Source: Porphyromonadaceae bacterium H1
GTDB taxonomy: Bacteria; Bacteroidota; Bacteroidia; Bacteroidales; Paludibacteraceae
Length of the DNA stretch: 64,000 nucleotides
Assembly: GCA_001653155.1 (NCBI GenBank)
Contig: BDEJ01000013.1
Span: 1 to 64,000, forward strand
Reading direction: 5' to 3'
Below are positions 1 through 64,000 of the stretch, piece after piece; position 1 is the stretch's first letter, and every line of letters begins with the position of its first letter. A program made the position numbers and the translations under genes. The notes beneath the pieces were generated by a model. It was not told where the DNA came from. It made no database searches and saw nothing but the letters and a program-made list of their open reading frames with translations.

Positions 1-344
1 CTCATACACAAAAGAATACAAAAATAAGAAAGACAAAAACAAAATTAAACTAATAAAATCCAACAAATTAAAATATTGCAAAATATAAATATGCATAAGT
101 TAACAATATAAAAATAAAAAGGGAAAAGAGAAAGATTATTTTGTTTTCAGGGAAATCATTCCTAACTTGCGCTTGTTTTTTGGAGGCAATAAATTTTATT
201 GCTCAAATACTCCTGAAGCCATTAGCACGCAGAAAAGGAGCATTTCGAAGCATATTTTCTTCGCCAAAAACAAGAAAATCGATACAAATGTAATCACTAA
301 AAACAAGCAATAACTATTGATCATTTCCTTAAATTAACCATCAC
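1..344. other. AT-rich region upstream of susC
   Basis: No open frame of useful size is seen here. The first 130 bases are strongly AT-rich, as is common for Bacteroidetes promoter or intergenic DNA. It must hold the start of the transcript for the susC gene, but I could not find a clean TAnnTTTG -7 box close to the ATG. An AT-rich leader and a weak purine-rich stretch precede the start at 345. Confidence 0.4.
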
Positions 345-3300
345 ATGAGAAAGTGTTTTTTCCTACTTTTTTTAGCTACATTTTCAACCCTCTGCCTTTT
401 TGCTCAACAGCCGATATCCGGTGTCGTTGTGGACGAAAACAAAGAGCCCATCATTGGGGTTTCGGTCGTTGTGAAAGGCTCTTCCACGGGCACCATAACG
501 GATATTGACGGTAAATACCAGCTGAATTCGGTACCTTCGGGCGCCACGCTGTTATTCAGTTTTGTGGGTATGAAGTCGCAGGAAGTAAAGCTAAGCCCAA
601 CAGCGAAAACTCTAAACATCACCATGCAATCCAGCTCCTTGGCCATCGAAGAGGTGGTCGTAACGGCCATGGGTATCAAGCAAGAAAAGAAACGCCTGAA
701 CTTCGCCGTACAAAGCGTGAACACGGACGATCTGAACGACAACAAATCGGCCAACTTCGTGAATGCCCTGCAAGGCAAGGTGGCCGGTATCAATATAACC
801 CATGCCGGCGGCTCTCCCAACTCGGGGGCAAGCGTCATTCTGCGCGGTATCGCTTCGGTAAACCCGGGGCGCAGCAATCAACCGCTCTACGTACTGAACG
901 GCATAGCCATGCAGGGAGGTCCGGAAGACATCAACCCCAATGACATTGAAAACGTTACGATACTGAAAGGTGCCGCAGCTTCCGCACTGTACGGACAGGA
1001 TGCTGCAAACGGAGTGATCATGATCACCACCAAACAAGGTAGCCCGGGAAAAATGTCGGTTAATGCGAATGTGAGCCTCCAGACCGAGCACACAGCAAAC
1101 CTGCCCGAGACACAAAAAACCTATGGAGTCGGAGCACTGGGAGTATACCGGCCGGAACAGCTGGGAGGAACTTCAACGGCCTGGGGGGCACCACTCCCTT
1201 CCGATATACAGCGCTACGACAACATCCGAAACTTCTTCCAAACAGGCTTCTATCAAAAGTACGACGTAAGTATAAGCGGAGGGTCCGAAAAACTGCAGGT
1301 TTATACCTCAGCCGGATATTCCAATCACGACGGTACTGTTCCGCGAGACTATAGAAGAACCTTGTCTTTACTTTTCAGATCCGATTACAAAGTAAACGAC
1401 AAATTGAGCATCTCGGCAGGCTTGAGCTCCACCTCTCATAACTTCCGAAGCTCCGGGGAGACAAGGGCTATCTACTACTGGCCGATATCGGACGATCTTC
1501 GGAACTACGAAGAAGAGAACGGCTGGCCACGCTTCCGGTACATCCGCCAAGGAGATAAGTTTGTAAAAAAGAACTCACCGGTTAGTCCGCTTTGGAGTCG
1601 CTATAAAGATGCCGGGGAGAACGAAAGGATTCGCAACATCTTCCAAGCATCTGTGCTCTTCACACCCATCGAAAAGCTACGAATTACAGCCCGTATAAAT
1701 AAGGACGACAAATACTACAACTACGAAGGCTATAGAGTTCCCCGTTTCAACATACTTACACAAGACGTTTGGCCGAACTTCAATGCCAACGGAGCCTATG
1801 CGGAAGGAAGTCCCGAATACAACGAAGCTTACCTCAAATACTACGAAGCTTACAATGCTACGCCCGCTCTCAACGCCCAAGATTTGGAAAACATACGGGG
1901 AGATAACGAAACCCGTGAATATTTAGGCGCTTACAGCTTCAACACGAGCCAATCGAGTCAACTCTCAATTAACGGGATGATTGAATACAGTATCGACCTC
2001 CCGAAAGACATAACATTGGAACTTATGCTGGGGTCGGAGGCCAAAATGAGAAATGGGCTCGAGTCTTCCGAAACTCGGAGAGAATTTACGATTCCTAATC
2101 TCTACAGCAGGAACTCCACTTTTAACGATGCAAAATCCATGTCTAGCGACATGTCACACAGCGCACACCGCATAGCAGGAGTATTCGGAGAACTACGTCT
2201 GGATTACAAAGGCCTGGCCAATCTGAGTGCCACCTACCGGAGCGACTGGTCGTCAACCATATTCCCGGAAAAAAATCCCTACTCCTACCCATCGGTGACA
2301 GTCGGTCTGATTTTCTCGGAACTTTTCGACTGGAACAACGACTGGTTCTCCTACGGGAAACTCCGTGGTAACTGGGCCGTAGTGGGAAGCGATGCCCAAC
2401 CCAATCTTTTCTCTCCCCGATACAGCCTCTACCAAACCTTGCCCGACGGGGGCTACGGAGTTGACCCAACCAAGTCGGTAGCTGCAAAAGATCTGACTCC
2501 GGAATTTGCGGACTCTTGGGAAATTGGCTTCGATTTGCGCTTCTTTGAAAACAGAACACGCTTAGACTTGGCCTATTACGGCACAACCGTTTTCAACCAG
2601 ATTGCAACGGTACGGGTATCACCGGCCTCGGGCTATATCTTGCAAACCCGCAACGAAGGATACATATCGAATCAAGGTATTGAAGCTACTCTGGCACAAG
2701 ACATTATCAAACAAAGAAACTTTTCGTGGACCACGGGTCTCAATTTCACCTTAAACCGAGGTCGAGTAGAAGGTCTGCCCGATAACATTATAGAGTTAAC
2801 CGCGGGACAATATGAAGATATCTTCCCGACAGCCTATCTGCATGGCTCCACGACGGCTCTATCGGGAAAAGACTACCTGCGTACCGAAGACGGCCGCATC
2901 ATCATAAACGAAAAAGGCTATCCTCAAATCAATCCTACGAAAGGTGTAGTAATCGGTAACCGCGAACCCGACTTTATGCTGGGGATAACGTCCAATTTCA
3001 AGTATCAAAACGCCTGGTTGAACCTGCTCATCGATGCCAGGCAGGGAGGAGATGTAGCCAACATAACCAAGCGGGGTATGTACGGAAGCGGACAACACAA
3101 ATCCTTGGATACCTACCGGGGCCGGCAAATCGTTTGGGAAGGAGTTGTGAAACAAGCGGACGGAAGTTACCTCCCCAACACGACCCCGATAGTACTGAAT
3201 CATCAAACAATAAATGAATTTTATCGGGCCGTGAGCTCCAACTTCATTGAAGACGGCTCTTACATACGCTTGAGCTATGTTACACTGGGCTACGACTTTT

Positions 3301-3506
3301 CCTCCTTCCTGCGTAAAAACGCCTGGATTAAGAGTCTGAAAGCATCCCTGACCGGAAACAACCTCTTCCTGCTCTCGCGCTACACCGGCTCGGATCCACA
3401 AATCAACGCGAATGTTGGTAGAGGAGGAAGCGGAAACAGCGGTATCGACAACTATGCAGTACCCGCTACCAGAAGTTTTAACTTTACACTAAATGCAACT
3501 TTTTAA
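345..3506 (+). CDS. SusC/RagA-type TonB-dependent outer membrane transporter
   Basis: This 1053-residue protein is the outer membrane barrel of a SusC/SusD uptake pair that imports glycans or peptides using TonB energy. A signal peptide ends near FAQQ (residue 21). A carboxypeptidase-D-like regulatory domain follows (about 23-97, with GVVVDENKEPIIGVSV), then a plug domain (about 105-230, with LRGIASVNPG, YVLNG and the ITTKQG exit) and a beta-barrel ending in NFTLNATF with a terminal aromatic residue. It is followed 12 bases later by the SusD partner and then by two lipoproteins and a glycoside hydrolase, so it probably heads an operon. The substrate cannot be read from the barrel; the neighbours point to cell-wall glycan. 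The length is normal for the family. Confidence 0.95.
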   Translation: MRKCFFLLFLATFSTLCLFAQQPISGVVVDENKEPIIGVSVVVKGSSTGTITDIDGKYQLNSVPSGATLLFSFVGMKSQEVKLSPTAKTLNITMQSSSLAIEEVVVTAMGIKQEKKRLNFAVQSVNTDDLNDNKSANFVNALQGKVAGINITHAGGSPNSGASVILRGIASVNPGRSNQPLYVLNGIAMQGGPEDINPNDIENVTILKGAAASALYGQDAANGVIMITTKQGSPGKMSVNANVSLQTEHTANLPETQKTYGVGALGVYRPEQLGGTSTAWGAPLPSDIQRYDNIRNFFQTGFYQKYDVSISGGSEKLQVYTSAGYSNHDGTVPRDYRRTLSLLFRSDYKVNDKLSISAGLSSTSHNFRSSGETRAIYYWPISDDLRNYEEENGWPRFRYIRQGDKFVKKNSPVSPLWSRYKDAGENERIRNIFQASVLFTPIEKLRITARINKDDKYYNYEGYRVPRFNILTQDVWPNFNANGAYAEGSPEYNEAYLKYYEAYNATPALNAQDLENIRGDNETREYLGAYSFNTSQSSQLSINGMIEYSIDLPKDITLELMLGSEAKMRNGLESSETRREFTIPNLYSRNSTFNDAKSMSSDMSHSAHRIAGVFGELRLDYKGLANLSATYRSDWSSTIFPEKNPYSYPSVTVGLIFSELFDWNNDWFSYGKLRGNWAVVGSDAQPNLFSPRYSLYQTLPDGGYGVDPTKSVAAKDLTPEFADSWEIGFDLRFFENRTRLDLAYYGTTVFNQIATVRVSPASGYILQTRNEGYISNQGIEATLAQDIIKQRNFSWTTGLNFTLNRGRVEGLPDNIIELTAGQYEDIFPTAYLHGSTTALSGKDYLRTEDGRIIINEKGYPQINPTKGVVIGNREPDFMLGITSNFKYQNAWLNLLIDARQGGDVANITKRGMYGSGQHKSLDTYRGRQIVWEGVVKQADGSYLPNTTPIVLNHQTINEFYRAVSSNFIEDGSYIRLSYVTLGYDFSSFLRKNAWIKSLKASLTGNNLFLLSRYTGSDPQINANVGRGGSGNSGIDNYAVPATRSFNFTLNATF

Positions 3507-3518
3507 TTTCCCCGAGAA

Positions 3519-5351
3519 ATGAAAAACATCAAATATTTATTCGGATTTTTTGGCGCCCTTGCCATCCTTTTTTCACAAACAAGCTGTACCGACTGGCTTG
3601 ATGTAAACAAGAGCATAGACCATGCTGCAGATCCTACATATGCGCAAACCCTGCCCTTAGTAGTGTTTTATGCTTCGCAAACAACCTACGACCACGCCGA
3701 GTACGGCAACTATCTGGCCCAGGCTTTAACCACCGGCGGAAGAAGTCAGACCGGAAATTACGCGTACAAAGCCGGCTGGGAATTCCTGTCGATGAACCGC
3801 CACCCACAATGGAGACGGCACTTTTTCGACATCGGACGAAATATCAAGGAACTCCACGAAATGGCAAAAAGAGAAAACGTACGTAACGTCATTCTGATAA
3901 CAAGAACCATCAAGCTCTATTCTACGATGCTCACCACCGATGCCTTCGGAGATATGCCCCATTCGGAAGTATATGAAAAGACAGCTCCGGGCTACGATAC
4001 TCAAGAATCCATTTACGAATGGATGTACAAGGAAGTAGATGATTTAATTGCTTTATACGCCGACGAGACTTGGACGGACAACAAGAACCCCAACAACAAC
4101 AATAAAAACATCATACCGAAAATGGATCGCCTCTTTCACGGCGACATGGCAAAGTGGGGTGCATTTACGAAAGCTCTGAAGGCACGCCTGCTGCTGCGTA
4201 AGCTCCCCAACTGGGACAATACACCCGAAACCTGTGCTAAAATCATCGAAGCGGTAGATGCGGCCTTGAACGACCCGGCTTATACGGACGCCCTCTACAA
4301 ATACGACGGCGGGATAGCGGAACAAAACTGTCCTTGGGGACCGGCACAGCCCAAGCTGAATCTGGGTTGGCCTCAAGCCCGGGAAAACTTGCTGAATGAC
4401 GCCATCCCCTCGCGCTTCTTTGCGCAGGCTATTTTAGGAGCTTATGCCAGTAAATCGACGAATTATGGAATAGCCCTCGACCCGAGAGCCGAAAAGCTGA
4501 TGACCGCCCGTTCGGGAGCGACAGGTAGCGGGTCGGAAATCATACGTTACCTCGACAACAACATCGGGATGAATCCCTCCATGAAAAAAGACTACTATCC
4601 GGACTTGTACACCAGCGGAGGATCGAATCCTTACGCCCGCAACGACGGCTATGTGGCCTTGATGACCAAAGAGGAGCTGCTCTTTATAAAAGCCGAAGCC
4701 CAATACTGGAAGACTTCGCCGGCCGGCAGAGACCCCAATAACTCGGGTACTCCCCTCGCACAGGATTTTACGGAGGCCTACGAAACAACCAAAGCAGCCG
4801 TGGAGTTAAGCCTCCAACGCTTCTCGGTCGGGAAATCGAGCAAAACGGAAAAACGCAGATACGAAAAGTTTATGGAAATAAAACTGCCCGGAGCATCGGC
4901 TTTCAGCATTGCCGATCTGATGCAACAAAAGTACGTATCCATGTACATGCAACCAGAAATGTGGACCGACATGCGGCGCTACAACTACAGCAGCAAGACC
5001 AACGGCATTGCTTACAGCGGGCATTTTGTATATACCGTAAGGAATCTGCACGACGGAAGCTCCAACTACAAAGCCGAAAATTTCAAGGAAGAGTTTTCCC
5101 TAACCCGCCCCTACAACCTCTACGACTCCTATTGGAACACGCCGGAGAATTTTGGAGGAAAAGCCAAGTTTTCGCCCAATGCCTGGATCAACCGTCTGAA
5201 TTACGACCCGGAAACAGAAGAAAAGTACAACCGAAAAGAGTTGGAACGCCTGGGCGCTTACAAGAATCCCGAATGGATGAAAAAACGCATGATATGGGCT
5301 TATAAGAACAATAACTATGTAACAATAGCGGAGGAAACCCCGTGGAAATAA
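3519..5351 (+). CDS. SusD/RagB-type nutrient-binding outer membrane lipoprotein
   Basis: This is a 610-residue surface lipoprotein that caps the SusC channel and binds its substrate. The N-terminus carries a lipoprotein signal with lipobox SQTSC (Cys at about 23), then the CTDWLDVN start typical of SusD proteins. The helical TPR-like body includes a C-terminal part with NPEWMKKR and an aromatic-rich end. It resembles the SusD_2-like subgroup rather than starch SusD, judged by general sequence style only. It lies 12 bases after susC, and its stop is 29 bases before the start I prefer for the next lipoprotein gene, so co-transcription is very likely. Confidence 0.93.
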   Translation: MKNIKYLFGFFGALAILFSQTSCTDWLDVNKSIDHAADPTYAQTLPLVVFYASQTTYDHAEYGNYLAQALTTGGRSQTGNYAYKAGWEFLSMNRHPQWRRHFFDIGRNIKELHEMAKRENVRNVILITRTIKLYSTMLTTDAFGDMPHSEVYEKTAPGYDTQESIYEWMYKEVDDLIALYADETWTDNKNPNNNNKNIIPKMDRLFHGDMAKWGAFTKALKARLLLRKLPNWDNTPETCAKIIEAVDAALNDPAYTDALYKYDGGIAEQNCPWGPAQPKLNLGWPQARENLLNDAIPSRFFAQAILGAYASKSTNYGIALDPRAEKLMTARSGATGSGSEIIRYLDNNIGMNPSMKKDYYPDLYTSGGSNPYARNDGYVALMTKEELLFIKAEAQYWKTSPAGRDPNNSGTPLAQDFTEAYETTKAAVELSLQRFSVGKSSKTEKRRYEKFMEIKLPGASAFSIADLMQQKYVSMYMQPEMWTDMRRYNYSSKTNGIAYSGHFVYTVRNLHDGSSNYKAENFKEEFSLTRPYNLYDSYWNTPENFGGKAKFSPNAWINRLNYDPETEEKYNRKELERLGAYKNPEWMKKRMIWAYKNNNYVTIAEETPWK

Positions 5352-5380
5352 AACAGAAGAACTACACAACGGATTTTCTT

Positions 5381-6247
5381 ATGAAAGCACAACAATCGAT
5401 ATTTACAATAGCTCTAAGCAGCTTATTCCTATTTGCTTCCTGCGATAAGCACGATAATTTGGACGATCAGCTCATTGTGGGGAAAATGGCCCCACAGGTT
5501 CATTGGGAACTGGCAAGCAATACCGTAAAAGCCGGAAGCAAGGTCTCCTTTGTTGCACAATACTACAGCACAGGAGAAGCGCCTATTTCCCATTCGGAAG
5601 TATGGTACGATCTGGAAGAAACAATAGAAAAAGAAGTTTCCTGCCCGTGGACCGTTAGCTTTAAGTACTTGATAACATCCACCACCTCGGAAAGAAAACG
5701 TATAGCCGAAAAGGTGGCCTCCTTTGAACATCAGGAAGCGCTTTGGAATCCGGAACTTCGAGCTTATAAGCTCGAAGGAAGTTTCCCGACCTCTCCGACC
5801 CTAAGCAGTGTAAGCTGGAAAGAACCGGAAGTATTCGGAACGAAAGACTCCCTGCTTATGAAAAAATACTTCGGGGAAAACTTCATGCAACATTTCAAGG
5901 ACAGCCTCTTCTCCCTGATGCAAGCTGCAGATTTTCAGAAGATGTATCAGGGTTTGGATTTGGTTAGCGATTTTAAAAAGCAATTTTTGGATTCGACTCT
6001 CAACAAAAACAGCGGCAGTTGGGACTATCATTTCCCCATCGTAAACGGAGAAAAGCCGGTTCCACAAGCAGTGGTCGAAATATACCAAAAGATTCCTTTT
6101 GCCGATTTACTAATCGATCAAAGCTCCAAATACGCTGTTAAGTATCAAAGACAATATAGCATTAACGCCTTCATAAAGGTGATAGACACCGATAAGAACG
6201 AAGGAAAAACATTTATTTCCAAACTAACGGAAATTACACTTAACTAA
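5381..6247 (+). CDS. Surface lipoprotein in SusE-like position
   Basis: This is a 288-residue lipoprotein of unknown function. I chose the ATG at 5381 because the protein then begins with a good lipoprotein signal (MKAQQSIFTIALSSL, lipobox LFASC); a longer frame from 5342 would overlap susD and add a hydrophilic leader. The residues after the Cys are acidic (DKHDNLDDQ), which can favour surface export in Bacteroidetes. The middle contains a region around KAGSKVSFVAQYYSTGEAP that looks like a beta-sandwich. The place directly after SusD is where SusE/SusF-type accessory binding proteins sit, so a substrate-binding helper is a reasonable guess, but no family motif was recognised. Confidence 0.75.
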   Translation: MKAQQSIFTIALSSLFLFASCDKHDNLDDQLIVGKMAPQVHWELASNTVKAGSKVSFVAQYYSTGEAPISHSEVWYDLEETIEKEVSCPWTVSFKYLITSTTSERKRIAEKVASFEHQEALWNPELRAYKLEGSFPTSPTLSSVSWKEPEVFGTKDSLLMKKYFGENFMQHFKDSLFSLMQAADFQKMYQGLDLVSDFKKQFLDSTLNKNSGSWDYHFPIVNGEKPVPQAVVEIYQKIPFADLLIDQSSKYAVKYQRQYSINAFIKVIDTDKNEGKTFISKLTEITLN

Positions 6248-6288
6248 CAGAAAACACATCGCGGATTTTCATTGAAAATAAAAGACTA

Positions 6289-7971
6289 ATGTATATGAAA
6301 AGATTTTTTAACCTCGGTCTGATGCAGATACTAAGCTCCGCAAGCCTGATCTTCGCTTTGCTTGCTTGTGTAGACCATAACCCAAAGATAGAAGACCTAC
6401 CCGGCAAGGAGCTGACTTTCTCCTATTCGGTGAAGGACAACAACTACCAGTTGGACTACTACGTAGGAGCTACGATTGAGTTTGTCAGCTCCGCTACGAT
6501 TCCCGGAGAACGCTCTTGGAACTTCGGAGACGGTAATACGGCCAGCGGAGAGATCGTAAGCCATAAATACAGTCAAGCGGGCACTTATCAAGTTAGCTTG
6601 ATAATCGGCGAGCGAATTTTCAAGCAAAACATATTCATCAGTGACATCAAACCCTTGATGGAGTCTTTTCTCATATCCGGAGATATTTGTGAGGTGCAAA
6701 ATTCCTACGTCGGCTTCAAGGTTGAGCTGCCGAATCCGGAAAACCTGGAAGAGGAGTACACCTGGACCTTCCCCGAAGGCAGTTTGGACGAAAGCGGAAA
6801 CCCGATAAGCACTTCCACCAACAAAGATCCCGGAAGGGTTAAATTCAGCCATGTAGGTTCCCAAAGCGTAAAATTGCAAGTGAAATTAGGCGGGCGTCTC
6901 TTGGAAGAAAGCAGCAAAAACATACAGGTAGCCTACAACAAAGAAGTCCCGACACTTTATTTTGCCGTTAAATCGGGCAACATCATGGCTTTAAAGTTGG
7001 TGAACGACGCCCCCGCCGGCATGCACATAGGGCCTTTTAATATGGAAGTAAAATCCGGAGATCGTCCGCTGAACATCCTCTTTAAAGACAGCGCCCTCTA
7101 TGTACTCGACTGCGGAAGACAGTTTACCTATGTAAACGATGCCGACAAGAATCTGGGAGACGGACGCATCTGGGTTATGACCCAAGACGCTTCGCGCATA
7201 GAGAACATACTCATCAACAGCGGTTTTGCTTTCGACGATCCGTTTTACGGCTACATTGAGGGCTCAAGCCTCTACTTCACCGACCGTAACACCGGCATTG
7301 CAAGCGTAAAACTCACGGATAGAAACCAATCGCTTAACAGAACAAGCTATCCTTTCATCGTGGAAAACAACCGTCTCGGTTACTACGGCAAAGGGATGTC
7401 TTACGGAGCCACAAATGCTTGCTTCGGAAAAATAAAAAACCTATGGTACTGGTGTAAAACTTACAACGGAAACGGTATTTTCCGTTTTACGGACAGCGAC
7501 ATTCTTTCGGAAGCAGCCCAGGACAAGGATCCGGCTCCGAGCGCCGGTATCGCTTTGGAATCCTTCTCTCCGAAGTCTTTCGTTTACGACGAACAGCGCG
7601 ATGCATTCTACTTCTCCATCTACTATCCGGGCTTAGAAGGAGTTTACAAATGTAAGCTGGAAGAACTCAATGCAATAAAAAAGAGAGAAGACCTCAGCGC
7701 CTACAAATTAAAATTGAAAAACGGAAAAACGGTAACCCCCATTACCGAATCAGGTAAAGGCGAAGGTTCTCCGGGTGAATTTATCGGTATTTGCCAGTTG
7801 ACTTTGGACGAGTCCGACGGTTCGGTATATTTCGGACTGCGCTCGGGCGACCCGGATGTAAAATCGGGACTGATGCGCTACAACCCCGCTTCGGGACACA
7901 TCGAACACCTTATCGAGGGTATCGAAGTCTACGGAGTGGCCGTAAACAATGCTAAATCCAAGCTATTCTAA
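6289..7971 (+). CDS. PKD-domain surface lipoprotein with propeller-like C-terminus
   Basis: This is a 560-residue lipoprotein (lipobox ALLAC, then VDHNPK). Residues about 45-115 form a PKD-type Ig domain with the hallmark WNFGDGN and HKYSQAGTYQVSLI. A second related domain has TWTFPEGSLDESG. The remaining 350 residues contain repeated short strands (ALYVLDCGRQ, SLYFTDRNTG, AFYFSIYYPGLEGVYK, SVYFGLRSGD) that suggest a beta-propeller of the NHL/SMP-30 type. Such proteins are common as glycan-binding or scaffolding partners in SusC/SusD loci. The stop codon lies 10 bases before the start chosen for the next gene, so it is in the same operon. A second ATG at 6295 is an equally possible start. Confidence 0.8.
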   Translation: MYMKRFFNLGLMQILSSASLIFALLACVDHNPKIEDLPGKELTFSYSVKDNNYQLDYYVGATIEFVSSATIPGERSWNFGDGNTASGEIVSHKYSQAGTYQVSLIIGERIFKQNIFISDIKPLMESFLISGDICEVQNSYVGFKVELPNPENLEEEYTWTFPEGSLDESGNPISTSTNKDPGRVKFSHVGSQSVKLQVKLGGRLLEESSKNIQVAYNKEVPTLYFAVKSGNIMALKLVNDAPAGMHIGPFNMEVKSGDRPLNILFKDSALYVLDCGRQFTYVNDADKNLGDGRIWVMTQDASRIENILINSGFAFDDPFYGYIEGSSLYFTDRNTGIASVKLTDRNQSLNRTSYPFIVENNRLGYYGKGMSYGATNACFGKIKNLWYWCKTYNGNGIFRFTDSDILSEAAQDKDPAPSAGIALESFSPKSFVYDEQRDAFYFSIYYPGLEGVYKCKLEELNAIKKREDLSAYKLKLKNGKTVTPITESGKGEGSPGEFIGICQLTLDESDGSVYFGLRSGDPDVKSGLMRYNPASGHIEHLIEGIEVYGVAVNNAKSKLF

Positions 7972-7981
7972 GAAACGAGAC

Positions 7982-10786
7982 ATGAAAAGGCTCCTTTATA
8001 CGGCTATAGTATTTGCAGGATTTTGCACTTCCCTATGGGCAACATCGCCCAAAAGGGAAATGCGCGCCGCATGGCTTACAACCGTCTGGCGAATCGACTG
8101 GCCTTCCACCACCATTCCTGCTTACGGGGATCCGGAGGCACGGAAACTGGCCATTGACCATCAGAAAAAAGAATTCATCTCTATACTGCAATCGCTCCAA
8201 GAAGCGCATGTCAATACGGTGTTCTTTCAGGTGCGTACTATGTGCGACGCCCTCTATCGCTCCTCATACGAGCCCTGGAGTCAATACATATCGTCGTCGC
8301 GAGGCGCCGATCCGGGATACGACCCCCTGGCCTTCGCCATCGAAGAGGCTCATAAAAGAGGGATGGAGCTCCATGCCTGGCTAAACCCCTACCGCTATTC
8401 GGCCTCATATGCAACCCACGGCAACCTTGCTACGGATTACGCAAGCACGAAACCCGAATGGCTCCTTAATTATGGAGAATACATCAAAATACTGAATCCG
8501 GGTATTCCGGAAGTAATGCAACGCATAACGGACATTGTAGCCGAAATTGTAAGCAATTACGATGTAGACGGAATTACTTTCGACGACTATTTTTATTTTT
8601 ACAGAAGTGCCGACATCAAAAACAACAAAACGGAACTAAAAACCACCGATGCTATGGATCAGGCGCAATACGACGCTTACAATCCCGATAAACTATCGCG
8701 TGCCGATTGGCGGCGCGAGAACTGCAACAAGATGATAGCCTCGGTATACAAGAAGATACAGGAGTTAAAGCCTTATGTCCGCTTTGGTGTCAGTCCGGCG
8801 GGAGTAGCCGCTTCGAGTCCGTCTGTAGCCGCCAAGTACGGAGTAGTCCCCTCTCCGGTAGGAAGCGACTGGCAATATGGCAGAATCTACAGCGATCCCT
8901 TAGCTTGGGTCAGTAGAGGAACGCTCGATTATATTTCTCCGCAAATCTACTGGACAACTTACCACGGCAGCAATCCCTATGGGCCCTTGGCTTCGTGGTG
9001 GTCTTACGTAAGCAATACCTTCGGCAGACACTTCTACTCGAGCCATTCGCTGACGGGTATGACCGCCTCAACAAAAGGTCTTTCTACCAGAGGAGAAGAA
9101 ATCCCGCTTGAGGGCCTTTCATCGATTGAGCAACTCGCTGCATCAGGAAACGGAATGGCAGCCCGAGAGAAAAGGCGTATCTCCACGCGAGCTAGTTTTA
9201 CTTTCGACGAATTAGGCTTGCAAATAGACCACAACCGCAACAGCGACCGGAACGGAGCACCCGGAAGTGTATTTTTTGCAACAAAGAAAACGATCCAAGC
9301 ACCCTTTCTCAACTACTTGAAAAAAAACAAGTTCACGCATCCTTCCTTAGTACCGGCTATCACATGGAAAGAGGCCAAGGAGCAGGGGCTTGTCGAATCC
9401 TTAAACCTGTCCGATACTACCCTGTCTTGGACTTATCCAGAAAGCAATGTTCGCTATGTGGTATATGCGGTACCCAAAGCAAACAGCAACGAAAATTTTC
9501 TCTTTGCTTCCTCCCAATACCTCTTGGGTATATCTTACGCCAAGCACTACAGCTTACCGGCAGGCATAACAGCCTCCAGTCACAAAATAGCAGTATCCGT
9601 TCTCGACCGCTATGGCAATGAATTTTCCGTGCGCGTATTGGGTGAAGACATGGAGACCGGAGGCAGCATCACGCTCAGTTATCCGGCCGATAATTCGAAC
9701 CCCCTACTCCCCTGCTTATTCAAATGGGAAGGACTTAGCGGGGTGGACAGCTACCTATGGGAAGTAGCCTACGATCCCGAGTTTAAAAAGAGGATCTACG
9801 CCAGGGAAACAACAGAAACCCAATTCTTCTCCGGCCTGGAGGCCGGCATGAAGGAAAATACTACTTACTATTGGCGGGTACGGGCTCAAAAAGCCAACAC
9901 GACCGCTATCTCGTCGGCAGTGTGCCGCTTTAGCGGCAAGGACTTCTCCATAACTTCGCCGGCGAACGCTTCCGAGGAGGTTGATTTGAATGCTCGAATC
10001 GCTTGGGATAAAATAGCGCCAACGGCAGAATACACCCTCGAAATATCGCGTTCGGAGAGTTTCAAACCACAGGAAGAAGTTTTCCGTAAAAAGACAAACG
10101 AAAACTACCTTGACCTGCCTCAGAACACGCTGATAAACGGCTCAATCTACTATGCCCGCGTAAGCGCTAAGTTCTCGGTATTCAGTGCCTTGTCGAAAGT
10201 CTCATCTTTTAGAACGAAAAAAATGCCGGTACCCATACCGCAGATAATAAGCCCCGAAGCCGGTAGCCAAATCAACTCATCCGAGCTGAAAGTAAGTTGG
10301 AAAAAGCAGTATGCAAAAGGGTTTCGTGTAGAGCTATCAACCGATATGGAATTTGCTCCCCTTGCAACCCATATAAAGCAAAGCAATGCCTCCAACTACA
10401 GTGTAGTTTATAAAAAGTTGAAGCCCGACACCTACTACCTCAGGGTCATCGCCAAAGACGACGACGGACTTGATAAAATATCGGAAACCCGAAGCATCGA
10501 GATAAAAGGGACTTCGAATCTGCAAGGAAATCAAGCCGAGTTTTCCAATTGGAGCCTGCACGCCACAAGAAAGAACTGCCTGCTCTATGCTCCTAATCTC
10601 CAAGAGGCGAAAACAGTAGATCTGTCGCTTTACAGCTTGCAAGGCAAACTGCTCCGGCAGAGCAAGCTAAACCTGCAACACGGCGAAAACCGCATAACAA
10701 TAGAAACCGAAAACATTCCCAAGGGCCCGTATGTTATAAAAATAACAGACGGGAAAGCACTCCGAATATTTAAGTTCATCAAATAA
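7982..10786 (+). CDS. GHL10-family (DUF187, DigH-like) glycoside hydrolase with FN3 repeats and T9SS tail
   Basis: This 934-residue exported enzyme starts at 7982, where MKRLLYTAIVFAGF forms a signal peptide; the longer frame from 7949 overlaps the previous gene. Residues about 24-340 form the GHL10 TIM barrel, with REMRAAWLTTVW, FFQVR, HAWLNPYR and DGITFDDYF (196-204) as conserved blocks. The family includes YngK and E. coli DigH, which cuts denuded peptidoglycan strands. Three or more fibronectin-III-like modules follow (WRVRAQKAN, YYARVSAKF, YYLRVIAKDD), then a T9SS sorting domain of about 70 residues ending in ALRIFKFIK. The context and family make secreted peptidoglycan glycan-strand cleavage the leading hypothesis. 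A Ser/Arg-rich stretch around residues 355-410 looks like an insertion in the barrel or a linker. Confidence 0.88.
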   Translation: MKRLLYTAIVFAGFCTSLWATSPKREMRAAWLTTVWRIDWPSTTIPAYGDPEARKLAIDHQKKEFISILQSLQEAHVNTVFFQVRTMCDALYRSSYEPWSQYISSSRGADPGYDPLAFAIEEAHKRGMELHAWLNPYRYSASYATHGNLATDYASTKPEWLLNYGEYIKILNPGIPEVMQRITDIVAEIVSNYDVDGITFDDYFYFYRSADIKNNKTELKTTDAMDQAQYDAYNPDKLSRADWRRENCNKMIASVYKKIQELKPYVRFGVSPAGVAASSPSVAAKYGVVPSPVGSDWQYGRIYSDPLAWVSRGTLDYISPQIYWTTYHGSNPYGPLASWWSYVSNTFGRHFYSSHSLTGMTASTKGLSTRGEEIPLEGLSSIEQLAASGNGMAAREKRRISTRASFTFDELGLQIDHNRNSDRNGAPGSVFFATKKTIQAPFLNYLKKNKFTHPSLVPAITWKEAKEQGLVESLNLSDTTLSWTYPESNVRYVVYAVPKANSNENFLFASSQYLLGISYAKHYSLPAGITASSHKIAVSVLDRYGNEFSVRVLGEDMETGGSITLSYPADNSNPLLPCLFKWEGLSGVDSYLWEVAYDPEFKKRIYARETTETQFFSGLEAGMKENTTYYWRVRAQKANTTAISSAVCRFSGKDFSITSPANASEEVDLNARIAWDKIAPTAEYTLEISRSESFKPQEEVFRKKTNENYLDLPQNTLINGSIYYARVSAKFSVFSALSKVSSFRTKKMPVPIPQIISPEAGSQINSSELKVSWKKQYAKGFRVELSTDMEFAPLATHIKQSNASNYSVVYKKLKPDTYYLRVIAKDDDGLDKISETRSIEIKGTSNLQGNQAEFSNWSLHATRKNCLLYAPNLQEAKTVDLSLYSLQGKLLRQSKLNLQHGENRITIETENIPKGPYVIKITDGKALRIFKFIK

Positions 10787-10830
10787 ACAAGTAAATTCAT
10801 TTTAATTACTAACTCTAAAATTTAGAAATC

Positions 10831-12291
10831 ATGAAAAAAAATCTTCTTGCATTAGTACTATGTATGGGCTTCGGCTTTATTACAGCGCAAGCTGCCGACC
10901 CGAAGACAGACAGCTTTAACTATCCCGACCGTATGGACGGAAAATACAGCCTGAAAAACAACTGGATATTCTCCAGTACGGAAGGAAACTATAGTTCCGG
11001 AGCTGATTTAATCGCTCCAGCGAACTCAACACGGAGTATGGTCTCGAAAGACGGAAAACTCTACTTCTCGAGCCGGGACGGAGGCAACAAACTGATTGAG
11101 GTAGACGGCAAAACAGGTAAAAAAATCAAGGATATTAAGTTACCGGCTAATGCTTTCACTTATTTAGGTAAAACCAAAGACGGCAAAAACGACAGCACTT
11201 GGACCGTCGGTCTCGCATGCAACGACATTCAGAAGGATGCAGCCGGCAACTTACTTGTCTGCAACCTGCTTACATCAGCCTCAGGTGTATTTCAAATATG
11301 GCGAGTGAACCCGCAGGACGGAAGTGCCGTATTGGTGCTCCATACCGTACCGAAAGTAAACAACAGCCTCGGTGATGAAGCTAAAGTACGTTTCGATGCT
11401 TTCGGGGTATTCGGCGATTTATCAAAAGACGGTTACATTTTGGCTCAAAACGCTTCCGAGATGAATACTTTTCGCTGGGATGTAACTGACGGAAAAGCCG
11501 ACCCCGAAGCCAGCATATTCGACATCGATGTTTCCGAAACGAGCTACTTCAAAGGATTAACTAATCCCGGATCAGCCCCACGGGTGTATCCCATTTCGGA
11601 CACACATTACTATATGGATGGAAATACAACCTTAGTCACCCTGCTTCAAATGGATACAGATGCCGGTAAAGCTACTGTAGCCGACGGATTTTACAACAAA
11701 CCCAGTGCACTGTTCGACTCCATCACTCCTCCGGTTGCCGACCCCAAGGAAAAATGGGAGATGAACCAAGGGCACAACGGAATGATGAATTTCCAAGTAG
11801 GCGACCAACATTTCGTAGTAATGGCCGCAACCAATACCGCCAAAGCCCCGGCATCTTCTTTCCGTTTGTTCAAATACGCCAATAAAAACAAAGCTTTCTC
11901 CGGCTTGGACTGTCTCTGGACCTTCCCGGCTGCCGGGATGGGAGCAACGTCGAATGCTTACAGAACGGCTGTTCCCAACGTGGAAGTAAACGGGAACAAA
12001 GCCACCATCTACCTCTATGTGGGTGAAAATGGTTATGCTTCCTACGAATTCACGGTTAAAGATGGAAACAACGTAGCACAGCTCAACAACGATGCGGTAA
12101 AAGTAAGCGTAAAAGGTAAAACTGTAGAACTAAGTCCGGAAGTAGCTTCGCTGCTAGTTTACTCGGCTTCGGGAGCCTTGGTTACATCGGCACAACATGT
12201 AAGCGAAATAAGGCTTGAAAGCGGTATGTACCTGATCAAAGCCACTACCTATGCCGGCGAAATAGCCATTCATAAGGTAGTTGTACGATAA
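10831..12291 (+). CDS. Secreted beta-propeller protein with T9SS sorting domain
   Basis: This 486-residue protein has a clear signal peptide ending at AQAADP. The body shows propeller-like repeats (LYFSSRDGGNKLIEVD, DAAGNLLVCNL, KDGYILAQNASEMN, ATIYLYVGENGYASYEF) and resembles the DUF4623-like region found in the large amidase at 23538-27662. The last 75 residues form a T9SS sorting domain (LLVYSASGALVTS, then GMYLIKATTY), ending in VVVR. It is the last gene before a strong terminator, so it closes the first transcription unit that starts at susC. Its role is unknown; binding rather than catalysis seems likely because no catalytic motif is seen. Confidence 0.78.
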   Translation: MKKNLLALVLCMGFGFITAQAADPKTDSFNYPDRMDGKYSLKNNWIFSSTEGNYSSGADLIAPANSTRSMVSKDGKLYFSSRDGGNKLIEVDGKTGKKIKDIKLPANAFTYLGKTKDGKNDSTWTVGLACNDIQKDAAGNLLVCNLLTSASGVFQIWRVNPQDGSAVLVLHTVPKVNNSLGDEAKVRFDAFGVFGDLSKDGYILAQNASEMNTFRWDVTDGKADPEASIFDIDVSETSYFKGLTNPGSAPRVYPISDTHYYMDGNTTLVTLLQMDTDAGKATVADGFYNKPSALFDSITPPVADPKEKWEMNQGHNGMMNFQVGDQHFVVMAATNTAKAPASSFRLFKYANKNKAFSGLDCLWTFPAAGMGATSNAYRTAVPNVEVNGNKATIYLYVGENGYASYEFTVKDGNNVAQLNNDAVKVSVKGKTVELSPEVASLLVYSASGALVTSAQHVSEIRLESGMYLIKATTYAGEIAIHKVVVR

Positions 12292-12322
12292 GCGTCGCAA
12301 GTCGCATCTCCGACAAACGAAG

Positions 12323-12369
12323 GAGGGCTATCCGAAAAACCTTCCGATTTTCAGGATAGCCCTCTTTTT
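12323..12369 (+). terminator. Strong intrinsic terminator after the SusC/SusD operon
   Basis: The arms GAGGGCTATCC (12323-12333) and GGATAGCCCTC (12354-12364) are perfectly complementary and are followed by TTTTT. It sits 32 bases behind the propeller gene and separates it from the phosphodiester glycosidase gene. The rest of the gap up to 12501 holds no gene and no clear promoter box. Confidence 0.9.
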
Positions 12370-12501
12370 CATTCACAGAGGGAGTTCCGGCAAAACTTTT
12401 CCGGAATTACCAGCAAACGAATACTAAAACACAAACTTAACACAACGGGAAAGAAGCTATTTTCCCTCCACACGTTTCATTCCTCAAAATATACCTGTCG
12501 C

Positions 12502-14970
12502 ATGAAAAAACACCTCCTCCTCATTTTCATCACCGTATTAGGTTACCTGCTCGCTCCAGCTCGCGATCTGAATATAGACGGTGTAAACTACCGGGTTGAC
12601 ACCCTCGAAAATCATCAGGTGGGCCCCGGAACGGACTACATCGCCTTGCGCTTGACTACCTCCAAAAAACGTTTGGATGTTTTTTTCCTCAAAGCTGATC
12701 TGAAGAATCCCCACATCGATGTGCGCACAGCCCTCGGACAGGATTCGATCTACTCCGGCGAACGTCCTTCGCGACTCGCCAAACGCAAATCCACCGAAGG
12801 CGCTTTTTATTTTGCCGGCACCAACGGTGATTTTTACATTACCTCCGGATACGTGGGATATCCGGTAAGCGGTAGCATCGTCGATGGCGAAATAGCCCGG
12901 ATACCGGGTAATCGCAGCGTAGTTGCCTTCGACGACAAAAAAATGCCTTACATCGGTATAATGAGCTATTCGGGTCGGATTCGCTTTGCTGATTCGGAGG
13001 TCGAGATAAACAGTGTAAATCACCTGCTCGAAGCAAATCAGGTGGTACTGTACAACCGCCACAACGGCAAATATACCCGCAGCAACGCCTACGGAACCGA
13101 AATATTAATAGAGCTACAAAACGGTGAGAGCTGGGGCAGTAACAAAAACATGAAGGCCAAGGTGCTGAAAATAGAGAAGAATATCGGCAATATGGCCATA
13201 CCTCCCGGAAAAGCCATTATATCGGCTCACGGAAGAGCCGCAGCGAAACTGGAAGGCTTGAAGGTCGGATCGGATTTGGAAATAAATCTGGGCTTGACCA
13301 TGAACGGGCAAAACGACTTCAACATCACGGGAATGAGCGGTGGAGACCCTCATGCCATCATGCTGAAAGACGGCGTAATCGAACAGGCAAACGTGTGGAA
13401 CGAGCTGCATCCTCGAACGGGGCTTGGTTACAGCCAAAAGAAAGACAGTTTGATTTTCTGTGTGGTGGATGGTCGAGGCCTCTCCAACGGGGCTAGCACG
13501 AAACAGTTGGCCTACATCATGAAAAGCGCTGGAGCATACACTGCTTTCAACATGGACGGAGGCGGATCGAGCTGTATGTATGTAGCCGAATACGGTGGCC
13601 CGGTAAACAGACCTTCGGACAGTAGCGGCGAACGTGCGGTATCAAACAGCATTTTCCTCGTTTCGACAGCCCCGGCGGATGAGCAAATAAGCAGCATCAA
13701 AGCGCATCAAAGCTCGGTAACGCTAGCCGAGTTCGGAACATACACACCAAAATTCTACGGATACAACCGATATGGAGTACTTGTCAACCCCGATCTAAAA
13801 GACGTAACGCTCAGTTGTCCGGAAACAATGGGAACAATATCCGGAAATACCTTTATGGCTACAAGCACTACAGGAGGCACACTAACGGCGAGCTACAAAG
13901 GGAGCAATACCGTTCACATCGCTGTTCGGATTGTTCCGGCCGGCAACATAAGCATGAGTCCCAATCCGCTCATACTCGATAAACGTTCCGATTATACCCT
14001 GCAAATAATAACACAGACTGAGCAGGGAGAAATGCCCATGTCTCCTTCGGCTTTTGAGTGGAGCGTAGAGGATGCCGGCATCTGCCAAGTAACAAACGGA
14101 GTAGTGAAAGCTCTGAGGAACGGCGAGACCAACATAACGGCACGCAGGCAGGATATAAGTGCAACAGTTCAGGTAAAAGTACAAACACCCGCTTCGGCCC
14201 GTATCATAGATGACTATATGAAAGCCGAAGACTGGAAACTCTCCGGATCCGACTTCTTCGAGAATTTAAACTGGGGAGGAAGCAACCTGCCCGGCGGATG
14301 GCAACATGGAGCTTCCATAGCATTTAAAAACTCATTAGGCTTAGGTCCCTTCATCAAGCTTACAAGCCAAAAGAAACAGCTTTTCGGGCTCCCCGACAGC
14401 ATTATCATCACACTGAATACAGACAGGGTAAAAGTGTCGGAATTTAGCATTTGGATCAAAGCCAAGAATCAGAAAAAGCCCATCAGCAGCAAATTCAAAA
14501 ATATCGAAGGTGGCAAGGACATCAGCCTAAGCATAGCAATCGACGATCTTTTTGACAGCAAGGACAGAGGTATTTACCCCCTTACAATCAACAGCATGCA
14601 GTTCGCTATCGAAACGGACAAAATGACCGAAGGAGAGACCTACACGCTCTTTGTAAAGGACATAAACCTCGCATATCGGAATATGACAACTACGGGCCTC
14701 AATACAATAAAAGGAGAGGACGAAGCGCTAAGCATCTATCCCAATCCGGTGCATACTCCGGAAATTTTTATCCGGCCGGCAACACAACAGCTACAAATGC
14801 TGAAAGCCGAACTTTACAGCATGGCCGGACAGAAAATAGCCGAAAAGCAATACGGAAATTACGCAGGAGGCAGTGTCGTATTTCCATTGGCCATGCTTGA
14901 GCAAGGCACTTATTTGCTGAAAATTTACGAAGACGGCAAACAAAGCACGAAACTAATTATCAAACCTTAA
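12502..14970 (+). CDS. Phosphodiester glycosidase (NAGPA/DUF2233 family) with Ig-like domains and T9SS tail
   Basis: This is an 822-residue exported protein. Residues about 60-395 form the NAGPA-type phosphodiester glycosidase domain, with the conserved blocks AGTNGDFY, HPRTGLGYS, CVVDGRG and FNMDGGGSSCMY followed by GERAVSNSIFL. In animals the related enzyme removes GlcNAc from GlcNAc-phospho-mannose; bacterial members act on sugar-1-phosphodiesters. Big_2-like Ig modules follow (FEWSVEDAGICQVTNG), then a beta-sandwich with IDDYMKAEDWKLSG, and a T9SS sorting domain starting at LSIYPNPVHTPE and ending in KLIIKP. It begins a second cluster with the propeller and amidase genes, 49 bases before the next gene. 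In the wall-degradation context it could cut phosphate-linked sugars such as teichoic or capsule attachments; this is inference. Confidence 0.87.
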   Translation: MKKHLLLIFITVLGYLLAPARDLNIDGVNYRVDTLENHQVGPGTDYIALRLTTSKKRLDVFFLKADLKNPHIDVRTALGQDSIYSGERPSRLAKRKSTEGAFYFAGTNGDFYITSGYVGYPVSGSIVDGEIARIPGNRSVVAFDDKKMPYIGIMSYSGRIRFADSEVEINSVNHLLEANQVVLYNRHNGKYTRSNAYGTEILIELQNGESWGSNKNMKAKVLKIEKNIGNMAIPPGKAIISAHGRAAAKLEGLKVGSDLEINLGLTMNGQNDFNITGMSGGDPHAIMLKDGVIEQANVWNELHPRTGLGYSQKKDSLIFCVVDGRGLSNGASTKQLAYIMKSAGAYTAFNMDGGGSSCMYVAEYGGPVNRPSDSSGERAVSNSIFLVSTAPADEQISSIKAHQSSVTLAEFGTYTPKFYGYNRYGVLVNPDLKDVTLSCPETMGTISGNTFMATSTTGGTLTASYKGSNTVHIAVRIVPAGNISMSPNPLILDKRSDYTLQIITQTEQGEMPMSPSAFEWSVEDAGICQVTNGVVKALRNGETNITARRQDISATVQVKVQTPASARIIDDYMKAEDWKLSGSDFFENLNWGGSNLPGGWQHGASIAFKNSLGLGPFIKLTSQKKQLFGLPDSIIITLNTDRVKVSEFSIWIKAKNQKKPISSKFKNIEGGKDISLSIAIDDLFDSKDRGIYPLTINSMQFAIETDKMTEGETYTLFVKDINLAYRNMTTTGLNTIKGEDEALSIYPNPVHTPEIFIRPATQQLQMLKAELYSMAGQKIAEKQYGNYAGGSVVFPLAMLEQGTYLLKIYEDGKQSTKLIIKP

Positions 14971-15019
14971 ATGACTGCAACATAACAAAGAAAAAATAAA
15001 AACTATAAAAGCACATCGT

Positions 15020-15931
15020 ATGAAACACAGAAGCACACTACTGACAACTCTCTTAGTTTTGGCGGGCCTCTCCCTTCAGGCTCAAAGCATCAGCATCGAA
15101 AAAGTACAGCAACCCATTAAACAGAAAGGATTCTATCCCAAGCTAAGTCCAAGCGGAGCCTTCATGACCTTCACTTCAGAAGCCTACGGAGGATTAAGCC
15201 TCTATCGCTTTTCGGACAATTCCGTCGAGCAAGTATCGACGGACAAGGGTTCGGGCTTCGACCCTGTTTTCAGCACCAACGAGAAAAAGCTCTTCTACAA
15301 GCAAATCAATTACGAATCCCGTTTGCGCAAGGAGGGAGTAAAAAGCTACGATTTGGAAAAGAAGACAGAGCTCGAAATGCTTCGTCCGCGACGCAATGTA
15401 AGACAATTACAAGCTTACAAGGACGGAGTTATAACCCATGCCGAGTCGAAACTCTTCCGTTCATCCACAAGTAAATCAAAAGAAGCCATATCGAATTACG
15501 TCTGGAGCGATGGAAACAACCTGAATGTCTTCCGAAACAACAAGACGACTGCTATAAATCCTATAAAAGGAGCCAGAGGTTATATCTGGACTTCCCTCTC
15601 CCCCAATGCTAAGATGATTCTCTTCCATGCAGCCGGGAAAGGCAGCTACGTATGCGATTGGGAGGGACGGATTATTGCCGAATTGGGTGATCTGAACGCC
15701 CCTGTCTGGTATGGTAACGACTTTGTAGTAGGTATGCAGGATAAAGATGACGGGCATTTCGTAACCGAGTCAAAGATACTCATGAAAAGCCTGGATGGAA
15801 AGGTCGAAAAGGTTCTCAGCCCGGCCGGTGAAATAGCCATGTATCCGGCGGCATCAGGCAAGGCCTCGAAAGTAGCCTATAACACCCTTGCAGGCGATAT
15901 TTATGTATTGGACATTCGCATAACAAAATAA
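15020..15931 (+). CDS. TolB-like/WD40-like beta-propeller protein, copy 1
   Basis: This is a 303-residue exported protein with a signal peptide ending at LQAQS. Repeats of the TolB/PD40 type are visible: FYPKLSPSGAFMTFTSE, GSGFDPVFSTNEKKLFYK, YIWTSLSPNAKMILFHAAGK and GEIAMYPAASGKASKVAYNT. It has a clear paralogue at 27670-28593 with shared blocks such as STD[KR]G[SA]GFDP, ES[KR]LRKEGVKSYDLE / KRLRYTSVKSVDLE, and WxGNDxVVGMxDxD. In both places the propeller gene directly precedes a large amidase gene; here the gap is 4 bases. This fixed pairing suggests that the propeller is a partner, chaperone or regulator of the amidase. Confidence 0.85.
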   Translation: MKHRSTLLTTLLVLAGLSLQAQSISIEKVQQPIKQKGFYPKLSPSGAFMTFTSEAYGGLSLYRFSDNSVEQVSTDKGSGFDPVFSTNEKKLFYKQINYESRLRKEGVKSYDLEKKTELEMLRPRRNVRQLQAYKDGVITHAESKLFRSSTSKSKEAISNYVWSDGNNLNVFRNNKTTAINPIKGARGYIWTSLSPNAKMILFHAAGKGSYVCDWEGRIIAELGDLNAPVWYGNDFVVGMQDKDDGHFVTESKILMKSLDGKVEKVLSPAGEIAMYPAASGKASKVAYNTLAGDIYVLDIRITK

Positions 15932-15935
15932 CTCT

Positions 15936-18368
15936 ATGAAAAATTTTAGAATTCTTTTTCTGCTCATCGCTCTATGGGGGCTACAAACAGCTCTTGCTCA
16001 AGACTTAAGCGGTGTAAAAATACACATCAACCCCGGCCATGGAGGTTGGGACTCCGACGACCGGGGCGTACCGACCCCTCTCTTCCCGAAAGTTGGCCCC
16101 AATCTTGGTTTTTGGGAGTCGCAAAGTAACCTCGACAAGGGATTGCAACTACGGGATATGTTGCTGGCCTTGGGAGCCAATGTACAGATTTCGCGCACGC
16201 AGAACCGTACTGAAGACGACCTGCGCCTCTCCGTTATCGTACGCATGGCCAACGAATTTCAGGCCGACTTCATGCTCTCCATTCACAGCAATGCGGGACA
16301 GGGGGTGGCCAACTACGTATTGATGCTCTTTGCCGGAAAAAGCGACGGCGATACCCATATCTACCCCACTCCTACCCCGCGATCGGACGAAAGTAAGGCC
16401 ATCAGTACCGAAATTGCCAAGAACCTGATCAAAAACCGACTCAACAACTGGTCGACTCCTCACTACAACGTATCGGGCGATAAAACCTTTGCCCGCCTGC
16501 AAATGGGCTGGAACGACGGTTACGGCGTATTGAGAGGGCTTACCGTGCCGGGAGTTATTTCCGAAGGTTCGATGCACGACTACATCCCCGAAGCCTACCG
16601 GCTGATGAACATGGAATACAAATGGCTGGAAGCCTGGAACTTCAAAAAAGCTTTTTGCACCTACTTCAAAAATGCCGAAATACCCACCGGAAACATCGCT
16701 GGATGGGTTAAGGACAACAGCTTGAAAATAACCGATGGGCAGTACATCAAATACGGAAAGGACATACTCCTACCTATTGACGGGGCGAAGGTTAGTCTTG
16801 TCGAAACGGGAGCTAGCTACACGGTGGACAACAACCGGAACGGTGTTTATGTTTTTAAAGACCTGCAACCCGGTACTTATACGATACGCGTAGAAGCTCA
16901 AGGATATCACACTCAGGAACAGAGTGTTAAAGTAACGAAAAATGAAATCAGTTACCAAAACATCGAACTGGTGAAAATACGCAATACGCCGCCACAAGTA
17001 ACGGCCTATTCACCCAAAGTAGCTGAAAACGAAACGGTAGAGTGCTCCAGCGACATCGTATTAGACTTCAACTGGGATATGGACGAAGCAAGCACCTCCG
17101 GCGCTTTTTCGATAAGCCCGCAAAGGGAAGGAAAAATTACTTTTGAGAACAACACGAAACGCTTACGCTTCAAACCGCGGATTCCTTTCGAGAAATCGAC
17201 GCGCTATACCGTAACCCTCAAGCGAACAGCGAAACATCCTGATAATATGAGCATGGAAAACGACTTCTCCTTCAGCTTTACAACCAAAGACAGGAATCGT
17301 CTGGCGCTCTTGGCGGGCTTCCCGAACAACGAATACAAAGTGATGCAGGCTTCCAATCCGGCTTTCTACTTCATCTTCGACGGGAAGTTAGGCAGTACGA
17401 ACATGCTGCAGCAAAACATTCAGGTTTTCGATTCCGAAAACAAGGAACTGGAAAAAGCCCCCATGTCCATAAGGAAAAACAAAATCCGAAAAGGAGGATA
17501 CGGCGATGTGTATTTCGAAACCTCCAATCCTCTGGAAGCCGGTAAGAAATATAAGGTCGTACTCGGCAGCGATGTGGTGGACAACATAGGTATGCCGCTG
17601 GTGGATCCTATCGAGATTCATTTTACCGCTTCAACGATACAAGTAAACGACAAAAATGTTGTCGAGGATTTCGAAGGCAAAGTCGGATTTGTTTACGAAG
17701 CGGCACAAAGCCGGAACACCCAATCGGCTCTAAGCGAGAAAAGCAGCTCGGAACGTTTGTTCGGATCTTCTTCCAACATGCTCAAAGCCACATTCTCACA
17801 ACAGGACGCCTTTGCCGTTTACAAAGTCTCGACTCCTTCCGTAAGCAGTACGAAAGGCCGGGCATTCGGTCTTCACGTGTACGGCGATATGTCCAACAAC
17901 GAATTACAACTGGAATTGACGCAAGGCGCTACGGTCAAATACCTAAGTCTGTGCAAGCTCTCTTTTTGGGGCTGGCAGTTTGTAGAAGCCAAAATAGAGG
18001 AAGCAGGGGATTATACCCTCAGTGGCATACGCATACTGCGCAAAGAAGGTGTTATCTCGGGGAAAAGTACGATATACATCGACAACTTGCTCCAATACGA
18101 TAATCTGATTTCATCGTGGAACAGCCCAAGCTTTGAAAGAGAGGAGCTCGCTTTGTTGCTCTACCCGAATCCGACACAGAAAATGGTTTTTGTACGCTCC
18201 GAATCGGAAGAGAAACCGGTGCTGCAACTTTATAGCATAGACGGCAGTTTGCTAAAGACCGTTCTGTCGAAAGAAATGGATATCAGTGAATTTCCCAGTG
18301 GAAGTTATTTAATGAAAATCGCGTTCCGGAATCGCACTTTTGCCCGTCCGGTATTGCTGAGTAAATAA
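15936..18368 (+). CDS. Secreted zinc N-acetylmuramoyl-L-alanine amidase (Amidase_3) with Ig domains and T9SS tail
   Basis: This is an 810-residue exported enzyme predicted to cut the bond between MurNAc and the peptide stem of peptidoglycan. The signal peptide ends at LAQD. The Amidase_3 domain spans about 26-235, with zinc ligands His35 (INPGHGG), Glu61 (WESQSNL) and His117 (SIHSNAG) and catalytic Glu210 (VISEGSMHD). A carboxypeptidase-regulatory-like domain follows (about 262-345), then two Big_5-type Ig domains (NTPPQVTAYSP; NNEYKVMQASNPAFYFIF), a jelly-roll-like region and a T9SS sorting domain (LLLYPNPTQKM to LLSK). Start spacing of 4 bases makes it translationally tied to the propeller gene. 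It is a paralogue of the 1374-residue amidase at 23538-27662. Confidence 0.93.
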   Translation: MKNFRILFLLIALWGLQTALAQDLSGVKIHINPGHGGWDSDDRGVPTPLFPKVGPNLGFWESQSNLDKGLQLRDMLLALGANVQISRTQNRTEDDLRLSVIVRMANEFQADFMLSIHSNAGQGVANYVLMLFAGKSDGDTHIYPTPTPRSDESKAISTEIAKNLIKNRLNNWSTPHYNVSGDKTFARLQMGWNDGYGVLRGLTVPGVISEGSMHDYIPEAYRLMNMEYKWLEAWNFKKAFCTYFKNAEIPTGNIAGWVKDNSLKITDGQYIKYGKDILLPIDGAKVSLVETGASYTVDNNRNGVYVFKDLQPGTYTIRVEAQGYHTQEQSVKVTKNEISYQNIELVKIRNTPPQVTAYSPKVAENETVECSSDIVLDFNWDMDEASTSGAFSISPQREGKITFENNTKRLRFKPRIPFEKSTRYTVTLKRTAKHPDNMSMENDFSFSFTTKDRNRLALLAGFPNNEYKVMQASNPAFYFIFDGKLGSTNMLQQNIQVFDSENKELEKAPMSIRKNKIRKGGYGDVYFETSNPLEAGKKYKVVLGSDVVDNIGMPLVDPIEIHFTASTIQVNDKNVVEDFEGKVGFVYEAAQSRNTQSALSEKSSSERLFGSSSNMLKATFSQQDAFAVYKVSTPSVSSTKGRAFGLHVYGDMSNNELQLELTQGATVKYLSLCKLSFWGWQFVEAKIEEAGDYTLSGIRILRKEGVISGKSTIYIDNLLQYDNLISSWNSPSFEREELALLLYPNPTQKMVFVRSESEEKPVLQLYSIDGSLLKTVLSKEMDISEFPSGSYLMKIAFRNRTFARPVLLSK

Positions 18369-18397
18369 GCCCGCTTATATTTTGGAATTCGCATACC

Positions 18398-18437
18398 ATC
18401 AGAGGCGCCTTCGTGTATGTCGCGGGGGCGTTTCTTT
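18398..18437 (+). terminator. Possible weak terminator after amidase copy 1
   Basis: A GC-rich imperfect hairpin (GGCGCCTTCG to CGCGGGGGCG) is followed by TTTCTTTTG. G-U pairs are needed for part of the stem, so this is only a candidate. Confidence 0.4.
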
Positions 18438-18516
18438 TGATTTTTCCAAATAACCAAAGAAGAAGAACAAACTCAATACATCTATCAACAAGACAGTAAA
18501 CGCGAGAGTCAAAAAC

Positions 18517-21339
18517 ATGAAACTAAAAGAATTTCTACAGGAAGTAAGCGAACACATGCCTTCAAAGCACATTCAGACCGACCTTATGAACTGTCTGGCT
18601 TGGGGCAACGACGCCGGCTTTTATCAACTCATGCCCCGTGCCGTGCTACACAGCTCGAACGAAACGGAAATCATTGCCATCATACAAGCTGCTCGAAAGT
18701 ACCGGACTCCTCTCACTTTCCGGGCTGCCGGCACAAGCCTCTCGGGACAAGCCATAGGAGAAGGCGTGCTGGTTGTAGTCGGGAAACACTGGGAGGGCTA
18801 TCATATCGAATCAGACGGAGTGTCCATTCGATTACAACCGGGCATTGTAGGCCAACGTGTAAATGAAATTTTAAAGCCTCTGGGTCGAAAGTTTCCTCCC
18901 GATCCGGCTTCCGTGAAATCAGCTATGGTTGGCGGCATCATCCTCAACAATGCTTCCGGGATGAGCTGCGGGATTCATCACAACAGTTACCGCATGATTC
19001 GTTCCGCTCGGTTGATACTGAGTGATGGAACGCTGCTCGACACCGGTAATGAAGCAAGTAAAAGAAATTTCTCCCTCAGCCACCCCGATTTCATCCGGAG
19101 CATCGAAACGCTTCGCGACCGTGTGAGAGCCGACAAGCAACTGACCGAGCGCATCCGAAAGAAGTATTCCATCAAAAATGTAATGGGACTGAATATCCTT
19201 CCTTTCATTGAGTTTGATGATCCTTTTGATATCATCACACGGCTTATCGTTGGCTCCGAAGGTTGCCTGGCTTTTTTAGCTGAAGCCCACATGCAGACCA
19301 TTCCCGACGAAACTCATCAAGCCAGCGCCTTGTTGTTTTTCCCCAACACGCGAACAGCCAGCGAAATGGTAGTCGCTCTGAAACGCTCTCCGGTGGTCGC
19401 AGTCGAATTTCTCGACCGGAAAGCGCTCAAGTCGGTCGAAAACGAATCGCAAATGCTTTCCGATTTGAAAAATCTGCCCGAGAAAGCTTCGGCCTTGTTA
19501 ATCAAGATTGAGGCAAAAAATGAACATCAATTGGCAGAGCGCACTTCGGAGGTCAACCGCATCATCCAAAGTTTCAAAACGCTGTATCCGCCTCGCTTCA
19601 CCACAGACGAAAAGGAATACGGCTTGTATTGGACCATACGGTCGGGCATTTTTCCAGCCGTAGGAAGCATGCGCCCCGTAGGTACCACCTGCCTGATCGA
19701 AGACGTAGCCTTTCCCATGGAGGTTTTTGCCGATGCGGTAGAAAACCTGCGTGCCATACTCGATCGCAACGGCTATCACGATGCCGTCATTTACGGACAT
19801 GCACTCGAAGGAAACTACCACTTCATCCTGAATCAAGCTTTCGACACTCCGGAATCCTTAGCGCAATACGAAGCCATGATGAAGGAAGTGGCGGAGCTCG
19901 TAGTAGGCAAATACGATGGTTCATTGAAGGCCGAGCACGGAACGGGACGCAACATGGCTCCTTTCGTACGATACGAATGGGGCGACGCTGCCTACGAAAT
20001 CATGAAAGAAGTAAAACAGTTGTTTGACCCTGCCGGCATTTTCAATCCCGGTGTTATCTTCAACTCCGACCCTCAGTGCCATCTTAAGCATTTGAAACCC
20101 TTGCCGCTCACCCATCCGCTCATAGACAAATGCATCGAATGCGGCTTTTGCGAAGTGAATTGCCTCAGTTGCGGATTCACCTTATCGTCCCGCCAACGCA
20201 TTGTTCTTCAACGACGAATCAAGCACCTGAAGCAGAGCGGAGAAAACAACGAGTTAGTAAAACAGCTCGAAGCCAGCTTCAAATATGCCGGAGAACAAAC
20301 CTGTGCCGGCGACGGATTGTGCTCTACTTCTTGCCCGGTGAAAATCAATGTCGGCGATTACATCCACGTCCTGCGCGAAGAGAATAACCAAAAGCATCCC
20401 GGCCGTTACCGCATCGGAGCATGGACTGCCAATCATTTCTCGCTGCTAAACCGATCGCTCAAAACGACCTTAGGCCTTACCTACCACACAAGAGCTTTGA
20501 TCGGGAACAAGACTGTAAACCGGATCGGTAAAGGCTTGCATTATGCCAGCGGGAAACAAATTCCGCTTTGGACGGCATCTCTACCGAACTCTGCCGCAGG
20601 GAAACCGTCTCAGCAACCAAGCGAAAAGCAGGATAAAGTCGTGTACTTCCCAAGCTGCCTCAATCAGATGATGGGCGCTTCGTACAACGACCCCGAAGCC
20701 ATACCGCTCATGCAAAAAACGCTTTCCTTTCTCAACAAAGCCGGATACGAGGTTATTTTCCCGGAAGAGATGAACAAACTCTGCTGCGGAACTATTTGGG
20801 AAAGCAAGGGTATGCCCGATATTGCCGATCAGAAAACCTGCGAGTTGGAACAGGCCCTGTTAAAAGCCTCGGAGAACGGAAAATATCCGATACTATGCGA
20901 TCAAAGTCCCTGTTTGCTGCGTATGCGCCATAACATCAAAAACCTCGCACTATACGAACCTGTGGAGTTTATCGATAAATTCTTGCTGGACAGGCTCGAC
21001 TTTTTCCCGACAGACGAAGCCATCACCATACACGCTACCTGTTCTACCATCAAGATGGGCCTTAAACCTACTTTGATAAAAATAGCGAAGTACTGTAGCA
21101 ACAATGTAATCGTACCGGAAGAGGTCGGATGCTGCGGATTTGCCGGAGACAAAGGTTTTTTCTTCCCGGAACTGAATAACTATGCCTTACGGAAACTACC
21201 ACAACAAATCAAAGAAGCAAAAGTAAAAACAGGTTACAGCAACAGTCGCACTTGCGAAATCGGCTTGAATACAAACACGGGCATACCTTACGTATCGATT
21301 ATCTATCTGGTGGACAAATGCAGCAAAGCTAAGGGATAA
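18517..21339 (+). CDS. FAD-linked and Fe-S D-lactate dehydrogenase-like protein
   Basis: This is a 940-residue fusion of an FAD-binding oxidase with an iron-sulfur/CCG half, as in D-lactate or 2-hydroxyacid dehydrogenases that feed electrons to quinones. The PP-loop FAD site is at about 65-85 (FRAAGTSLSGQAIGEG), and an FAD-oxidase C-terminal domain runs to about 520 (AEHGTGRN). Two Fe-S motifs follow: CIECGFCEVNC at 538 and CAGDGLCSTSCPV at 595. Two CCG motifs lie at 756 (LCCGTIWESKG) and 872 (CCGFAGDKG). No transmembrane segment is seen, so it is probably membrane-associated on the inner face. It stands as a single gene. D-lactate is the best-guess substrate; release of lactate from MurNAc during wall salvage would fit the neighbourhood but is not shown. 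Confidence 0.87.
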   Translation: MKLKEFLQEVSEHMPSKHIQTDLMNCLAWGNDAGFYQLMPRAVLHSSNETEIIAIIQAARKYRTPLTFRAAGTSLSGQAIGEGVLVVVGKHWEGYHIESDGVSIRLQPGIVGQRVNEILKPLGRKFPPDPASVKSAMVGGIILNNASGMSCGIHHNSYRMIRSARLILSDGTLLDTGNEASKRNFSLSHPDFIRSIETLRDRVRADKQLTERIRKKYSIKNVMGLNILPFIEFDDPFDIITRLIVGSEGCLAFLAEAHMQTIPDETHQASALLFFPNTRTASEMVVALKRSPVVAVEFLDRKALKSVENESQMLSDLKNLPEKASALLIKIEAKNEHQLAERTSEVNRIIQSFKTLYPPRFTTDEKEYGLYWTIRSGIFPAVGSMRPVGTTCLIEDVAFPMEVFADAVENLRAILDRNGYHDAVIYGHALEGNYHFILNQAFDTPESLAQYEAMMKEVAELVVGKYDGSLKAEHGTGRNMAPFVRYEWGDAAYEIMKEVKQLFDPAGIFNPGVIFNSDPQCHLKHLKPLPLTHPLIDKCIECGFCEVNCLSCGFTLSSRQRIVLQRRIKHLKQSGENNELVKQLEASFKYAGEQTCAGDGLCSTSCPVKINVGDYIHVLREENNQKHPGRYRIGAWTANHFSLLNRSLKTTLGLTYHTRALIGNKTVNRIGKGLHYASGKQIPLWTASLPNSAAGKPSQQPSEKQDKVVYFPSCLNQMMGASYNDPEAIPLMQKTLSFLNKAGYEVIFPEEMNKLCCGTIWESKGMPDIADQKTCELEQALLKASENGKYPILCDQSPCLLRMRHNIKNLALYEPVEFIDKFLLDRLDFFPTDEAITIHATCSTIKMGLKPTLIKIAKYCSNNVIVPEEVGCCGFAGDKGFFFPELNNYALRKLPQQIKEAKVKTGYSNSRTCEIGLNTNTGIPYVSIIYLVDKCSKAKG

Positions 21340-21373
21340 AGAAAAGCCTCGCAAATCAAAAGACTAAATATCG

Positions 21374-22219
21374 CTACGACAGGAGTTGAGGATTGTAGTA
21401 TTCAACCAGACCTTTCATCGGCGATTCGGTAATTTTGGAAATCTCAATACCGAATTCGCCGGCTACATCTCGTAAGATGCTTTTATAATTCTCGGCGACG
21501 GAACCGATAAATCCGATGGGATAATCCTGAAAATCGTACTGAAGGATATTCCGTCTGAAGAAGCGTCTGAAGTTTTTTGCGACCAACTCGTAAACATATT
21601 CGTTATCGAGAAAATCCGACAAAAAGAAAGAAAAGACCGACAAACTACGATTCGGGAAGGATTTGTTATAAATAAGATCGAGGGCGTCATCGGCAGTAAT
21701 GCGGTAGATGTCGTAAAATTTCTCGGTAATTTCGGGAGGAGCGAGGTTTTTCAAACAGTCACTGAGAAACATCTTGCCCAATACCGCTCCGCTGCCTTCA
21801 TCTCCAAGTATGTAGCCGAGGGATTTTACATTTCGTACAATCTGATCACCGTCATACAGGCAGGAGTTAGAGCCCGTTCCAAGAATACAGGCAATCCCCT
21901 TTCCTCTGCCGAAGAGAGAGCGGGCTGCAGCCAGCAAATCACTCTCCACGTGCGTCAACACTCTGAATTGTGAGGTTAATGAGGCTTTGACAACATTCTT
22001 CTTTTCTTCGGAAGTGCAGCCTGCCCCGTAGAAAAAAATCTCATCCAACTTACGTGTAAAGAATTTTTCAGGGAGTTGCAAGCGTACACAACGACTGATT
22101 TCACGTCGTGTCTGGAAGAAGGGATTGATTCCTTCCGTATAGGTATGTTCCACGATGTGGTTGCCCTCAAGCAAACACCACTCGGCCTTAGTCGATCCGC
22201 TTTCTGCTATTAATTTCAT
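21374..22219 (-). CDS. BadF/BadG-type N-acetylglucosamine/amino-sugar kinase
   Basis: This is a 281-residue cytoplasmic sugar kinase of the BcrAD/BadFG family. I chose the start at 22219 (MKLIAESGSTKAEW) because it gives the standard phosphate-1 motif at the N-terminus; the longer frame from 22324 adds 35 unrelated residues overlapping the next gene. The motifs GTGSNS, GYILGDEGSGAVLGK and GFIGSVAENY are the ATP-binding and sugar-kinase hallmarks. Members phosphorylate GlcNAc, and in Clostridium acetobutylicum the relative MurK also phosphorylates MurNAc. With the amidases and GHL10 enzyme nearby, it would fit the intracellular end of wall-sugar salvage. Confidence 0.87.
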   Translation of the reverse strand: MKLIAESGSTKAEWCLLEGNHIVEHTYTEGINPFFQTRREISRCVRLQLPEKFFTRKLDEIFFYGAGCTSEEKKNVVKASLTSQFRVLTHVESDLLAAARSLFGRGKGIACILGTGSNSCLYDGDQIVRNVKSLGYILGDEGSGAVLGKMFLSDCLKNLAPPEITEKFYDIYRITADDALDLIYNKSFPNRSLSVFSFFLSDFLDNEYVYELVAKNFRRFFRRNILQYDFQDYPIGFIGSVAENYKSILRDVAGEFGIEISKITESPMKGLVEYYNPQLLS

Positions 22220-22287
22220 CCTGACGACTTCAATTGGGGATGCTACGCCATACCGCAACGGGAAGAAGTATGCATCCGGTTTCAACT

Positions 22288-22959
22288 TCATTCTTCCATA
22301 AAACTTCGTATGGCTTCTACCCAAACAGCATAGCCTTCTTCGTTCAAATGCAGTCCGTCGGTAGTGTAAGCCTCGTTAAGCATTGTTCCGGTTTTGTCCA
22401 GAAACAGAGGATAAAGGTCTATAAAAGTAACATGCTCTCTGCGCCCTAACTTTCTCAAACGCTTATTGAGTGCCTTTATTTGTTTTTCCTTATTCAACAA
22501 GCGCTTATAACGTCCGAAACTGTTGTTAACAGGCAACAAGCTCTGAAGATAGATACTCGTTTCGGGTGATTCGGTTTTTACACGACGAAGTATCTTTTTA
22601 ATGTTACCGGCAATATAGCTATTCGCAACATCCTGCGAAATATCATTGACTCCCATCAACAAGAAAAGTTTCCGAGGCTGAGCTTCTACTATTTCATCGA
22701 GGCGCGCCCACATTCCATCGGTATTATCACCTACAATACCTCGATTGGCCGGCTGCTGGCGTGGGAAGTACAATTCCCAGTCCCCGCCCTGAGTCAAACT
22801 GTTGCCCAATAACACAATCTGCCCCTTCTGTAGTTTATCGGCTTTAAAGGCCTCCAAACGTTTCTTGTATATTTCCGTTTCGTAAACTTTGGCAGCCTGA
22901 TTTTGAGCCAGGGCAGATAGTGACACAAAGCAAAGCAAAGATAGTATGTTGAGTTTCAT
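22288..22959 (-). CDS. Exported SGNH/GDSL-type esterase
   Basis: This is a 223-residue protein with a signal peptide (MKLNILSLLCFVSLSALAQ). The SGNH blocks are clear: block I VLLGNSLTQGG (Ser), block II NRGIVGDN (Gly), block III LLMGVNDIS (Asn) and block V TTDGLHLNEEGY (Asp and His). It resembles the PAF-acetylhydrolase/sialate O-acetylesterase type. Its likely role is removal of acetyl or acyl groups from glycans in the periplasm. It has its own promoter upstream (23036-23043) and reads toward the kinase gene 68 bases downstream, so the two are probably co-transcribed. Confidence 0.88.
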   Translation of the reverse strand: MKLNILSLLCFVSLSALAQNQAAKVYETEIYKKRLEAFKADKLQKGQIVLLGNSLTQGGDWELYFPRQQPANRGIVGDNTDGMWARLDEIVEAQPRKLFLLMGVNDISQDVANSYIAGNIKKILRRVKTESPETSIYLQSLLPVNNSFGRYKRLLNKEKQIKALNKRLRKLGRREHVTFIDLYPLFLDKTGTMLNEAYTTDGLHLNEEGYAVWVEAIRSFMEE

Positions 22960-23035
22960 TCTACTTGATTTTTATAACACAATTCGACCTCAAAGCCAGC
23001 CGTAGCACAAGCCGGGGGTTTCGCAAGCGATGCAA

Positions 23036-23043
23036 CAAAGTTA
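23036..23043 (-). promoter_or_regulatory. -7 box for the SGNH esterase-kinase unit
   Basis: On the minus strand the sequence reads TAACTTTG, a match to the Bacteroidetes -7 box TAnnTTTG. It lies about 77 bases upstream of the esterase start. Confidence 0.6.
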
Positions 23044-23192
23044 ATTAAATATTTTAAAACTTCTCTCCTTTCCCCTATTCTTTTTTCCACAATCACAAGG
23101 CAGAATACAAACATTTAAGAATTTGGATGCAGACAGACAACAAGACAGAAAAAGCAAATACTGTCCTCAAAGGATATTTCGGGCTGGGTTGC

Positions 23193-23222
23193 TTGTCAAT
23201 CCCTAAAAAACTCTTATCTTTG
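23193..23222 (+). promoter_or_regulatory. Promoter of tRNA-Ser
   Basis: TTG at 23193-23195, a 19-base spacer and TATCTTTG at 23215-23222 match the Bacteroidetes sigma-ABfr promoter (TTTG, about 19 bases, TAnnTTTG) well. The tRNA starts 16 bases after it. Confidence 0.75.
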
Positions 23223-23238
23223 CACGCGAAAAATTAAA

Positions 23239-23326
23239 GGAAAGGTGCTCGAGTGGTTGAAGAGGCACGCCTGGAAAGCGTGTAAACGCCTAAAGCGTTT
23301 CACGGGTTCGAATCCCGTCCTTTCCG
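23239..23326 (+). tRNA. tRNA-Ser (anticodon GGA)
   Basis: The acceptor arms GGAAAGG (23239) and CCTTTCC (23319-23325) pair fully, with discriminator G at 23326. The anticodon loop CTGGAAA places GGA at 23273-23275, which reads UCC/UCU serine codons. A long variable arm follows, as expected for class II tRNA-Ser, and the T loop GGTTCGAATCC is canonical. CCA is not encoded. Confidence 0.96.
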
Positions 23327-23354
23327 CAAACAATCTTTTTTCATACGCACAAAA

Positions 23355-23393
23355 GAGGGCTGTTGGCGATTATTTTCGCCAACAGCCCTCTTG
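23355..23393 (+). terminator. Hairpin after tRNA-Ser
   Basis: GAGGGCTGTTGGCGA (23355-23369) and TCGCCAACAGCCCTC (23376-23390) form a perfect 15-bp stem with a 6-base loop. It follows the tRNA by about 29 bases, and the T run is short (TTGCCC), so efficiency is uncertain. Confidence 0.65.
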
Positions 23394-23460
23394 CCCTATC
23401 TATAAAGCAATAAAATTGCAAAATTGGGAGCTAACGAAACTCTAAAGAGTCGGCTAAACA

Positions 23461-23494
23461 AACCCCGAAAGTTTTTTGTCTAACTTTCGGGGTT
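23461..23494 (-). terminator. Hairpin terminator downstream of amidase copy 2
   Basis: AACCCCGAAAGTT and AACTTTCGGGGTT (23461-23473 and 23482-23494) form a perfect 13-bp stem, 44 bases beyond the stop of the minus-strand amidase gene. The following bases (TGTTTAG on the minus strand) are a weak T tract. Confidence 0.65.
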
Positions 23495-23537
23495 CACTTC
23501 AATTGAGCCCAAGCTCTTTAATTAAAGAAGTTTCGGT

Positions 23538-26500
23538 TTATTTCCGTACGAGTCGGAGTACCGAAGTCTTATTCACGCGCATCAGATATACTCCCGGGCG
23601 CAAAGCGGAAACATCAAGCGTTTCTTTGTTTGAGTTCAGACCGGTAACTTCGTGCAGCAAACAACCATTAAGATCGAAGATAGCTACAGAGTTAATACTT
23701 TCCGTTGATTCTATCGTAACGAAAGCATCGGTCGGATTCGGGTAAGAAACACATGAGAAACCAGGTTCTTGAAGCTTCGCAAGAACAATAACTGCATTTA
23801 CATAAGCAGCTTCCGTTTCGTAACTTCCCACCAAAGCCGTAACCGAATATTTGTACTCTCCGGGAGCAAGATCCTTATGAACATAGCTTTGTTCGGCTAC
23901 GGTAGCCAGCAGTTCACCTTGGCAATATACCTTGTATTTTACTTCGGCTGTTACTCCCGCCGGCTTATCCCAAGTAAGGGTTACTTGCTTTTGTGAAACC
24001 TCAGCCTTCAGGTTAGTTACTCCGGGATAAGTTACATTTCCTCGTGCGATGAGAGAGGCTTTCATAGCAGGCGTAGTACAAGTATTCTCCGTTATCGGCA
24101 TAGCCCAAACACTCACTTGTTTGCCCTTATTCGAAAGCGCATAGAGGTTTCCGGCGTAGTCGAAAGCAAAGTCGTCGTAGGAAGTAGCAGGCAGATCAAA
24201 GGCATGTTTAAACTTCGGTGTTACTTTCGGAATACCATTTTTATTGATTTTGTACTCGAATACATACACGCCTCCGTTGTAGCTGAGCGCAATCAGATTT
24301 CTGCTTTCGTCGACAGCCAAAGCTCCGTTTTCAGATGATTCCTGGATAATAGCTTCTCCATTTTTGTCTTTAAACTCAGCTGCATTAAAAACAGCTTCTT
24401 TATGTTTGTCGCTGTAGTAAAGCATACAGGGATTGCCCACCGTATTACTACCTTTTCCACGGTATTGAGCTGCCCAATAACCGGTGGAAACAGGCACGAC
24501 ACTGGCATTGCCGTTACCCACATAACTGCTTCCCATAGCCTTATAAGAAGGAGCTGCCGACCAGGTATTTTCGTTACCGATGTTATACACATTGGTTATT
24601 TTCTTCCAATTATTTCCGGAAGCCGATTGGTCTATGGCAAACACTTGTGTATTCTTACCCTCACCCCGTGTACCGATGGCAACTACCTGCCCACAAACGA
24701 AAGTAGATCCGGCTTTCAGCACGCCTTTTTCGTCGCGAGTAACGCCTGTAAACATCGGAGCCATGGAGTAGTCTTTGGGATTCATCACATAAATTCCGGA
24801 ATTGCTTACACTGGCATCCGACAGGAATACCCTACCATCAGCCGCTACCGCCAGTTTACGCGGTCCTTTGGCATTTTCGTTGCTCCAGGCAATACCTCCA
24901 TTATGGGCGTTGTTTCCTTGATTGCTTACATCCGAAGCATCGGGGCCGAGAATATAAACTCCGGTTGTGGTTGCTCTACCGCCAACCTCTCCGGACATCG
25001 TATTGCTCACATAAACTCTTCCGAAGTATTCGCTTTCGGTCGACTTGTCTATTGCAACCCCTTTGGGAGCAAAGAATTTATAAACAGCACTGTCATCGGA
25101 GAGTTTGGTAAAGCGGGTAACGCTGCCGGCCGAAGCACGTATTCCCCACCAGAAACCTTCGTTTTCAGGTATGTCGGCATCTGCCAAACGGGTTTCGTGT
25201 TGACCCTTTGTTTTAGCTCCTAAGGAAATAACTTTGGCTTCTTCGCCGGAGAGCTTGTAAAGTATCAAGTCAACCTGATTCGCATTCTCGTTCAAGGCAA
25301 ACTTAATTTTGAAAGCTTTGTCCGCCGTACTGTAGCTTGCATTCAGTCCGTAAGCAAAAATACGGGCGGGCGACGAAGCCTGTGCCGCACCACGAGTTGT
25401 AGCTTTAGCCCCTTTGCTTCCTACCAGGAGATACAAATCAATATCGGCATTGTCCACCACTCCGTGTGCAGTCATCGGACTCAAAGCGGCTTCGTTGCTG
25501 ATAAGAGTGGGCGTGCTACCCAAATTCATGGCTTTATCGAAACCGTTGGTAATATCAAATAAACTTACTTTATACGAGTAAGCGTTGTCGCCTTGCTTCT
25601 CGAAAACCGGGGCGCTCATATACAGCCTGTCGGCATAACGGAAGTAATTCGCTCCGTTGGCCTCAACAGGAACTGCCTGATTAAATTCTTTCAAATTGCT
25701 GATTTGAGTTTTTTTGGTTTCAACCTTAAATTCATGAGGTTTTATCGTCTTGCCATCGACTATTAGATGGTCGACAGCCGTTGGCGACAAGGTAATCCGC
25801 ACATCTTCGCCCAGTTGACTTTCGTCCCATTCGGTATCATTATATTGGTAATCGATCGCCTTTCCGTTTTTCACGAACCAAAGCATGTAACGAATTCCAT
25901 ATTTGGTATTCCAACCTGCACCGGCATGAGAATCGAAGTAGAACCGGAAGTCATTCAGCTTTCCGTTCAGGGCAATGCTGTTGGCCATTAAATTGGACCT
26001 GTTATAGCCTGCGAATAAAGCGTTGTTGTTATTATTTGTTTCCATCTTTAAAAACACCTGAGGATCTACCTCTTCGAATGTTTTTCCTTCGGCAGCCTGC
26101 CATTTATACATATAGAAGTCGCCTGTCTGATATTTGTTATCTTTTACCCCTATTACGGTAGAGTTTACACCGATAAGCACCGTATCGTTGGTAAAAGCAA
26201 TGTCTGAAAGGACATAAGGATAAGTTTTGCCGTTATAGCCTTCGGTTACAATGCCTGTCGTGCTCATTTCCCTAATCAGGCCTCCGTCAGCAGGATTCAA
26301 AACCAATAATTTAGGTTTCTTATCATTATCCACTGCAAGCACATAGTATTTGCCGAAGCGCAGGATAGCCCTTCTGACCGTCAGGCCACTCAATGCCGGA
26401 AAGTTACTTACGCTTCCGTCCGCAACGATATTATAGGAAGAAGCTCCTGCGATGTCTCCGTCTTGCTTCGGATGCGTATAGTAGCCCACTTCAGCAAGAC

Positions 26501-27662
26501 TTTGTTCTTCCGTACCGGGTTCGGGTTTGGACTTGTCGGTTAGGAGTTTGTTAATAAAGGAAGTTTCGTTTGCCTTCACTTCGATTACTTCTTCTTCCTT
26601 CCAATAACCTTCTATGTCATATATCAATTTGTATTTACCCGGAGAGAGTTTCTTAAACACATATACTCCGTTATACTCCTTGTCGGTCTTATAAGAGGCG
26701 AGCTCTACACCTGATTCGGATTGGAGTTTTACGACTACCTCGTTCAACGGTTTATGAGCGTCGAAAGACCCCACTTTATACTTATATAATGTATGGTCAA
26801 GCGCTTCGTTTTTATCCTTAACGGTTCCGACAATATAGCCTTTGGTTTCAGTATTATCTCCGAACCAGGCTCGTATGGCACGGGAGTAACGAACACCGAA
26901 TTCATAGGTATAATCCCGATTCAACATCCGATGACGCTCGGGTTGGTAGGTATGGAAGCAGGTTTCAGCCAAATAACCGTCACAACCGTGTTTCAACACT
27001 CCAAGATAACCGGTAAATCCGTCAACCGTAGTGCTTTTTCCATAGAAAGAAATATCTCCACGGGTATTGTTAGAAGATGCAGAAGTATAAGCTGAAAAAT
27101 AACTTACTCCCTCTTTAGCCAAGTACTTCCAAGTGTCCAGAGCCATTTGACGCGCATCTCTCAACTCGTTACCGACCTCCTTATCCGTACCGCGATAGAG
27201 CAACAAAGGATAGTTGGTAGTAGAACCGTCGGTATGAGCATTGCTGTGCAAGGAGATGAAGTAATCCATATTGTTTTCCTGCACGTCGCGAGCGATAACC
27301 GAAAGGGTAGAAAGCTGCTCGGCATCTTCATACTGTTCGTGAGGGAAAAGCGTAGCTTGACTTTTAGGAGCAATACCGTTTCTGGTACGCGACATTCTTA
27401 TGTAACCCGCTCCGGCATTTTTCAGTTCATCCCGCAGCGACTCTCCTTGCCAGAGGCTTGTTTTCGTTTCGAAAAAGCCTAAGGTATCCATAATCACATA
27501 ATTGATAGTGGGCAAAGGACGGTCGTTAGATCCCCAGCCACCGTGTCCGGGGTTGATGTAAATGCGTGCTTTATTCAAGGTGTTTTCGGCATAGGTTTGT
27601 GTAAACACAGCCGAGACCAATATTGCTATCAGCAAAAGACCTGTTTTATATAACTGTTTCAT
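23538..27662 (-). CDS. Giant secreted Amidase_3 enzyme with propeller, FN3 and T9SS domains
   Basis: This is a 1374-residue exported enzyme. The start at 27662 (MKQLYKTGLLLIAILV) gives a proper signal peptide; the longer frame from 27686 does not. Amidase_3 is at about 32-245, with zinc ligands His40 (INPGHGG), Glu65 (FFETKTSL) and His139 (SLHSNAH) and catalytic Glu233 (YLAETCFHTY). A carboxypeptidase-regulatory-like domain follows (about 250-345), then a long DUF4623-like and propeller-like region (about 385-1180), an FN3 domain (TNLKAEVSQKQVTLTWDKP) and a T9SS tail (SYPNPTDAFVTIES to RLVRK). It is 7 bases downstream of the second TolB-like propeller gene. The overall plan matches amidase copy 1 but with a much larger accessory part, probably for binding or surface display. 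Confidence 0.92.
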   Translation of the reverse strand: MKQLYKTGLLLIAILVSAVFTQTYAENTLNKARIYINPGHGGWGSNDRPLPTINYVIMDTLGFFETKTSLWQGESLRDELKNAGAGYIRMSRTRNGIAPKSQATLFPHEQYEDAEQLSTLSVIARDVQENNMDYFISLHSNAHTDGSTTNYPLLLYRGTDKEVGNELRDARQMALDTWKYLAKEGVSYFSAYTSASSNNTRGDISFYGKSTTVDGFTGYLGVLKHGCDGYLAETCFHTYQPERHRMLNRDYTYEFGVRYSRAIRAWFGDNTETKGYIVGTVKDKNEALDHTLYKYKVGSFDAHKPLNEVVVKLQSESGVELASYKTDKEYNGVYVFKKLSPGKYKLIYDIEGYWKEEEVIEVKANETSFINKLLTDKSKPEPGTEEQSLAEVGYYTHPKQDGDIAGASSYNIVADGSVSNFPALSGLTVRRAILRFGKYYVLAVDNDKKPKLLVLNPADGGLIREMSTTGIVTEGYNGKTYPYVLSDIAFTNDTVLIGVNSTVIGVKDNKYQTGDFYMYKWQAAEGKTFEEVDPQVFLKMETNNNNNALFAGYNRSNLMANSIALNGKLNDFRFYFDSHAGAGWNTKYGIRYMLWFVKNGKAIDYQYNDTEWDESQLGEDVRITLSPTAVDHLIVDGKTIKPHEFKVETKKTQISNLKEFNQAVPVEANGANYFRYADRLYMSAPVFEKQGDNAYSYKVSLFDITNGFDKAMNLGSTPTLISNEAALSPMTAHGVVDNADIDLYLLVGSKGAKATTRGAAQASSPARIFAYGLNASYSTADKAFKIKFALNENANQVDLILYKLSGEEAKVISLGAKTKGQHETRLADADIPENEGFWWGIRASAGSVTRFTKLSDDSAVYKFFAPKGVAIDKSTESEYFGRVYVSNTMSGEVGGRATTTGVYILGPDASDVSNQGNNAHNGGIAWSNENAKGPRKLAVAADGRVFLSDASVSNSGIYVMNPKDYSMAPMFTGVTRDEKGVLKAGSTFVCGQVVAIGTRGEGKNTQVFAIDQSASGNNWKKITNVYNIGNENTWSAAPSYKAMGSSYVGNGNASVVPVSTGYWAAQYRGKGSNTVGNPCMLYYSDKHKEAVFNAAEFKDKNGEAIIQESSENGALAVDESRNLIALSYNGGVYVFEYKINKNGIPKVTPKFKHAFDLPATSYDDFAFDYAGNLYALSNKGKQVSVWAMPITENTCTTPAMKASLIARGNVTYPGVTNLKAEVSQKQVTLTWDKPAGVTAEVKYKVYCQGELLATVAEQSYVHKDLAPGEYKYSVTALVGSYETEAAYVNAVIVLAKLQEPGFSCVSYPNPTDAFVTIESTESINSVAIFDLNGCLLHEVTGLNSNKETLDVSALRPGVYLMRVNKTSVLRLVRK

Positions 27663-27669
27663 AATGGTA

Positions 27670-28593
27670 TTATTGAGAGATTTCAAGATTCATGAGGAAT
27701 ATTTTACCGTCCTCGGTATTGTAGACGATTTTCGTAGCATCGGCCGACCCGGAAGGATTGGTTGCAATTACCGAAGATCCGGTCAGCTGGGTACGATAGC
27801 GACCGTCGGCAGCCACCATCACGATTTTAGATTCAATGATAGTTTCTCCGTTATCCCGGTCTACCATACCTACTACCCAATCATTGCCCATCCATTTCGG
27901 AGCTCGCAATACGCCTAAGGAAACAGGATTACTTCCGTCCAGATTGCTCACATAAGCCTTTCCGTGCTCAATGACATAATAAAGCAATTTGGTACCGTCA
28001 GGCGAAACAGCCGACCATAAATAATTAACTTCCCTGCCTGCGGGCGACAACAAACGGGTCTTTCTGTTGTGAGTCAGGTAAAGCTGGCCTTTCTTAACAC
28101 TGCTTACAGCTGGTGCTTGGGCAAGCTTGCGACCTGAAATACGGCGCACTTTCAAAGCTCCGTTTTCGACGGCAAAGACAGTATTTTCTTTCATGCTAAG
28201 CCCTTCGAGATCACGAGTTGGCTTCAGTATCTCGGCCTCGTCACCGCTCTCCAAGTCAACACTCTTAACACTGGTATAACGGAGTCGTTTTTCATATTTT
28301 TGACTCCGGAACACAACATGCTTGCCGTCTTCGGAAATGCAGGGATCGAAGCCGGCTCCACGATCGGTACTAATCGTACGCAATTCTTGAGTTTTTAAAT
28401 CGAATTTCTGAAGGCCTTTCTGATCACCGCCTGTCAGCAATACATAATCGCCCGAAGGGCTTAAGACCGGATTATATCCGATTTGGGACTTAGGCAGCGG
28501 CACCTGTTCGTTACCGACCACCTTCACTTTTTGAGAAAAAGCCTGTGCGCCGAATAAGAGAAATGCACACAGCAGGAGAGTTGATTTCTTCAT
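27670..28593 (-). CDS. TolB-like/WD40-like beta-propeller protein, copy 2
   Basis: This is a 307-residue exported protein. The start at 28593 gives MKKSTLLLCAFLLFGAQAFSQ as signal peptide; a longer frame from 28668 would place 25 residues of non-signal sequence in front. TolB/PD40-type repeats are seen (YNPVLSPSGDYVLLTGGD, GAGFDPCISEDGKHVVFR, YLWSAVSPDGTKLLYY, TNPSGSADATKIVYNTEDGKI). It is the paralogue of the gene at 15020 and again directly precedes an amidase gene, so the pair behaves as a conserved module. Confidence 0.86.
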   Translation of the reverse strand: MKKSTLLLCAFLLFGAQAFSQKVKVVGNEQVPLPKSQIGYNPVLSPSGDYVLLTGGDQKGLQKFDLKTQELRTISTDRGAGFDPCISEDGKHVVFRSQKYEKRLRYTSVKSVDLESGDEAEILKPTRDLEGLSMKENTVFAVENGALKVRRISGRKLAQAPAVSSVKKGQLYLTHNRKTRLLSPAGREVNYLWSAVSPDGTKLLYYVIEHGKAYVSNLDGSNPVSLGVLRAPKWMGNDWVVGMVDRDNGETIIESKIVMVAADGRYRTQLTGSSVIATNPSGSADATKIVYNTEDGKIFLMNLEISQ

Positions 28594-28841
28594 AAAAATT
28601 AATGTTTTTAATGGATAATAATTAAGACAACAAAAGACGTTCGGAAACATTGATACCGACAGGGTCAAACCCTTTTAAGCCGAAGCACAATCCGTGATGA
28701 TGCTGCGCTCGAGAAGCTCGAAGCGGCAAACATCCGCCTCAATACAATTGGAGATAAGCGTACACAAAGAGAGATTCCTCAGCAAAAAAGAGCGACTCTC
28801 CAGCGCCCAATACAACCTTGCGTATTTTGTTGTCAAAGATA
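28594..28841 (-). promoter_or_regulatory. Promoter and long leader of the second propeller-amidase module
   Basis: On the minus strand TATCTTTG lies at 28841-28834, giving a predicted transcript start near 28827 and a leader of about 235 bases before the ATG at 28593. Small frames in the leader look random. No known riboswitch fold was recognised. Confidence 0.4.
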
Positions 28842-28962
28842 GAGAGAATAAATCTTTTACGAAAGAAAACAAAGACTAAAAAACAATAATAAAAGTATCC
28901 GAATCATAAAATACGTCTCGGAGAGCCATATGCAGGAAACATAAAAATCGAAACGAAAGAAC

Positions 28963-28970
28963 TAACTTTG
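28963..28970 (+). promoter_or_regulatory. -7 box for the TatD-like gene
   Basis: TAACTTTG matches TAnnTTTG. It sits 18 bases before the ATG at 28989 and overlaps the upstream alternative start at 28968, which is why the shorter start was chosen. Confidence 0.65.
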
Positions 28971-28988
28971 CAAAAAAATGCCACAACC

Positions 28989-29615
28989 ATGCTCGTAGAC
29001 ATCCACACACACCGGCTCAGCAAGCTCAAAAACAACAGCATCTACAACCTCAAGTGGGAAGAACTCCCCCATACGTTACAATCGGAAAAAGAGGGATACT
29101 TCTCCTTAGGTTTTCACCCTTGGCAACTGAACGATTTTTCGGAAACCAAACTCGAACTGCTCAGCTCCTTGCTGTCCGACAAAAGAGTACTGGCATTGGG
29201 AGAGTGCGGCTTGGACAAAAACAGCAACTACCCTCTTCACGAACAGGAAGTCATATTCGAGAAGCAGATACTTCTGGCAGAAGAAAAGCAAAAAGCCTTA
29301 ATCATACACTGCGTGGGGTGCTTCAACGAAGTATTGGCAATGAAAAAGAGACTCAGGCCTTCACAAAAATGGATCATACACGGCTTCCGGGGAAAAGCGC
29401 AGCTGGCAGAGCAACTGCTGCGGGCAGGCTGTTCCCTGTCCTTCGGAGAGAAGTTTAACGAAACGAGCCTGCGCCTTACCCCTCTCGAACAACTCTTCGT
29501 CGAAACGGACGAAAGTCCACTACCCATCGAAGCAATCTACGCACGCCTGGCCGAAGCGCGAGGCTGCAAAAGCTCGGAAATGAATGCAGGAGCTCAGTGG
29601 CTCAATTCTCTATAA
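28989..29615 (+). CDS. TatD-family metal-dependent hydrolase, short form
   Basis: This is a 208-residue cytoplasmic protein of the TatD DNase/hydrolase family. It starts with the metal-binding MLVDIHTHR motif and contains SLGFHPW, ALGECGLDKN (metal-binding Glu), LIIHCVG (His), WIIHGFRG and FVETDESP (Asp). The usual length is near 255-265 residues, so it is shorter than typical, mostly in loops, but every main metal-ligand block is present. Family members act as 3'-5' exonucleases or other metal hydrolases. It stands between the propeller-amidase unit and porX with its own promoter. Confidence 0.85.
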   Translation: MLVDIHTHRLSKLKNNSIYNLKWEELPHTLQSEKEGYFSLGFHPWQLNDFSETKLELLSSLLSDKRVLALGECGLDKNSNYPLHEQEVIFEKQILLAEEKQKALIIHCVGCFNEVLAMKKRLRPSQKWIIHGFRGKAQLAEQLLRAGCSLSFGEKFNETSLRLTPLEQLFVETDESPLPIEAIYARLAEARGCKSSEMNAGAQWLNSL

Positions 29616-29663
29616 ATTCTGTTACAACACCTTAATTCCCGGCCTTACAAAAGCCTGTTTTTG

Positions 29664-29671
29664 TACATTTG
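29664..29671 (+). promoter_or_regulatory. Possible -7 box for porX
   Basis: TACATTTG matches TAnnTTTG and lies 33 bases upstream of the ATG at 29705. No convincing -33 TTTG is present. Confidence 0.5.
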
Positions 29672-29704
29672 CATGATTATTACTCACGACAAAGACCGCA
29701 TAGA

Positions 29705-31255
29705 ATGAGAAAAGACCGCATACTTTGGGCTGATGACGAAATAGATTTACTAAGGCCGCACATCCTTTTTTTGGAAGAGAAGGGATATGAAGTACATACC
29801 GCCAGCAATGGGAAAGATGCCGTGGACATGTGCCGCGAAACAAGCTTTGACATCATCTTCCTGGATGAGAACATGCCCGGCTTGAGTGGTTTGGAAACCC
29901 TGTCGCAAATCAAAAACATAGACCCCAATGTACCTCTGGTAATGATCACCAAAAGCGAAGAGGAGGACATTATGAACATGGCCATCGGTCAAAAAATAGC
30001 GGACTACCTAACCAAACCGGTGAATCCGAGCCAGATTCTGCTGACACTGAAAAAGAACATACACCAACGTGAAATCGTAAGCGAACACACCACTTCGGCC
30101 TACCGTTCGGAATTCGGACAAATCGGCATGCAAATCAACGACTCATTCAGCTACGAAGACTGGGTGGAAATTTACAAGAAGCTGGTATATTGGGAATTGG
30201 AACTCTCGGAGGCAGAAAACGGCATGGAGGAACTGCTGATGACGCAAAAAAACGAAGCGAACAGCGCCTTCTCCAAATTCATCAAACGCAACTACCTCGA
30301 CTGGTTTCACAGTCCGGAGAAACGCCCGCTAACAAGCCCTGAAATTTTCAAAACAAAGGTATTCCCTCTCTTGGACAAAGGAGAGAAAGTATTCTTTGTT
30401 CTTGTTGACAATTTTCGCTACGACCAGTGGTGCTTGCTACGTGGCCTTATCAACGAGTTTTATCACATCGAAGAAGAGGAGATTTATTGCGCCATGCTGC
30501 CTACCGCAACTCAATATGCACGGAATGCAATATTCTCAGGCTTGTTTCCCAGGCAAATACAGGAAATGTTCCCGGAATTTTGGGTAGAAGAAGAGGAAGA
30601 GGAAGGCAAAAATTTATACGAAAAAGAGCTACTGGAAACACAAATTCAGCGTTTTCGGAAACGCTACAATTTCTCTTATCACAAGATTAACGAATCGTCT
30701 TTTTGCGAGCGACTGATACAGCAACTCCCTCAACTGGAAGACAACAACCTGAATGTATGCGTATTAAACTTCATCGACATGCTCTCACATGCACGCACCG
30801 ACTCGAAGATGATGCGCGAGTTGGCCAATGACAACAAAGCATATCGCTCCCTCACGATGTCGTGGTTCAAACATTCGTCGGCCTACGACCTGCTCAAAGC
30901 TATTGCCCAACGAGGCTATAAGGTCGTCTTCACAACCGACCATGGAATGATACAGGTTAGCAACACAATAAAGGTAATAGGCGATCGAGCCACCAATGTC
31001 AACCTGCGATATAAAGTAGGCAAAAGTTTGAGCTATAATAAAAAAGAAGTCTTTGAAGTAAAAAAACCTGAGGAAATAGGCCTACCAAGTCCCAATGTCA
31101 GTTCGACTTACATTTTTGCCACGAACAACGACTTTTTTGCCTATCCGAATAACTATAATTATTACGTAAACTATTTTAAAAACACCTTCCAGCACGGAGG
31201 AGTCTCTTTGGAAGAAATGCTCGTCCCCATAGCCCTGCTATCACCTAAGAAATGA
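29705..31255 (+). CDS. porX: PorX, T9SS two-component regulator with PglZ-type phosphatase domain
   Basis: This 516-residue protein matches PorX in length and layout. The start at 29705 gives MRKDRILWADDE; a frame from 29669 adds a spurious leader. The receiver domain covers about 4-120 with Asp10/Asp11, phospho-acceptor Asp54 (IIFLDENMPG) and Lys in YLTKPVNP. A helical linker leads to a PglZ/alkaline-phosphatase-type domain (about 200-516) with LVDNFRYDQW, the nucleophile region MLPTATQYARN, NFIDMLSHA and FTTDHGM. In P. gingivalis and Flavobacterium PorX regulates T9SS genes with PorY and SigP and has phosphodiesterase activity on cyclic oligonucleotides. Its presence fits the many T9SS cargo proteins in this window. 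Confidence 0.93.
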   Translation: MRKDRILWADDEIDLLRPHILFLEEKGYEVHTASNGKDAVDMCRETSFDIIFLDENMPGLSGLETLSQIKNIDPNVPLVMITKSEEEDIMNMAIGQKIADYLTKPVNPSQILLTLKKNIHQREIVSEHTTSAYRSEFGQIGMQINDSFSYEDWVEIYKKLVYWELELSEAENGMEELLMTQKNEANSAFSKFIKRNYLDWFHSPEKRPLTSPEIFKTKVFPLLDKGEKVFFVLVDNFRYDQWCLLRGLINEFYHIEEEEIYCAMLPTATQYARNAIFSGLFPRQIQEMFPEFWVEEEEEEGKNLYEKELLETQIQRFRKRYNFSYHKINESSFCERLIQQLPQLEDNNLNVCVLNFIDMLSHARTDSKMMRELANDNKAYRSLTMSWFKHSSAYDLLKAIAQRGYKVVFTTDHGMIQVSNTIKVIGDRATNVNLRYKVGKSLSYNKKEVFEVKKPEEIGLPSPNVSSTYIFATNNDFFAYPNNYNYYVNYFKNTFQHGGVSLEEMLVPIALLSPKK

Positions 31256-31354
31256 CTGCCAACAGAGAAACAAACACTGCAAAAAAAGTGTTAAAATAAA
31301 AGAGATAAGAAAATCTTTTTTGCATTCCGCTGTAGTAAAATTATTTTTTAGACG

Positions 31355-31362
31355 TATCTTTG
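31355..31362 (+). promoter_or_regulatory. -7 box for the RND efflux operon
   Basis: TATCTTTG matches TAnnTTTG. It would give a leader of about 130 bases before the TolC-like gene at 31500. The region 31256-31499 otherwise shows no gene. Confidence 0.6.
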
Positions 31363-31499
31363 TGCCTTCATCCTTTAGCCCAGAAAATTCGAAAATCTGC
31401 TTGCACTTCCGTAATCAGGAAAGAATCGGGCTCATGCTCCCGTTCTTTAACTGAAAAAAGAACGGTAATTTTTATTTAACAGACATTACAACCTGCCAT

Positions 31500-32891
31500 A
31501 TGAATCGTTTCGGATCGAAGAGTAAACTCCCTATATTGGCCGTGGCCATTCTTCTGATTTTCGCTACAAACATCGAGTCCCTTGCCCAGACAACTCAAGC
31601 CGACAAGCAAGTCCAAGACAGCCTCGTACTCACGCTCGAAAGCGCTCTGGAAATTGCTTTGAGCGAGAACCCCATTGTAAAAATAGCCGACAAGGAAATT
31701 GAGCGTGTAAAATACCTGAGTCGCGAACGAGGTTCTGGGTTATTTCCGAAGATATCCTTAGCAGGAGATTACAGAAGATCACTCAAGAAACAACGGATGA
31801 TCTTCGAGATTCCGGGGGTACCGGCGCCTCCAGATGGTATCGAAGTAGGACAAGACAACGCCTTCTCCGGAGGCATTAGCGCAAGCCTGCCCATCATAGC
31901 CCCCACCCTATGGGCTACCTTGAAGCTGAACAAAACCGACTTGGAACTGGCCCATGAGTCGGCACGGGCATCGAAACTATCCCTTGTCAATCAAGTAACA
32001 AAGGCTTATTACAGCCTTTTGCTGGCGCAAGACTCCTACGAGGTAATAAAACACAGCTACGAGAACACTCAGATAAATGCCCGGGTTAGCGAGAGTAAAT
32101 ACAAGCAGGGTACGCTTTCGGAGTTCGAGTGGATACGGGCCGACGTACAGACCCGCAATGCGAAAAGCAACTTAGTTTCGGCCGAAAGTGCCGTAAACAT
32201 GGCGAAACTCCAGCTAAAAATACTCATCGGCATGGATATGGATACCGAAATAAGCGTAACGAACAAATTGAGCGATTATCACAAGAACATCCAAGAAAAC
32301 GACCTCATGGTCCCCAAAGATAATGCACTAAAGGCAAACCCGGAAGTAAAGCAACTGGAAATACAAGGGCAACAACTGGAGCAATCCAGAAAAATTAACA
32401 TTGCAAGCGCTCTTCCGGCTTTAATCGCAAGCATCAACTACCAATACATGTCGATGGTAAACGATAAAAAAACCTTTACGGCCGATCACTTTTGGTTTCC
32501 GACTTCAACACTGGGAGTCACATTAAACATCCCCTTATTTGAAGGTGGAGCTCGGATACATAAGAATAAACAAATTAAAGTACAGAAAGAGATGTTAGAG
32601 CATCAACGCGAGCAGCTTCAGCGGAATCTCGAGCTACAGGTAAGCGCGCACGTCGACAACATGAAGAAAGCCCTCGAAAAAAGCGAATCGAATAAAGAAG
32701 GGCTCCGGCAGGCCGAGAAAGCTTTGAATATCTCTCAAAAAATGTACGAAGTCGGAATGGCTACATTCTTAGATGTAAGCAACTCCGAATTGCTCTACAT
32801 CCAAGCCGGATTAGCTTATAATCAGTCAATATACGACTACCTGTCGGCCAAAAGTGATTTGGAAAAGTTATTAGGTCGCGAAGAAAAATAA
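31500..32891 (+). CDS. TolC-family outer membrane efflux protein
   Basis: This is a 463-residue outer membrane channel for an RND efflux pump. A signal peptide (about 1-30, ending at SLAQ) is followed by two repeats of the OEP domain rich in long helices, with ALEIALSENP, LARTKAYYS-like VTKAYYSLLLAQ, KYKQGTLSEFEWIRAD and MYEVGMATFLDVSNSELLYIQA. The end LEKLLGREEK is typical. It starts an operon with the adaptor (41 bases downstream) and the pump. No local regulator gene is seen. Confidence 0.92.
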   Translation: MNRFGSKSKLPILAVAILLIFATNIESLAQTTQADKQVQDSLVLTLESALEIALSENPIVKIADKEIERVKYLSRERGSGLFPKISLAGDYRRSLKKQRMIFEIPGVPAPPDGIEVGQDNAFSGGISASLPIIAPTLWATLKLNKTDLELAHESARASKLSLVNQVTKAYYSLLLAQDSYEVIKHSYENTQINARVSESKYKQGTLSEFEWIRADVQTRNAKSNLVSAESAVNMAKLQLKILIGMDMDTEISVTNKLSDYHKNIQENDLMVPKDNALKANPEVKQLEIQGQQLEQSRKINIASALPALIASINYQYMSMVNDKKTFTADHFWFPTSTLGVTLNIPLFEGGARIHKNKQIKVQKEMLEHQREQLQRNLELQVSAHVDNMKKALEKSESNKEGLRQAEKALNISQKMYEVGMATFLDVSNSELLYIQAGLAYNQSIYDYLSAKSDLEKLLGREEK

Positions 32892-32931
32892 AAATTTAAA
32901 AACACAACTACACGTAAACTCAGAGACAAAA

Positions 32932-33963
32932 ATGAAAAAGATTTTTCCTATTGGGCTCATTTCTATACTGTTTATCAGCATATTATCGGGATGCCAAAAC
33001 TATCAAAAAGGAGCTGAGATGGGCAGCAAGGATAGCATCCAAAGTCTTCCTAAAGTACGAATATCGAAAGTCTCGAAACGAGATGTAGCACAAAACACTA
33101 ACTTCACAGCTACGGCAGAAGCGCAGATAAAAAACAGCATTGCACCTTCAACACCAACGCGCATCCGACATATTTTTGTAGAAGTCGGCGATAAAGTAGT
33201 TAAAGGACAGCGCTTAGCACAAATGGACAAGGTTAATCTGACAAAGCTCCAAACCGAACTGAACAACATACGTGAAAACTATCGCCGGATATCGGAGCTA
33301 TACGGGGTGGGAGGAGCCTCGAAGCAAGATTTGGATAATGCAAAAGCCCAACTGGAAGTTGCAACGGCAAACTCTACAAGCTTGGAAGAGAATACCTACC
33401 TGCTGAGCCCTATCAACGGCATAGTAACTGCACGCAATTACGACAACGGCGATTTATTTAACGGGCAACAAGCCCTGCTCACCGTCATGCAGGTAAACCC
33501 GATAAAGTTAAAAATCAACATATCGGAAAGCTACTTCAGCAAAGTAAAAAAAGGATTGCATGTCGATGTAAGCTTCGACGTATACGAAGACGAGAAGTTC
33601 AAGGGAGAAATCAGTTTAATCTATCCCACAATCGACCCGTACACGCGTACCTTTACGGCAGAAGTAAAACTAAGAAACGATAAAAACAAGATTCGTCCCG
33701 GTATGTTCGGACGGGTAATGATAAACTTTGGCAGCGAAAAGCGCATGGTCATTCCCGATCGTGCTGTGGTGAAACAACCCGGCTCAGGCGTCCGTTATGT
33801 ATATGTTTATGAAGAGGGTAAGGCCTACTACCGCGAAGTAGCTCTTGGAATACGACTTGGAAGCGAATACGAAGTTCTATCCGGCCTGACCGAAGGCGAA
33901 CAGATAATCATTGCCGGACAAAGCAAGCTTTCGGATGGCGATAACGTGGCCGTCATCGACTGA
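32932..33963 (+). CDS. RND efflux periplasmic adaptor lipoprotein
   Basis: This is a 343-residue membrane fusion protein that links the inner membrane pump to the TolC-like channel. A lipoprotein signal with lipobox ILSGC is followed by a barrel-sandwich lipoyl-like hybrid region (IRHIFVEVGDKVVKGQRLAQ), a short helical hairpin (LQTELNNIRENYRRISELYG) and beta-barrel/membrane-proximal domains (LLSPINGIVTARNYDNGDLF; IRPGMFGRVMINFG; LTEGEQIIIAGQ). The hairpin is short, as in many CusB/AcrA-like Bacteroidetes adaptors. It lies 35 bases before the pump gene. Confidence 0.92.
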   Translation: MKKIFPIGLISILFISILSGCQNYQKGAEMGSKDSIQSLPKVRISKVSKRDVAQNTNFTATAEAQIKNSIAPSTPTRIRHIFVEVGDKVVKGQRLAQMDKVNLTKLQTELNNIRENYRRISELYGVGGASKQDLDNAKAQLEVATANSTSLEENTYLLSPINGIVTARNYDNGDLFNGQQALLTVMQVNPIKLKINISESYFSKVKKGLHVDVSFDVYEDEKFKGEISLIYPTIDPYTRTFTAEVKLRNDKNKIRPGMFGRVMINFGSEKRMVIPDRAVVKQPGSGVRYVYVYEEGKAYYREVALGIRLGSEYEVLSGLTEGEQIIIAGQSKLSDGDNVAVID

Positions 33964-33997
33964 AGTTTAATCTCTCCTCATAACACAAGAAAAGCAA

Positions 33998-36900
33998 ATG
34001 AGCAGTATATATCAAACCTCTGTAAGGAAACCCATTACCACCGCTTTAATTTTCATTGCTGTAGTTATTCTGGGCATCTTCTCCTTCCAGCGCCTCCCCA
34101 TCGATTTGTACCCGAATATAGAAGTCAACATGCTGATGGTGATGACGAGTTACCAAGGAGCCAGCGCTGCAGATATAGAAACAAACATCACAAAGCCTCT
34201 GGAAAATACGCTGAATACGGTGTCGAATCTAAAAAAAATCTCCTCATCATCGCGTGAGAACACCTCCATCATCCAACTTGAATTTGAATTCGGCGAAGAC
34301 TTGGATGTGCTCACCAATGACGTACGGGATAAGCTTGAACTGATAAAATCCTACTTACCGGACGGGGCCTCCACACCACTGATTTTCAAATTCAGCACGG
34401 ATATGATTCCCATCTTGTACATCTCGGCCGAAGCTCAAGAAAGCCTCCCGGGCCTGTATAAAATACTCGACAACAACGTGGCTAATGCCTTGGCACGCAT
34501 CAAAGGTGTAGGAACAGTTTCTATTTCCGGAGCTCCGGAACGCGAAATTCAGGTGTATGTCGACCCGGGAAAACTCGAAGCTTACAACCTAAGCATTGAA
34601 AGCATATCGCAGGCCATCATGCTCGAAAACCGAAACACACCTGCCGGAACGGTGGACATAGGTAGCAACACCTATTCCTTGCGTGTTCGAGGGGAATTTG
34701 TCGAGGTGAGCCAACTCAATCAGGTAGTCGTTGGGAATTTCGATGGTAAAACAATTTTCTTATCCGACGTAGCCAGCATTAGAGACGGAGGACAAGAGCG
34801 CATGCAAGAGGCCTATACGAATGAAAAGCAAGGCGCCACCATCATCATTCAGAAACAATCGGGAGCCAACACCGTACAGATTGCCGAAGCAGTCAAAACC
34901 GAATTGAATAAGATCCAACAAAATCTACCGAGCGACATCAAGTTGCAAATCATTGCAGACTCATCGGACAACATTAAAAACAGCATATCAAGCTTACAGG
35001 AAACCGTAATTTTCGCTTTCTTGTTTGTTCTCTTGGTCGTGCTGTTTTTCCTCGGTCGTTGGCGGGCTACGCTCATCATCATGGTTACCATCCCCATTTC
35101 TCTAATTGCAGCCTTTATCTATCTCTTCGGGACGGGCGGATCGCTCAACATCATATCCATGAGTGGTCTGATTATCGCTATCGGTCTGGTAGTAGACGAT
35201 GCCATTGTTGTACTCGAAAACATCACTACACACATCGAACGGGGTAGCGACCCGCGTAGCGCCTCCATACTGGGTACGAACGAGGTAGCATTGGCCGTAA
35301 TGGCCTCGACCCTTACTCTCGTTGCGGTGTTCCTGCCCTTCACGCTCGTTCCGGGAATGGCCGGCATGATGTTCAAACAGCTTGGCTGGATGGTCACAAT
35401 CATGATCAGCATGTCGCTCATCACAGCCATCACCCTCACTCCGATGATGACCTCACGAATGCTCCGACGCAACATGAAACAAGGGAAGCTATTTGCCCCC
35501 ATCGAAAAAGGGCTTGCAAGATTCGACAAGGCCTACGGCAGCTTCATCCATTGGGCAATACGACACCGGAGAAAAATCATGGGTTCAGCTACGGTTATTT
35601 TTTTTCTGGCACTTATACCCGCTTTTACTTCCCTGGGTTTTGAGAATATGCCGGCTTCGGACAACTCGCGGATATCGGCCACAGTAGAACTTCCCGTAGG
35701 AACGGGGCTGAACATATCCCGAAGCATTGCCCTCAACATATCGCAAGATTGGCGTAAAAAATATCCCGAGATAGAAATGATTAACTTTTCCGTGGGACAA
35801 CCCAGCGAATCCAACGCATGGGGAACGCTGATGAACAAAGGCAGCCATGTGCTATCCTACACGATACGCCTTGCACCCAAAAACAGCAGAAAACGCAGTA
35901 TGTTCGAAATCACAGAGCTCATGCGTCAAGACCTGGGCGATATGCCCGATGTAAAAAAGAGTAATGTAATAGCCGGAGGAGGGAATAATATGACCGGGGG
36001 ACAGTCAACACTAAACGTCGAGATATATGGTTTTGACTTTAGCGAGACGGATCGGGTAGCTTCCGAACTCGCAGCCAAGATGAAAGAGATCAAAGGTTTC
36101 ACCAACATCACCATCAGCCGCGAGGATTATCAGCCCGAATATCAAGTGGATTTTGATCGCGAAAAACTGGCTATCAACGGATTAAACATCACAACGGCAT
36201 CCAACTTCCTTCGAAACCGGATGAGCGGAGCACTTACTTCCCTGTTTCGCGAAGACGGCGAAGAGTACAACATCCGTGTGATTTACGCCCCTGAATTCCG
36301 AAAATCAATAGAAGACATCGAAAACATACTGATTTACAATGCACAAGGCAAGAGTGTACGTCTGAGAGATGTCGGTCGCGTTTACGAGTGCTTTTCACCT
36401 CCCACCATTGAACGAAAGAGCCGCCAACGGGTAATTACCGTATCGGGAGTAGCATCCGGCATTACCCTTGATAAGGCGGTAAATGCTACTAACTCAATAC
36501 TTAAGCAGATGGACATCCCATCAGACATATCCACGGTTTTAGGAGGCTCTTACGAGGATATGCAAGAGATGTTCGCTGATCTCGGCACCCTCTTCCTCAT
36601 CATCCTGATGCTCGTATTCGTAGTCATGGCTTCGCAGTTCGAGTCGCTTACCTACCCTTTTGTCATCATGTTTTCGATACCTTTCGCACTTGTAGGAGTT
36701 ATCCTATCTCTCTGGATTACGGGTCATACGGTTAATACGATGTCTTTCATCGGAGTAATTATGCTTTCGGGTATCGTGGTGAAAAACGGTATTGTACTTA
36801 TCGACTACATCAACCTCAACCGCGAACGCGGAATGGGAGTCATACGGGCAGTTGTTAAGGGAGGGGAGTCTCGCTTACGTCCGGTTTTAATGACTTCAAT

Positions 36901-37108
36901 TACAGCTATTTTAGGAATGATTCCCTTAGCCATAAGTCAAGGAGAGGGAGCTGAAATGTGGCAACCCATGGCCGTAACAGTCATCGGAGGCCTTAGCGTT
37001 TCAACCCTGTTAACCTTAGTGGTTATTCCTACGCTATATACTTCTTTCGCCAAAAACGGCATTGTACGTCAACGCAAAAAAATAGCCAAATTGTACCAAA
37101 AAAAATAA
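33998..37108 (+). CDS. RND-family (AcrB/HAE1-like) inner membrane efflux pump
   Basis: This is a 1036-residue proton-driven efflux transporter of normal length. The N-terminal membrane helix (PITTALIFIAVVILGIFSF), two large periplasmic loops and the central helix bundle are present. TM4 has the proton-relay pair in IAIGLVVDDAIVVLEN (Asp-Asp), and the second half repeats the fold, with GVIMLSGIVVKNGIVLIDYIN and GGLSVSTLLTLVVIPTLY. Sequence style fits hydrophobe/amphiphile exporters rather than heavy-metal pumps, but the substrate cannot be told. A small PII-like gene follows 36 bases later. Confidence 0.93.
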   Translation: MSSIYQTSVRKPITTALIFIAVVILGIFSFQRLPIDLYPNIEVNMLMVMTSYQGASAADIETNITKPLENTLNTVSNLKKISSSSRENTSIIQLEFEFGEDLDVLTNDVRDKLELIKSYLPDGASTPLIFKFSTDMIPILYISAEAQESLPGLYKILDNNVANALARIKGVGTVSISGAPEREIQVYVDPGKLEAYNLSIESISQAIMLENRNTPAGTVDIGSNTYSLRVRGEFVEVSQLNQVVVGNFDGKTIFLSDVASIRDGGQERMQEAYTNEKQGATIIIQKQSGANTVQIAEAVKTELNKIQQNLPSDIKLQIIADSSDNIKNSISSLQETVIFAFLFVLLVVLFFLGRWRATLIIMVTIPISLIAAFIYLFGTGGSLNIISMSGLIIAIGLVVDDAIVVLENITTHIERGSDPRSASILGTNEVALAVMASTLTLVAVFLPFTLVPGMAGMMFKQLGWMVTIMISMSLITAITLTPMMTSRMLRRNMKQGKLFAPIEKGLARFDKAYGSFIHWAIRHRRKIMGSATVIFFLALIPAFTSLGFENMPASDNSRISATVELPVGTGLNISRSIALNISQDWRKKYPEIEMINFSVGQPSESNAWGTLMNKGSHVLSYTIRLAPKNSRKRSMFEITELMRQDLGDMPDVKKSNVIAGGGNNMTGGQSTLNVEIYGFDFSETDRVASELAAKMKEIKGFTNITISREDYQPEYQVDFDREKLAINGLNITTASNFLRNRMSGALTSLFREDGEEYNIRVIYAPEFRKSIEDIENILIYNAQGKSVRLRDVGRVYECFSPPTIERKSRQRVITVSGVASGITLDKAVNATNSILKQMDIPSDISTVLGGSYEDMQEMFADLGTLFLIILMLVFVVMASQFESLTYPFVIMFSIPFALVGVILSLWITGHTVNTMSFIGVIMLSGIVVKNGIVLIDYINLNRERGMGVIRAVVKGGESRLRPVLMTSITAILGMIPLAISQGEGAEMWQPMAVTVIGGLSVSTLLTLVVIPTLYTSFAKNGIVRQRKKIAKLYQKK

Positions 37109-37144
37109 AAAGGGACTGTCAGATCTTTTTTAAGAAAACTCATT

Positions 37145-37438
37145 ATGAAATCGGTATTTATAACATACGACCAGGCTTATCAGGACTCCGTAATGGCAAT
37201 TTTAAGCAAACACAACATACGAGGATACAGTGGCTGGCAAGGCATTACGGGTTGCGGTAGCCGTAGCGGCGAACCGCATCAAGGCAGCCACGCATGGCCT
37301 GCGCTCAACAACGCATTGCTTACAGTAATAGACGACAGCAAAGTAGCTCCACTGCTGGAAGCCCTGCGAGAGCTCGATAAAACATCCGACTTGCTTGGCC
37401 TGCGTGCCTTTGTTTGGAATATAGAAGCCAGCATATAA
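37145..37438 (+). CDS. PII-like small regulatory protein at the end of the RND operon
   Basis: This is a 97-residue protein with a ferredoxin-like PII-family look: KSVFITYDQAYQDSVMAILSKHNIRGYSGW, the GCGSRSGEP loop, then LLTVIDDSKVAPLLEALREL. The loop that in GlnB carries the uridylylated Tyr is replaced by a Gly/Ser/His-rich segment. Such proteins sit beside RND pumps in several Bacteroidales and may sense a ligand and modulate transport. Its TAA stop (37436-37438) overlaps the first base of the target duplication of the transposon that follows, so the gene was spared but its downstream terminator has been displaced. Confidence 0.7.
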   Translation: MKSVFITYDQAYQDSVMAILSKHNIRGYSGWQGITGCGSRSGEPHQGSHAWPALNNALLTVIDDSKVAPLLEALRELDKTSDLLGLRAFVWNIEASI

Positions 37439-37445
37439 ATACTTT
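37438..37445 (+). repeat. 8-bp target site duplication, left copy
   Basis: AATACTTT lies directly outside the left inverted end at 37446 and is repeated outside the right end at 42944-42951. Confidence 0.85.
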
Positions 37446-37474
37446 CGCATCTATATACTTTAATGTACCAAGAT
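37446..37474 (+). repeat. Left terminal inverted repeat
   Basis: This end begins CGCATCTATATAC and finishes TGTACCAAGAT. It is the inverted partner of 42915-42943, with three mismatches in the middle. Confidence 0.85.
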
Positions 37475-37523
37475 TGACATTGCAAATACTAAACAATGGC
37501 AGTACAATACACATAACTAAAAT

Positions 37524-37556
37524 AAGAAACATGGTACCTGCAATACCATGTTTCTT
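37524..37556. terminator. Bidirectional hairpin near the left transposon end
   Basis: AAGAAACATGGTA and TACCATGTTTCTT form a perfect 13-bp stem with a 7-base loop (CCTGCAA). It could stop transcription coming from the RND/PII operon. Confidence 0.6.
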
Positions 37557-37800
37557 TGAACAGTTTTTTGTTAATGCAAACGAATAGAATATCCAAGTTG
37601 CTTTTCAAGCATTACTATGAAAATGTATAATTCAACACTGTTCATAGTAAGTAATTTGGATTTCAATTTATGACATTTATGTATGTCATAGATGAAAACA
37701 TCATTAATTAAATTGTACATAATGAAAATTTTAAGTTATGCCTAGCAATTTGCCAGGCATTTTCTATTATACGACAAAAGAGCAAAATTTGCGCTTTTTG

Positions 37801-37829
37801 AATGGCTAATTTTCATTAGCCATTTTTAT
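37801..37829 (+). terminator. Terminator-like hairpin
   Basis: AATGGCTAAT and ATTAGCCATT with a TTTC loop are followed by TTT. It sits about 100 bases before the transposase start. Confidence 0.55.
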
Positions 37830-37932
37830 TAGTTTGATAGTTAGTTGTTTGTGATAATCTATAAAAACTATTTATCATTTTTAGTGCAAATTAGACCCTC
37901 AGTGTAGTACTATATTCATACAAAAATGGCAT

Positions 37933-38839
37933 ATGCTACATTTTGAGTCACTTATACATTTGATAGATAAGCTGCAATCTGAGGATGATTGTAGGCTATA
38001 TCTTCAAGATGTTAGATGGCTGATTACCCACTCTGTCCTCATTGTGGTAGCATTTTCGATAGACACTATAAACTGAAACAGAATGGAACGTCCAAGGGCT
38101 ATACAAATGTAAGGATTGTAGGGAAGGTTCACGGTAACTCTTGGAACGATGTTTGAAAGCTCTAATTTGCCTTTGGAAAAATGGCTGTTAGCTATATACT
38201 ATAAGAAAGGCATTAGTAATGTTCAATTATCCAAAGACATTAAAGTTACACAAAAAACTGCTTGGTTTATGCTTAGTCGTATAAGACACAATCTGAAAGA
38301 CAAGAAAAAGCCTAAATTTGAAAATGAAACACAGGTTGAGGAAACTTATGTCGGTGGTAAGAATAGAAAAGGTAGAGGAAAGAAAAAGAAGACGCAAGGA
38401 AGAAGCCTTAAAATCAAAGTACCCGTATTTGATGCAATTTCAAATGGCAAAGTATATACCGAAATAATACCAAAGGTTGGACTTTGAAGTCAATTATATA
38501 TGAACTTGTTGAAAAAGGCACTACCGTTGTTTCAGATGGGTGGGCTGGCTATAAAGGTTTGGCAAGATATTATATTCATGAGGTGATAGACCATAGTAGT
38601 GGACAATATGTAAGGACGGTTTTCATACCAATTCAATTGAAGGCTTTTGGTTACAGCTAAAGCGTGGAATATTGGGAATATACCATTTAGTAACGCCAAA
38701 GCATTTAGCAAAGTATTGTTATGAACTTGCATTCAGATACAATACAAGAGACATGTCTGATGGAGAAAGGTTTATCAGATTCATTATCTTTGCAGATAAA
38801 AAATTGAGATATTGTGAATTGATTGCAGCTCATGTATAG
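37933..38839 (+). pseudogene. IS1595-family (ISXO2-like) transposase, frameshifted
   Basis: Conserved pieces of an ISXO2/IS1595 DDE transposase are spread over different frames. The ATG at 37933 opens MLHFESLIHLIDKLQSEDD and continues to QDVRW. The frame then shifts near 38015 to the zinc ribbon (LCPHCGSIFDRHYKL), shifts again near 38100, and runs from about 38125 as FTVTLGTMFESS to QVEETYVGGKNRKGRGKK until a stop at 38485. The rest is recoverable as VSDGWAGYKGL, then DGFHTNSIEGFW after another shift, ending in ELIAAHV. At least four frame breaks are present, so the copy cannot move by itself. Confidence 0.85.
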
Positions 38840-38858
38840 AACGTATGAACAAATTTCG

Positions 38859-38866
38859 TATCTTTG
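38859..38866 (+). promoter_or_regulatory. -7 box upstream of the structured leader
   Basis: TATCTTTG matches TAnnTTTG and lies 20 bases after the transposase stop. A transcript from here would carry a leader of about 275 bases before the ATG at 39151. Confidence 0.6.
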
Positions 38867-38921
38867 TAGCGTCTTAGCAATGAGACATACATAGTATATG
38901 GAAAACGTTTAGCTTATTCCT

Positions 38922-39071
38922 CATTGATGAATCTGGACAATTCAATCTGTGTTGAGGGAGTAAGAAGATACGTTCTCCTTTGGTTTCGTATATGCACAAA
39001 ACATATAAGAGCCAAAGGCGTGAGCTGTTTTCTTATGTTCAACACGGGTTTGTCCAGAACCTATCAATGAC
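38922..39071 (+). ncRNA. Candidate structured leader RNA (rod-like hairpin)
   Basis: Nested complementary arms are spread through 150 bases: TCATTGAT/ATCAATGA, TCTGGACAA/TTGTCCAGA (38933 and 39051), TGTTGA/TCAACA, AAGAA/TTCTT, CCTTTGG/CCAAAGG (38978 and 39013) and TATATG/CATATA around a short apical loop. This is far more order than expected by chance and would fold into one long rod with internal loops. It lies between a promoter box and the split lipoprotein-like gene. It may be a regulatory leader, a stand-alone small RNA or a recombination site; no named family was recognised. Confidence 0.5.
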
Positions 39072-39150
39072 ATGAGTTAACAGTCTTGCGCCTTCCTTTT
39101 TTTATAATAATTCCTTTTTGAGGCTGGAAGGAAAGAAAACAAAAGTTTAT

Positions 39151-39271
39151 ATGAAAAACTTAATGTATTTGCTGGTAGGTGTATGTTTGCTTTATTCATA
39201 CTCTGAAACACCGAAAGAAAAAGAAGTATCTGTATTTGATGTTGAGATTACAGGGTTCTTAAAAGACTACG
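39151..39271 (+). pseudogene. Lipoprotein-like passenger gene, 5' part (split by the cassette)
   Basis: This is the N-terminal 40 codons (MKNLMYLLVGVCLLYS to FLKDY) of a passenger gene. The frame now runs only six codons into the inserted DNA and stops at 39291. If 39272-41727 is removed, the frame joins exactly to 41728 as DYVKVVDGSYKF and gives a 258-residue protein. The signal looks like a lipoprotein signal, but the expected Cys after LLYS is Tyr (TAC), one base away from TGC, so the lipobox is also lost. A purine-rich ribosome binding site (AGGAAAG) precedes the ATG. Confidence 0.75.
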
Positions 39272-39322
39272 TTAGCATTCATTTAAAATAAACCAAGTAC
39301 AAACAATAAAAATTAGAAAAGA

Positions 39323-40693
39323 ATGAGTTTTGGAAAATCTTTAAAAAGTGAACTCGGTAGAAATGCTGGGAAATGGGTAAGCAACAAAGTCTTTGGAAAT
39401 ACAGGTTGGGCGACACCAAGACGACACGTAATTGAAGTGGAACAACGGAAAAAACAACGTGAAGAAGCCCGAGAATACAAACATCGTCAAAAAGAAATGG
39501 AGCATGAACGCAGAGAACGTGAAAGAGAATTGAAACAAATGGAGAAAGAACAAGCGGAGCGTGAAAAACGCGCAATGATTAGAGCCAATGAAGAAGAAGT
39601 TCACAAGCACAACAGTTATTTGGAAGTAATACAATCGGTTCACAAATCCTATTCTGACCAAATAGATTGGAAAGAACTTCAAAAGCAGAACGCACCAGAT
39701 TATGTTCCAACAGCAGAAGAACTTCGAGAAGAAATTTCCAAATTCACGAATGATTATGTTGACCAAGAAATCGAAGGATTAAAAATAAGGTCAAGACTTT
39801 CCTTAGTCCGCTTGATTTTAGGCAATATGTACGTTCCGAAAAATCGTTGGATCTTTAAGACTTTAGGAAAAGAAGAAGCCCTTGGTTTTATCGGATTAGT
39901 CTGTATGATGGGGTTACTATACGGCTTAATGCAGGAAGGATTTTTGAAATATTTCCTATCAATTATTTCTGCTTTGGTCTTTTTGACAGTTCTACTTTTC
40001 AAATACGGAGCAAAAGACTTTGATAAAAAAATAAACCTTGAAGAACGACTTAACGAACTTGAAAATAGTCGCTCCAGATTACTTCAAGAAAATCTTAAAC
40101 AACAACAAGAAGCTCACGAACAATATTTGAGAGATAAAGCGGATTACGAAAAGATGATGGATATTGTAAATGGCGTTATCAATAAAAATCCGCAAGCATA
40201 CACTTATGCGCTGAACTTTTTCAATCCATTTGAAGATTTGAAAGAATACGGTTCTGACATCTCATTTGAAGTCAACGCAAATAAAGTTTCAGTAGATTTC
40301 TATGTTCACAGCGAAGAAGTTGTTCCAAGTACAACAAAAAAAATCCTCCGAAAAGGTGTTGAAGTAAAGGAAGAGCAGCTTCCTCAATCTCGATTTAATG
40401 AAATCTATCAAGATTATGTTTGTAGTTGTATTCTTAAAATATCCAAAGAAATATTTCAATTGCTCCCAGTTGTCAACGAAGTTCAAGTAAATGCAAAAGG
40501 CTCATTAATGAATTCAGCAACAGGGAATTTTGAAGAACAAACAATCGTATCTGTAAACATCGAAAGAGATAAACTAGACAAATTAAATTTTGACCTTCTC
40601 GACCCTTCCGACAGTATGAGCAATTTTGAGCATCGAATGGACTTCAAGAAGAATGAAGGATTTAAACCAGTTTCAGACTTACAAACGGCTTGA
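39323..40693 (+). CDS. Cassette protein 1: coiled-coil protein with two membrane helices
   Basis: This is a 456-residue protein without a signal peptide. Residues about 38-95 are a highly charged coiled coil (many Glu, Arg and Lys). Two hydrophobic helices lie at about 187-203 and 208-226 and probably form a membrane hairpin. A second coiled coil covers about 238-275, and a mixed alpha/beta C-terminal domain runs from about 290 (YALNFFNPF, FNEIYQDYVCSCILKISKE, LDPSDSMSNFEHRMDF). This last part recalls a domain I associate with DUF4236-type proteins, from memory only. It lies 2 bases before the nuclease-like gene, so the two are translationally linked. A membrane-anchored sensor or effector is possible. 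Confidence 0.7.
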   Translation: MSFGKSLKSELGRNAGKWVSNKVFGNTGWATPRRHVIEVEQRKKQREEAREYKHRQKEMEHERRERERELKQMEKEQAEREKRAMIRANEEEVHKHNSYLEVIQSVHKSYSDQIDWKELQKQNAPDYVPTAEELREEISKFTNDYVDQEIEGLKIRSRLSLVRLILGNMYVPKNRWIFKTLGKEEALGFIGLVCMMGLLYGLMQEGFLKYFLSIISALVFLTVLLFKYGAKDFDKKINLEERLNELENSRSRLLQENLKQQQEAHEQYLRDKADYEKMMDIVNGVINKNPQAYTYALNFFNPFEDLKEYGSDISFEVNANKVSVDFYVHSEEVVPSTTKKILRKGVEVKEEQLPQSRFNEIYQDYVCSCILKISKEIFQLLPVVNEVQVNAKGSLMNSATGNFEEQTIVSVNIERDKLDKLNFDLLDPSDSMSNFEHRMDFKKNEGFKPVSDLQTA

Positions 40694-40695
40694 TA

Positions 40696-41568
40696 ATGGA
40701 TGAAAAATTAAATTACATATCAAGACTTTTTCAAAGAACGAGTAGCAAACGAATTGAGCATTACGTAATATCTCGAATTTGGCATTTGCTTGACAATTAC
40801 GACATAAAAATGGTCCCACAGCAATACGTATCAAGACAAAAAATCAAGTATGCTTTGACAGATGTTTACTTTCCTCAAATAGGATTTCACGTTGAAGTGA
40901 ACGAACCTGCACATTATGAAAGTGATGAAAGAATCCAGCAAGACTTAAAAAGAAAAAGTGAGATTGAAGCCAATACGGGGCATACCGTTTTTCCAATTGA
41001 TTGTCGACAAAATTTAGATGGAATCCACTCTCAAATAGCAGAGTTAGTTTCTAAAATTAATGAGGCTGTAGAGGAGCAAATTGAAAAGGGAGTTTTCAAA
41101 CCTTGGCGACTTGAAGATGAGCATAATCCTGATTATTGGAAAAAGAAAGGAATAATTTCACTCACGGACGAAGTTTCCTTTCATACAATTGAAGATATAT
41201 GTTTGCTCTTTGACGCTGACCACAGTAAGACCAAAAGAGGTTTTTTAAGAAAAAGCGGAATTCATAATCCAAAGAACCCAGAACAATTGATTTGGTGGCC
41301 ATCAGAAAGACCGAGAAATGGATGGCTCAACACATTTGACGAAGTAAAAGGAACGATAACCGAAACTCATTCTGATGAAAAGAAAAAGGTTGACTATTAT
41401 AATTCGCGCGCTCAAGAAACACATATAAGAATTGTGTTCTTTCGCTACAAAGACATTCTAGGACGAACCAATTACAAGTTTGTGGGTGTGTTTACAAACG
41501 ACAAGGAGAATTCAAATGCTGAAATTGGAACTATTTGGACAAGAATTAGCGAAACTTTAAATGTATAA
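40696..41568 (+). CDS. Cassette protein 2: PD-(D/E)XK/Vsr-like nuclease with C-terminal reader-like domain
   Basis: This is a 290-residue protein starting at the ATG two bases after the stop of the previous gene; a TTG at 40690 overlapping that stop is an alternative. The N-terminal half has a nuclease-like core: ALTDVYFPQIGFHVEVNEPAHY places Asp56 and Glu67 in the D-x10-E spacing of Vsr/DUF559-type PD-(D/E)XK enzymes, followed by a helix with ERIQQDLKRKSEIE and VFPIDC. The usual Lys is replaced by Asn69 in E-V-N. The C-terminal half (WWPSERPRNGW, IRIVFFRYKD, YKFVGVFTND, IWTRISE) resembles the modified-base reader end of AbaSI/PvuRts1I-type or related restriction enzymes. A defence nuclease is the favoured reading, but the assignment is remote. 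Confidence 0.6.
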   Translation: MDEKLNYISRLFQRTSSKRIEHYVISRIWHLLDNYDIKMVPQQYVSRQKIKYALTDVYFPQIGFHVEVNEPAHYESDERIQQDLKRKSEIEANTGHTVFPIDCRQNLDGIHSQIAELVSKINEAVEEQIEKGVFKPWRLEDEHNPDYWKKKGIISLTDEVSFHTIEDICLLFDADHSKTKRGFLRKSGIHNPKNPEQLIWWPSERPRNGWLNTFDEVKGTITETHSDEKKKVDYYNSRAQETHIRIVFFRYKDILGRTNYKFVGVFTNDKENSNAEIGTIWTRISETLNV

Positions 41569-41601
41569 ACATCTGAATATCAGCGAGAAGAAAAAAACGA
41601 A

Positions 41602-41727
41602 TGCTAACATTGTATAAGCGCAATGCGGACTAAATGGCTAAAATTGAGCAATTTGGCTCTTAAGAAACTTTGCGGTGAGCGGACAGTGAATCGCACCGAA
41701 ATCCCGCACTACGCTTATACTTGACCG
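41602..41727 (+). other. attC-like recombination site of the cassette
   Basis: The site begins with R''-like TGCTAAC (41602-41608) and ends with G at 41727, whose partner TTAGCA is at the other cassette edge. L'' and L' arms are GTATAAGCG (41612-41620) and CGCTTATAC (41712-41720), and the pairing extends to GTATAAGCGcaaTGCGG with its near-complement at 41704-41720 (14 of 17). The spacers outside L' (TTGACC) and after R'' (ATT) fit attC anatomy, with unpaired bases as extrahelical candidates. The inner 75 bases can form another stem around GCGGTG/CGCACC. Confidence 0.72.
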
Positions 41728-42383
41728 TTAAAGTAGTAGATGGAAGTTACAAATTTACTGTTACTGGTAGAGAGTCTTCCATATCTGTTAAATTGGAGCT
41801 TGTTGACAAGCCAAGTAGTTATTGTGAAGCATATTCTGATAGAATTAGGCTTAATCCTATTGGTGAAGGCAATGAAATATATGATACAGGCATATATAGA
41901 TTTGACGCACAAGACAATGAATTGCAAAAAGTAAGAGACTTGTTAAATGGTAATGTTGGCGATACTAAGAATGTATCATTTAAGTGGCAGTATTTTGCAC
42001 AACATGAAGATTTAGGAAATGCAATTATGACGAAAGCAATTTCATTTGAACTTATTGACAAAGCACTTGAAGAATGTTCAGATAGTCAATCGAGTTATGT
42101 TACAGGTTCTGACAATGGCGATACAAGTGTGTCAAGTAGTTCTGCAAGTACATCTGATTGGGACGAAGTGTTAGATGAGTATGAAGAGTATATTGATAGC
42201 TATGTTAAGTTAATGAAGAAAGCAAAGAATGGAGATATGTCAGCCATGACTGAATGTGCTAATTTAATGGAAAATGCTGAATCATTAGGTAATAAGTTGG
42301 ATAATGCAAAAGGAAGTATGGCAGGTGCACAATTGCAAAGATATATGAGATTGCATGAAAAGTTATTGACTGCTGCAATGTAA
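41728..42383 (+). pseudogene. Lipoprotein-like passenger gene, 3' part
   Basis: This is the C-terminal 218 codons of the split gene (VKVVDGSYKF to LLTAAM). The first part looks like a beta-rich domain (SISVKLELVDKPS), followed by a Ser/Asp-rich linker (SYVTGSDNGDTSVSSSSAS) and a helical tail with EYEEYIDSYVKLMKKA and YMRLHEKLLTAAM. The tail resembles a family often annotated as DUF6591 in Bacteroidetes lipoproteins; I am unsure of that name. A TTG at 41721 could in theory restart translation, but there is no signal sequence, so function as an exported protein is lost. Confidence 0.72.
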
Positions 42384-42408
42384 TAGACACTTATAGAACA
42401 TAAAAGAA

Positions 42409-42444
42409 AGACTCTAAGCCAAAAGTTTGGTTTAGAGTCTTTTA
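42409..42444 (+). terminator. Terminator of the passenger gene
   Basis: AGACTCTAAGCC (from 42409) pairs with GGTTTAGAGTCT (ending 42440), with one mismatch, and is followed by TTTA. It closes the split passenger gene. Confidence 0.75.
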
Positions 42445-42460
42445 TTTTGTGGAAATATTG

Positions 42461-42468
42461 TATCTTTG
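42461..42468 (+). promoter_or_regulatory. -7 box for the small passenger gene
   Basis: TATCTTTG matches TAnnTTTG, 25 bases before the ATG at 42494. Confidence 0.6.
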
Positions 42469-42493
42469 TGTTGTTAACTAATTGACTGACATT

Positions 42494-42721
42494 ATGAGTT
42501 TTACTTTATACAATGAACAAAAAATTAAACAGACAATAGAAAAACAATATTGTCATATACATGGTATGCATCCTATTTTTACGCCAACAACAAAAGGGTA
42601 CAGATTAGAAACTTGCTGTACTGCATTTGGCGATATTTGTCAAAACATAGTAGACAGACTAATTCAAGTTGAAGTTAATCTGAATGTTGAGCGTCATGTA
42701 AAGGAACATTTAGGAGAATAA
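42494..42721 (+). CDS. Small passenger protein of unknown function
   Basis: This is a 75-residue protein starting at MSFTLYNEQKIKQ; a TTG at 42482 gives a slightly longer frame, but the promoter box at 42461 leaves little room for it. The sequence contains EKQYCHIHGMHPIF and ETCCTAFGDICQN, with a Cys/His distribution that might bind a metal. A promoter box precedes it, and it sits inside the transposon before the right inverted end. It is probably a real small gene; no family was recognised. Confidence 0.6.
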   Translation: MSFTLYNEQKIKQTIEKQYCHIHGMHPIFTPTTKGYRLETCCTAFGDICQNIVDRLIQVEVNLNVERHVKEHLGE

Positions 42722-42836
42722 CAGCATGAATGGAAACAACATTATCCTTTTTATCTTTGATACTTTCAAATTCTTTATTTAGCTCCTCAAGCGTATTGAC
42801 AGATATTTGTTTAACTTCAATTTCTTTAGTATTCAT
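42675..42836 (-). CDS. Possible small minus-strand protein, perhaps a gene remnant
   Basis: A minus-strand frame of 53 codons begins MNTKEIEVKQISVNTLEELN and continues KEFESIKDKKDN. The first 36 residues look like real coding sequence (charged amphipathic helix), while the last part overlaps the 3' end of the plus-strand small gene and looks random. It may be a truncated gene. There is no firm promoter. Confidence 0.3.
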   Translation of the reverse strand: MNTKEIEVKQISVNTLEELNKEFESIKDKKDNVVSIHAVILLNVPLHDAQHSD

Positions 42837-42914
42837 ATTTAATGAAACATTCTGTTAATTAGTTATTCTTTATAGATATATATATTACTATAAAAGAATA
42901 AAAAGTACAATAGC

Positions 42915-42943
42915 ATCTTGGTACAACAATGTATATAGATGCG
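42915..42943 (-). repeat. Right terminal inverted repeat
   Basis: Read on the minus strand it starts CGCATCTATATAC and ends TTGTACCAAGAT, matching the left end at 26 of 29 positions. Confidence 0.85.
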
Positions 42944-42951
42944 AATACTTT
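42944..42951 (+). repeat. 8-bp target site duplication, right copy
   Basis: AATACTTT is identical to 37438-37445. Together with the inverted ends it defines the transposon borders to the base. Confidence 0.85.
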
Positions 42952-43060
42952 TTCACCCGAAAGGGCGGCAGACCGGAAAGAACAGCTCGCAGAGGAAAAT
43001 CCGTCCTGTTGTATTTTGCTTTAGCTCACAGAAAAACCCTTTTGTAGAAGCCAAGAAACA

Positions 43061-43774
43061 ATGAAACGTCCGAATCCCAGATTATACCTAATCCCAACGA
43101 CACTGGGCGAAAGCCCTTTCGAGCAGGTCTTCCCGCCTCATAATGAGAAAATCGTCTCCGAATTGCGGCATTTTATCGTCGAAAATACGCGAAGTGCACG
43201 CCGATTTTTAAAGAAACTGCATCCTCAGATCGACATAAACAGCCTCACTTTCTTCGAGCTGAATCAACATACCGACAAAAAAGAAATCGACCGCTTTCTC
43301 GATGCGGCAGAGCAAGGTGAAGACATCGGCCTCTTGTCGGAAGCCGGTTGTCCTGCGGTTGCCGATCCCGGTGCCGATATCGTAGCTATTGCCCAACAAA
43401 AAGGCTTGGAAGTCTATCCCTTAGTGGGCCCTTCATCCATTCTGCTATCGCTTATGGCATCCGGCTTCAACGGTCAAAACTTTGCTTTTCTGGGCTACCT
43501 GCCCATCCAAGCCCCCGAAAGAAGCAAAACCCTGAAAAAAATCGAGATGAGAGCATACACAGAAAATCAGACACAGATTTTTATCGAAACTCCTTACCGG
43601 AACATGAAAATGCTCGAAGAAATCATACACAGCTGCCAGGGAAACACACGCTTGTGCATAGCTGCCGATATCAGTCTTGACAGCCAGTTTATCAAGACAA
43701 AAACACTGCGGGAATGGAAGAAAGACTTACCCGATTTGAACAAGCGTCCCTGTATTTTCCTGATCTACAAATAA
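43061..43774 (+). CDS. RsmI-like SAM-dependent methyltransferase (tetrapyrrole-methylase fold)
   Basis: This is a 237-residue cytoplasmic protein of the RsmI/YraL-like family. The N-terminus LYLIPTTLGES, the GLLSEAGCPAVADPGADIV segment and VYPLVGPSSILLSLMASGF are the family blocks around the SAM pocket. RsmI methylates the 2'-OH of C1402 in 16S rRNA; Bacteroidetes carry this shorter paralogue, whose target is not certain. The C-terminal part differs from typical RsmI. It lies just outside the right edge of the transposon. Its upstream region 42952-43060 shows no clear promoter box, so the insertion may have changed its expression. Confidence 0.8.
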   Translation: MKRPNPRLYLIPTTLGESPFEQVFPPHNEKIVSELRHFIVENTRSARRFLKKLHPQIDINSLTFFELNQHTDKKEIDRFLDAAEQGEDIGLLSEAGCPAVADPGADIVAIAQQKGLEVYPLVGPSSILLSLMASGFNGQNFAFLGYLPIQAPERSKTLKKIEMRAYTENQTQIFIETPYRNMKMLEEIIHSCQGNTRLCIAADISLDSQFIKTKTLREWKKDLPDLNKRPCIFLIYK

Positions 43775-43775
43775 A

Positions 43776-44408
43776 TCAATCTTGCTTCTCATTCTCAGAG
43801 CCTTTCAATATCGGCAGGCTGATATGGTACTTCACCGAGAGAATGCGAACAAGTATCACAGAACTGATGGTCAGCACTTGGGTAATGAGCTGAGGAAGTC
43901 CTGTCCAATCGGAAGCAAAAAAAATCAAGCCGCCAAAAATACAGGCTAAGGCGTAAATATCTTTGCGAAAAATCAGCGGCTCTTCATTGATAAAAATATC
44001 GCGCATCACACCGCCAGCCGAACCCGTTATCATCCCCATAATAATGGCAACCCAAAACGGGAAACCGGCTCCCAGTGAACGTTCAATACCTACTACCACA
44101 AACAAACCCAGGCCAATGGTATCGAAAATAAAAAAAGTATTGCTCAAACGTATTACGTAACGGCCAAACACAATGACAAAAATCAATGCCACAGCGGTAA
44201 CTACCAGATAAGAGGGCTGCAGCATCCAAAACGGAGTAAGGCCAAGTAGCAAATCGCGTATCGTTCCTCCACCGATGGCTGTAGCCAGACCAACGATATA
44301 GGCACCAAACCAATCGAAGTTTTTGGCGGAGGCCAAACGGATTCCACTGATGGCAAAAGCAAAAGTACCAAGATAGTCGATTAAAGTCGTCAGATTGACA
44401 TCGAACAT
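43776..44408 (-). CDS. TRIC/UPF0126-family membrane channel (YicG-like)
   Basis: This is a 210-residue inner membrane protein with about seven hydrophobic helices. It has the repeated glycine-rich motif of trimeric intracellular cation channels: FAFAISGIRLAS, then GLATAIGGGTIRDLLLG in the first half and MGMITGSAGGVMRDIFINEEP in the second. Bacterial members form potassium-permeable trimers. It ends one base from the convergent methyltransferase gene. Confidence 0.88.
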   Translation of the reverse strand: MFDVNLTTLIDYLGTFAFAISGIRLASAKNFDWFGAYIVGLATAIGGGTIRDLLLGLTPFWMLQPSYLVVTAVALIFVIVFGRYVIRLSNTFFIFDTIGLGLFVVVGIERSLGAGFPFWVAIIMGMITGSAGGVMRDIFINEEPLIFRKDIYALACIFGGLIFFASDWTGLPQLITQVLTISSVILVRILSVKYHISLPILKGSENEKQD

Positions 44409-44507
44409 GAGGACAAGGGATTAGCTATTATTCTTTTCTCATAAAAAAAGCGCACCAAAATCTTTTTGATACGCCTTGCTTTTTCTTTCTTGCAGGGAAG
44501 AAAGTAC

Positions 44508-44858
44508 TTATTGAGCAGCTTCTTCGTTTTGTTCGGGTGTCTCTCCAAAACCGGGATTCACCGCACCGGGAAGATTTTGCTCTGCCTCTTGATACTGTTG
44601 TTGGATTTCGGATGTAGAAGCGTCCACCACTTTATCCTGAGAGTGGATACCGCCTGCTACGATGGACAACAGTACAACAAAGGAAATGAGACTCCAAGTA
44701 GCTTTTTCGAGGAAGTCGGTCGTTTTACGAACACCAAGTACTTGATTGGACGATGAAAATCCGGCGGCCAAGCCTCCTCCTTTTGAATTTTGTACCAATA
44801 CGAGGAGGATGAGAAGGATGGAAGCCAAAACAATCAAAATAGTTAAAAAAATGTACAT
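44508..44858 (-). CDS. secG: Protein translocase subunit SecG
   Basis: This is a 116-residue inner membrane subunit of SecYEG. Two membrane helices are seen (about 2-22 and 54-74) around the conserved loop LVLVQNSKGGGLAAGF and FLEKATW. The C-terminal 40 residues are low-complexity, acidic and Gln/Glu-rich, as is usual in Bacteroidetes. It is the last gene of the row sigma-54 activator, LptE, TPR-like protein and SecG. Confidence 0.92.
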   Translation of the reverse strand: MYIFLTILIVLASILLILLVLVQNSKGGGLAAGFSSSNQVLGVRKTTDFLEKATWSLISFVVLLSIVAGGIHSQDKVVDASTSEIQQQYQEAEQNLPGAVNPGFGETPEQNEEAAQ

Positions 44859-44868
44859 AACTTAGGTT

Positions 44869-45501
44869 TTATCTTTTTGTATTTATTATTATTTTCTCTA
44901 TGAAGCGAATTTGGTCTGCAAAGTAAGTATTTTTTTCCCGATTATTCAAATTTAAGAGCTTCAAGATTTCGAGAGCCTCGGCATATTTCTTTTCTCGAAT
45001 CAGTTTTCGGGCATTTTCTTCCGTTGGAGGAGCCGCTTTTTGGGGTTTTTCCAAGCCGGAGGAGATTTCCGCTCCCACGACAGAGTCTTTACCCTCGGCA
45101 GGCCAGGCACTAAACTCCCGCGCAGCTTTAAGGCGTTCGGCCAGTTCTTTCAATGATTGCCGCGTATTGCCTCCTTTCTTTTCGAGCGAATCCATCAAAT
45201 CGAAATATTCGCCTGCCGAAGCCTTCCGCGAAGAGACAAGGGGCTTTGCGATAGACAAGCTGCTATCGTGCTCGGGATAAAGGTAGCAGTAAAGCCGACG
45301 ACGATCGGAAGCATACAAAGCCATGCGCTTCGCTTCCGCTGCAAAATGAATGCTATGTGTCTCTTTCAAAGCCTTTACGTAGAGCATTCGAGCCTGCACG
45401 AAAAAAGGGAAGCAATCAACGAGGCTTTTCAGTCCGGAAAGCTCTTTTTCATCCGGCATTCTCCTCGAACGTAGTATTCTTATAAATTCGTCGCGTGTCA
45501 A
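44869..45501 (-). CDS. Conserved hypothetical protein with TPR-like C-terminus
   Basis: This is a 210-residue cytoplasmic protein. The N-terminal half is helical (EFIRILRSRRMPDEKELSGL, CFPFFVQARMLYVKAL), and the last part (ARKLIREKKYAEALEILKLL, then NLNNREKNTYFADQIRFIEK) resembles one TPR hairpin. It is found beside lptE and secG in many Bacteroidales, which supports co-transcription; the function is unknown. It is 10 bases before secG. Confidence 0.75.
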   Translation of the reverse strand: MTRDEFIRILRSRRMPDEKELSGLKSLVDCFPFFVQARMLYVKALKETHSIHFAAEAKRMALYASDRRRLYCYLYPEHDSSLSIAKPLVSSRKASAGEYFDLMDSLEKKGGNTRQSLKELAERLKAAREFSAWPAEGKDSVVGAEISSGLEKPQKAAPPTEENARKLIREKKYAEALEILKLLNLNNREKNTYFADQIRFIEKIIINTKR

Positions 45502-45552
45502 TTTTTTCTATCTTTCTTATGCTTTACTTCTAACAAGCTATTCAAAAAAAAA

Positions 45553-46083
45553 TCACCACTTACCGGCCGTATCGTTATAAATACTCTCGGAAATATCCGT
45601 AATGATGGCCTTGAGCAATTCACCCTGTACATCGTTCAGCATCAAGTTGCTGGAAAAAGTTTGAAAGGCGGAATAGGATTTTTCAAAATCTTCCTCAGGC
45701 TGCTTGTTGTTTGAAAAACGCACCTTCACGGTCAACGTCAGTTTTGTTTCGGAGGAGTATGAATCGGCGCTAATAGCCATCGGAGTGAGCTGATAGCCGG
45801 TTATCTCTCCTTCGAGATGCATGTCGCCTCCCGTACGCAAAATCTGTAACCGGGTCTGTCTGGTAAATATGTCGCGGACAGCTTCCGAAAATTCTTGTGA
45901 GAGCATAGGATACATACTCCCTTCAGCCATATTGGGGAAATCGGCTATGGAGATGGATTTGATTTTTGTGTAATCAATCATCCCTGCATTAAACTTATAG
46001 GAAACCGTACAAGCGTTAAGGATCAGAGAAAAAACCAAAGTAAAAACAGCAGCAAGTATTTTTTGCGAGTTATTCAATGCCAT
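45553..46083 (-). CDS. lptE: LptE-like LPS-assembly lipoprotein
   Basis: This is a 176-residue outer membrane lipoprotein. The signal has lipobox ILNAC, followed by TVSYKFNAGMID, the usual start of Bacteroidetes LptE. LptE plugs the LptD barrel and places LPS in the outer leaflet. Conserved stretches are SISIADFPNMAEG, LEGEITGYQLTPMAI and LTVKVRFSN. Its start overlaps the end of the sigma-54 activator gene by 14 bases, showing translational coupling. Confidence 0.87.
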   Translation of the reverse strand: MALNNSQKILAAVFTLVFSLILNACTVSYKFNAGMIDYTKIKSISIADFPNMAEGSMYPMLSQEFSEAVRDIFTRQTRLQILRTGGDMHLEGEITGYQLTPMAISADSYSSETKLTLTVKVRFSNNKQPEEDFEKSYSAFQTFSSNLMLNDVQGELLKAIITDISESIYNDTAGKW

Positions 46084-47347
46084 ATTCTTTTATTTTTCGA
46101 TACAAGGTACGTTCTGATATTTTCAGTTCTTCGGCCGCTTGTTTCCGGCGCCCGTGATACTTCTCGAGGGTGCGTTTAATCATCTGCCGCTCCATATCTT
46201 CGAGGCTTAAGGGGGCTTTATTGCTCTCCTCTTCCTGGTATTCGGCATCCTGAAAACTGTGACGATCTTCGGAGAAACGCTTCGTTTCAATGCGCTCGGG
46301 TTCAAGCTCCGGGTAAGTATAGGCTTGCTGCAAAGGCGTCAAGACGGCATCGTGCTTCAGTATCGTGGGGTAACGCTGTACTTCATCTTGATTCGTTGCG
46401 GGACGTTTTTCATCCACCGAGTCATAAACCAGCTTTTTGAGCTCGTTGATATCTTTACGCATGTCGAAAAGGACTTGATAGAGTATTTCCCTTTCGTTGG
46501 CAAAGCTTTTTTCGTCGCTCTGAGATGCGGAAGACAAAGCCGGCAAACGTTCAATTTCTTCAGCGGGCAAATAAGCACGGAGGATCTGAGGACTTATTTC
46601 TCGCTGCTGCTCGATAACGGAAATTTGCTCGGTAACATTCTTGAGCTGTCTCACATTACCCCTCCAATAATAATTAGCTAAAAGGAGCTGAGCTTCCTCC
46701 GAGAGTTTTACCGCCGGCATGCGGTATTTTTCGGCAAAATCGGCGGAGAATTTTCGAAAGAGGAGCACGATATCCTCCTTACGCTCGCGCAAAGGAGGGA
46801 TGTGAATGGGTACGGTATTAAGCCGATAATAGAGGTCTTCGCGGAAACGACCCTCTTGTATGGCCTTGGTCATATTCAGGTTGGTAGCGGCCACAACACG
46901 TACATCCGTCTTCTGCGTTTTAGAAGAACCGACCTTAATAAACTCTCCGGCTTCGAGTACCCGAAGCAGACGTACTTGAGTAGAAAGAGGCAGCTCGCCC
47001 ACCTCATCGAGGAAAATCGTTCCGCCATTGGCGACTTCAAAATAACCCTTTCGATCGGACGTGGCGCCGGTAAAAGAGCCTTTTTCGTGTCCGAATAATT
47101 CAGAATCGATGGTACCTTCGGGGATAGCACCGCAGTTGACGGCGATGTAAGGCCCGTGCTTGCGATGACTGTATTGATGGATGATTTGAGGAAAATTTTC
47201 TTTCCCTACGCCACTCTCGCCGGTGATAAGCACGGAAAGATCGGTAGGCGCCACCTGTATGGCAACATCTATAGCTCGATTGAGCAGCTCTGAGTTACCT
47301 ATGATGCCAAAACGCTGCTTGGCTGATACGACTTCGGCATGTTGCAT
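46070..47347 (-). CDS. Sigma-54-dependent transcriptional activator without receiver domain
   Basis: This is a 425-residue AAA+ activator. The AAA+ domain occupies about 10-245, with Walker A GESGVGKE, the sigma-54 contact loop GSFTGA (a Ser variant of GAFTGA), Walker B GGTIFLDEVGEL and arginine-finger regions (FREDLYYRLN; RGNVRQLKN). There is no N-terminal receiver or sensor domain. The C-terminal Fis-type HTH is GRRKQAAEELKISERTLYRKIKEYGI. A long acidic linker (about 290-385) separates the two. It heads a row with lptE and secG, an arrangement kept in many Bacteroidales, so it may control envelope genes. Confidence 0.88.
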   Translation of the reverse strand: MQHAEVVSAKQRFGIIGNSELLNRAIDVAIQVAPTDLSVLITGESGVGKENFPQIIHQYSHRKHGPYIAVNCGAIPEGTIDSELFGHEKGSFTGATSDRKGYFEVANGGTIFLDEVGELPLSTQVRLLRVLEAGEFIKVGSSKTQKTDVRVVAATNLNMTKAIQEGRFREDLYYRLNTVPIHIPPLRERKEDIVLLFRKFSADFAEKYRMPAVKLSEEAQLLLANYYWRGNVRQLKNVTEQISVIEQQREISPQILRAYLPAEEIERLPALSSASQSDEKSFANEREILYQVLFDMRKDINELKKLVYDSVDEKRPATNQDEVQRYPTILKHDAVLTPLQQAYTYPELEPERIETKRFSEDRHSFQDAEYQEEESNKAPLSLEDMERQMIKRTLEKYHGRRKQAAEELKISERTLYRKIKEYGIE

Positions 47348-47392
47348 GGCTGACTGAGTTTAAGTTCTGTAATAATGACATTATCAAGCTGA

Positions 47393-47400
47393 CAAAATTA
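47393..47400 (-). promoter_or_regulatory. -7 box for the sigma-54 activator-lptE-secG unit
   Basis: TAATTTTG on the minus strand matches TAnnTTTG, 45 bases upstream of the start at 47347. Confidence 0.5.
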
Positions 47401-47466
47401 CAAAAAACAGAGGAATTTCCGTAGTTAAAAATAATCAAACGCTTCTCCAGCGCTTCGCTTCATTGT

Positions 47467-48312
47467 CTAAAAACGGCCATTGATACCGTTATACATCATT
47501 TGAAGGGCTAAGACAGAGATCAGAATACTGAAAATCCAACGGAGAATATCAACACGGGTACGCATCAGTATGCGGGATCCGGCAAAGGCTCCGGCCAACA
47601 CGCCCAATACCACCGGCATAGCCAAGCCGGGATCGATATAACCACGCTGGAAATAAATCACCGCACTGGAGGCTGCCGTTACTCCTACCATGAAGTTGCT
47701 GGTTGTAGTGGAAACGCGAAAAGGAATTTTCATAAGCATATCCATCGAAAGCACTTTAAGCGCTCCGGAACCGATACCCAGCAGACCGGAAAGTACACCG
47801 GCAAGGGTCATTAGGGAGTAGCCTCCCAACACATTCCGCACGCGATAGGGCTCCGATACTTTGCTCTGAGGGTTCGGATAAGAGCTGTTGAGTTTAAGAC
47901 GCTGGGTCAGTGGATCGGAAGGGGCTGCAGAATCGCTGTGATCGTTCTTCTTGCGCACTGTCATCACAGCCGAGAAGATAAGCACGCAGGCAAAAATCAC
48001 GGCGATAACATTGGTGGGCATGTATACGGCAATGAGAGCTCCTGCTACAGCTCCCGAAGTAGTAGCAACTTCCAAAAACATACCGATGCGTAAGTTGGTA
48101 ATGCCTTCGCGGATGTAGGCTGCAGCGGCTCCGGATGAGGTGGCGATGGAAGTTACCAGAGCCGTACCGATAGCGTAGCGGATATCCACTCCAAAGCCCA
48201 GAGTAAGCAGGGGAATGATTACCACCCCACCCCCCAGCCCGGTAAGAGCACCTAACAGGCCGGCACAGAAGGCCCCCCCCAATAAGATAAGGGAAAACAA
48301 CTCGATATTCAT
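47467..48312 (-). CDS. TauE/SafE-family (sulfite exporter-like) membrane permease
   Basis: This is a 281-residue inner membrane protein with about eight helices. The start at 48312 (MNIELFSLILLGGAF) was chosen because the -7 box at 48350-48357 lies only 2 bases from the longer ATG at 48348. The two repeats start with the family motif: GLLGALTGLGGGVVIIPLL and, in the second half, GVLSGLLGIGSGALKV. Family members export sulfite, sulfoacetate or related anions; the substrate here is unknown. Confidence 0.85.
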   Translation of the reverse strand: MNIELFSLILLGGAFCAGLLGALTGLGGGVVIIPLLTLGFGVDIRYAIGTALVTSIATSSGAAAAYIREGITNLRIGMFLEVATTSGAVAGALIAVYMPTNVIAVIFACVLIFSAVMTVRKKNDHSDSAAPSDPLTQRLKLNSSYPNPQSKVSEPYRVRNVLGGYSLMTLAGVLSGLLGIGSGALKVLSMDMLMKIPFRVSTTTSNFMVGVTAASSAVIYFQRGYIDPGLAMPVVLGVLAGAFAGSRILMRTRVDILRWIFSILISVLALQMMYNGINGRF

Positions 48313-48349
48313 GTTCTGCTTTGTGTAAAGACGGCTGAAAACAGGCATG

Positions 48350-48357
48350 CAAAGTTA
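48350..48357 (-). promoter_or_regulatory. -7 box for the TauE/SafE gene
   Basis: TAACTTTG on the minus strand matches TAnnTTTG and decides the shorter translational start of the permease. Confidence 0.65.
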
Positions 48358-48441
48358 GGGATTTTTCGCAGATCATATATTTTCTCTCAAGTTTTTTCCC
48401 AGAGGTCAGACTACAGCATTTCTCAAGCCGTTTGTATTTAT

Positions 48442-48449
48442 TATCTTTG
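48442..48449 (+). promoter_or_regulatory. -7 box for der
   Basis: TATCTTTG matches TAnnTTTG, giving a leader of about 90 bases before the der ATG at 48544. Confidence 0.6.
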
Positions 48450-48543
48450 CCACTCGAAAATAAGCTAATGCCGATATCGTCGTAAATTTTACGGGCGAAC
48501 GAGGCAAAGCCGCAGGATAATCCTGCATTTAGCAAAAAAAGAA

Positions 48544-49857
48544 ATGGGAAATATTGTAGCCATAGTAGGGCGCCCCAATGTAGGTAAATCGACCCTCTTC
48601 AACCGCTTGACCAAAAGCCGCCGGGCCATCGTAAACGACGAGGCAGGCACCACACGCGACCGTCAGTACGGGAAAAGCGATTGGACGGGGCAGGAGTTTT
48701 CGGTAATCGACACCGGAGGCTGGGTACCGCAATCGACCGACATATTCGAAGACGAAATCAAACGCCAAGCTCTTTTGGCCATTGAGGAGGCAGACCTGAT
48801 TCTGTTTTTAGTGGACGTACAAAGTGGTATCACGGATTTCGATCTCGAAGTAGCGGGTATGCTGCGCCGTAGCCGGAAACCGGTTGTACTGGTATCGAAC
48901 AAAGCCGACACTTTCGATTGGCAATACGAAACGGCTGAGTTTTACAAATTCGGCCTGGGCGATCCTTTCATGATTTCAGCCCTTAATGGACTGGGAACAG
49001 GCGAGTTACTCGATAAAGTCATCTCCCTCCTACCGAACGAGAGCCCTCAAAGCATCGAAGAAGAACTGCCGCGCTTCGCCATTGTAGGAAGACCCAACGC
49101 AGGAAAATCCTCTCTCACCAATGCCCTGATGGGCGAGGAACGAAGCATCGTAACCGAAATTGCCGGTACTACGCGCGATTCCATTTATTCGCGCTTCAAC
49201 AAGTTCGGACAGGATTTCTACCTTGTCGACACGGCCGGCATACGCAAAAAGGCAAAAGTAAGCGAAGATTTGGAATATTACTCGGTATTGCGAGCCATCC
49301 GGGCTATCGAGAATTCGGACGTTTGCATTTTGATGCTCGATGCCTTGCGCGGACTCGAAAGTCAAGATTTGAACATCTTTTCCCTCATACAAAAAAACAA
49401 GAAGGGACTTGTGGTCTGCGTCAACAAGTGGGACTTGATACCCAACAAAGAAGCGAACGATATCAAAAAAATCGAACAGAGTATTCGTGAGCGTTTAGCC
49501 CCCTTTGTCGACTTTCCGATTGTTTTCACTTCGGTACTCAACAAGCAGCGCATCCTGAAAGTAGTAGAAACAGCCGTTGATGTGTACGAGAACAAAAAGC
49601 GTAAAGTGCCTACCGCACAGCTCAACGAACAGCTCCTACCCATCATTCAGCGCACTCCGCCTCCGGCCATCAAAGGCAAATACGTGAAAATAAAATACGT
49701 CACCCAGCTACCAAACACTCAGGTGCCCACTTTCGTTTTCTTTGCCAACTTACCGCAATACGTCAAAGAACCCTACCGACGCTTTTTGGAAAACAAAATA
49801 CGCGAAAAATGGAGCTTCCGGGGCACTCCCATACAGGTATTCATCCGGGCTAAATAA
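48544..49857 (+). CDS. der: Ribosome-assembly GTPase Der (EngA)
   Basis: This 437-residue protein has the two tandem GTPase domains unique to Der. G1 motifs are GRPNVGKST (about 8) and GRPNAGKSS (about 182), with G3 DTGGW and DTAGI and G4 NKAD and NKWD. A C-terminal KH-like domain ends with [15 protein letters not shown]. It is needed for 50S subunit maturation. The length is normal. leuS follows 69 bases later, possibly in the same transcript. Confidence 0.96.
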
Positions 49858-49926
49858 ACTTAGCTACAACACCTCCCAATAAACAAAGAAACAACCTGAT
49901 AACAACTATTGATACGCTAACACGAT

Positions 49927-52722
49927 ATGGAATACGATTTCAGAGCCATAGAGCAAAAATGGCAAGAATACTGGCGGAAACAAGGTATTTACAAAACGGA
50001 CATCGACCCTCGCAAGCCTAAGTTCTATGTATTGGACATGTTTCCCTACCCTTCGGGCGCCGGCCTGCACGTAGGGCATCCGCTGGGTTACATTGCCTCC
50101 GACATTTACAGCCGCTACAAGCGCCTGAAAGGCTTCAACGTCTTACATCCGATGGGCTACGATGCCTATGGACTCCCTGCCGAACAATACGCCATTCAAA
50201 CCGGCCAGCATCCGGCTCTGACTACCCGAAACAACATCGAACGCTACCGCGAGCAACTGGACAAAATAGGCTTTTCTTACGATTGGGATCGCGAGATACG
50301 AACCTGCGAACCGGAGTACTACAAATGGACGCAATGGGCTTTCATCCGTATGTTCGAAAGCTACTTCGACACGCAGGAACAAAAAGCCAAGCCCATCGCC
50401 GCACTGGTAGCGAAGTTCGAAAAATCGGGTAGCGAAAACATTAACGCCGCAGCCACTCAAGAACTTAAATTCACGGCAGCGGAATGGAAAGCCAAAACCG
50501 AAAAAGAACAACAAGAGCTTTTGCTCAATTACCGCATAGCCTACCTCGCCGACCTGAAAGTAAACTGGTGTCCAGCCCTTGGAACCGTATTGGCCAACGA
50601 CGAAGTCAGCGAGGGTCTTTCCATCCGGGGCGGACATCCCGTAGAACAGAAAATAATGCGCCAATGGAGCCTCCGTGTATCGGCTTATGCCCAACGCCTG
50701 CTCGACGGACTGGACCTGCTCGACTGGACAGAATCCCTGAAAGAAACCCAGCGTAACTGGATTGGACGGAGCGAAGGTGCCGAAATGAAATTCCACTTCG
50801 CACAAGGCTGCCCGGCAGCCGAAAAATGCCCTGCCGGTTTCGATGTCTTCACTACTCGCCCCGATACCATTTACGGCGTTACTTTCATGGTGCTGGCTCC
50901 CGAGAGTCCTTTGGTACAGATCTGTTCTACTCCCCAGCAAGCCTCCGAAGTGGAAGCCTATCTGGAGGCTGTAAAAAAACGCACCGAACGCGAACGCATA
51001 GCCGACCGCCGCGTTACCGGAGTATTCAGCGGATCCTACGCCATAAATCCCATCAGCGGAACAGAAATTCCCGTTTGGATTAGCGACTATGTACTCGCGG
51101 GATACGGAACAGGGGCTATCATGGCTGTACCGGCACACGACAGCCGCGATTTCGCTTTCTCTAAGCATTTCGACCTGCCTATCATCCCACTGATTGAAGG
51201 AGCAGATGTAAGCGAAGAAAGTTTCGATGCCAAAGAAGGCATCATGATCAACTCCGGATTTCTGAACGGACTGAGTGTTAAAGAGGCCATCGTGAAAACC
51301 AAAGAATACATAAGCCGGGAAGGCATTGGACAAGTAAAAATAAATTACCGCCTGCGCGACGCTATTTTCAGCCGACAACGCTATTGGGGCGAGCCTTTCC
51401 CCGTTTATTACAAAGACGGCATGCCCTATATCATCGACGAAAAGCAATTGCCTTTGGAACTACCCGAAATAGACAAGTTTCTGCCTACCGAAACAGGCGA
51501 ACCGCCTCTGGGACGGGCTAAGGACTGGACTTACTCCTCTGCCGACAACGCAGCAATTTACCCTTTGGAGCTCAACACCATGCCGGGATTTGCCGGTTCG
51601 TCGGCTTACTACCTCCGCTATATGGACCCCAAAAACGATCGAGCTTTGGTGGGGAAAGAGGCCAACGAATACTGGCGTAACGTCGACCTCTACATCGGAG
51701 GTACCGAACACGCCACGGGACACCTCATATACAGCCGTTTCTGGAATAAATTTCTTTTCGACCTCGGCTATGTCTGTGAGGAGGAACCCTTCCGGAAGCT
51801 CATCAACCAAGGTATGATCCAAGGACGAAGCAATTTCGTTTACCGAATACAAGGCAGTAACACCTTCGTATCCCTCAACCTGAAGGATCAATACGAAACC
51901 ACCCCCATACACGTGGATGTGAACATCGTTTCGAACGATGTTTTGGATATCGAGAAATTCCGAAACTGGAACCCGGAATACAAACAGGCCGAGTTCATCC
52001 TCGAAGACGGGAAATACATCTGCGGATGGGCGATAGAGAAAATGTCGAAATCGATGTTCAATGTCGTAAACCCCGATGATATCGTAGATAAGTATGGAGC
52101 CGACACCCTCCGTCTCTACGAAATGTTCCTCGGCCCTCTGGAGCAATCCAAGCCTTGGGATACAAACGGTATAGACGGCGTACACCGTTTCCTGAAACGC
52201 TTTTGGGGATTGTTCTTTGAGGGCGACAAACTAAGCTTAAGCGACGATGCCCCCACAGCCGAAGAACTGAAAACCCTTCATAAGACCATCAAGAAGATAG
52301 AAAAAGACATCGAGAGTTTTTCGTTCAACACCTCTGTTTCGGCATTTATGATTTGTGTGAACGAACTCCACGCACTCAAATGCAACAAGAGATCCATTCT
52401 GGAGGCTTTGAGTATTCTACTGGCAGCTTTCGCACCACACATAGCCGAAGAAACCTATCACCTGCTGGGGCACACAAGAGGCTCGGTTTGCAATGCTCCT
52501 TGGCCGGTCTACAACGAGGAATTCCTTAAAGAGAGCAGTCTAACCTATCCGATATCCTTCAACGGGAAGGTACGTTTCACGCTGGATCTACCCGCCGACA
52601 TGCTACCCAAAGACATAGAAAAAGTTGCATTGACAAACGAACAAAGTCAAAAATACTTGGAGGGTAAAACACCCCGGAAAATAATTGTCGTACCTGGAAA
52701 GATAGTCAATATCGTATTATGA
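49927..52722 (+). CDS. leuS: Leucyl-tRNA synthetase
   Basis: This is a 931-residue class I aminoacyl-tRNA synthetase that charges tRNA-Leu. The HIGH signature is in [18 protein letters not shown], and KMSKS is intact ([16 protein letters not shown]). The CP1 editing domain is present ([20 protein letters not shown] and [15 protein letters not shown]), as is the C-terminal anticodon-binding region. The N-terminal part has a Bacteroidetes-type insertion (about 150-200, [16 protein letters not shown]). The stop overlaps the start of the YitT gene by four bases. Confidence 0.97.
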
Positions 52723-53693
52723 ATATGATGGAAAGCAAGGTTGTACAACAACCCATGAACTACCTGAAGAGTTTTTACTGGCGCGATTATGTTTACATCA
52801 CCCTCGGGCTGGTTATTTATTCCATCGGACTGATCGGCTTCATCAAACCGGTGGGTGTGGTAACCGGAGGCTTGGCGGGTATCGCCCTGCTCATTGAATA
52901 TGCCACCGAAGGAAGTATCCCGCTGCAAACGACGTATTTTGTAGTCAATTTATTCCTCTTAGCAGCAGCCATGAAAGTATTAGGTCTTCGTTTTCTGATC
53001 AAGACTATCTATGGAGTAGTAATGCTCACCTTGCTGCTCATGCTCATGAGGAGTATCATCACGCAGCCCATCATAGCGGAAGAGCCTCTGATGTCGGCCG
53101 TCATCGGAGCCATGCTCTGTGGAGCCGGTATCGGCATGGTTTTCAACTCAAACGGAAGTACGGGAGGAACCGATATTGTGGTAGCCATCATCAACAAATA
53201 CCGAAATATCACCTTCGGACGAGGCATCATGTTTTGCGATTTAGTCATCATCGGCAGCTCCTATTTCGTGCTCCAAAACATGATTGTTATTGTCCACGGA
53301 TTAATTGTTTTGGGCGTGATGAGCTACACCATCGACATGGTCATCAACGGTTTCCGTCAATCGGTACAGCTCCTCATCATGTCGCCGAAATACGAGATGA
53401 TTGCCGATATGATAAACCGCGACATGAAGCGCGGCTGTACCGTGCTCGACGGAATGGGCTGGTACACCAAACAACCCACCAAGGTAATACTCGTATTGGC
53501 ACGCCGCAACGAAGCCAACGATCTGTACCGTCACATCAAGGAAATAGACGAAAAAGCCTTTATCAGCCAAAGTGTGGTACGAGCGGTATACGGACAGGGA
53601 TTCGACGAGCTGAAAACCAAAAAGAAGAACAAAGAAAAAACAAAACTCAGACCGATCCCCGGCGCAGGAACAGAGGAAGAAGCAAAAGCCTGA
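52719..53693 (+). CDS. YitT-family membrane protein (DUF161 and DUF2179)
   Basis: This is a 324-residue inner membrane protein with five or six helices, including [17 protein letters not shown] and the conserved [16 protein letters not shown] and [15 protein letters not shown] blocks. A cytoplasmic DUF2179 domain follows (about 225-295, [28 protein letters not shown]). The C-terminus is a basic tail. The function is unknown for the family. Its start overlaps the leuS stop (ATGA), so translation is coupled; a second ATG at 52725 is possible. Confidence 0.88.
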
Positions 53694-53807
53694 GCAAGGT
53701 TCCGGCAACAAGGATTTTTTCCGCCTAATAGCTCCCGGAAGCGCTTCGAATGAAAAAAATATACTACCTTTACAGCACGTTATTTTACAACAAAAACTCT
53801 TCAGGCC

Positions 53808-54365
53808 ATGGTTTACAAGTTCACATTGCTATCGGATGAATCCGACGACTTTGCCCGCATCATTACCATCGATTCGGAAGCAAAATTCATCGATCTGCAC
53901 CACGCCATACTCGACTCGGTAGGCTATTCAAAAGATCAAATAACCTCTTTCTTTATCTGCTCCGATAATTGGGAAAAAGAGCAGGAAATAACGCTTTTGG
54001 AGATGGATTCCGGATCGGAATACGACAACTTGACCATGGACCAAACCGCACTCGACGAAGTACTCAATGACGAGGAACAAAAGCTGCTCTACGTTTTCGA
54101 CATGCTTAACGACAGAGCTTTTTACATGGTACTCTCCGAGATAATAGCCCGGAAGGATCAAACCCGTCCCGAATGCATACTGAAAAAAGGCGAAGCGCCA
54201 CAACAAAACATCGCAGACGAAGATGTAGCTGCCGGACAAAAATTCAACATCGACGAAAATTTCTACGGCGACGAAGATTTCGATCTTGACGAACTGGATG
54301 AGGAAGGTTTCGGTGATATCAGCATCGACGATAACGACCTCTTCTCGGAAGAACCTCGCTTCTGA
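53808..54365 (+). CDS. Plasmid pRiA4b ORF-3-like protein
   Basis: This is a 185-residue acidic cytoplasmic protein. The N-terminal part (MVYKFTLLSDESDDFARIITIDSEA, DLHHAILDSVGY, FFICSDNWEK) matches the fold seen in pRiA4b ORF-3/IS1096 TnpR-like proteins of Bacteroidetes. The last 40 residues are very rich in Asp and Glu. It is common beside core genes in this group and is unlikely to be mobile here; the function is unknown. Confidence 0.8.
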   Translation: MVYKFTLLSDESDDFARIITIDSEAKFIDLHHAILDSVGYSKDQITSFFICSDNWEKEQEITLLEMDSGSEYDNLTMDQTALDEVLNDEEQKLLYVFDMLNDRAFYMVLSEIIARKDQTRPECILKKGEAPQQNIADEDVAAGQKFNIDENFYGDEDFDLDELDEEGFGDISIDDNDLFSEEPRF

Positions 54366-54404
54366 CCGAGAGCCTCTTTCACAAACCCAGAAAGCAAAAC
54401 AGAA

Positions 54405-54446
54405 AAAAAGCGTCCCTTCAAACTTCGTGTTGAAGGGACGCTTTTT
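54405..54446 (+). terminator. Strong terminator after the pRiA4b ORF-3-like gene
   Basis: AAAAAGCGTCCCTTCAA and TTGAAGGGACGCTTTTT pair perfectly over 17 bp, 40 bases behind the stop, with a run of T at the end. Confidence 0.92.
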
Positions 54447-54493
54447 ATATCCTCGCTAGCGCTGTTCAACTACCGATAGCATTCGCCCGAAAA

Positions 54494-54605
54494 TGCAGCT
54501 TTTTCGGTAGTGTCCTAAAAGTGTGTAATTTTCATTCCTTCTTCAGGATGTTGTGGAGCGTAGCGGAAGCATTTCCCATGTGGACGAACAAATCCTTACC
54601 CAAGA
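54494..54605 (-). mobile_element. Possible 3' end remnant of an insertion sequence
   Basis: On the minus strand a short open tail (LILGKDLFVHMGNASATLHN, then ILKKE and stop at about 54538) is followed by an AT-rich end with TTACACACTTTTAGGACACT. The last motif resembles the outer end of a transposable element, but no partner end or duplication was found. The rest of 54447-54674 holds two hairpins and no gene. Confidence 0.25.
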
Positions 54606-54613
54606 TCAGACAA

Positions 54614-54641
54614 AAAAGGCGAACCCGCGGGTTCGCCTTTT
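54614..54641 (-). terminator. Terminator of the BspA-like gene
   Basis: A perfect 28-bp palindrome (half-site AAAAGGCGAACCCG) lies 33 bases beyond the stop of the minus-strand gene, and TTTTTT continues on that strand. Confidence 0.88.
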
Positions 54642-54674
54642 ATCTATCTCGAGAATTCGCGATTGAAAACTCTT

Positions 54675-56237
54675 TTATTGTACAATGAACTTGCTAACGC
54701 TTTTTCCTGTCCGTACAAGGTAAACTCCTTGAGGAAGGGGCACAAAACTTTCACCAACAGGCAAGGTTACGGAGAACAGATTAGTGCCTATGGAGTTGAA
54801 AATTTGAACTTCAAGGGCTTGTGCAACCGAGAAGTGCAGGTATCCTGCCGAGGTCCAAACACGAAGTCCGGAAGCATCTTGCAGGGCTTGCAAATCGGTT
54901 TTGATACCTTGAATCGTCCCGAAGTTTTTCCATACAGGAGCAGAGCGATAAGCACTCTCGGCCGAAGCCGGTACCTTCAAGGTCAGGTTAGCAAGGGTCA
55001 ACCCGGTAAAGGCCTCAGCTACAGCTGCAGGAGGTAGCGTAGCCTTCACTTCTATCGAAGTAATTCCGGTAGCTCCGTTGAAGGTATTAGCCCCTACAGC
55101 AACTACCTTATAGTCATTTCCGCTAGCAGACACACTGGCCGGAATAACAACATCTCCGGAAGCAGCTTTACTGTTATAGGGGGCATCTTTAAACTCCGAT
55201 ACCAATTCGAGGGTTTTAGCCGAAGAATCTACAATACGGTAGTAGAAATCACCGATCTTGAGATCATAGTTACGTCCCTCTTGGTTCACAGTTACGCTGC
55301 GCGTAATACCTCCACCTGTCAAGGTTACGGTAGCCGTACGAGGAGTTCTCGAAGTATTGTAAGCCGTAGCGCTAAGTTTCAGAGTCATATCTTTGCTACC
55401 TGATGCAGCCGAAAGGGTCAACCATGTTTCGGACGAAGCAGCTGTCCAGTTATCGATGTTGGAACTTACAACGAGGTTCTTCGCTCCGCCCTTCAATGTG
55501 AAGGAGAGAGCTTCTGCATCCACATTGAGATAAGGAGCCTGTTTGAAGTCTTTCCACACTTCAGCTGTAGCATAAGCCTTCTCACTGCCGGCAGGAGATT
55601 TAAGCGGAATTTTTGCTACATTCACTGAAGCAAAAGCCGTTGCATCTGCTACAGGAGGCTTAACAGCTCTCACTTCTACGGAAGTAATACCCGTCGCTGC
55701 TTTGAAAGCGTTAGCCGCAAGCTTTTTCACTTGATATTCTACGCCCTTTACTTGAATACTGGCAGGAATAACTACAGCTTTTGAAGGCAGAGCACTCTTA
55801 ACATAATAGCTGTTTCCGGCAGCCGAATTGCTGTTTTTCAACTGAGGAACGACAGCCACCTCTCCCTCTGCGGTCTTTTTGAAGAAAAGTCCATCCACGG
55901 CAAAGTCGTAAGCGGCACGGTTGAAATCTTTCCAAATCGGAGCCGCTGCATATTTAGCTTCCGAGGTAGCAGGAATATCCAGAATAACATTATTGAGATT
56001 CACGCTCGAAAAGACCTTACTATCTAAGACCGGAGGCTCCGCTTGCATGGCTTTCACCAAAGACAAGGAAGAACAAGCATGGAAGACATGCTCCTCGAAA
56101 CTGCTAAGCGAAGCGGGAAACTCTATACTCTGAAGACTCGAGGCTTCTTGGAAAGCATTTTGTTTCAGCGCTGTAAGTGTCTTTGGAAGTTTTACCTCCG
56201 CCAATTTAGAAGTTCCATAGAAAGTATTTACAACCGA
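54675..56237 (-). pseudogene. BspA-like surface protein with BACON and T9SS domains, 5' truncated by the cfxA element
   Basis: The frame opens at about 56237 with VVNTFYGTSKLAEVKLPKTL, which is the middle of a BspA-type leucine-rich repeat (LRR_5), with no start codon or signal peptide. Repeats such as AFQEASSLQSIEFPASL, AFKAATGITSVEVRA and TFNGATGITSIEVKA follow. A BACON domain (WTAASSETWLTLSAASG to VTVNQEG) lies near the middle, and a T9SS sorting domain ends the protein (PQGVYLVRTGKSVSKFIVQ). BspA proteins bind host proteins and mediate adhesion in oral Bacteroidetes. The sharp change to AT-rich DNA just upstream marks the border of the mobile element, so the gene has lost its N-terminus. 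Confidence 0.82.
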
Positions 56238-56287
56238 TTATTACTCAATATTTTATAGATAATAAGTCAGAAATATGGTTGTTATTT

Positions 56288-56404
56288 TTAATTGCACATT
56301 CTAAAAGGTGAAGATTTAACGCTTTTATTGATTATTAACTCAAAAAGGACATCAACTTGGGTCGTTTCTTCTCTTTTCCTTGCTATTCGTTTCCGATATT
56401 CCAC
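56288..56404 (-). CDS. Small basic open frame near the element end
   Basis: A minus-strand frame of 38 codons (GTG start) encodes a basic peptide with YRKRIARKREETTQVDVLFE. A -7 box (TACCTTTG) lies just upstream at 56434-56441. No clear ribosome binding site is present. It may be a small gene or a truncated remnant at the element end. The rest of 56238-56608 shows nothing else recognisable. Confidence 0.25.
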   Translation of the reverse strand: MEYRKRIARKREETTQVDVLFELIINKSVKSSPFRMCN

Positions 56405-56433
56405 TTTTGTTTTGGTCTATCTCATATGTACTG

Positions 56434-56441
56434 CAAAGGTA
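56434..56441 (-). promoter_or_regulatory. -7 box pointing out of the element toward the BspA-like gene
   Basis: TACCTTTG on the minus strand matches TAnnTTTG. Transcription from it would leave the element and run into the truncated BspA-like frame. Confidence 0.4.
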
Positions 56442-56608
56442 TTGATTTTTGTTTGATATTGCTCCTTGCTTGCTCCTTGTCGTAGATTAATTTTCACACA
56501 GGAATTTTTGTTCTCTTTCTATAGGGGCTTGAAACAATCCATTTATTGGAAACAATTAAAGACGGAGCTGGTTTGCCCCAGTGCTTTTTAAGAAACAGGG
56601 CAATTATT

Positions 56609-56908
56609 TTATCTCCACAAAGGCTCTTGTTCCCAATTATGAGGAAAGCCTAATAAACGAGTTCTTACTGATGGGTATTTCGATAAAAGCTGCTTGAAAT
56701 CTGCAACAAAAGTGTTGCCCATAGAAATGGAGTTAAGCCAATACACCACATAGCAGAGTTGCGGATAAAGTGTTTGTTCACGGAACGAGAAATCCGTAAT
56801 CCATGTGTTTGGCATACGCATAGGCATCATTGGCTTGACAGGAAAGACCCGATTTGACAGTCTTGAATGATGGGCGCAGCAATTACGAAGTACGGGTCTG
56901 GGTACGGA
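56609..56908 (-). pseudogene. C-terminal fragment of an Abi_2 (AbiD/AbiF-type) abortive infection gene
   Basis: Read on the minus strand from 56908, the frame gives VLRNCCAHHSRLSNRVFPVK, then PNTWITDFSFREQTLYPQLC and a C-terminal GFPHNWEQEPLWR. The RN-x2-AHH-x-RL-x-NR core and the final GFP-x-NWE-x-EPLW are hallmarks of Abi_2 proteins, which cause abortive infection upon phage attack. Only about 99 of the usual 300 residues remain, with no start, so this is a remnant carried in the element. Confidence 0.7.
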
Positions 56909-56910
56909 TT

Positions 56911-56949
56911 AAAAGGCTAAGTGATTATTTCCAGTCATTTAGCCTTTTT
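56911..56949 (+). terminator. Hairpin between the Abi remnant and cfxA
   Basis: AAAAGGCTAAGTGA and TCATTTAGCCTTTT pair with one mismatch, with T/A runs on both sides. It may insulate cfxA from read-through. Confidence 0.65.
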
Positions 56950-57029
56950 AATTATCTAATTTTTCCCCACATTTTCCCCACAGCTGTCTATTTATATATT
57001 TTAGAAACATATTTTTCCGTAAAGTTATG

Positions 57030-57037
57030 TACCTTTG
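57030..57037 (+). promoter_or_regulatory. cfxA promoter -7 box
   Basis: TACCTTTG matches TAnnTTTG, 47 bases before the cfxA ATG. Confidence 0.65.
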
Positions 57038-57084
57038 TCGGCAAATAAAGATATTCTCGTCAAACAAATATAAATAATATAAAC

Positions 57085-58050
57085 ATGGAAAAAAACAGAA
57101 AAAAACAAATCGTAGTTTTGAGTATAGCTTTAGTTTGCATTTTCATCTTGGTATTTTCATTGTTCCATAAATCAGCGACAAAAGATAGCGCAAATCCTCC
57201 TTTAACAAATGTTTTGACTGATAGCATTTCTCAAATTGTCTCAGCTTGTCCTGGCGAAATTGGTGTGGCGGTTATTGTTAATAACAGAGATACGGTTAAG
57301 GTCAATAATAAGAGTGTTTATCCTATGATGAGTGTGTTTAAGGTTCATCAGGCATTAGCTCTTTGTAATGACTTTGACAATAAAGGAATTTCACTTGATA
57401 CCTTAGTAAATATAAATAGGGATAAACTTGACCCAAAGACTTGGAGTCCTATGCTGAAAGATTATTCAGGGCCAGTCATATCATTGACAGTGAGAGATTT
57501 GCTGCGTTATACTCTTACTCAGAGTGACAACAATGCAAGCAACCTTATGTTTAAGGATATGGTTAATGTCGCTCAAACAGATAGTTTTATAGCCACACTC
57601 ATTCCTCGTTCAAGTTTTCAGATAGCTTATACGGAAGAGGAAATGTCGGCTGACCATAACAAGGCTTACTCTAACTATACATCTCCTCTTGGTGCTGCAA
57701 TGTTGATGAATCGTTTGTTTACTGAAGGTCTTATCGATGATGAGAAACAAAGTTTCATTAAGAATACGTTAAAAGAATGCAAAACAGGTGTAGATAGGAT
57801 AGCAGCTCCACTTCTTGATAAAGAAGGGGTTGTTATAGCGCATAAGACAGGTTCAGGTTATGTTAATGAAAATGGTGTTCTTGCAGCTCACAATGATGTT
57901 GCCTATATATGTCTGCCTAATAATATCAGTTATACCTTAGCGGTATTTGTTAAGGATTTCAAGGGAAATGAATCACAAGCGTCACAATATGTTGCGCATA
58001 TATCAGCTGTAGTATATTCTTTATTAATGCAAACTTCAGTAAAATCTTAA
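57085..58050 (+). CDS. cfxA: Class A beta-lactamase CfxA (CfxA2-like)
   Basis: This 321-residue periplasmic serine beta-lactamase hydrolyses penicillins and many cephalosporins, including cefoxitin to a degree. An N-terminal hydrophobic signal lies at about 8-27. Catalytic motifs are Ser83-Val-Phe-Lys86 (MMSVFK), SDN at 147-149, and KTG at 254-256, with the omega-loop acids in YTEEEMS. The residue after KTGSG is Tyr and the later motif is GNESQ, the Tyr239/Glu272 combination I remember for CfxA2 in class A numbering. It is nearly certain by overall recognition of the sequence. It is the hallmark cargo of Tn4555-like elements. Confidence 0.97.
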   Translation: MEKNRKKQIVVLSIALVCIFILVFSLFHKSATKDSANPPLTNVLTDSISQIVSACPGEIGVAVIVNNRDTVKVNNKSVYPMMSVFKVHQALALCNDFDNKGISLDTLVNINRDKLDPKTWSPMLKDYSGPVISLTVRDLLRYTLTQSDNNASNLMFKDMVNVAQTDSFIATLIPRSSFQIAYTEEEMSADHNKAYSNYTSPLGAAMLMNRLFTEGLIDDEKQSFIKNTLKECKTGVDRIAAPLLDKEGVVIAHKTGSGYVNENGVLAAHNDVAYICLPNNISYTLAVFVKDFKGNESQASQYVAHISAVVYSLLMQTSVKS

Positions 58051-58081
58051 ACTGCACTTGCTTTGATAATTAATGATAAAC

Positions 58082-58123
58082 AATCTAAAAGCACTCTAAT
58101 CGTTATCGGAGTGCTTTTAGATT
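58082..58123. terminator. Convergent terminator between cfxA and mob
   Basis: AATCTAAAAGCACTC and GAGTGCTTTTAGATT form a perfect 15-bp stem with A/T runs on both sides, so it can stop transcription from either gene. Confidence 0.88.
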
Positions 58124-58142
58124 ACTAATCAAATTGCTTCTA

Positions 58143-59546
58143 TTATAATTTGAATCCTCTACTTTTTCTTTCTTCCTGTTGCGGCACTCTTGCTCCATAT
58201 CTAAGCCTGTGCCATTGCTCCCTGAACCAGTCGGCAATCGGCTTCCTGTTTATTGTCAGGTTCAGCCTGCTTTCATCGTCAGGGTCATTTTCCACCCTTA
58301 AAATATCATCCTTTATATCAAAGTTCCGCCTGTGTTGCTCGGAATAGATTTTACCGCTACATTTCAGGGCTTCTTTTTTGACTATAAGACTTTCAGTCAT
58401 TTCTTTAGAGAATCCCAGCATGGCACAAAACTTTTCCATGCGCAGCATTTCCCTGAACATCGGAAACCACCTGAAAGCCTTGTCTATGATTCTGGCGAGC
58501 CGTGACAGTTCTTTTTCTTTCATGTCAAGTTCCTGCCTGTGCATTTCTCTGAGATTGTGGATTTGCGTATCATGCTGTTTCTGCATCTGCTGTACTTGGC
58601 TCTGCAATTTTTCAATATTGGTGTTCCGTTTTGAAACCTCGTCTTGCAGTTTTTCGTTGGCACGTTCCAGTTCTTTCAGTTTTCCACTCCCGAAAAGAGA
58701 AGCAACTCCACTAGTTATGGCTGTCGCTGCCGTGGTGGCTGTCTTCTTTAACTTGTCAGTGCGTATTTCTGATTTCACCTGTTTCAGTTCCTGCTCGGCA
58801 AGATTTATCTGTTCTTCTTTGTGCCGTTTGGCTGCATCCATGCGTTGCAGTTCAGCTTTCTGCTTCTCAATGATAAAGTCGTTCCGTTCCAGATGCTCCT
58901 TACCAGTGACAGCCTTTGACTGCCCGCGTTCCATCAGCAGGATGTCGGATGCAAGGGTCTGCATCTGCATCATGTCATCGTCATTGAGCTTTCGGCTCTT
59001 TCCTGTTTCGTGGTTCATCCAGTCGAAAACGATATGGGCATGATAGTTCGGCTTGAACCATCTGTCCCCGACTTTGAAGCTTTCCCTGTCTTCCGCTTCC
59101 GGCTGACCGTTCAGCCAATGCCCTTCATCCTTGTGCAGGAAGATTTGCAGCGGTGTGATTCCCCAGCGTCTTTGACACTCCTCACCGAATTTACGCACGT
59201 CTGCCAGTGTGGTGTCCGACCTGACAAGCAGCACTCCTTCACGTATGGGGGAGCATCCCGCAATCTTGACTATTTTACCGTTCTTGCCTTTGCGTTCACG
59301 CTCCTTTTCCTGCATGGCACGTCCGGTCTTTTCCTTTACCATCTGTCTGATATTGTCATAATGCATCCGCAAATCCGGACTGCCGAAGTCGGGATTTATC
59401 CACTGTTCGTTATCGGTGGATAGTTCAGGAACGACATAGATTCTGGACTCTCCGATGTGGCGCATGTATTCGGCAGTCCTCCTGTTGTGAGCCTCGCTCG
59501 ATGCGATGTTGCAGGGCTTGATATGTATGCTTGATTTTGTTGCCAT
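58143..59546 (-). CDS. mobA: MobV-type relaxase (Pre/Mob family)
   Basis: This is a 467-residue mobilization protein. The N-terminal relaxase domain (about 1-210) has the MobV motif I HNRRTAEYMRHIGE and the metal-binding histidine motif YHAHIVFDWMNHETGK. A long coiled coil follows (about 225-345, with LERANEKLQDEVSKRN), then a basic C-terminal tail. It nicks oriT and leads the strand into the recipient with help from a co-resident conjugative element. The element has no mating-pair genes in this window, so it is mobilizable rather than self-transmissible. The oriT-like region lies just upstream. Confidence 0.93.
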   Translation of the reverse strand: MATKSSIHIKPCNIASSEAHNRRTAEYMRHIGESRIYVVPELSTDNEQWINPDFGSPDLRMHYDNIRQMVKEKTGRAMQEKERERKGKNGKIVKIAGCSPIREGVLLVRSDTTLADVRKFGEECQRRWGITPLQIFLHKDEGHWLNGQPEAEDRESFKVGDRWFKPNYHAHIVFDWMNHETGKSRKLNDDDMMQMQTLASDILLMERGQSKAVTGKEHLERNDFIIEKQKAELQRMDAAKRHKEEQINLAEQELKQVKSEIRTDKLKKTATTAATAITSGVASLFGSGKLKELERANEKLQDEVSKRNTNIEKLQSQVQQMQKQHDTQIHNLREMHRQELDMKEKELSRLARIIDKAFRWFPMFREMLRMEKFCAMLGFSKEMTESLIVKKEALKCSGKIYSEQHRRNFDIKDDILRVENDPDDESRLNLTINRKPIADWFREQWHRLRYGARVPQQEERKSRGFKL

Positions 59547-59719
59547 AGATACTTGTTTTTTGGTTTGTACTTTATTGTTTGCTTTTCCGCTGTCCGTAAA
59601 CGCATGGGGTTCTTAGGGGTGCAACCCATAAGCGGAGATTGCAAAGAGAGGGTCACTCTTTGCTCTGGGTTCTCAGGGGAGAAACGCCCTGAGTGGGTCA
59701 TTAGGGTAAAACCCTAATC

Positions 59720-59792
59720 CCCTCGGGAGAGCCCACAACTACGTAAGCGGAGCGTGTAGTTATAGTGGGCTATATCAATGGCAAGCCATTGT
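59720..59792. other. oriT-like region of the MobV relaxase
   Basis: The stretch before mobA has overlapping inverted repeats: CCCACAACTACG (59732) with TGTAGTTATAGTGGG, the palindrome TATAGTGGGCTATA (59761-59774), and CAATGGCAAGCCATTG (59777-59792). The core TAGTGGGCTATA resembles the nick region of pMV158-type MobV plasmids (TAGTGTGTTATA). The rest of the gap 59547-59828 holds no gene. Confidence 0.7.
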
Positions 59793-59828
59793 CTGCAAAC
59801 TCCAGCCTACGGCTTCCGCTCTCCTCCG

Positions 59829-60944
59829 TCAGGGAGGTTTTTCATCATCGTTGCCGATTGGAGATGCACCGACCAGCACAAGGTCTAAATCGTCTATCAG
59901 TTTTTGCAGGACGGGATTCTTCTCTATCATCCGCTGGAGGATTCTCTCAGCCTCGACCAAGTGGTTGGCTGTACTCATCACCTTGCCCTCCCGTATCTGA
60001 AAGATAATCCAATCGGCTATGTCGATATGGGCTTCTTTTTGTTTCGGGGTGGCATTCCTTTCGATGATGTCCGAAACCACCACCTTACAAAAGTACATGC
60101 TCTCGGCTCGCTGTTTCCACTCGGCATAAGCATCGGCATCGGGAAAGAGAAGCACGGTTCGCCCTGACAGTACACGGAGTTTCTCTTCTCTCATCTGACT
60201 CTTACCACCCGTAGCCAGCCATACATAATCGGGGAAGATAGCAGAACCGATAACGGCACTCTTCTCGGATTCCACCAAGACCACCACCTTGTCGGGATGC
60301 GTTTTCAACAAGTGTTCCCCGAAAAGGCATTGGGATAGTTGCCAATCCTCTGCCAACACACGCTGCTTTTTCAATATGCTGTGTATCCAGTTCACTGCCG
60401 ATGTCTGTCCTCCCTTGATACGGTGTCCGTCTTCGGGATTGTACTGCATCACCTTTCCCGTGCGTACCTTGCCCGTCCTGTCTATCTGCCAAAAGATAAC
60501 AGAGCCGTCACGGGTAGCCCCCAAACGGTATTCCTCCAACAACCGCTTCAACACCTCTTTCGCCTTGTCGCCATAGTAGGAAGTAAGGAGTGTGAAGAGG
60601 AAACGGAAGAAATTGCTACGCTCGCTTTGCGACTTCTCCACATAGTGAGGGGGAATATAGCCGATGGCTGTCGGCTTACTTTGCTGCTTCACTTTCTTCT
60701 GCTCTGCTCTTTGCCTGTCAAAAGAGAAATCATTGGTAGTTCTGTGTTCAGGATGCTCTTGAAAATACTCTTTCGGAGTGTAGTGATACCCACAACCGCT
60801 TTCGTGGTTACATCTGCCGACCGATGGATGCAACGGCACATTATTTTCGTCCACGTAATAGACGAAAGAATGCCTGTCTCCGCATTTGGGGCAGGTATGC
60901 CGTGTTGCCGTTCCTTTATACTTCTGTAATGAATAATTGCCCAT
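59829..60944 (-). CDS. Primase-like protein with zinc finger and Toprim region
   Basis: This is a 371-residue protein. The N-terminus carries a CHC2-like zinc finger (CPKCGDRHSFVYY, then GRCNHESGCGYHY), a central DUF6371-like region (RLGATRDGSVIFWQID) and a Toprim motif (KVVVLVESEKSAVIGSAI and LLFPDADAYAEW). It matches the DNA primase genes of Bacteroides mobilizable elements such as NBU1, used to start complementary-strand synthesis after transfer. Its start lies 3 bases after the helicase stop on the same strand, so the two form one unit. Confidence 0.87.
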   Translation of the reverse strand: MGNYSLQKYKGTATRHTCPKCGDRHSFVYYVDENNVPLHPSVGRCNHESGCGYHYTPKEYFQEHPEHRTTNDFSFDRQRAEQKKVKQQSKPTAIGYIPPHYVEKSQSERSNFFRFLFTLLTSYYGDKAKEVLKRLLEEYRLGATRDGSVIFWQIDRTGKVRTGKVMQYNPEDGHRIKGGQTSAVNWIHSILKKQRVLAEDWQLSQCLFGEHLLKTHPDKVVVLVESEKSAVIGSAIFPDYVWLATGGKSQMREEKLRVLSGRTVLLFPDADAYAEWKQRAESMYFCKVVVSDIIERNATPKQKEAHIDIADWIIFQIREGKVMSTANHLVEAERILQRMIEKNPVLQKLIDDLDLVLVGASPIGNDDEKPP

Positions 60945-60947
60945 AGC

Positions 60948-62054
60948 TTAGTCCGTTTTTGATGGTTGATTGTCGGCTGTCCCATCCTGTCCCATTGTCC
61001 CACACTCTAAGGGTTGGGACAGTGGGACACTTGGGACACCTGCGTTTTTACTCTCTTTGCTGCGCTGGATGATACGGTTTACGGTGGACTTGCCACAATT
61101 CACCTGTGAGGCTATCTCCCTGACGGACTTGCCCGATTGGGAGAGTTGCAGAATTTGGCAATCCCTTTGGCTTGATTCATTGTCGCCCAATTTTTTCAAG
61201 TGTTCCTTTTCCGTGGAATAGCCCCTGAACACGAACTGCAAGAAAGCATCCACCTTGTCAATCTCGTAAACGATTACATTATCCGCATCATGAGAGAACG
61301 TGCCATAGCGCACTTTAAGCTGCTTCACATAGCGAAGCCCTCCGTCTTGGGCACTTTTTCCAATGGTGAACACGCTGTCAAAGAAATTGTAGAGCCGTTT
61401 GCTTCCGGCAAGGTCGTTGGATGTGATGGGACAATCCAAAGAGCGTTTGGGCGTATGTGCTAGGACAAGGATAGAGAGCGCATATCTCTTTTTGAGATTG
61501 TTCAGCTGAATCATCAGCCGTCCTGCGGCATCGCCTTTCTCCATGGCGCAACACAGGTAGGTAAGATTGTCAATGATGAAAATCTTGCAGTCGGTCTGCA
61601 CAGCCATCTGTTCAATGCCGCCTATGATAGCTTCCTCAAAGTTGGCATCCAAAAGCTGGTTGCAGTCAATAGACACCCGATAGAGTTTGTCGGGAAAGGT
61701 GTAGAGCTCTCCATGCTCGTTGGTATAGCGGAGCTGGAACTGCTTTTCGGACAGTTCAAAGTCCAGATACAGCACATTGTCGGTTCGGGCGATGCGGTCG
61801 GCTATCTGCACGGCAAGGATGGACTTGCCCACGTTGGAATCGGCAAACAAGCAGGAGAGTTCCCCCTCGTACCAAAAGCTGTCCCACAGCGCACGGGGCG
61901 TAGGCAATAACGATGCTTCAAGAATGGTTTGGTTTGCCGTCTTGATATTCATCATGCCTACACTGTCGGGCATACCGTTATGCGCTTGGGATGCTTTTGT
62001 GAGGTCGCCACGTATCAGGTTGATATAGTTCTTATCCTCTTCCATATCATTCAC
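60948..62054 (-). CDS. RepA/KaiC-type AAA ATPase (helicase-like)
   Basis: This is a 368-residue RecA-fold ATPase of the AAA_25/RepA group. Walker A is FADSNVGKSILA, Walker B IFIIDNLTYLCC, and YLDFELSEKQFQ and ILVLAHTPKRS are further family blocks. A C-terminal HTH is visible (QSGKSVREIASQVNCGKSTVNRIIQRS). The GTG start at 62054 overlaps the stop of the HTH gene by four bases; an ATG at 62045 is an alternative. It probably unwinds or loads the primase during replication after transfer. Confidence 0.87.
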   Translation of the reverse strand: MNDMEEDKNYINLIRGDLTKASQAHNGMPDSVGMMNIKTANQTILEASLLPTPRALWDSFWYEGELSCLFADSNVGKSILAVQIADRIARTDNVLYLDFELSEKQFQLRYTNEHGELYTFPDKLYRVSIDCNQLLDANFEEAIIGGIEQMAVQTDCKIFIIDNLTYLCCAMEKGDAAGRLMIQLNNLKKRYALSILVLAHTPKRSLDCPITSNDLAGSKRLYNFFDSVFTIGKSAQDGGLRYVKQLKVRYGTFSHDADNVIVYEIDKVDAFLQFVFRGYSTEKEHLKKLGDNESSQRDCQILQLSQSGKSVREIASQVNCGKSTVNRIIQRSKESKNAGVPSVPLSQPLECGTMGQDGTADNQPSKTD

Positions 62055-62425
62055 CAGTTACGTGGGTTGGGCTTGCGACGGTGGGAAGAGGATAAGGACT
62101 TGTTCAGTTCCTCGTCTGACAACGGTATGGGATTCTTTCGGGCGGTTTCCAGCCACTTGTCCAGTTCGTCACGGTAAAGGCAATAGCGTTTGCCGGGCTT
62201 GGTGGCAGGGATTGTCCCTTCTGACAGTTTCATGTAGAGCGTACCCTTAGGGATACCTAAATACTCTGCTGCCTCGTCCACAGACATGGGCACGTGGGTG
62301 TCCACCGTTTTGGCATTGTTCACACTGCGCTGCTCGGCGAGCAGGCTTTTCAGGCTCATCACTTCGTCTCGAAGCTGAGCGACAACCTCGGGGAGGTCGT
62401 TGAAGGTAAGAATTGATTTTTCCAT
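62051..62425 (-). CDS. MerR/excisionase-type helix-turn-helix protein
   Basis: This is a 124-residue DNA-binding protein. An N-terminal coiled coil (MEKSILTFNDLPEVVAQLRD) leads to an excisionase-type HTH_17 domain: MSVDEAAEYLGIPKGTLYMKLSEGTIPATKPGKRY. The start at 62425 fits a leader after a TTTG-containing box; the longer frame from 62494 adds a doubtful 23-residue leader. In Tn4555 and NBU elements such proteins direct excision or control the replication genes that follow. It overlaps the helicase gene by four bases. Confidence 0.85.
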   Translation of the reverse strand: MEKSILTFNDLPEVVAQLRDEVMSLKSLLAEQRSVNNAKTVDTHVPMSVDEAAEYLGIPKGTLYMKLSEGTIPATKPGKRYCLYRDELDKWLETARKNPIPLSDEELNKSLSSSHRRKPNPRNW

Positions 62426-62624
62426 TCGCGTACTCGTCTCTTTTGTAAGACTTGGCGCAAAGGACTGAAATGATATATCCGTGAATATCTCCACGACACG
62501 TCATTGCAAAATAATTCCCGAATAATTAAGCCCAGCCATAAATGACGGGTAAAATTACTCGGGAAACGATGTAAAACAGGCGGTTATGAGTTACCGGATG
62601 GTTGTCGTTGGTGTCGTGATTATC

Positions 62625-63482
62625 CTAATTCCGCACATAATCCTCGGGATAGTGGAAATCAAGTTTGCCGTTTTCGGGTTCATCAATGGGAATTTCCGTC
62701 TTTAACGGCTCTACCTTGAAATTCTTGATGGTTGATAAGTCTGTATCAGCAAACGATTTCGGGAAAAGGGCTTTGATGAACTTGGCACGGTTATCCCCAT
62801 TGTAGTATCTCTTGTACAGGAAACGCTCAGAGATATTCCATACGAAGTGACGGAGTGGAATGTTGTTGATGTCTTTGGTAAACGGTCTTTGTATGGGCTT
62901 CGGGGTATAAGTGTTAAGATTCATCCATTTGTCCACCTCAGTACAGATGTGGTTCACGGTTTCTTGGTCGGCAATGCGAGGCAGGTAATAATGGCAATAC
63001 TCCATGACCATGCGGATGCGCTCTTCCTTTTCCCGTTGCTCTCTGCTTGCGTAATTGGCACGGTTCTTTTCGTGAAGATCCGGGGCGATAGTAAGCTCTA
63101 TCGGTTGTGTTTGGATAAGTGTCTCTTCTTTTGTCGGGGATGATTCGGGTACAGGCTCAGGGACTGATGTAGGTCCAGGCACAGATGTGGCTTCTTCAAG
63201 TGTATTTTGTGACAGTTCTTCCTGCACCTCTATGGCTTCGGCAATCGTTTCTTTCTTGCCGAACTTGATTTTGTAGATTTCGTATGTATCAAAGATAAGT
63301 GTCTGAAAGGAGAGATAGAGCAACCATCCCAACAGGTTACAGCATACGAATACTATCCACCTGACAAAGTTGTCTTGGTTGAAGCTGTCCGCTATTACCA
63401 GCGTGGCAATGGAAGATATTAGGACGATGGCGAAGCCGACAAAGCCCAAGATGATGTATTTGTCCTTGATTGATGATTCCAT
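62625..63482 (-). CDS. Membrane protein of the mobilizable element, unknown function
   Basis: This is a 285-residue protein starting at 63482 (MESSIKDKYIILGF); the frame from 63545 would begin upstream of the promoter box at 63522-63529. Two membrane helices lie at about 10-30 and 42-60. A Pro/Glu/Thr-rich linker (about 85-130, SVPGPTSVPEPVPESSP) leads to a cytoplasmic helical domain (about 150-285) with EQREKEERIRMVMEYCHYYLP and IPLRHFVWNISERF. It is a usual cargo of cfxA elements, but I know no role. Confidence 0.7.
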   Translation of the reverse strand: MESSIKDKYIILGFVGFAIVLISSIATLVIADSFNQDNFVRWIVFVCCNLLGWLLYLSFQTLIFDTYEIYKIKFGKKETIAEAIEVQEELSQNTLEEATSVPGPTSVPEPVPESSPTKEETLIQTQPIELTIAPDLHEKNRANYASREQREKEERIRMVMEYCHYYLPRIADQETVNHICTEVDKWMNLNTYTPKPIQRPFTKDINNIPLRHFVWNISERFLYKRYYNGDNRAKFIKALFPKSFADTDLSTIKNFKVEPLKTEIPIDEPENGKLDFHYPEDYVRN

Positions 63483-63521
63483 ATTTCGTTGAGAGATTGA
63501 ATGTTCCTGTATTATTTTGTG

Positions 63522-63529
63522 CAAAGTTA
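63522..63529 (-). promoter_or_regulatory. -7 box for the membrane protein gene
   Basis: TAACTTTG on the minus strand matches TAnnTTTG and sets the start of the downstream gene at 63482. Confidence 0.65.
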
Positions 63530-63665
63530 ATGCTATTTTTCCCAATTACTGCCCGTTATTTGCGGTTAGAACGGTCTTTTTCAATGTATTTCACGAAATG
63601 TCATCATATCATACTCTGTTTCATACTCTGAGGGGCTTATAAATGGTGGCATCAAGCCAAAAACA

Positions 63666-63705
63666 TAGAGGGGCGATTATAGCCTTGTAGCCATAACCGC
63701 CCCTC
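63666..63705 (-). terminator. Integrase terminator
   Basis: AGAGGGGCG and CGCCCCTCT form the base of a long hairpin just downstream of the integrase stop, followed on the minus strand by ATGTTTTTGG. Confidence 0.8.
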
Positions 63706-63729
63706 TGAATACCTGTCAATGTGAGACAT

Positions 63730-64000
63730 TTATGCCTCCTTGCGCTTCAAGGTTATCTTGTCCACCACCTGACACATCTGCTGCGCTGCTATCTTGGAAT
63801 AGATTTGTGTGGTGGTAATGTTCTTATGTCCGAGATAGGCTTGGATGACAGCCATGTCCGTTCCCATTTCCACGTGCAGGCTTCCGAAGCTGTGGCGGGT
63901 ACAGTGAAAGGTGATTTTCTTGGTTATCCCTGCTGCCGTGAGCCACCGTTGGAGTGGTCCTTGCAGCATCTTGTCCTTGAAATCCTCAAAGATAAGTCCC
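63730..64000 (-). CDS. int: Tyrosine site-specific integrase, C-terminal part
   Basis: The frame is open to the window edge and shows the last 90 residues of a tyrosine recombinase. The catalytic HxxR box is HCTRHSFGSLH, and the later histidine and nucleophile are in LGHKNITTTQIYSKIA (Tyr). It would drive integration and excision of the cfxA element; the 5' part lies beyond 64000. A terminator hairpin follows the stop. Confidence 0.93.
   Translation of the reverse strand, partial: GLIFEDFKDKMLQGPLQRWLTAAGITKKITFHCTRHSFGSLHVEMGTDMAVIQAYLGHKNITTTQIYSKIAAQQMCQVVDKITLKRKEA

Follow-up and report, generated by a model that had tools for sequence, protein, structure and literature searches.

A candidate peptidoglycan utilization locus linked to MurNAc salvage genes in Bacteroidales

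Gene content of the locus

The window, the whole stretch of DNA analyzed in this study, comprises 64,000 nt of contig BDEJ01000013.1 from Porphyromonadaceae bacterium H1, and the locus begins 344 bases into the contig. Nine genes on the plus strand (g1-g9, 345-18368) encode, in order, SusC, SusD, two lipoproteins, a GHL10 protein, a propeller, an NAGPA protein, a TolB-like protein, and an Amidase_3 protein. The features of the locus and its surroundings are as follows (ORF, open reading frame).

345-3506, plus: g1, SusC/RagA TonB-linked outer-membrane transporter (TIGR04056, 631.6 bits)
3519-5351, plus: g2, SusD-like surface lipoprotein (PF12771, SusD-like_2, 75.4 bits, 5.1e-21)
5381-6247, plus: g3, surface lipoprotein of no known family (ATG inside listed ORF 5342-6247)
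6289-7971, plus: g4, PKD-domain surface lipoprotein (PF18911, 1.9e-11)
7982-10786, plus: g5, GHL10 (Cwp19-like) putative glycan-strand cutter, T9SS tail (PF02638, 221.9 bits, 1.4e-65)
10831-12291, plus: g6, secreted beta-propeller, weak T9SS-like C-terminus (TIGR04183)
12502-14970, plus: g7, predicted NAGPA/DUF2233 phosphodiester glycosidase, T9SS tail (PF09992, 88.7 bits, 6.8e-25)
15020-15931, plus: g8, TolB-like propeller, signal peptide by eye (TIGR02800 weak, 23.4 of 343 bits)
15936-18368, plus: g9, predicted zinc N-acetylmuramoyl-L-alanine amidase (Amidase_3), T9SS tail (PF01520, 52.8 bits, 6.6e-14)
18401-18435, plus: terminator-like hairpin 3' of g9, 15 pairs then a T run (pattern match only)
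18517-21339, plus: g10, FAD/Fe-S oxidase (PF02913, PF01565, Fer4_8)
21374-22219, minus: g11, BadF-type sugar kinase, K1058-like (ATG start; listed ORF to 22324)
22288-22959, minus: g12, SGNH/GDSL esterase (PF13472, Lipase_GDSL_2, 92 bits, 8e-26)
23538-27662, minus: g13, second Amidase_3-type protein, T9SS tail (ATG start; listed ORF to 27686)
27670-28668, minus: second TolB-like gene, partner of g13 (34% to g8, E 2.6e-54; PD40)

Every gene named by the initial annotation lies where it had been placed. A single operon spanning 345-22959 is ruled out, because g11 and g12 lie on the minus strand and the terminator-like stem follows g9. No sensor or regulator was recognized among g1-g12, and the contig starts 344 bases before SusC. 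Together, g13 and the second TolB-like gene duplicate g8 and g9 as a pair of paralogues.

As in PULs, adjacent SusC and SusD homologues (TIGR04056, PF12771) share one gene run with extra surface lipoproteins and surface-exported degradative enzymes, namely the GHL10, NAGPA, and Amidase_3 proteins with T9SS tails. Unlike in PULs, however, the enzymes are of peptidoglycan types and are linked in relatives to MurNAc catabolism. The transporter g1 keeps its locus position in relatives (42-59% identity). The lipoprotein g2 belongs to SusD-like_2, a family that need not imply glycan binding. Both g3 and g4 have lipobox-like starts, as judged by eye. The search of Pfam and NCBIfam gave no match for g3; its structure model (mean pLDDT 82.6) is beta-rich with a helical insert, and a fold search against solved structures returned nothing at E<=0.001. 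Across eight aligned relatives, g4 is conserved at 33-62% identity.

The nearest solved relative of g5 is Cwp19 (5oq2, E 1.5e-68). In addition to the family score, g5 has the active-site Arg and Asp-Asp, as R149, D212, and D213 (numbered from 7949, the ATG at which the listed ORF opens) are kept in 16 of 16 sequences. It differs from Cwp19 and from E. coli DigH, which we take to be a GHL10 protein, in its fn3/Ig-like C-terminal domains, its T9SS tail, and its SusCD-locus setting. The available text of PMC6016235 and PMC5765458 describes C. difficile Cwp19 as a peptidoglycan lytic transglycosylase, and its Arg132, Asp195, and Asp196 are the residues conserved in g5. In g7, an NAGPA-family protein, the D352-G-G-G motif, presumably the functional one, is kept in 15/15 sequences. 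Likewise, H35, E61, H117, and E210 of g9 are kept in all 12 sequences whose best window match is g9 at E 1e-15; we take H, E, and H to be the zinc ligands and the further E to be catalytic in Amidase_3. The amidase domain of g13 scores below the cut-off (PF01520, 21.7 against 27 bits), and a zinc motif is present by eye. The propeller g6 was modeled with a pLDDT of 84.3, its best solved match being a DUF4623 protein (4ftd, E 5.4e-12, TM 0.50).

Four secreted proteins in 345-22959 had initially been credited with T9SS tails. Three of these, g5, g7 (PF18962, 35.2 bits), and g9 (PF18962, 37.4 bits), exceed the curated cut-off, but g6 falls below it (19.1 versus 23 bits). A further, clear tail over the cut-off belongs to g13 (PF18962, 41.8 bits), outside that interval.

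Recurrence of the locus and its linkage to MurNAc genes

The loci of relatives were found through g4 or g7, and the position of g4 beside g1-g3 is partly by construction; linkage of the locus to g5-g12 and to mur genes is independent of this selection. Scripted ORF calling was mechanical, taking ATG starts. Counts of g4 loci exclude L029, a 4.4 kb piece with just g4 and g5, and L031-L104, whose partial matches fall mainly on the PKD part. In an even sample of the order, 9 of 393 genomes carry a g4 homologue, and g7 occurs in 5 of 61 genomes including that of H1. Carriers named among the best 80 of 258 relatives include a Paludibacter MAG, a Dysgonamonadaceae MAG, a horse-faeces Muribaculaceae MAG, and Maribellus sediminis. 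Genes g1-g9 recur across several Bacteroidales families, with losses and shuffles. The g1-g9 order is kept in other genera, which argues that the arrangement is more than chance.

The MurNAc-6-P etherase MurQ is present in all nine g4 genomes but in 85 of the 384 others (Fisher p 1.9e-6, kinship ignored); by genus, the figures are 7/7 and 49/198 (p 8.5e-5, kinship likewise ignored). It lies at most 34 kb from the locus in 6/9 g4 genomes and about 136 kb away in G024. In the H1 genome, G106, and G329, it is on a separate contig, which contig ends may account for in some cases. MurQ and a BadF kinase are directly upstream of SusC in G028, G018, G011 (MurQ verified by TIGR00274 in these three), and the Paludibacter MAG, and in Maribellus with one gene intervening. 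In the Dysgonamonadaceae MAG, AmpG is directly upstream of SusC. In three genomes of one genus (G368, G140, and G425), g1-g9 and salvage genes share a strand over about 42 kb: g9 is followed by BadF, a Golvesin-domain protein, a phosphoesterase, GT2, DUF4922, SpoIID, AmpG, NamZ, a g10-type oxidase, MurT, MurK, MurQ, and SGNH. Taken together, the locus is linked in relatives to MurQ, MurK, AmpG, NamZ, MurT, and NagB, and this genomic context is decisive for its interpretation.

Among the 15 other g4 loci tabulated, GHL10 occurs in all and NAGPA in 12 (not seen in G329, L028, and Maribellus). Amidase_3 was not seen in five: G329; L028, on the same strand; and L027, G028, and G367, these three stopping at a contig end or at the end of the stretch examined. 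A g8-type gene precedes an Amidase_3 in 10 of the 15. NAGPA is single in H1 and present in 2-3 copies in five (G028, G367, G368, G140, and G425) of the 13 loci having g7. Phosphoesterases recur within the locus or close to salvage genes (G367, G368, G140, G425, G024, and G262), and a Glucosaminidase-domain protein (PF01832) lies between g7 and g8 in G011. NamZ was found in 12 of 12 genomes tested. AnmK, which is needed for anhydroMurNAc use, was absent from 11 of these, which is at odds with a g5 acting purely as a lytic transglycosylase.

The clustering of AmpG, NamZ, oxidase, MurT, MurK, MurQ, and SGNH in relatives assigns g10, g11, and g12 to the pathway. The best solved matches of g10, which the initial annotation had passed over, are glycolate oxidase, LctD, and D-lactate dehydrogenase. 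Its homologue adjoins NamZ in seven other genomes, in five of them within the NamZ-MurT gap, and g10 is probably a D-lactate dehydrogenase for the lactate released by MurQ. Homologues of g12 lie 3' of MurQ in four genomes and beside MurT in one. No Pfam match was obtained for g11, which is close to the solved T. forsythia kinase K1058 (8oqk, E 1.9e-113), an enzyme with poor MurNAc turnover; a g11-type gene lies 3' of g9 in G368, G140, and G425. As described in the available text of PMC10465942, S-P-L at the lactyl-ether pocket is the motif of the MurNAc kinase MurK. At this position g11 carries K-S-L, and the S-P-L motif of TfMurK is found in a kinase on another contig of the H1 genome, C53.

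Contig C53 (L105) carries GT2, DUF4922, SpoIID/LytB, AmpG, YbbC/NamZ, MurT, MurK, and MurQ, in that order, and the AmpG-NamZ-MurT-MurK-MurQ order of the T. forsythia type thus occurs in the same genome as the locus. From position, we take YbbC of the T. forsythia operon to be NamZ and its second 'glycosyltransferase' to be DUF4922. The order on C53 is that of the Tannerella forsythia scavenging operon Tanf_08345-08385, as far as the available text of PMC5388701, PMC7670621, and PMC5790795 describes it. In four candidate genomes, the best match to TfMurK reached 55% identity, and none of the four was recognized as T. forsythia.

MurA and MurB

The initial annotation had attributed such a locus to an inability to make MurNAc. 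However, MurA (429.8 bits) and MurB (E 5e-67) are both present in the H1 genome over curated cut-offs, which rules out MurNAc auxotrophy of this organism and distinguishes it from T. forsythia, which is without both. Surface scavenging of peptidoglycan, the other part of that reading, is supported by the mur-gene linkage and the conserved active sites. Both genes are absent from 2 of 12 genomes tested, G011 and G329 (100% and 99% complete). G329 has a short locus form with no NAGPA or amidase adjacent, and G011, included through g1 and g6-g9 and with no g4 sequence, shows just these genes, on separate contigs. In the even sample of the order, MurA is lost in 1 of 9 g4 genomes against 12 of 384 others, a weak enrichment.

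Discussion

The position of the locus beside or among MurNAc genes in relatives suggests an outer-membrane route for wall fragments. Judged from sequence, the locus is most likely a peptidoglycan utilization locus that forms the outer-membrane and surface arm of a T. forsythia-type MurNAc/muropeptide salvage pathway, and its surface machine very probably cuts up foreign bacterial walls and takes in the fragments. What was observed is which genes are present, how their order is conserved, with what they co-occur and are physically linked in relatives, which active-site residues are kept, and which proteins have T9SS tails. In the following scheme, all activities, the sequence in which they act, and the way transport runs are inferred from these observations. 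Placed at the surface by T9SS, g9 (and g13) would remove the stem peptides of foreign peptidoglycan, g5 would cut the denuded glycan strands, and g7 would remove phosphodiester-linked decoration. The (GlcNAc-MurNAc)n pieces would be imported by g2/g1, NamZ would free MurNAc in the periplasm, and MurT/AmpG would carry the sugars inward. MurK would then phosphorylate MurNAc, MurQ would cleave the resulting MurNAc-6-P to GlcNAc-6-P plus D-lactate, the latter being oxidized by g10. The esterase g12 may remove O-acetyl groups, and g11 may phosphorylate a second sugar.

The role of g7, for which we propose removal of GlcNAc-1-phosphate-linked wall polymers, is the weakest and least certain step. Wall teichoic acids and similar polymers are attached through GlcNAc-alpha-1-phosphate-6-MurNAc, and the substrate of human NAGPA, GlcNAc-alpha-1-P-6-mannose, has a chemically matching linkage. 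It is conceivable, albeit doubtful, that g7 is a surface 'uncovering enzyme' that cuts this bond on Gram-positive peptidoglycan, which would clear the wall for the amidase and GHL10 and leave MurNAc-6-phosphate. This idea agrees with the multi-copy g7 loci and with the phosphoesterases that six genomes carry within or close to the linked genes. If true, the system would be self-contained for both Gram-positive and Gram-negative walls.

The salvage genes near the locus could instead reflect recycling or remodeling of the cell's own wall, in division or T9SS assembly, as E. coli uses MurQ and AmpG for recycling. DigH and amidases also function in E. coli division, according to the available text of PMC12288456. 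Nevertheless, we consider this improbable: SusC/SusD import across the outer membrane, the three T9SS-tailed enzymes should act outside the cell, where its own wall is absent, and a distribution as patchy as 9/393 is unsuited to housekeeping. Equally, the annotation of NAGPA as a phosphodiester glycosidase, its multiple copies, and the recurrent phosphoesterases might point to another aminosugar- or phosphate-bearing polymer, such as teichoic acid, capsule, or phosphoglycan, with peptidoglycan incidental. That substrate is quite unlikely, however, given the full zinc motif of the Amidase_3, the Cwp19-like GHL10, the MurQ/MurK/NamZ linkage, and the presence of GHL10 in every other g4 locus tabulated against 12/15 for NAGPA. 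Several peptidoglycan-attacking surface enzymes together might also suggest a bacteriolytic weapon that kills competitors with uptake secondary, but the recurrent partners are SusCD and catabolic genes and no immunity-like gene was recognized by eye, making this very improbable indeed.

As a peptidoglycan utilization locus, g1-g9 would be an addition to the T. forsythia operon, whose steps, in the available text of the three papers cited above, are inner-membrane and cytosolic; the word TonB is absent from the main text of all three. The D-lactate dehydrogenase step proposed for g10 has a counterpart in the muropeptide-dependent Fidelibacter multiformis, in which MurNAc-6-P is converted to GlcNAc-6-P and D-lactate and a D-lactate dehydrogenase follows (PMC11652737). 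Fidelibacter belongs to another phylum, however, and a surface locus of the g1-g9 kind is not described in the available text of that paper. Among the open-licence PMC matches listed, titles and abstract openings name no peptidoglycan PUL of such make-up, and the available text of a Rhodothermus paper (PMC6987092) and a gut peptidoglycome review (PMC11382707) describes no comparable locus.

Guts, sediments, and biofilms contain abundant peptidoglycan, a polymer that Bacteroidales dependent on MurNAc have to take from others. The inner salvage steps have been worked out in T. forsythia, but the available text of those publications does not describe an outer-membrane route. With its linkage in relatives to the inner genes, the SusCD locus supplies named candidates for the transporter and for the surface enzymes; it also suggests what GHL10, NAGPA, and several unnamed lipoproteins may do biologically. 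As the locus occurs both with MurA/MurB and in two genomes without them, it opens to study how bacteria that feed on walls come to depend on them.

Results

Gene content of the window

The window (64 kb) is the start of contig C13 in a genome of 2.84 Mb and 117 contigs, and it very probably contains a real, conserved peptidoglycan utilization locus. All of the families named in the initial annotation, which had proposed peptidoglycan scavenging, were found in it: SusC/SusD, two lipoproteins, GHL10, NAGPA, Amidase_3, SGNH and BadF.

Features of the locus and its surroundings
345-18368, + strand: g1-g9, in order SusC, SusD-like_2, familyless lipoprotein, PKD lipoprotein, GHL10, propeller, NAGPA, TolB-like, Amidase_3
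Downstream of a terminator-like stem, + strand: g10, FAD/Fe-S oxidase
Minus strand: g11, BadF kinase
Minus strand: g12, SGNH esterase
Between the g12 and g13 sides of the window: tRNA-Ser
Past tRNA-Ser: g13, second amidase-type protein, T9SS tail
Past tRNA-Ser, with g13: second TolB-like gene

Of the four T9SS tails claimed earlier for the span 345-22959, three (g5, g7 and g9) score above the cut-off, as does that of g13 past tRNA-Ser; the C-terminus of g6 falls below it. In its model g6 folds as a propeller, with 4ftd, a DUF4623 protein, as the best match (TM 0.50, rmsd 11.9), and that of g3 has a predicted beta-rich domain with a helical insert, for which a fold search matched no solved structure at E<=0.001.

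Three other stretches of the window were noted. A few kb away from the T9SS cargo genes, 29669-31255 encodes a response regulator with a PglZ domain, the domain combination of PorX, a regulator of the T9SS. By eye, the three genes at 31500-37108 look like those for an outer-membrane factor, a membrane-fusion protein and an RND pump; in G011, the contig that carries a g7 paralogue has an RND gene with 45% identity to this pump. The minus-strand gene run at 58143-63545 has starts that, also by eye, resemble mobile-element genes.

Conservation of the locus and its active sites

Homologues of g7 occur in 5 of 61 genomes, its own counted. Around them, g1-g9 are retained in unchanged order in G024 and G018; G028 has g1-g7 as far as the contig end, and G011 has pieces (g1, g6-g9) spread over several contigs. 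An alignment scan of named genome contigs with the PKD lipoprotein g4 gave at least 80 loci, of which at least six match across most of g4 (MAGs of Paludibacter, Dysgonamonadaceae, Muribaculaceae and an uncultured Bacteroidales, L028; Candidatus Sodaliphilus; Maribellus sediminis). When 393 genomes of the order were searched with a g4 profile, nine gave a match, its own counted; they belong to six families and seven genera. Among 15 other g4 loci tabulated, GHL10 is present in all, NAGPA in 12, and Amidase_3 was seen in 10, with the contig or fetched stretch stopping first in three of the remaining five (G028, G367, L027). Gene order is shuffled in G106, G262 and Maribellus, and the locus takes shorter forms in G329, L027 and L028. 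An additional peptidoglycan enzyme, a Glucosaminidase-domain protein (PF01832), lies between g7 and g8 in G011 (L019, 3475-5571).

Predicted active-site residues are largely retained. H35, E61, H117 and E210 of g9 are found in 12/12 sequences. When g5 is compared with the reference residues of Cwp19 (PMC5765458), the equivalent Arg and Asp-Asp are retained in 16/16 sequences and the Gln77 equivalent in 13, with His in L027, L028 and G329. In g7, D352-G-G-G is retained in 15/15 sequences; substitutions occur at H303 (three sequences), D323 (one) and R325 (one).

Linkage to MurNAc catabolism

MurQ, the MurNAc-6-P etherase, and a BadF kinase are encoded immediately 5' of SusC in G028, G018, G011 and Paludibacter; in the first three, MurQ was confirmed with TIGR00274 and a NagB-type gene adjoins the pair. 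One gene separates the pair from SusC in Maribellus sediminis, where a single stretch carries BadF, MurQ, g1-g5, g8 and a distant g9, and AmpG lies immediately 5' of SusC in the Dysgonamonadaceae MAG. Gene co-occurrence across Bacteroidales, the check suggested initially, supports the proposal: the locus recurs, and MurQ, found in 94 of the 393 genomes, is present in 9/9 genomes with g4 vs 85/384 others (Fisher p 1.9e-6), or by genus in 7/7 vs 49/198 (p 8.5e-5), support that is weaker than these p values since related genomes are not independent. MurQ and g4 share a contig, 6 to 34 kb apart, in six of the nine (G018, G367, G262 and, from one genus, G140, G368 and G425), and lie on different contigs in G000 (the window's genome), G106 and G329. 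In G024, from outside the 393-genome sample, the salvage genes are ~136 kb off the locus.

In G368, G140 and G425, a cluster of ~42 kb runs on one strand from SusC to SGNH, the order 3' of g9 being BadF, a Golvesin-domain protein, phosphoesterase, GT2, DUF4922, SpoIID, AmpG, NamZ, a g10-type oxidase, MurT, MurK, MurQ and SGNH. Identities to the window are 57-59% for BadF (g11), 56% for the oxidase (g10) and 38-40% for SGNH (g12). The g10 homologue adjoins NamZ in these three and in G329, G024, G018 and G028; in G262 it is ~5 kb past SusC, on the far side of a second SusCD pair. The g12 homologue is 3' of MurQ in the same three and in G024, and adjoins MurT in G367. Because their homologues sit among salvage genes in relatives, we assign g10, g11 and g12 to the same pathway, even though the window has no MurQ.

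GT2 and DUF4922 genes, as in L130 (6033-7487 and 7451-8422), recur beside salvage genes. In four genomes, proteins of the enolase superfamily (MR_MLE) are encoded close to the locus or to salvage genes and may act on wall peptides as L-Ala-D/L-Glu epimerases (L030 19563-20576, L126 4311-5465 and L129 14390-15499, called by Pfam; L142 6484-7584, by BLAST only).

The window's genome has its own salvage operon on contig C53, where GT2, DUF4922, SpoIID, AmpG, NamZ (which we take to be the YbbC of the T. forsythia operon), a MurT-like HGSNAT/DUF5009 protein, a BadF kinase and MurQ run in a single direction. In T. forsythia, which uses external muropeptides, Tanf_08345-08385 (xanthan lyase, two glycosyltransferases, lytB, ampG, ybbC, murT, murK, murQ) are co-transcribed (PMC5388701). 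S-P-L, the residues named for MurNAc specificity (PMC10465942), are present in the kinase on C53. In g11 these are replaced by K-S-L, and its nearest relative is K1058, which binds MurNAc with slow turnover; together these features suggest that g11 may be a kinase for a sugar other than MurNAc.

Discussion

In the proposed route, g9 would release stem peptides at the cell surface and g5 would then cleave the bared glycan. Cwp19 is a producer of anhydroMurNAc, whereas no anhydroMurNAc kinase (AnmK) was detected in 11 of the 12 genomes tested, the window's genome among them, and we therefore favour reducing ends for the predicted products of g5. From these, NamZ, present in 12/12 genomes tested, would release free MurNAc for MurT, MurK and MurQ. 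D-lactate is a product of MurNAc-6-P cleavage (PMC5790795) and in Fidelibacter is oxidised by D-lactate dehydrogenase (PMC11652737); here the candidate for the same step is g10, whose family includes glycolate oxidases and D-lactate oxidases. In three Bacteroides species, 56-66% of MurNAc is O-acetylated at C6 (PMC11382707), a group that would block phosphorylation at C6 and that g12 could possibly remove. As a candidate role for g7, we propose the stripping of GlcNAc-1-phosphate-linked wall polymers.

Both halves of this scheme, the logic of a polysaccharide utilization locus (PUL) and MurNAc salvage, are already known; their union was not found in open-licence PMC text, among the matches listed. 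In anaerobic enrichments fed with peptidoglycan, uncultured bacteria, Bacteroidetes included, came to dominate (PMC7511781), which fits peptidoglycan use by such bacteria without proving the point.

The initial annotation had tied the locus to an inability to make MurNAc. For the window's genome this does not hold, as both MurA (TIGR01072, 429.8 bits) and MurB (TIGR00179) are present. MurA occurs in 380 of the 393 genomes of the order (339/345 of those at >=90% complete and <=5% contaminated). Among the 12 genomes tested, MurA is absent from G028 (94% complete), G011 and G329, and MurB from the latter two. G011 and G329, nearly complete and from different families, look like MurNAc auxotrophs. 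The former has the locus pieces and MurQ-BadF-NagB; the latter has a short locus (g1-g5) and, elsewhere, a complete AmpG-NamZ-oxidase-MurTKQ run. Further candidate auxotrophs are G195 (100% complete) and G420 (97%), in which neither MurA nor g4 was matched; besides MurQ, both encode a kinase of MurK type (37-40% to TfMurK). For the carriers of the locus, it may be a matter of nutrition in some and of need in others.
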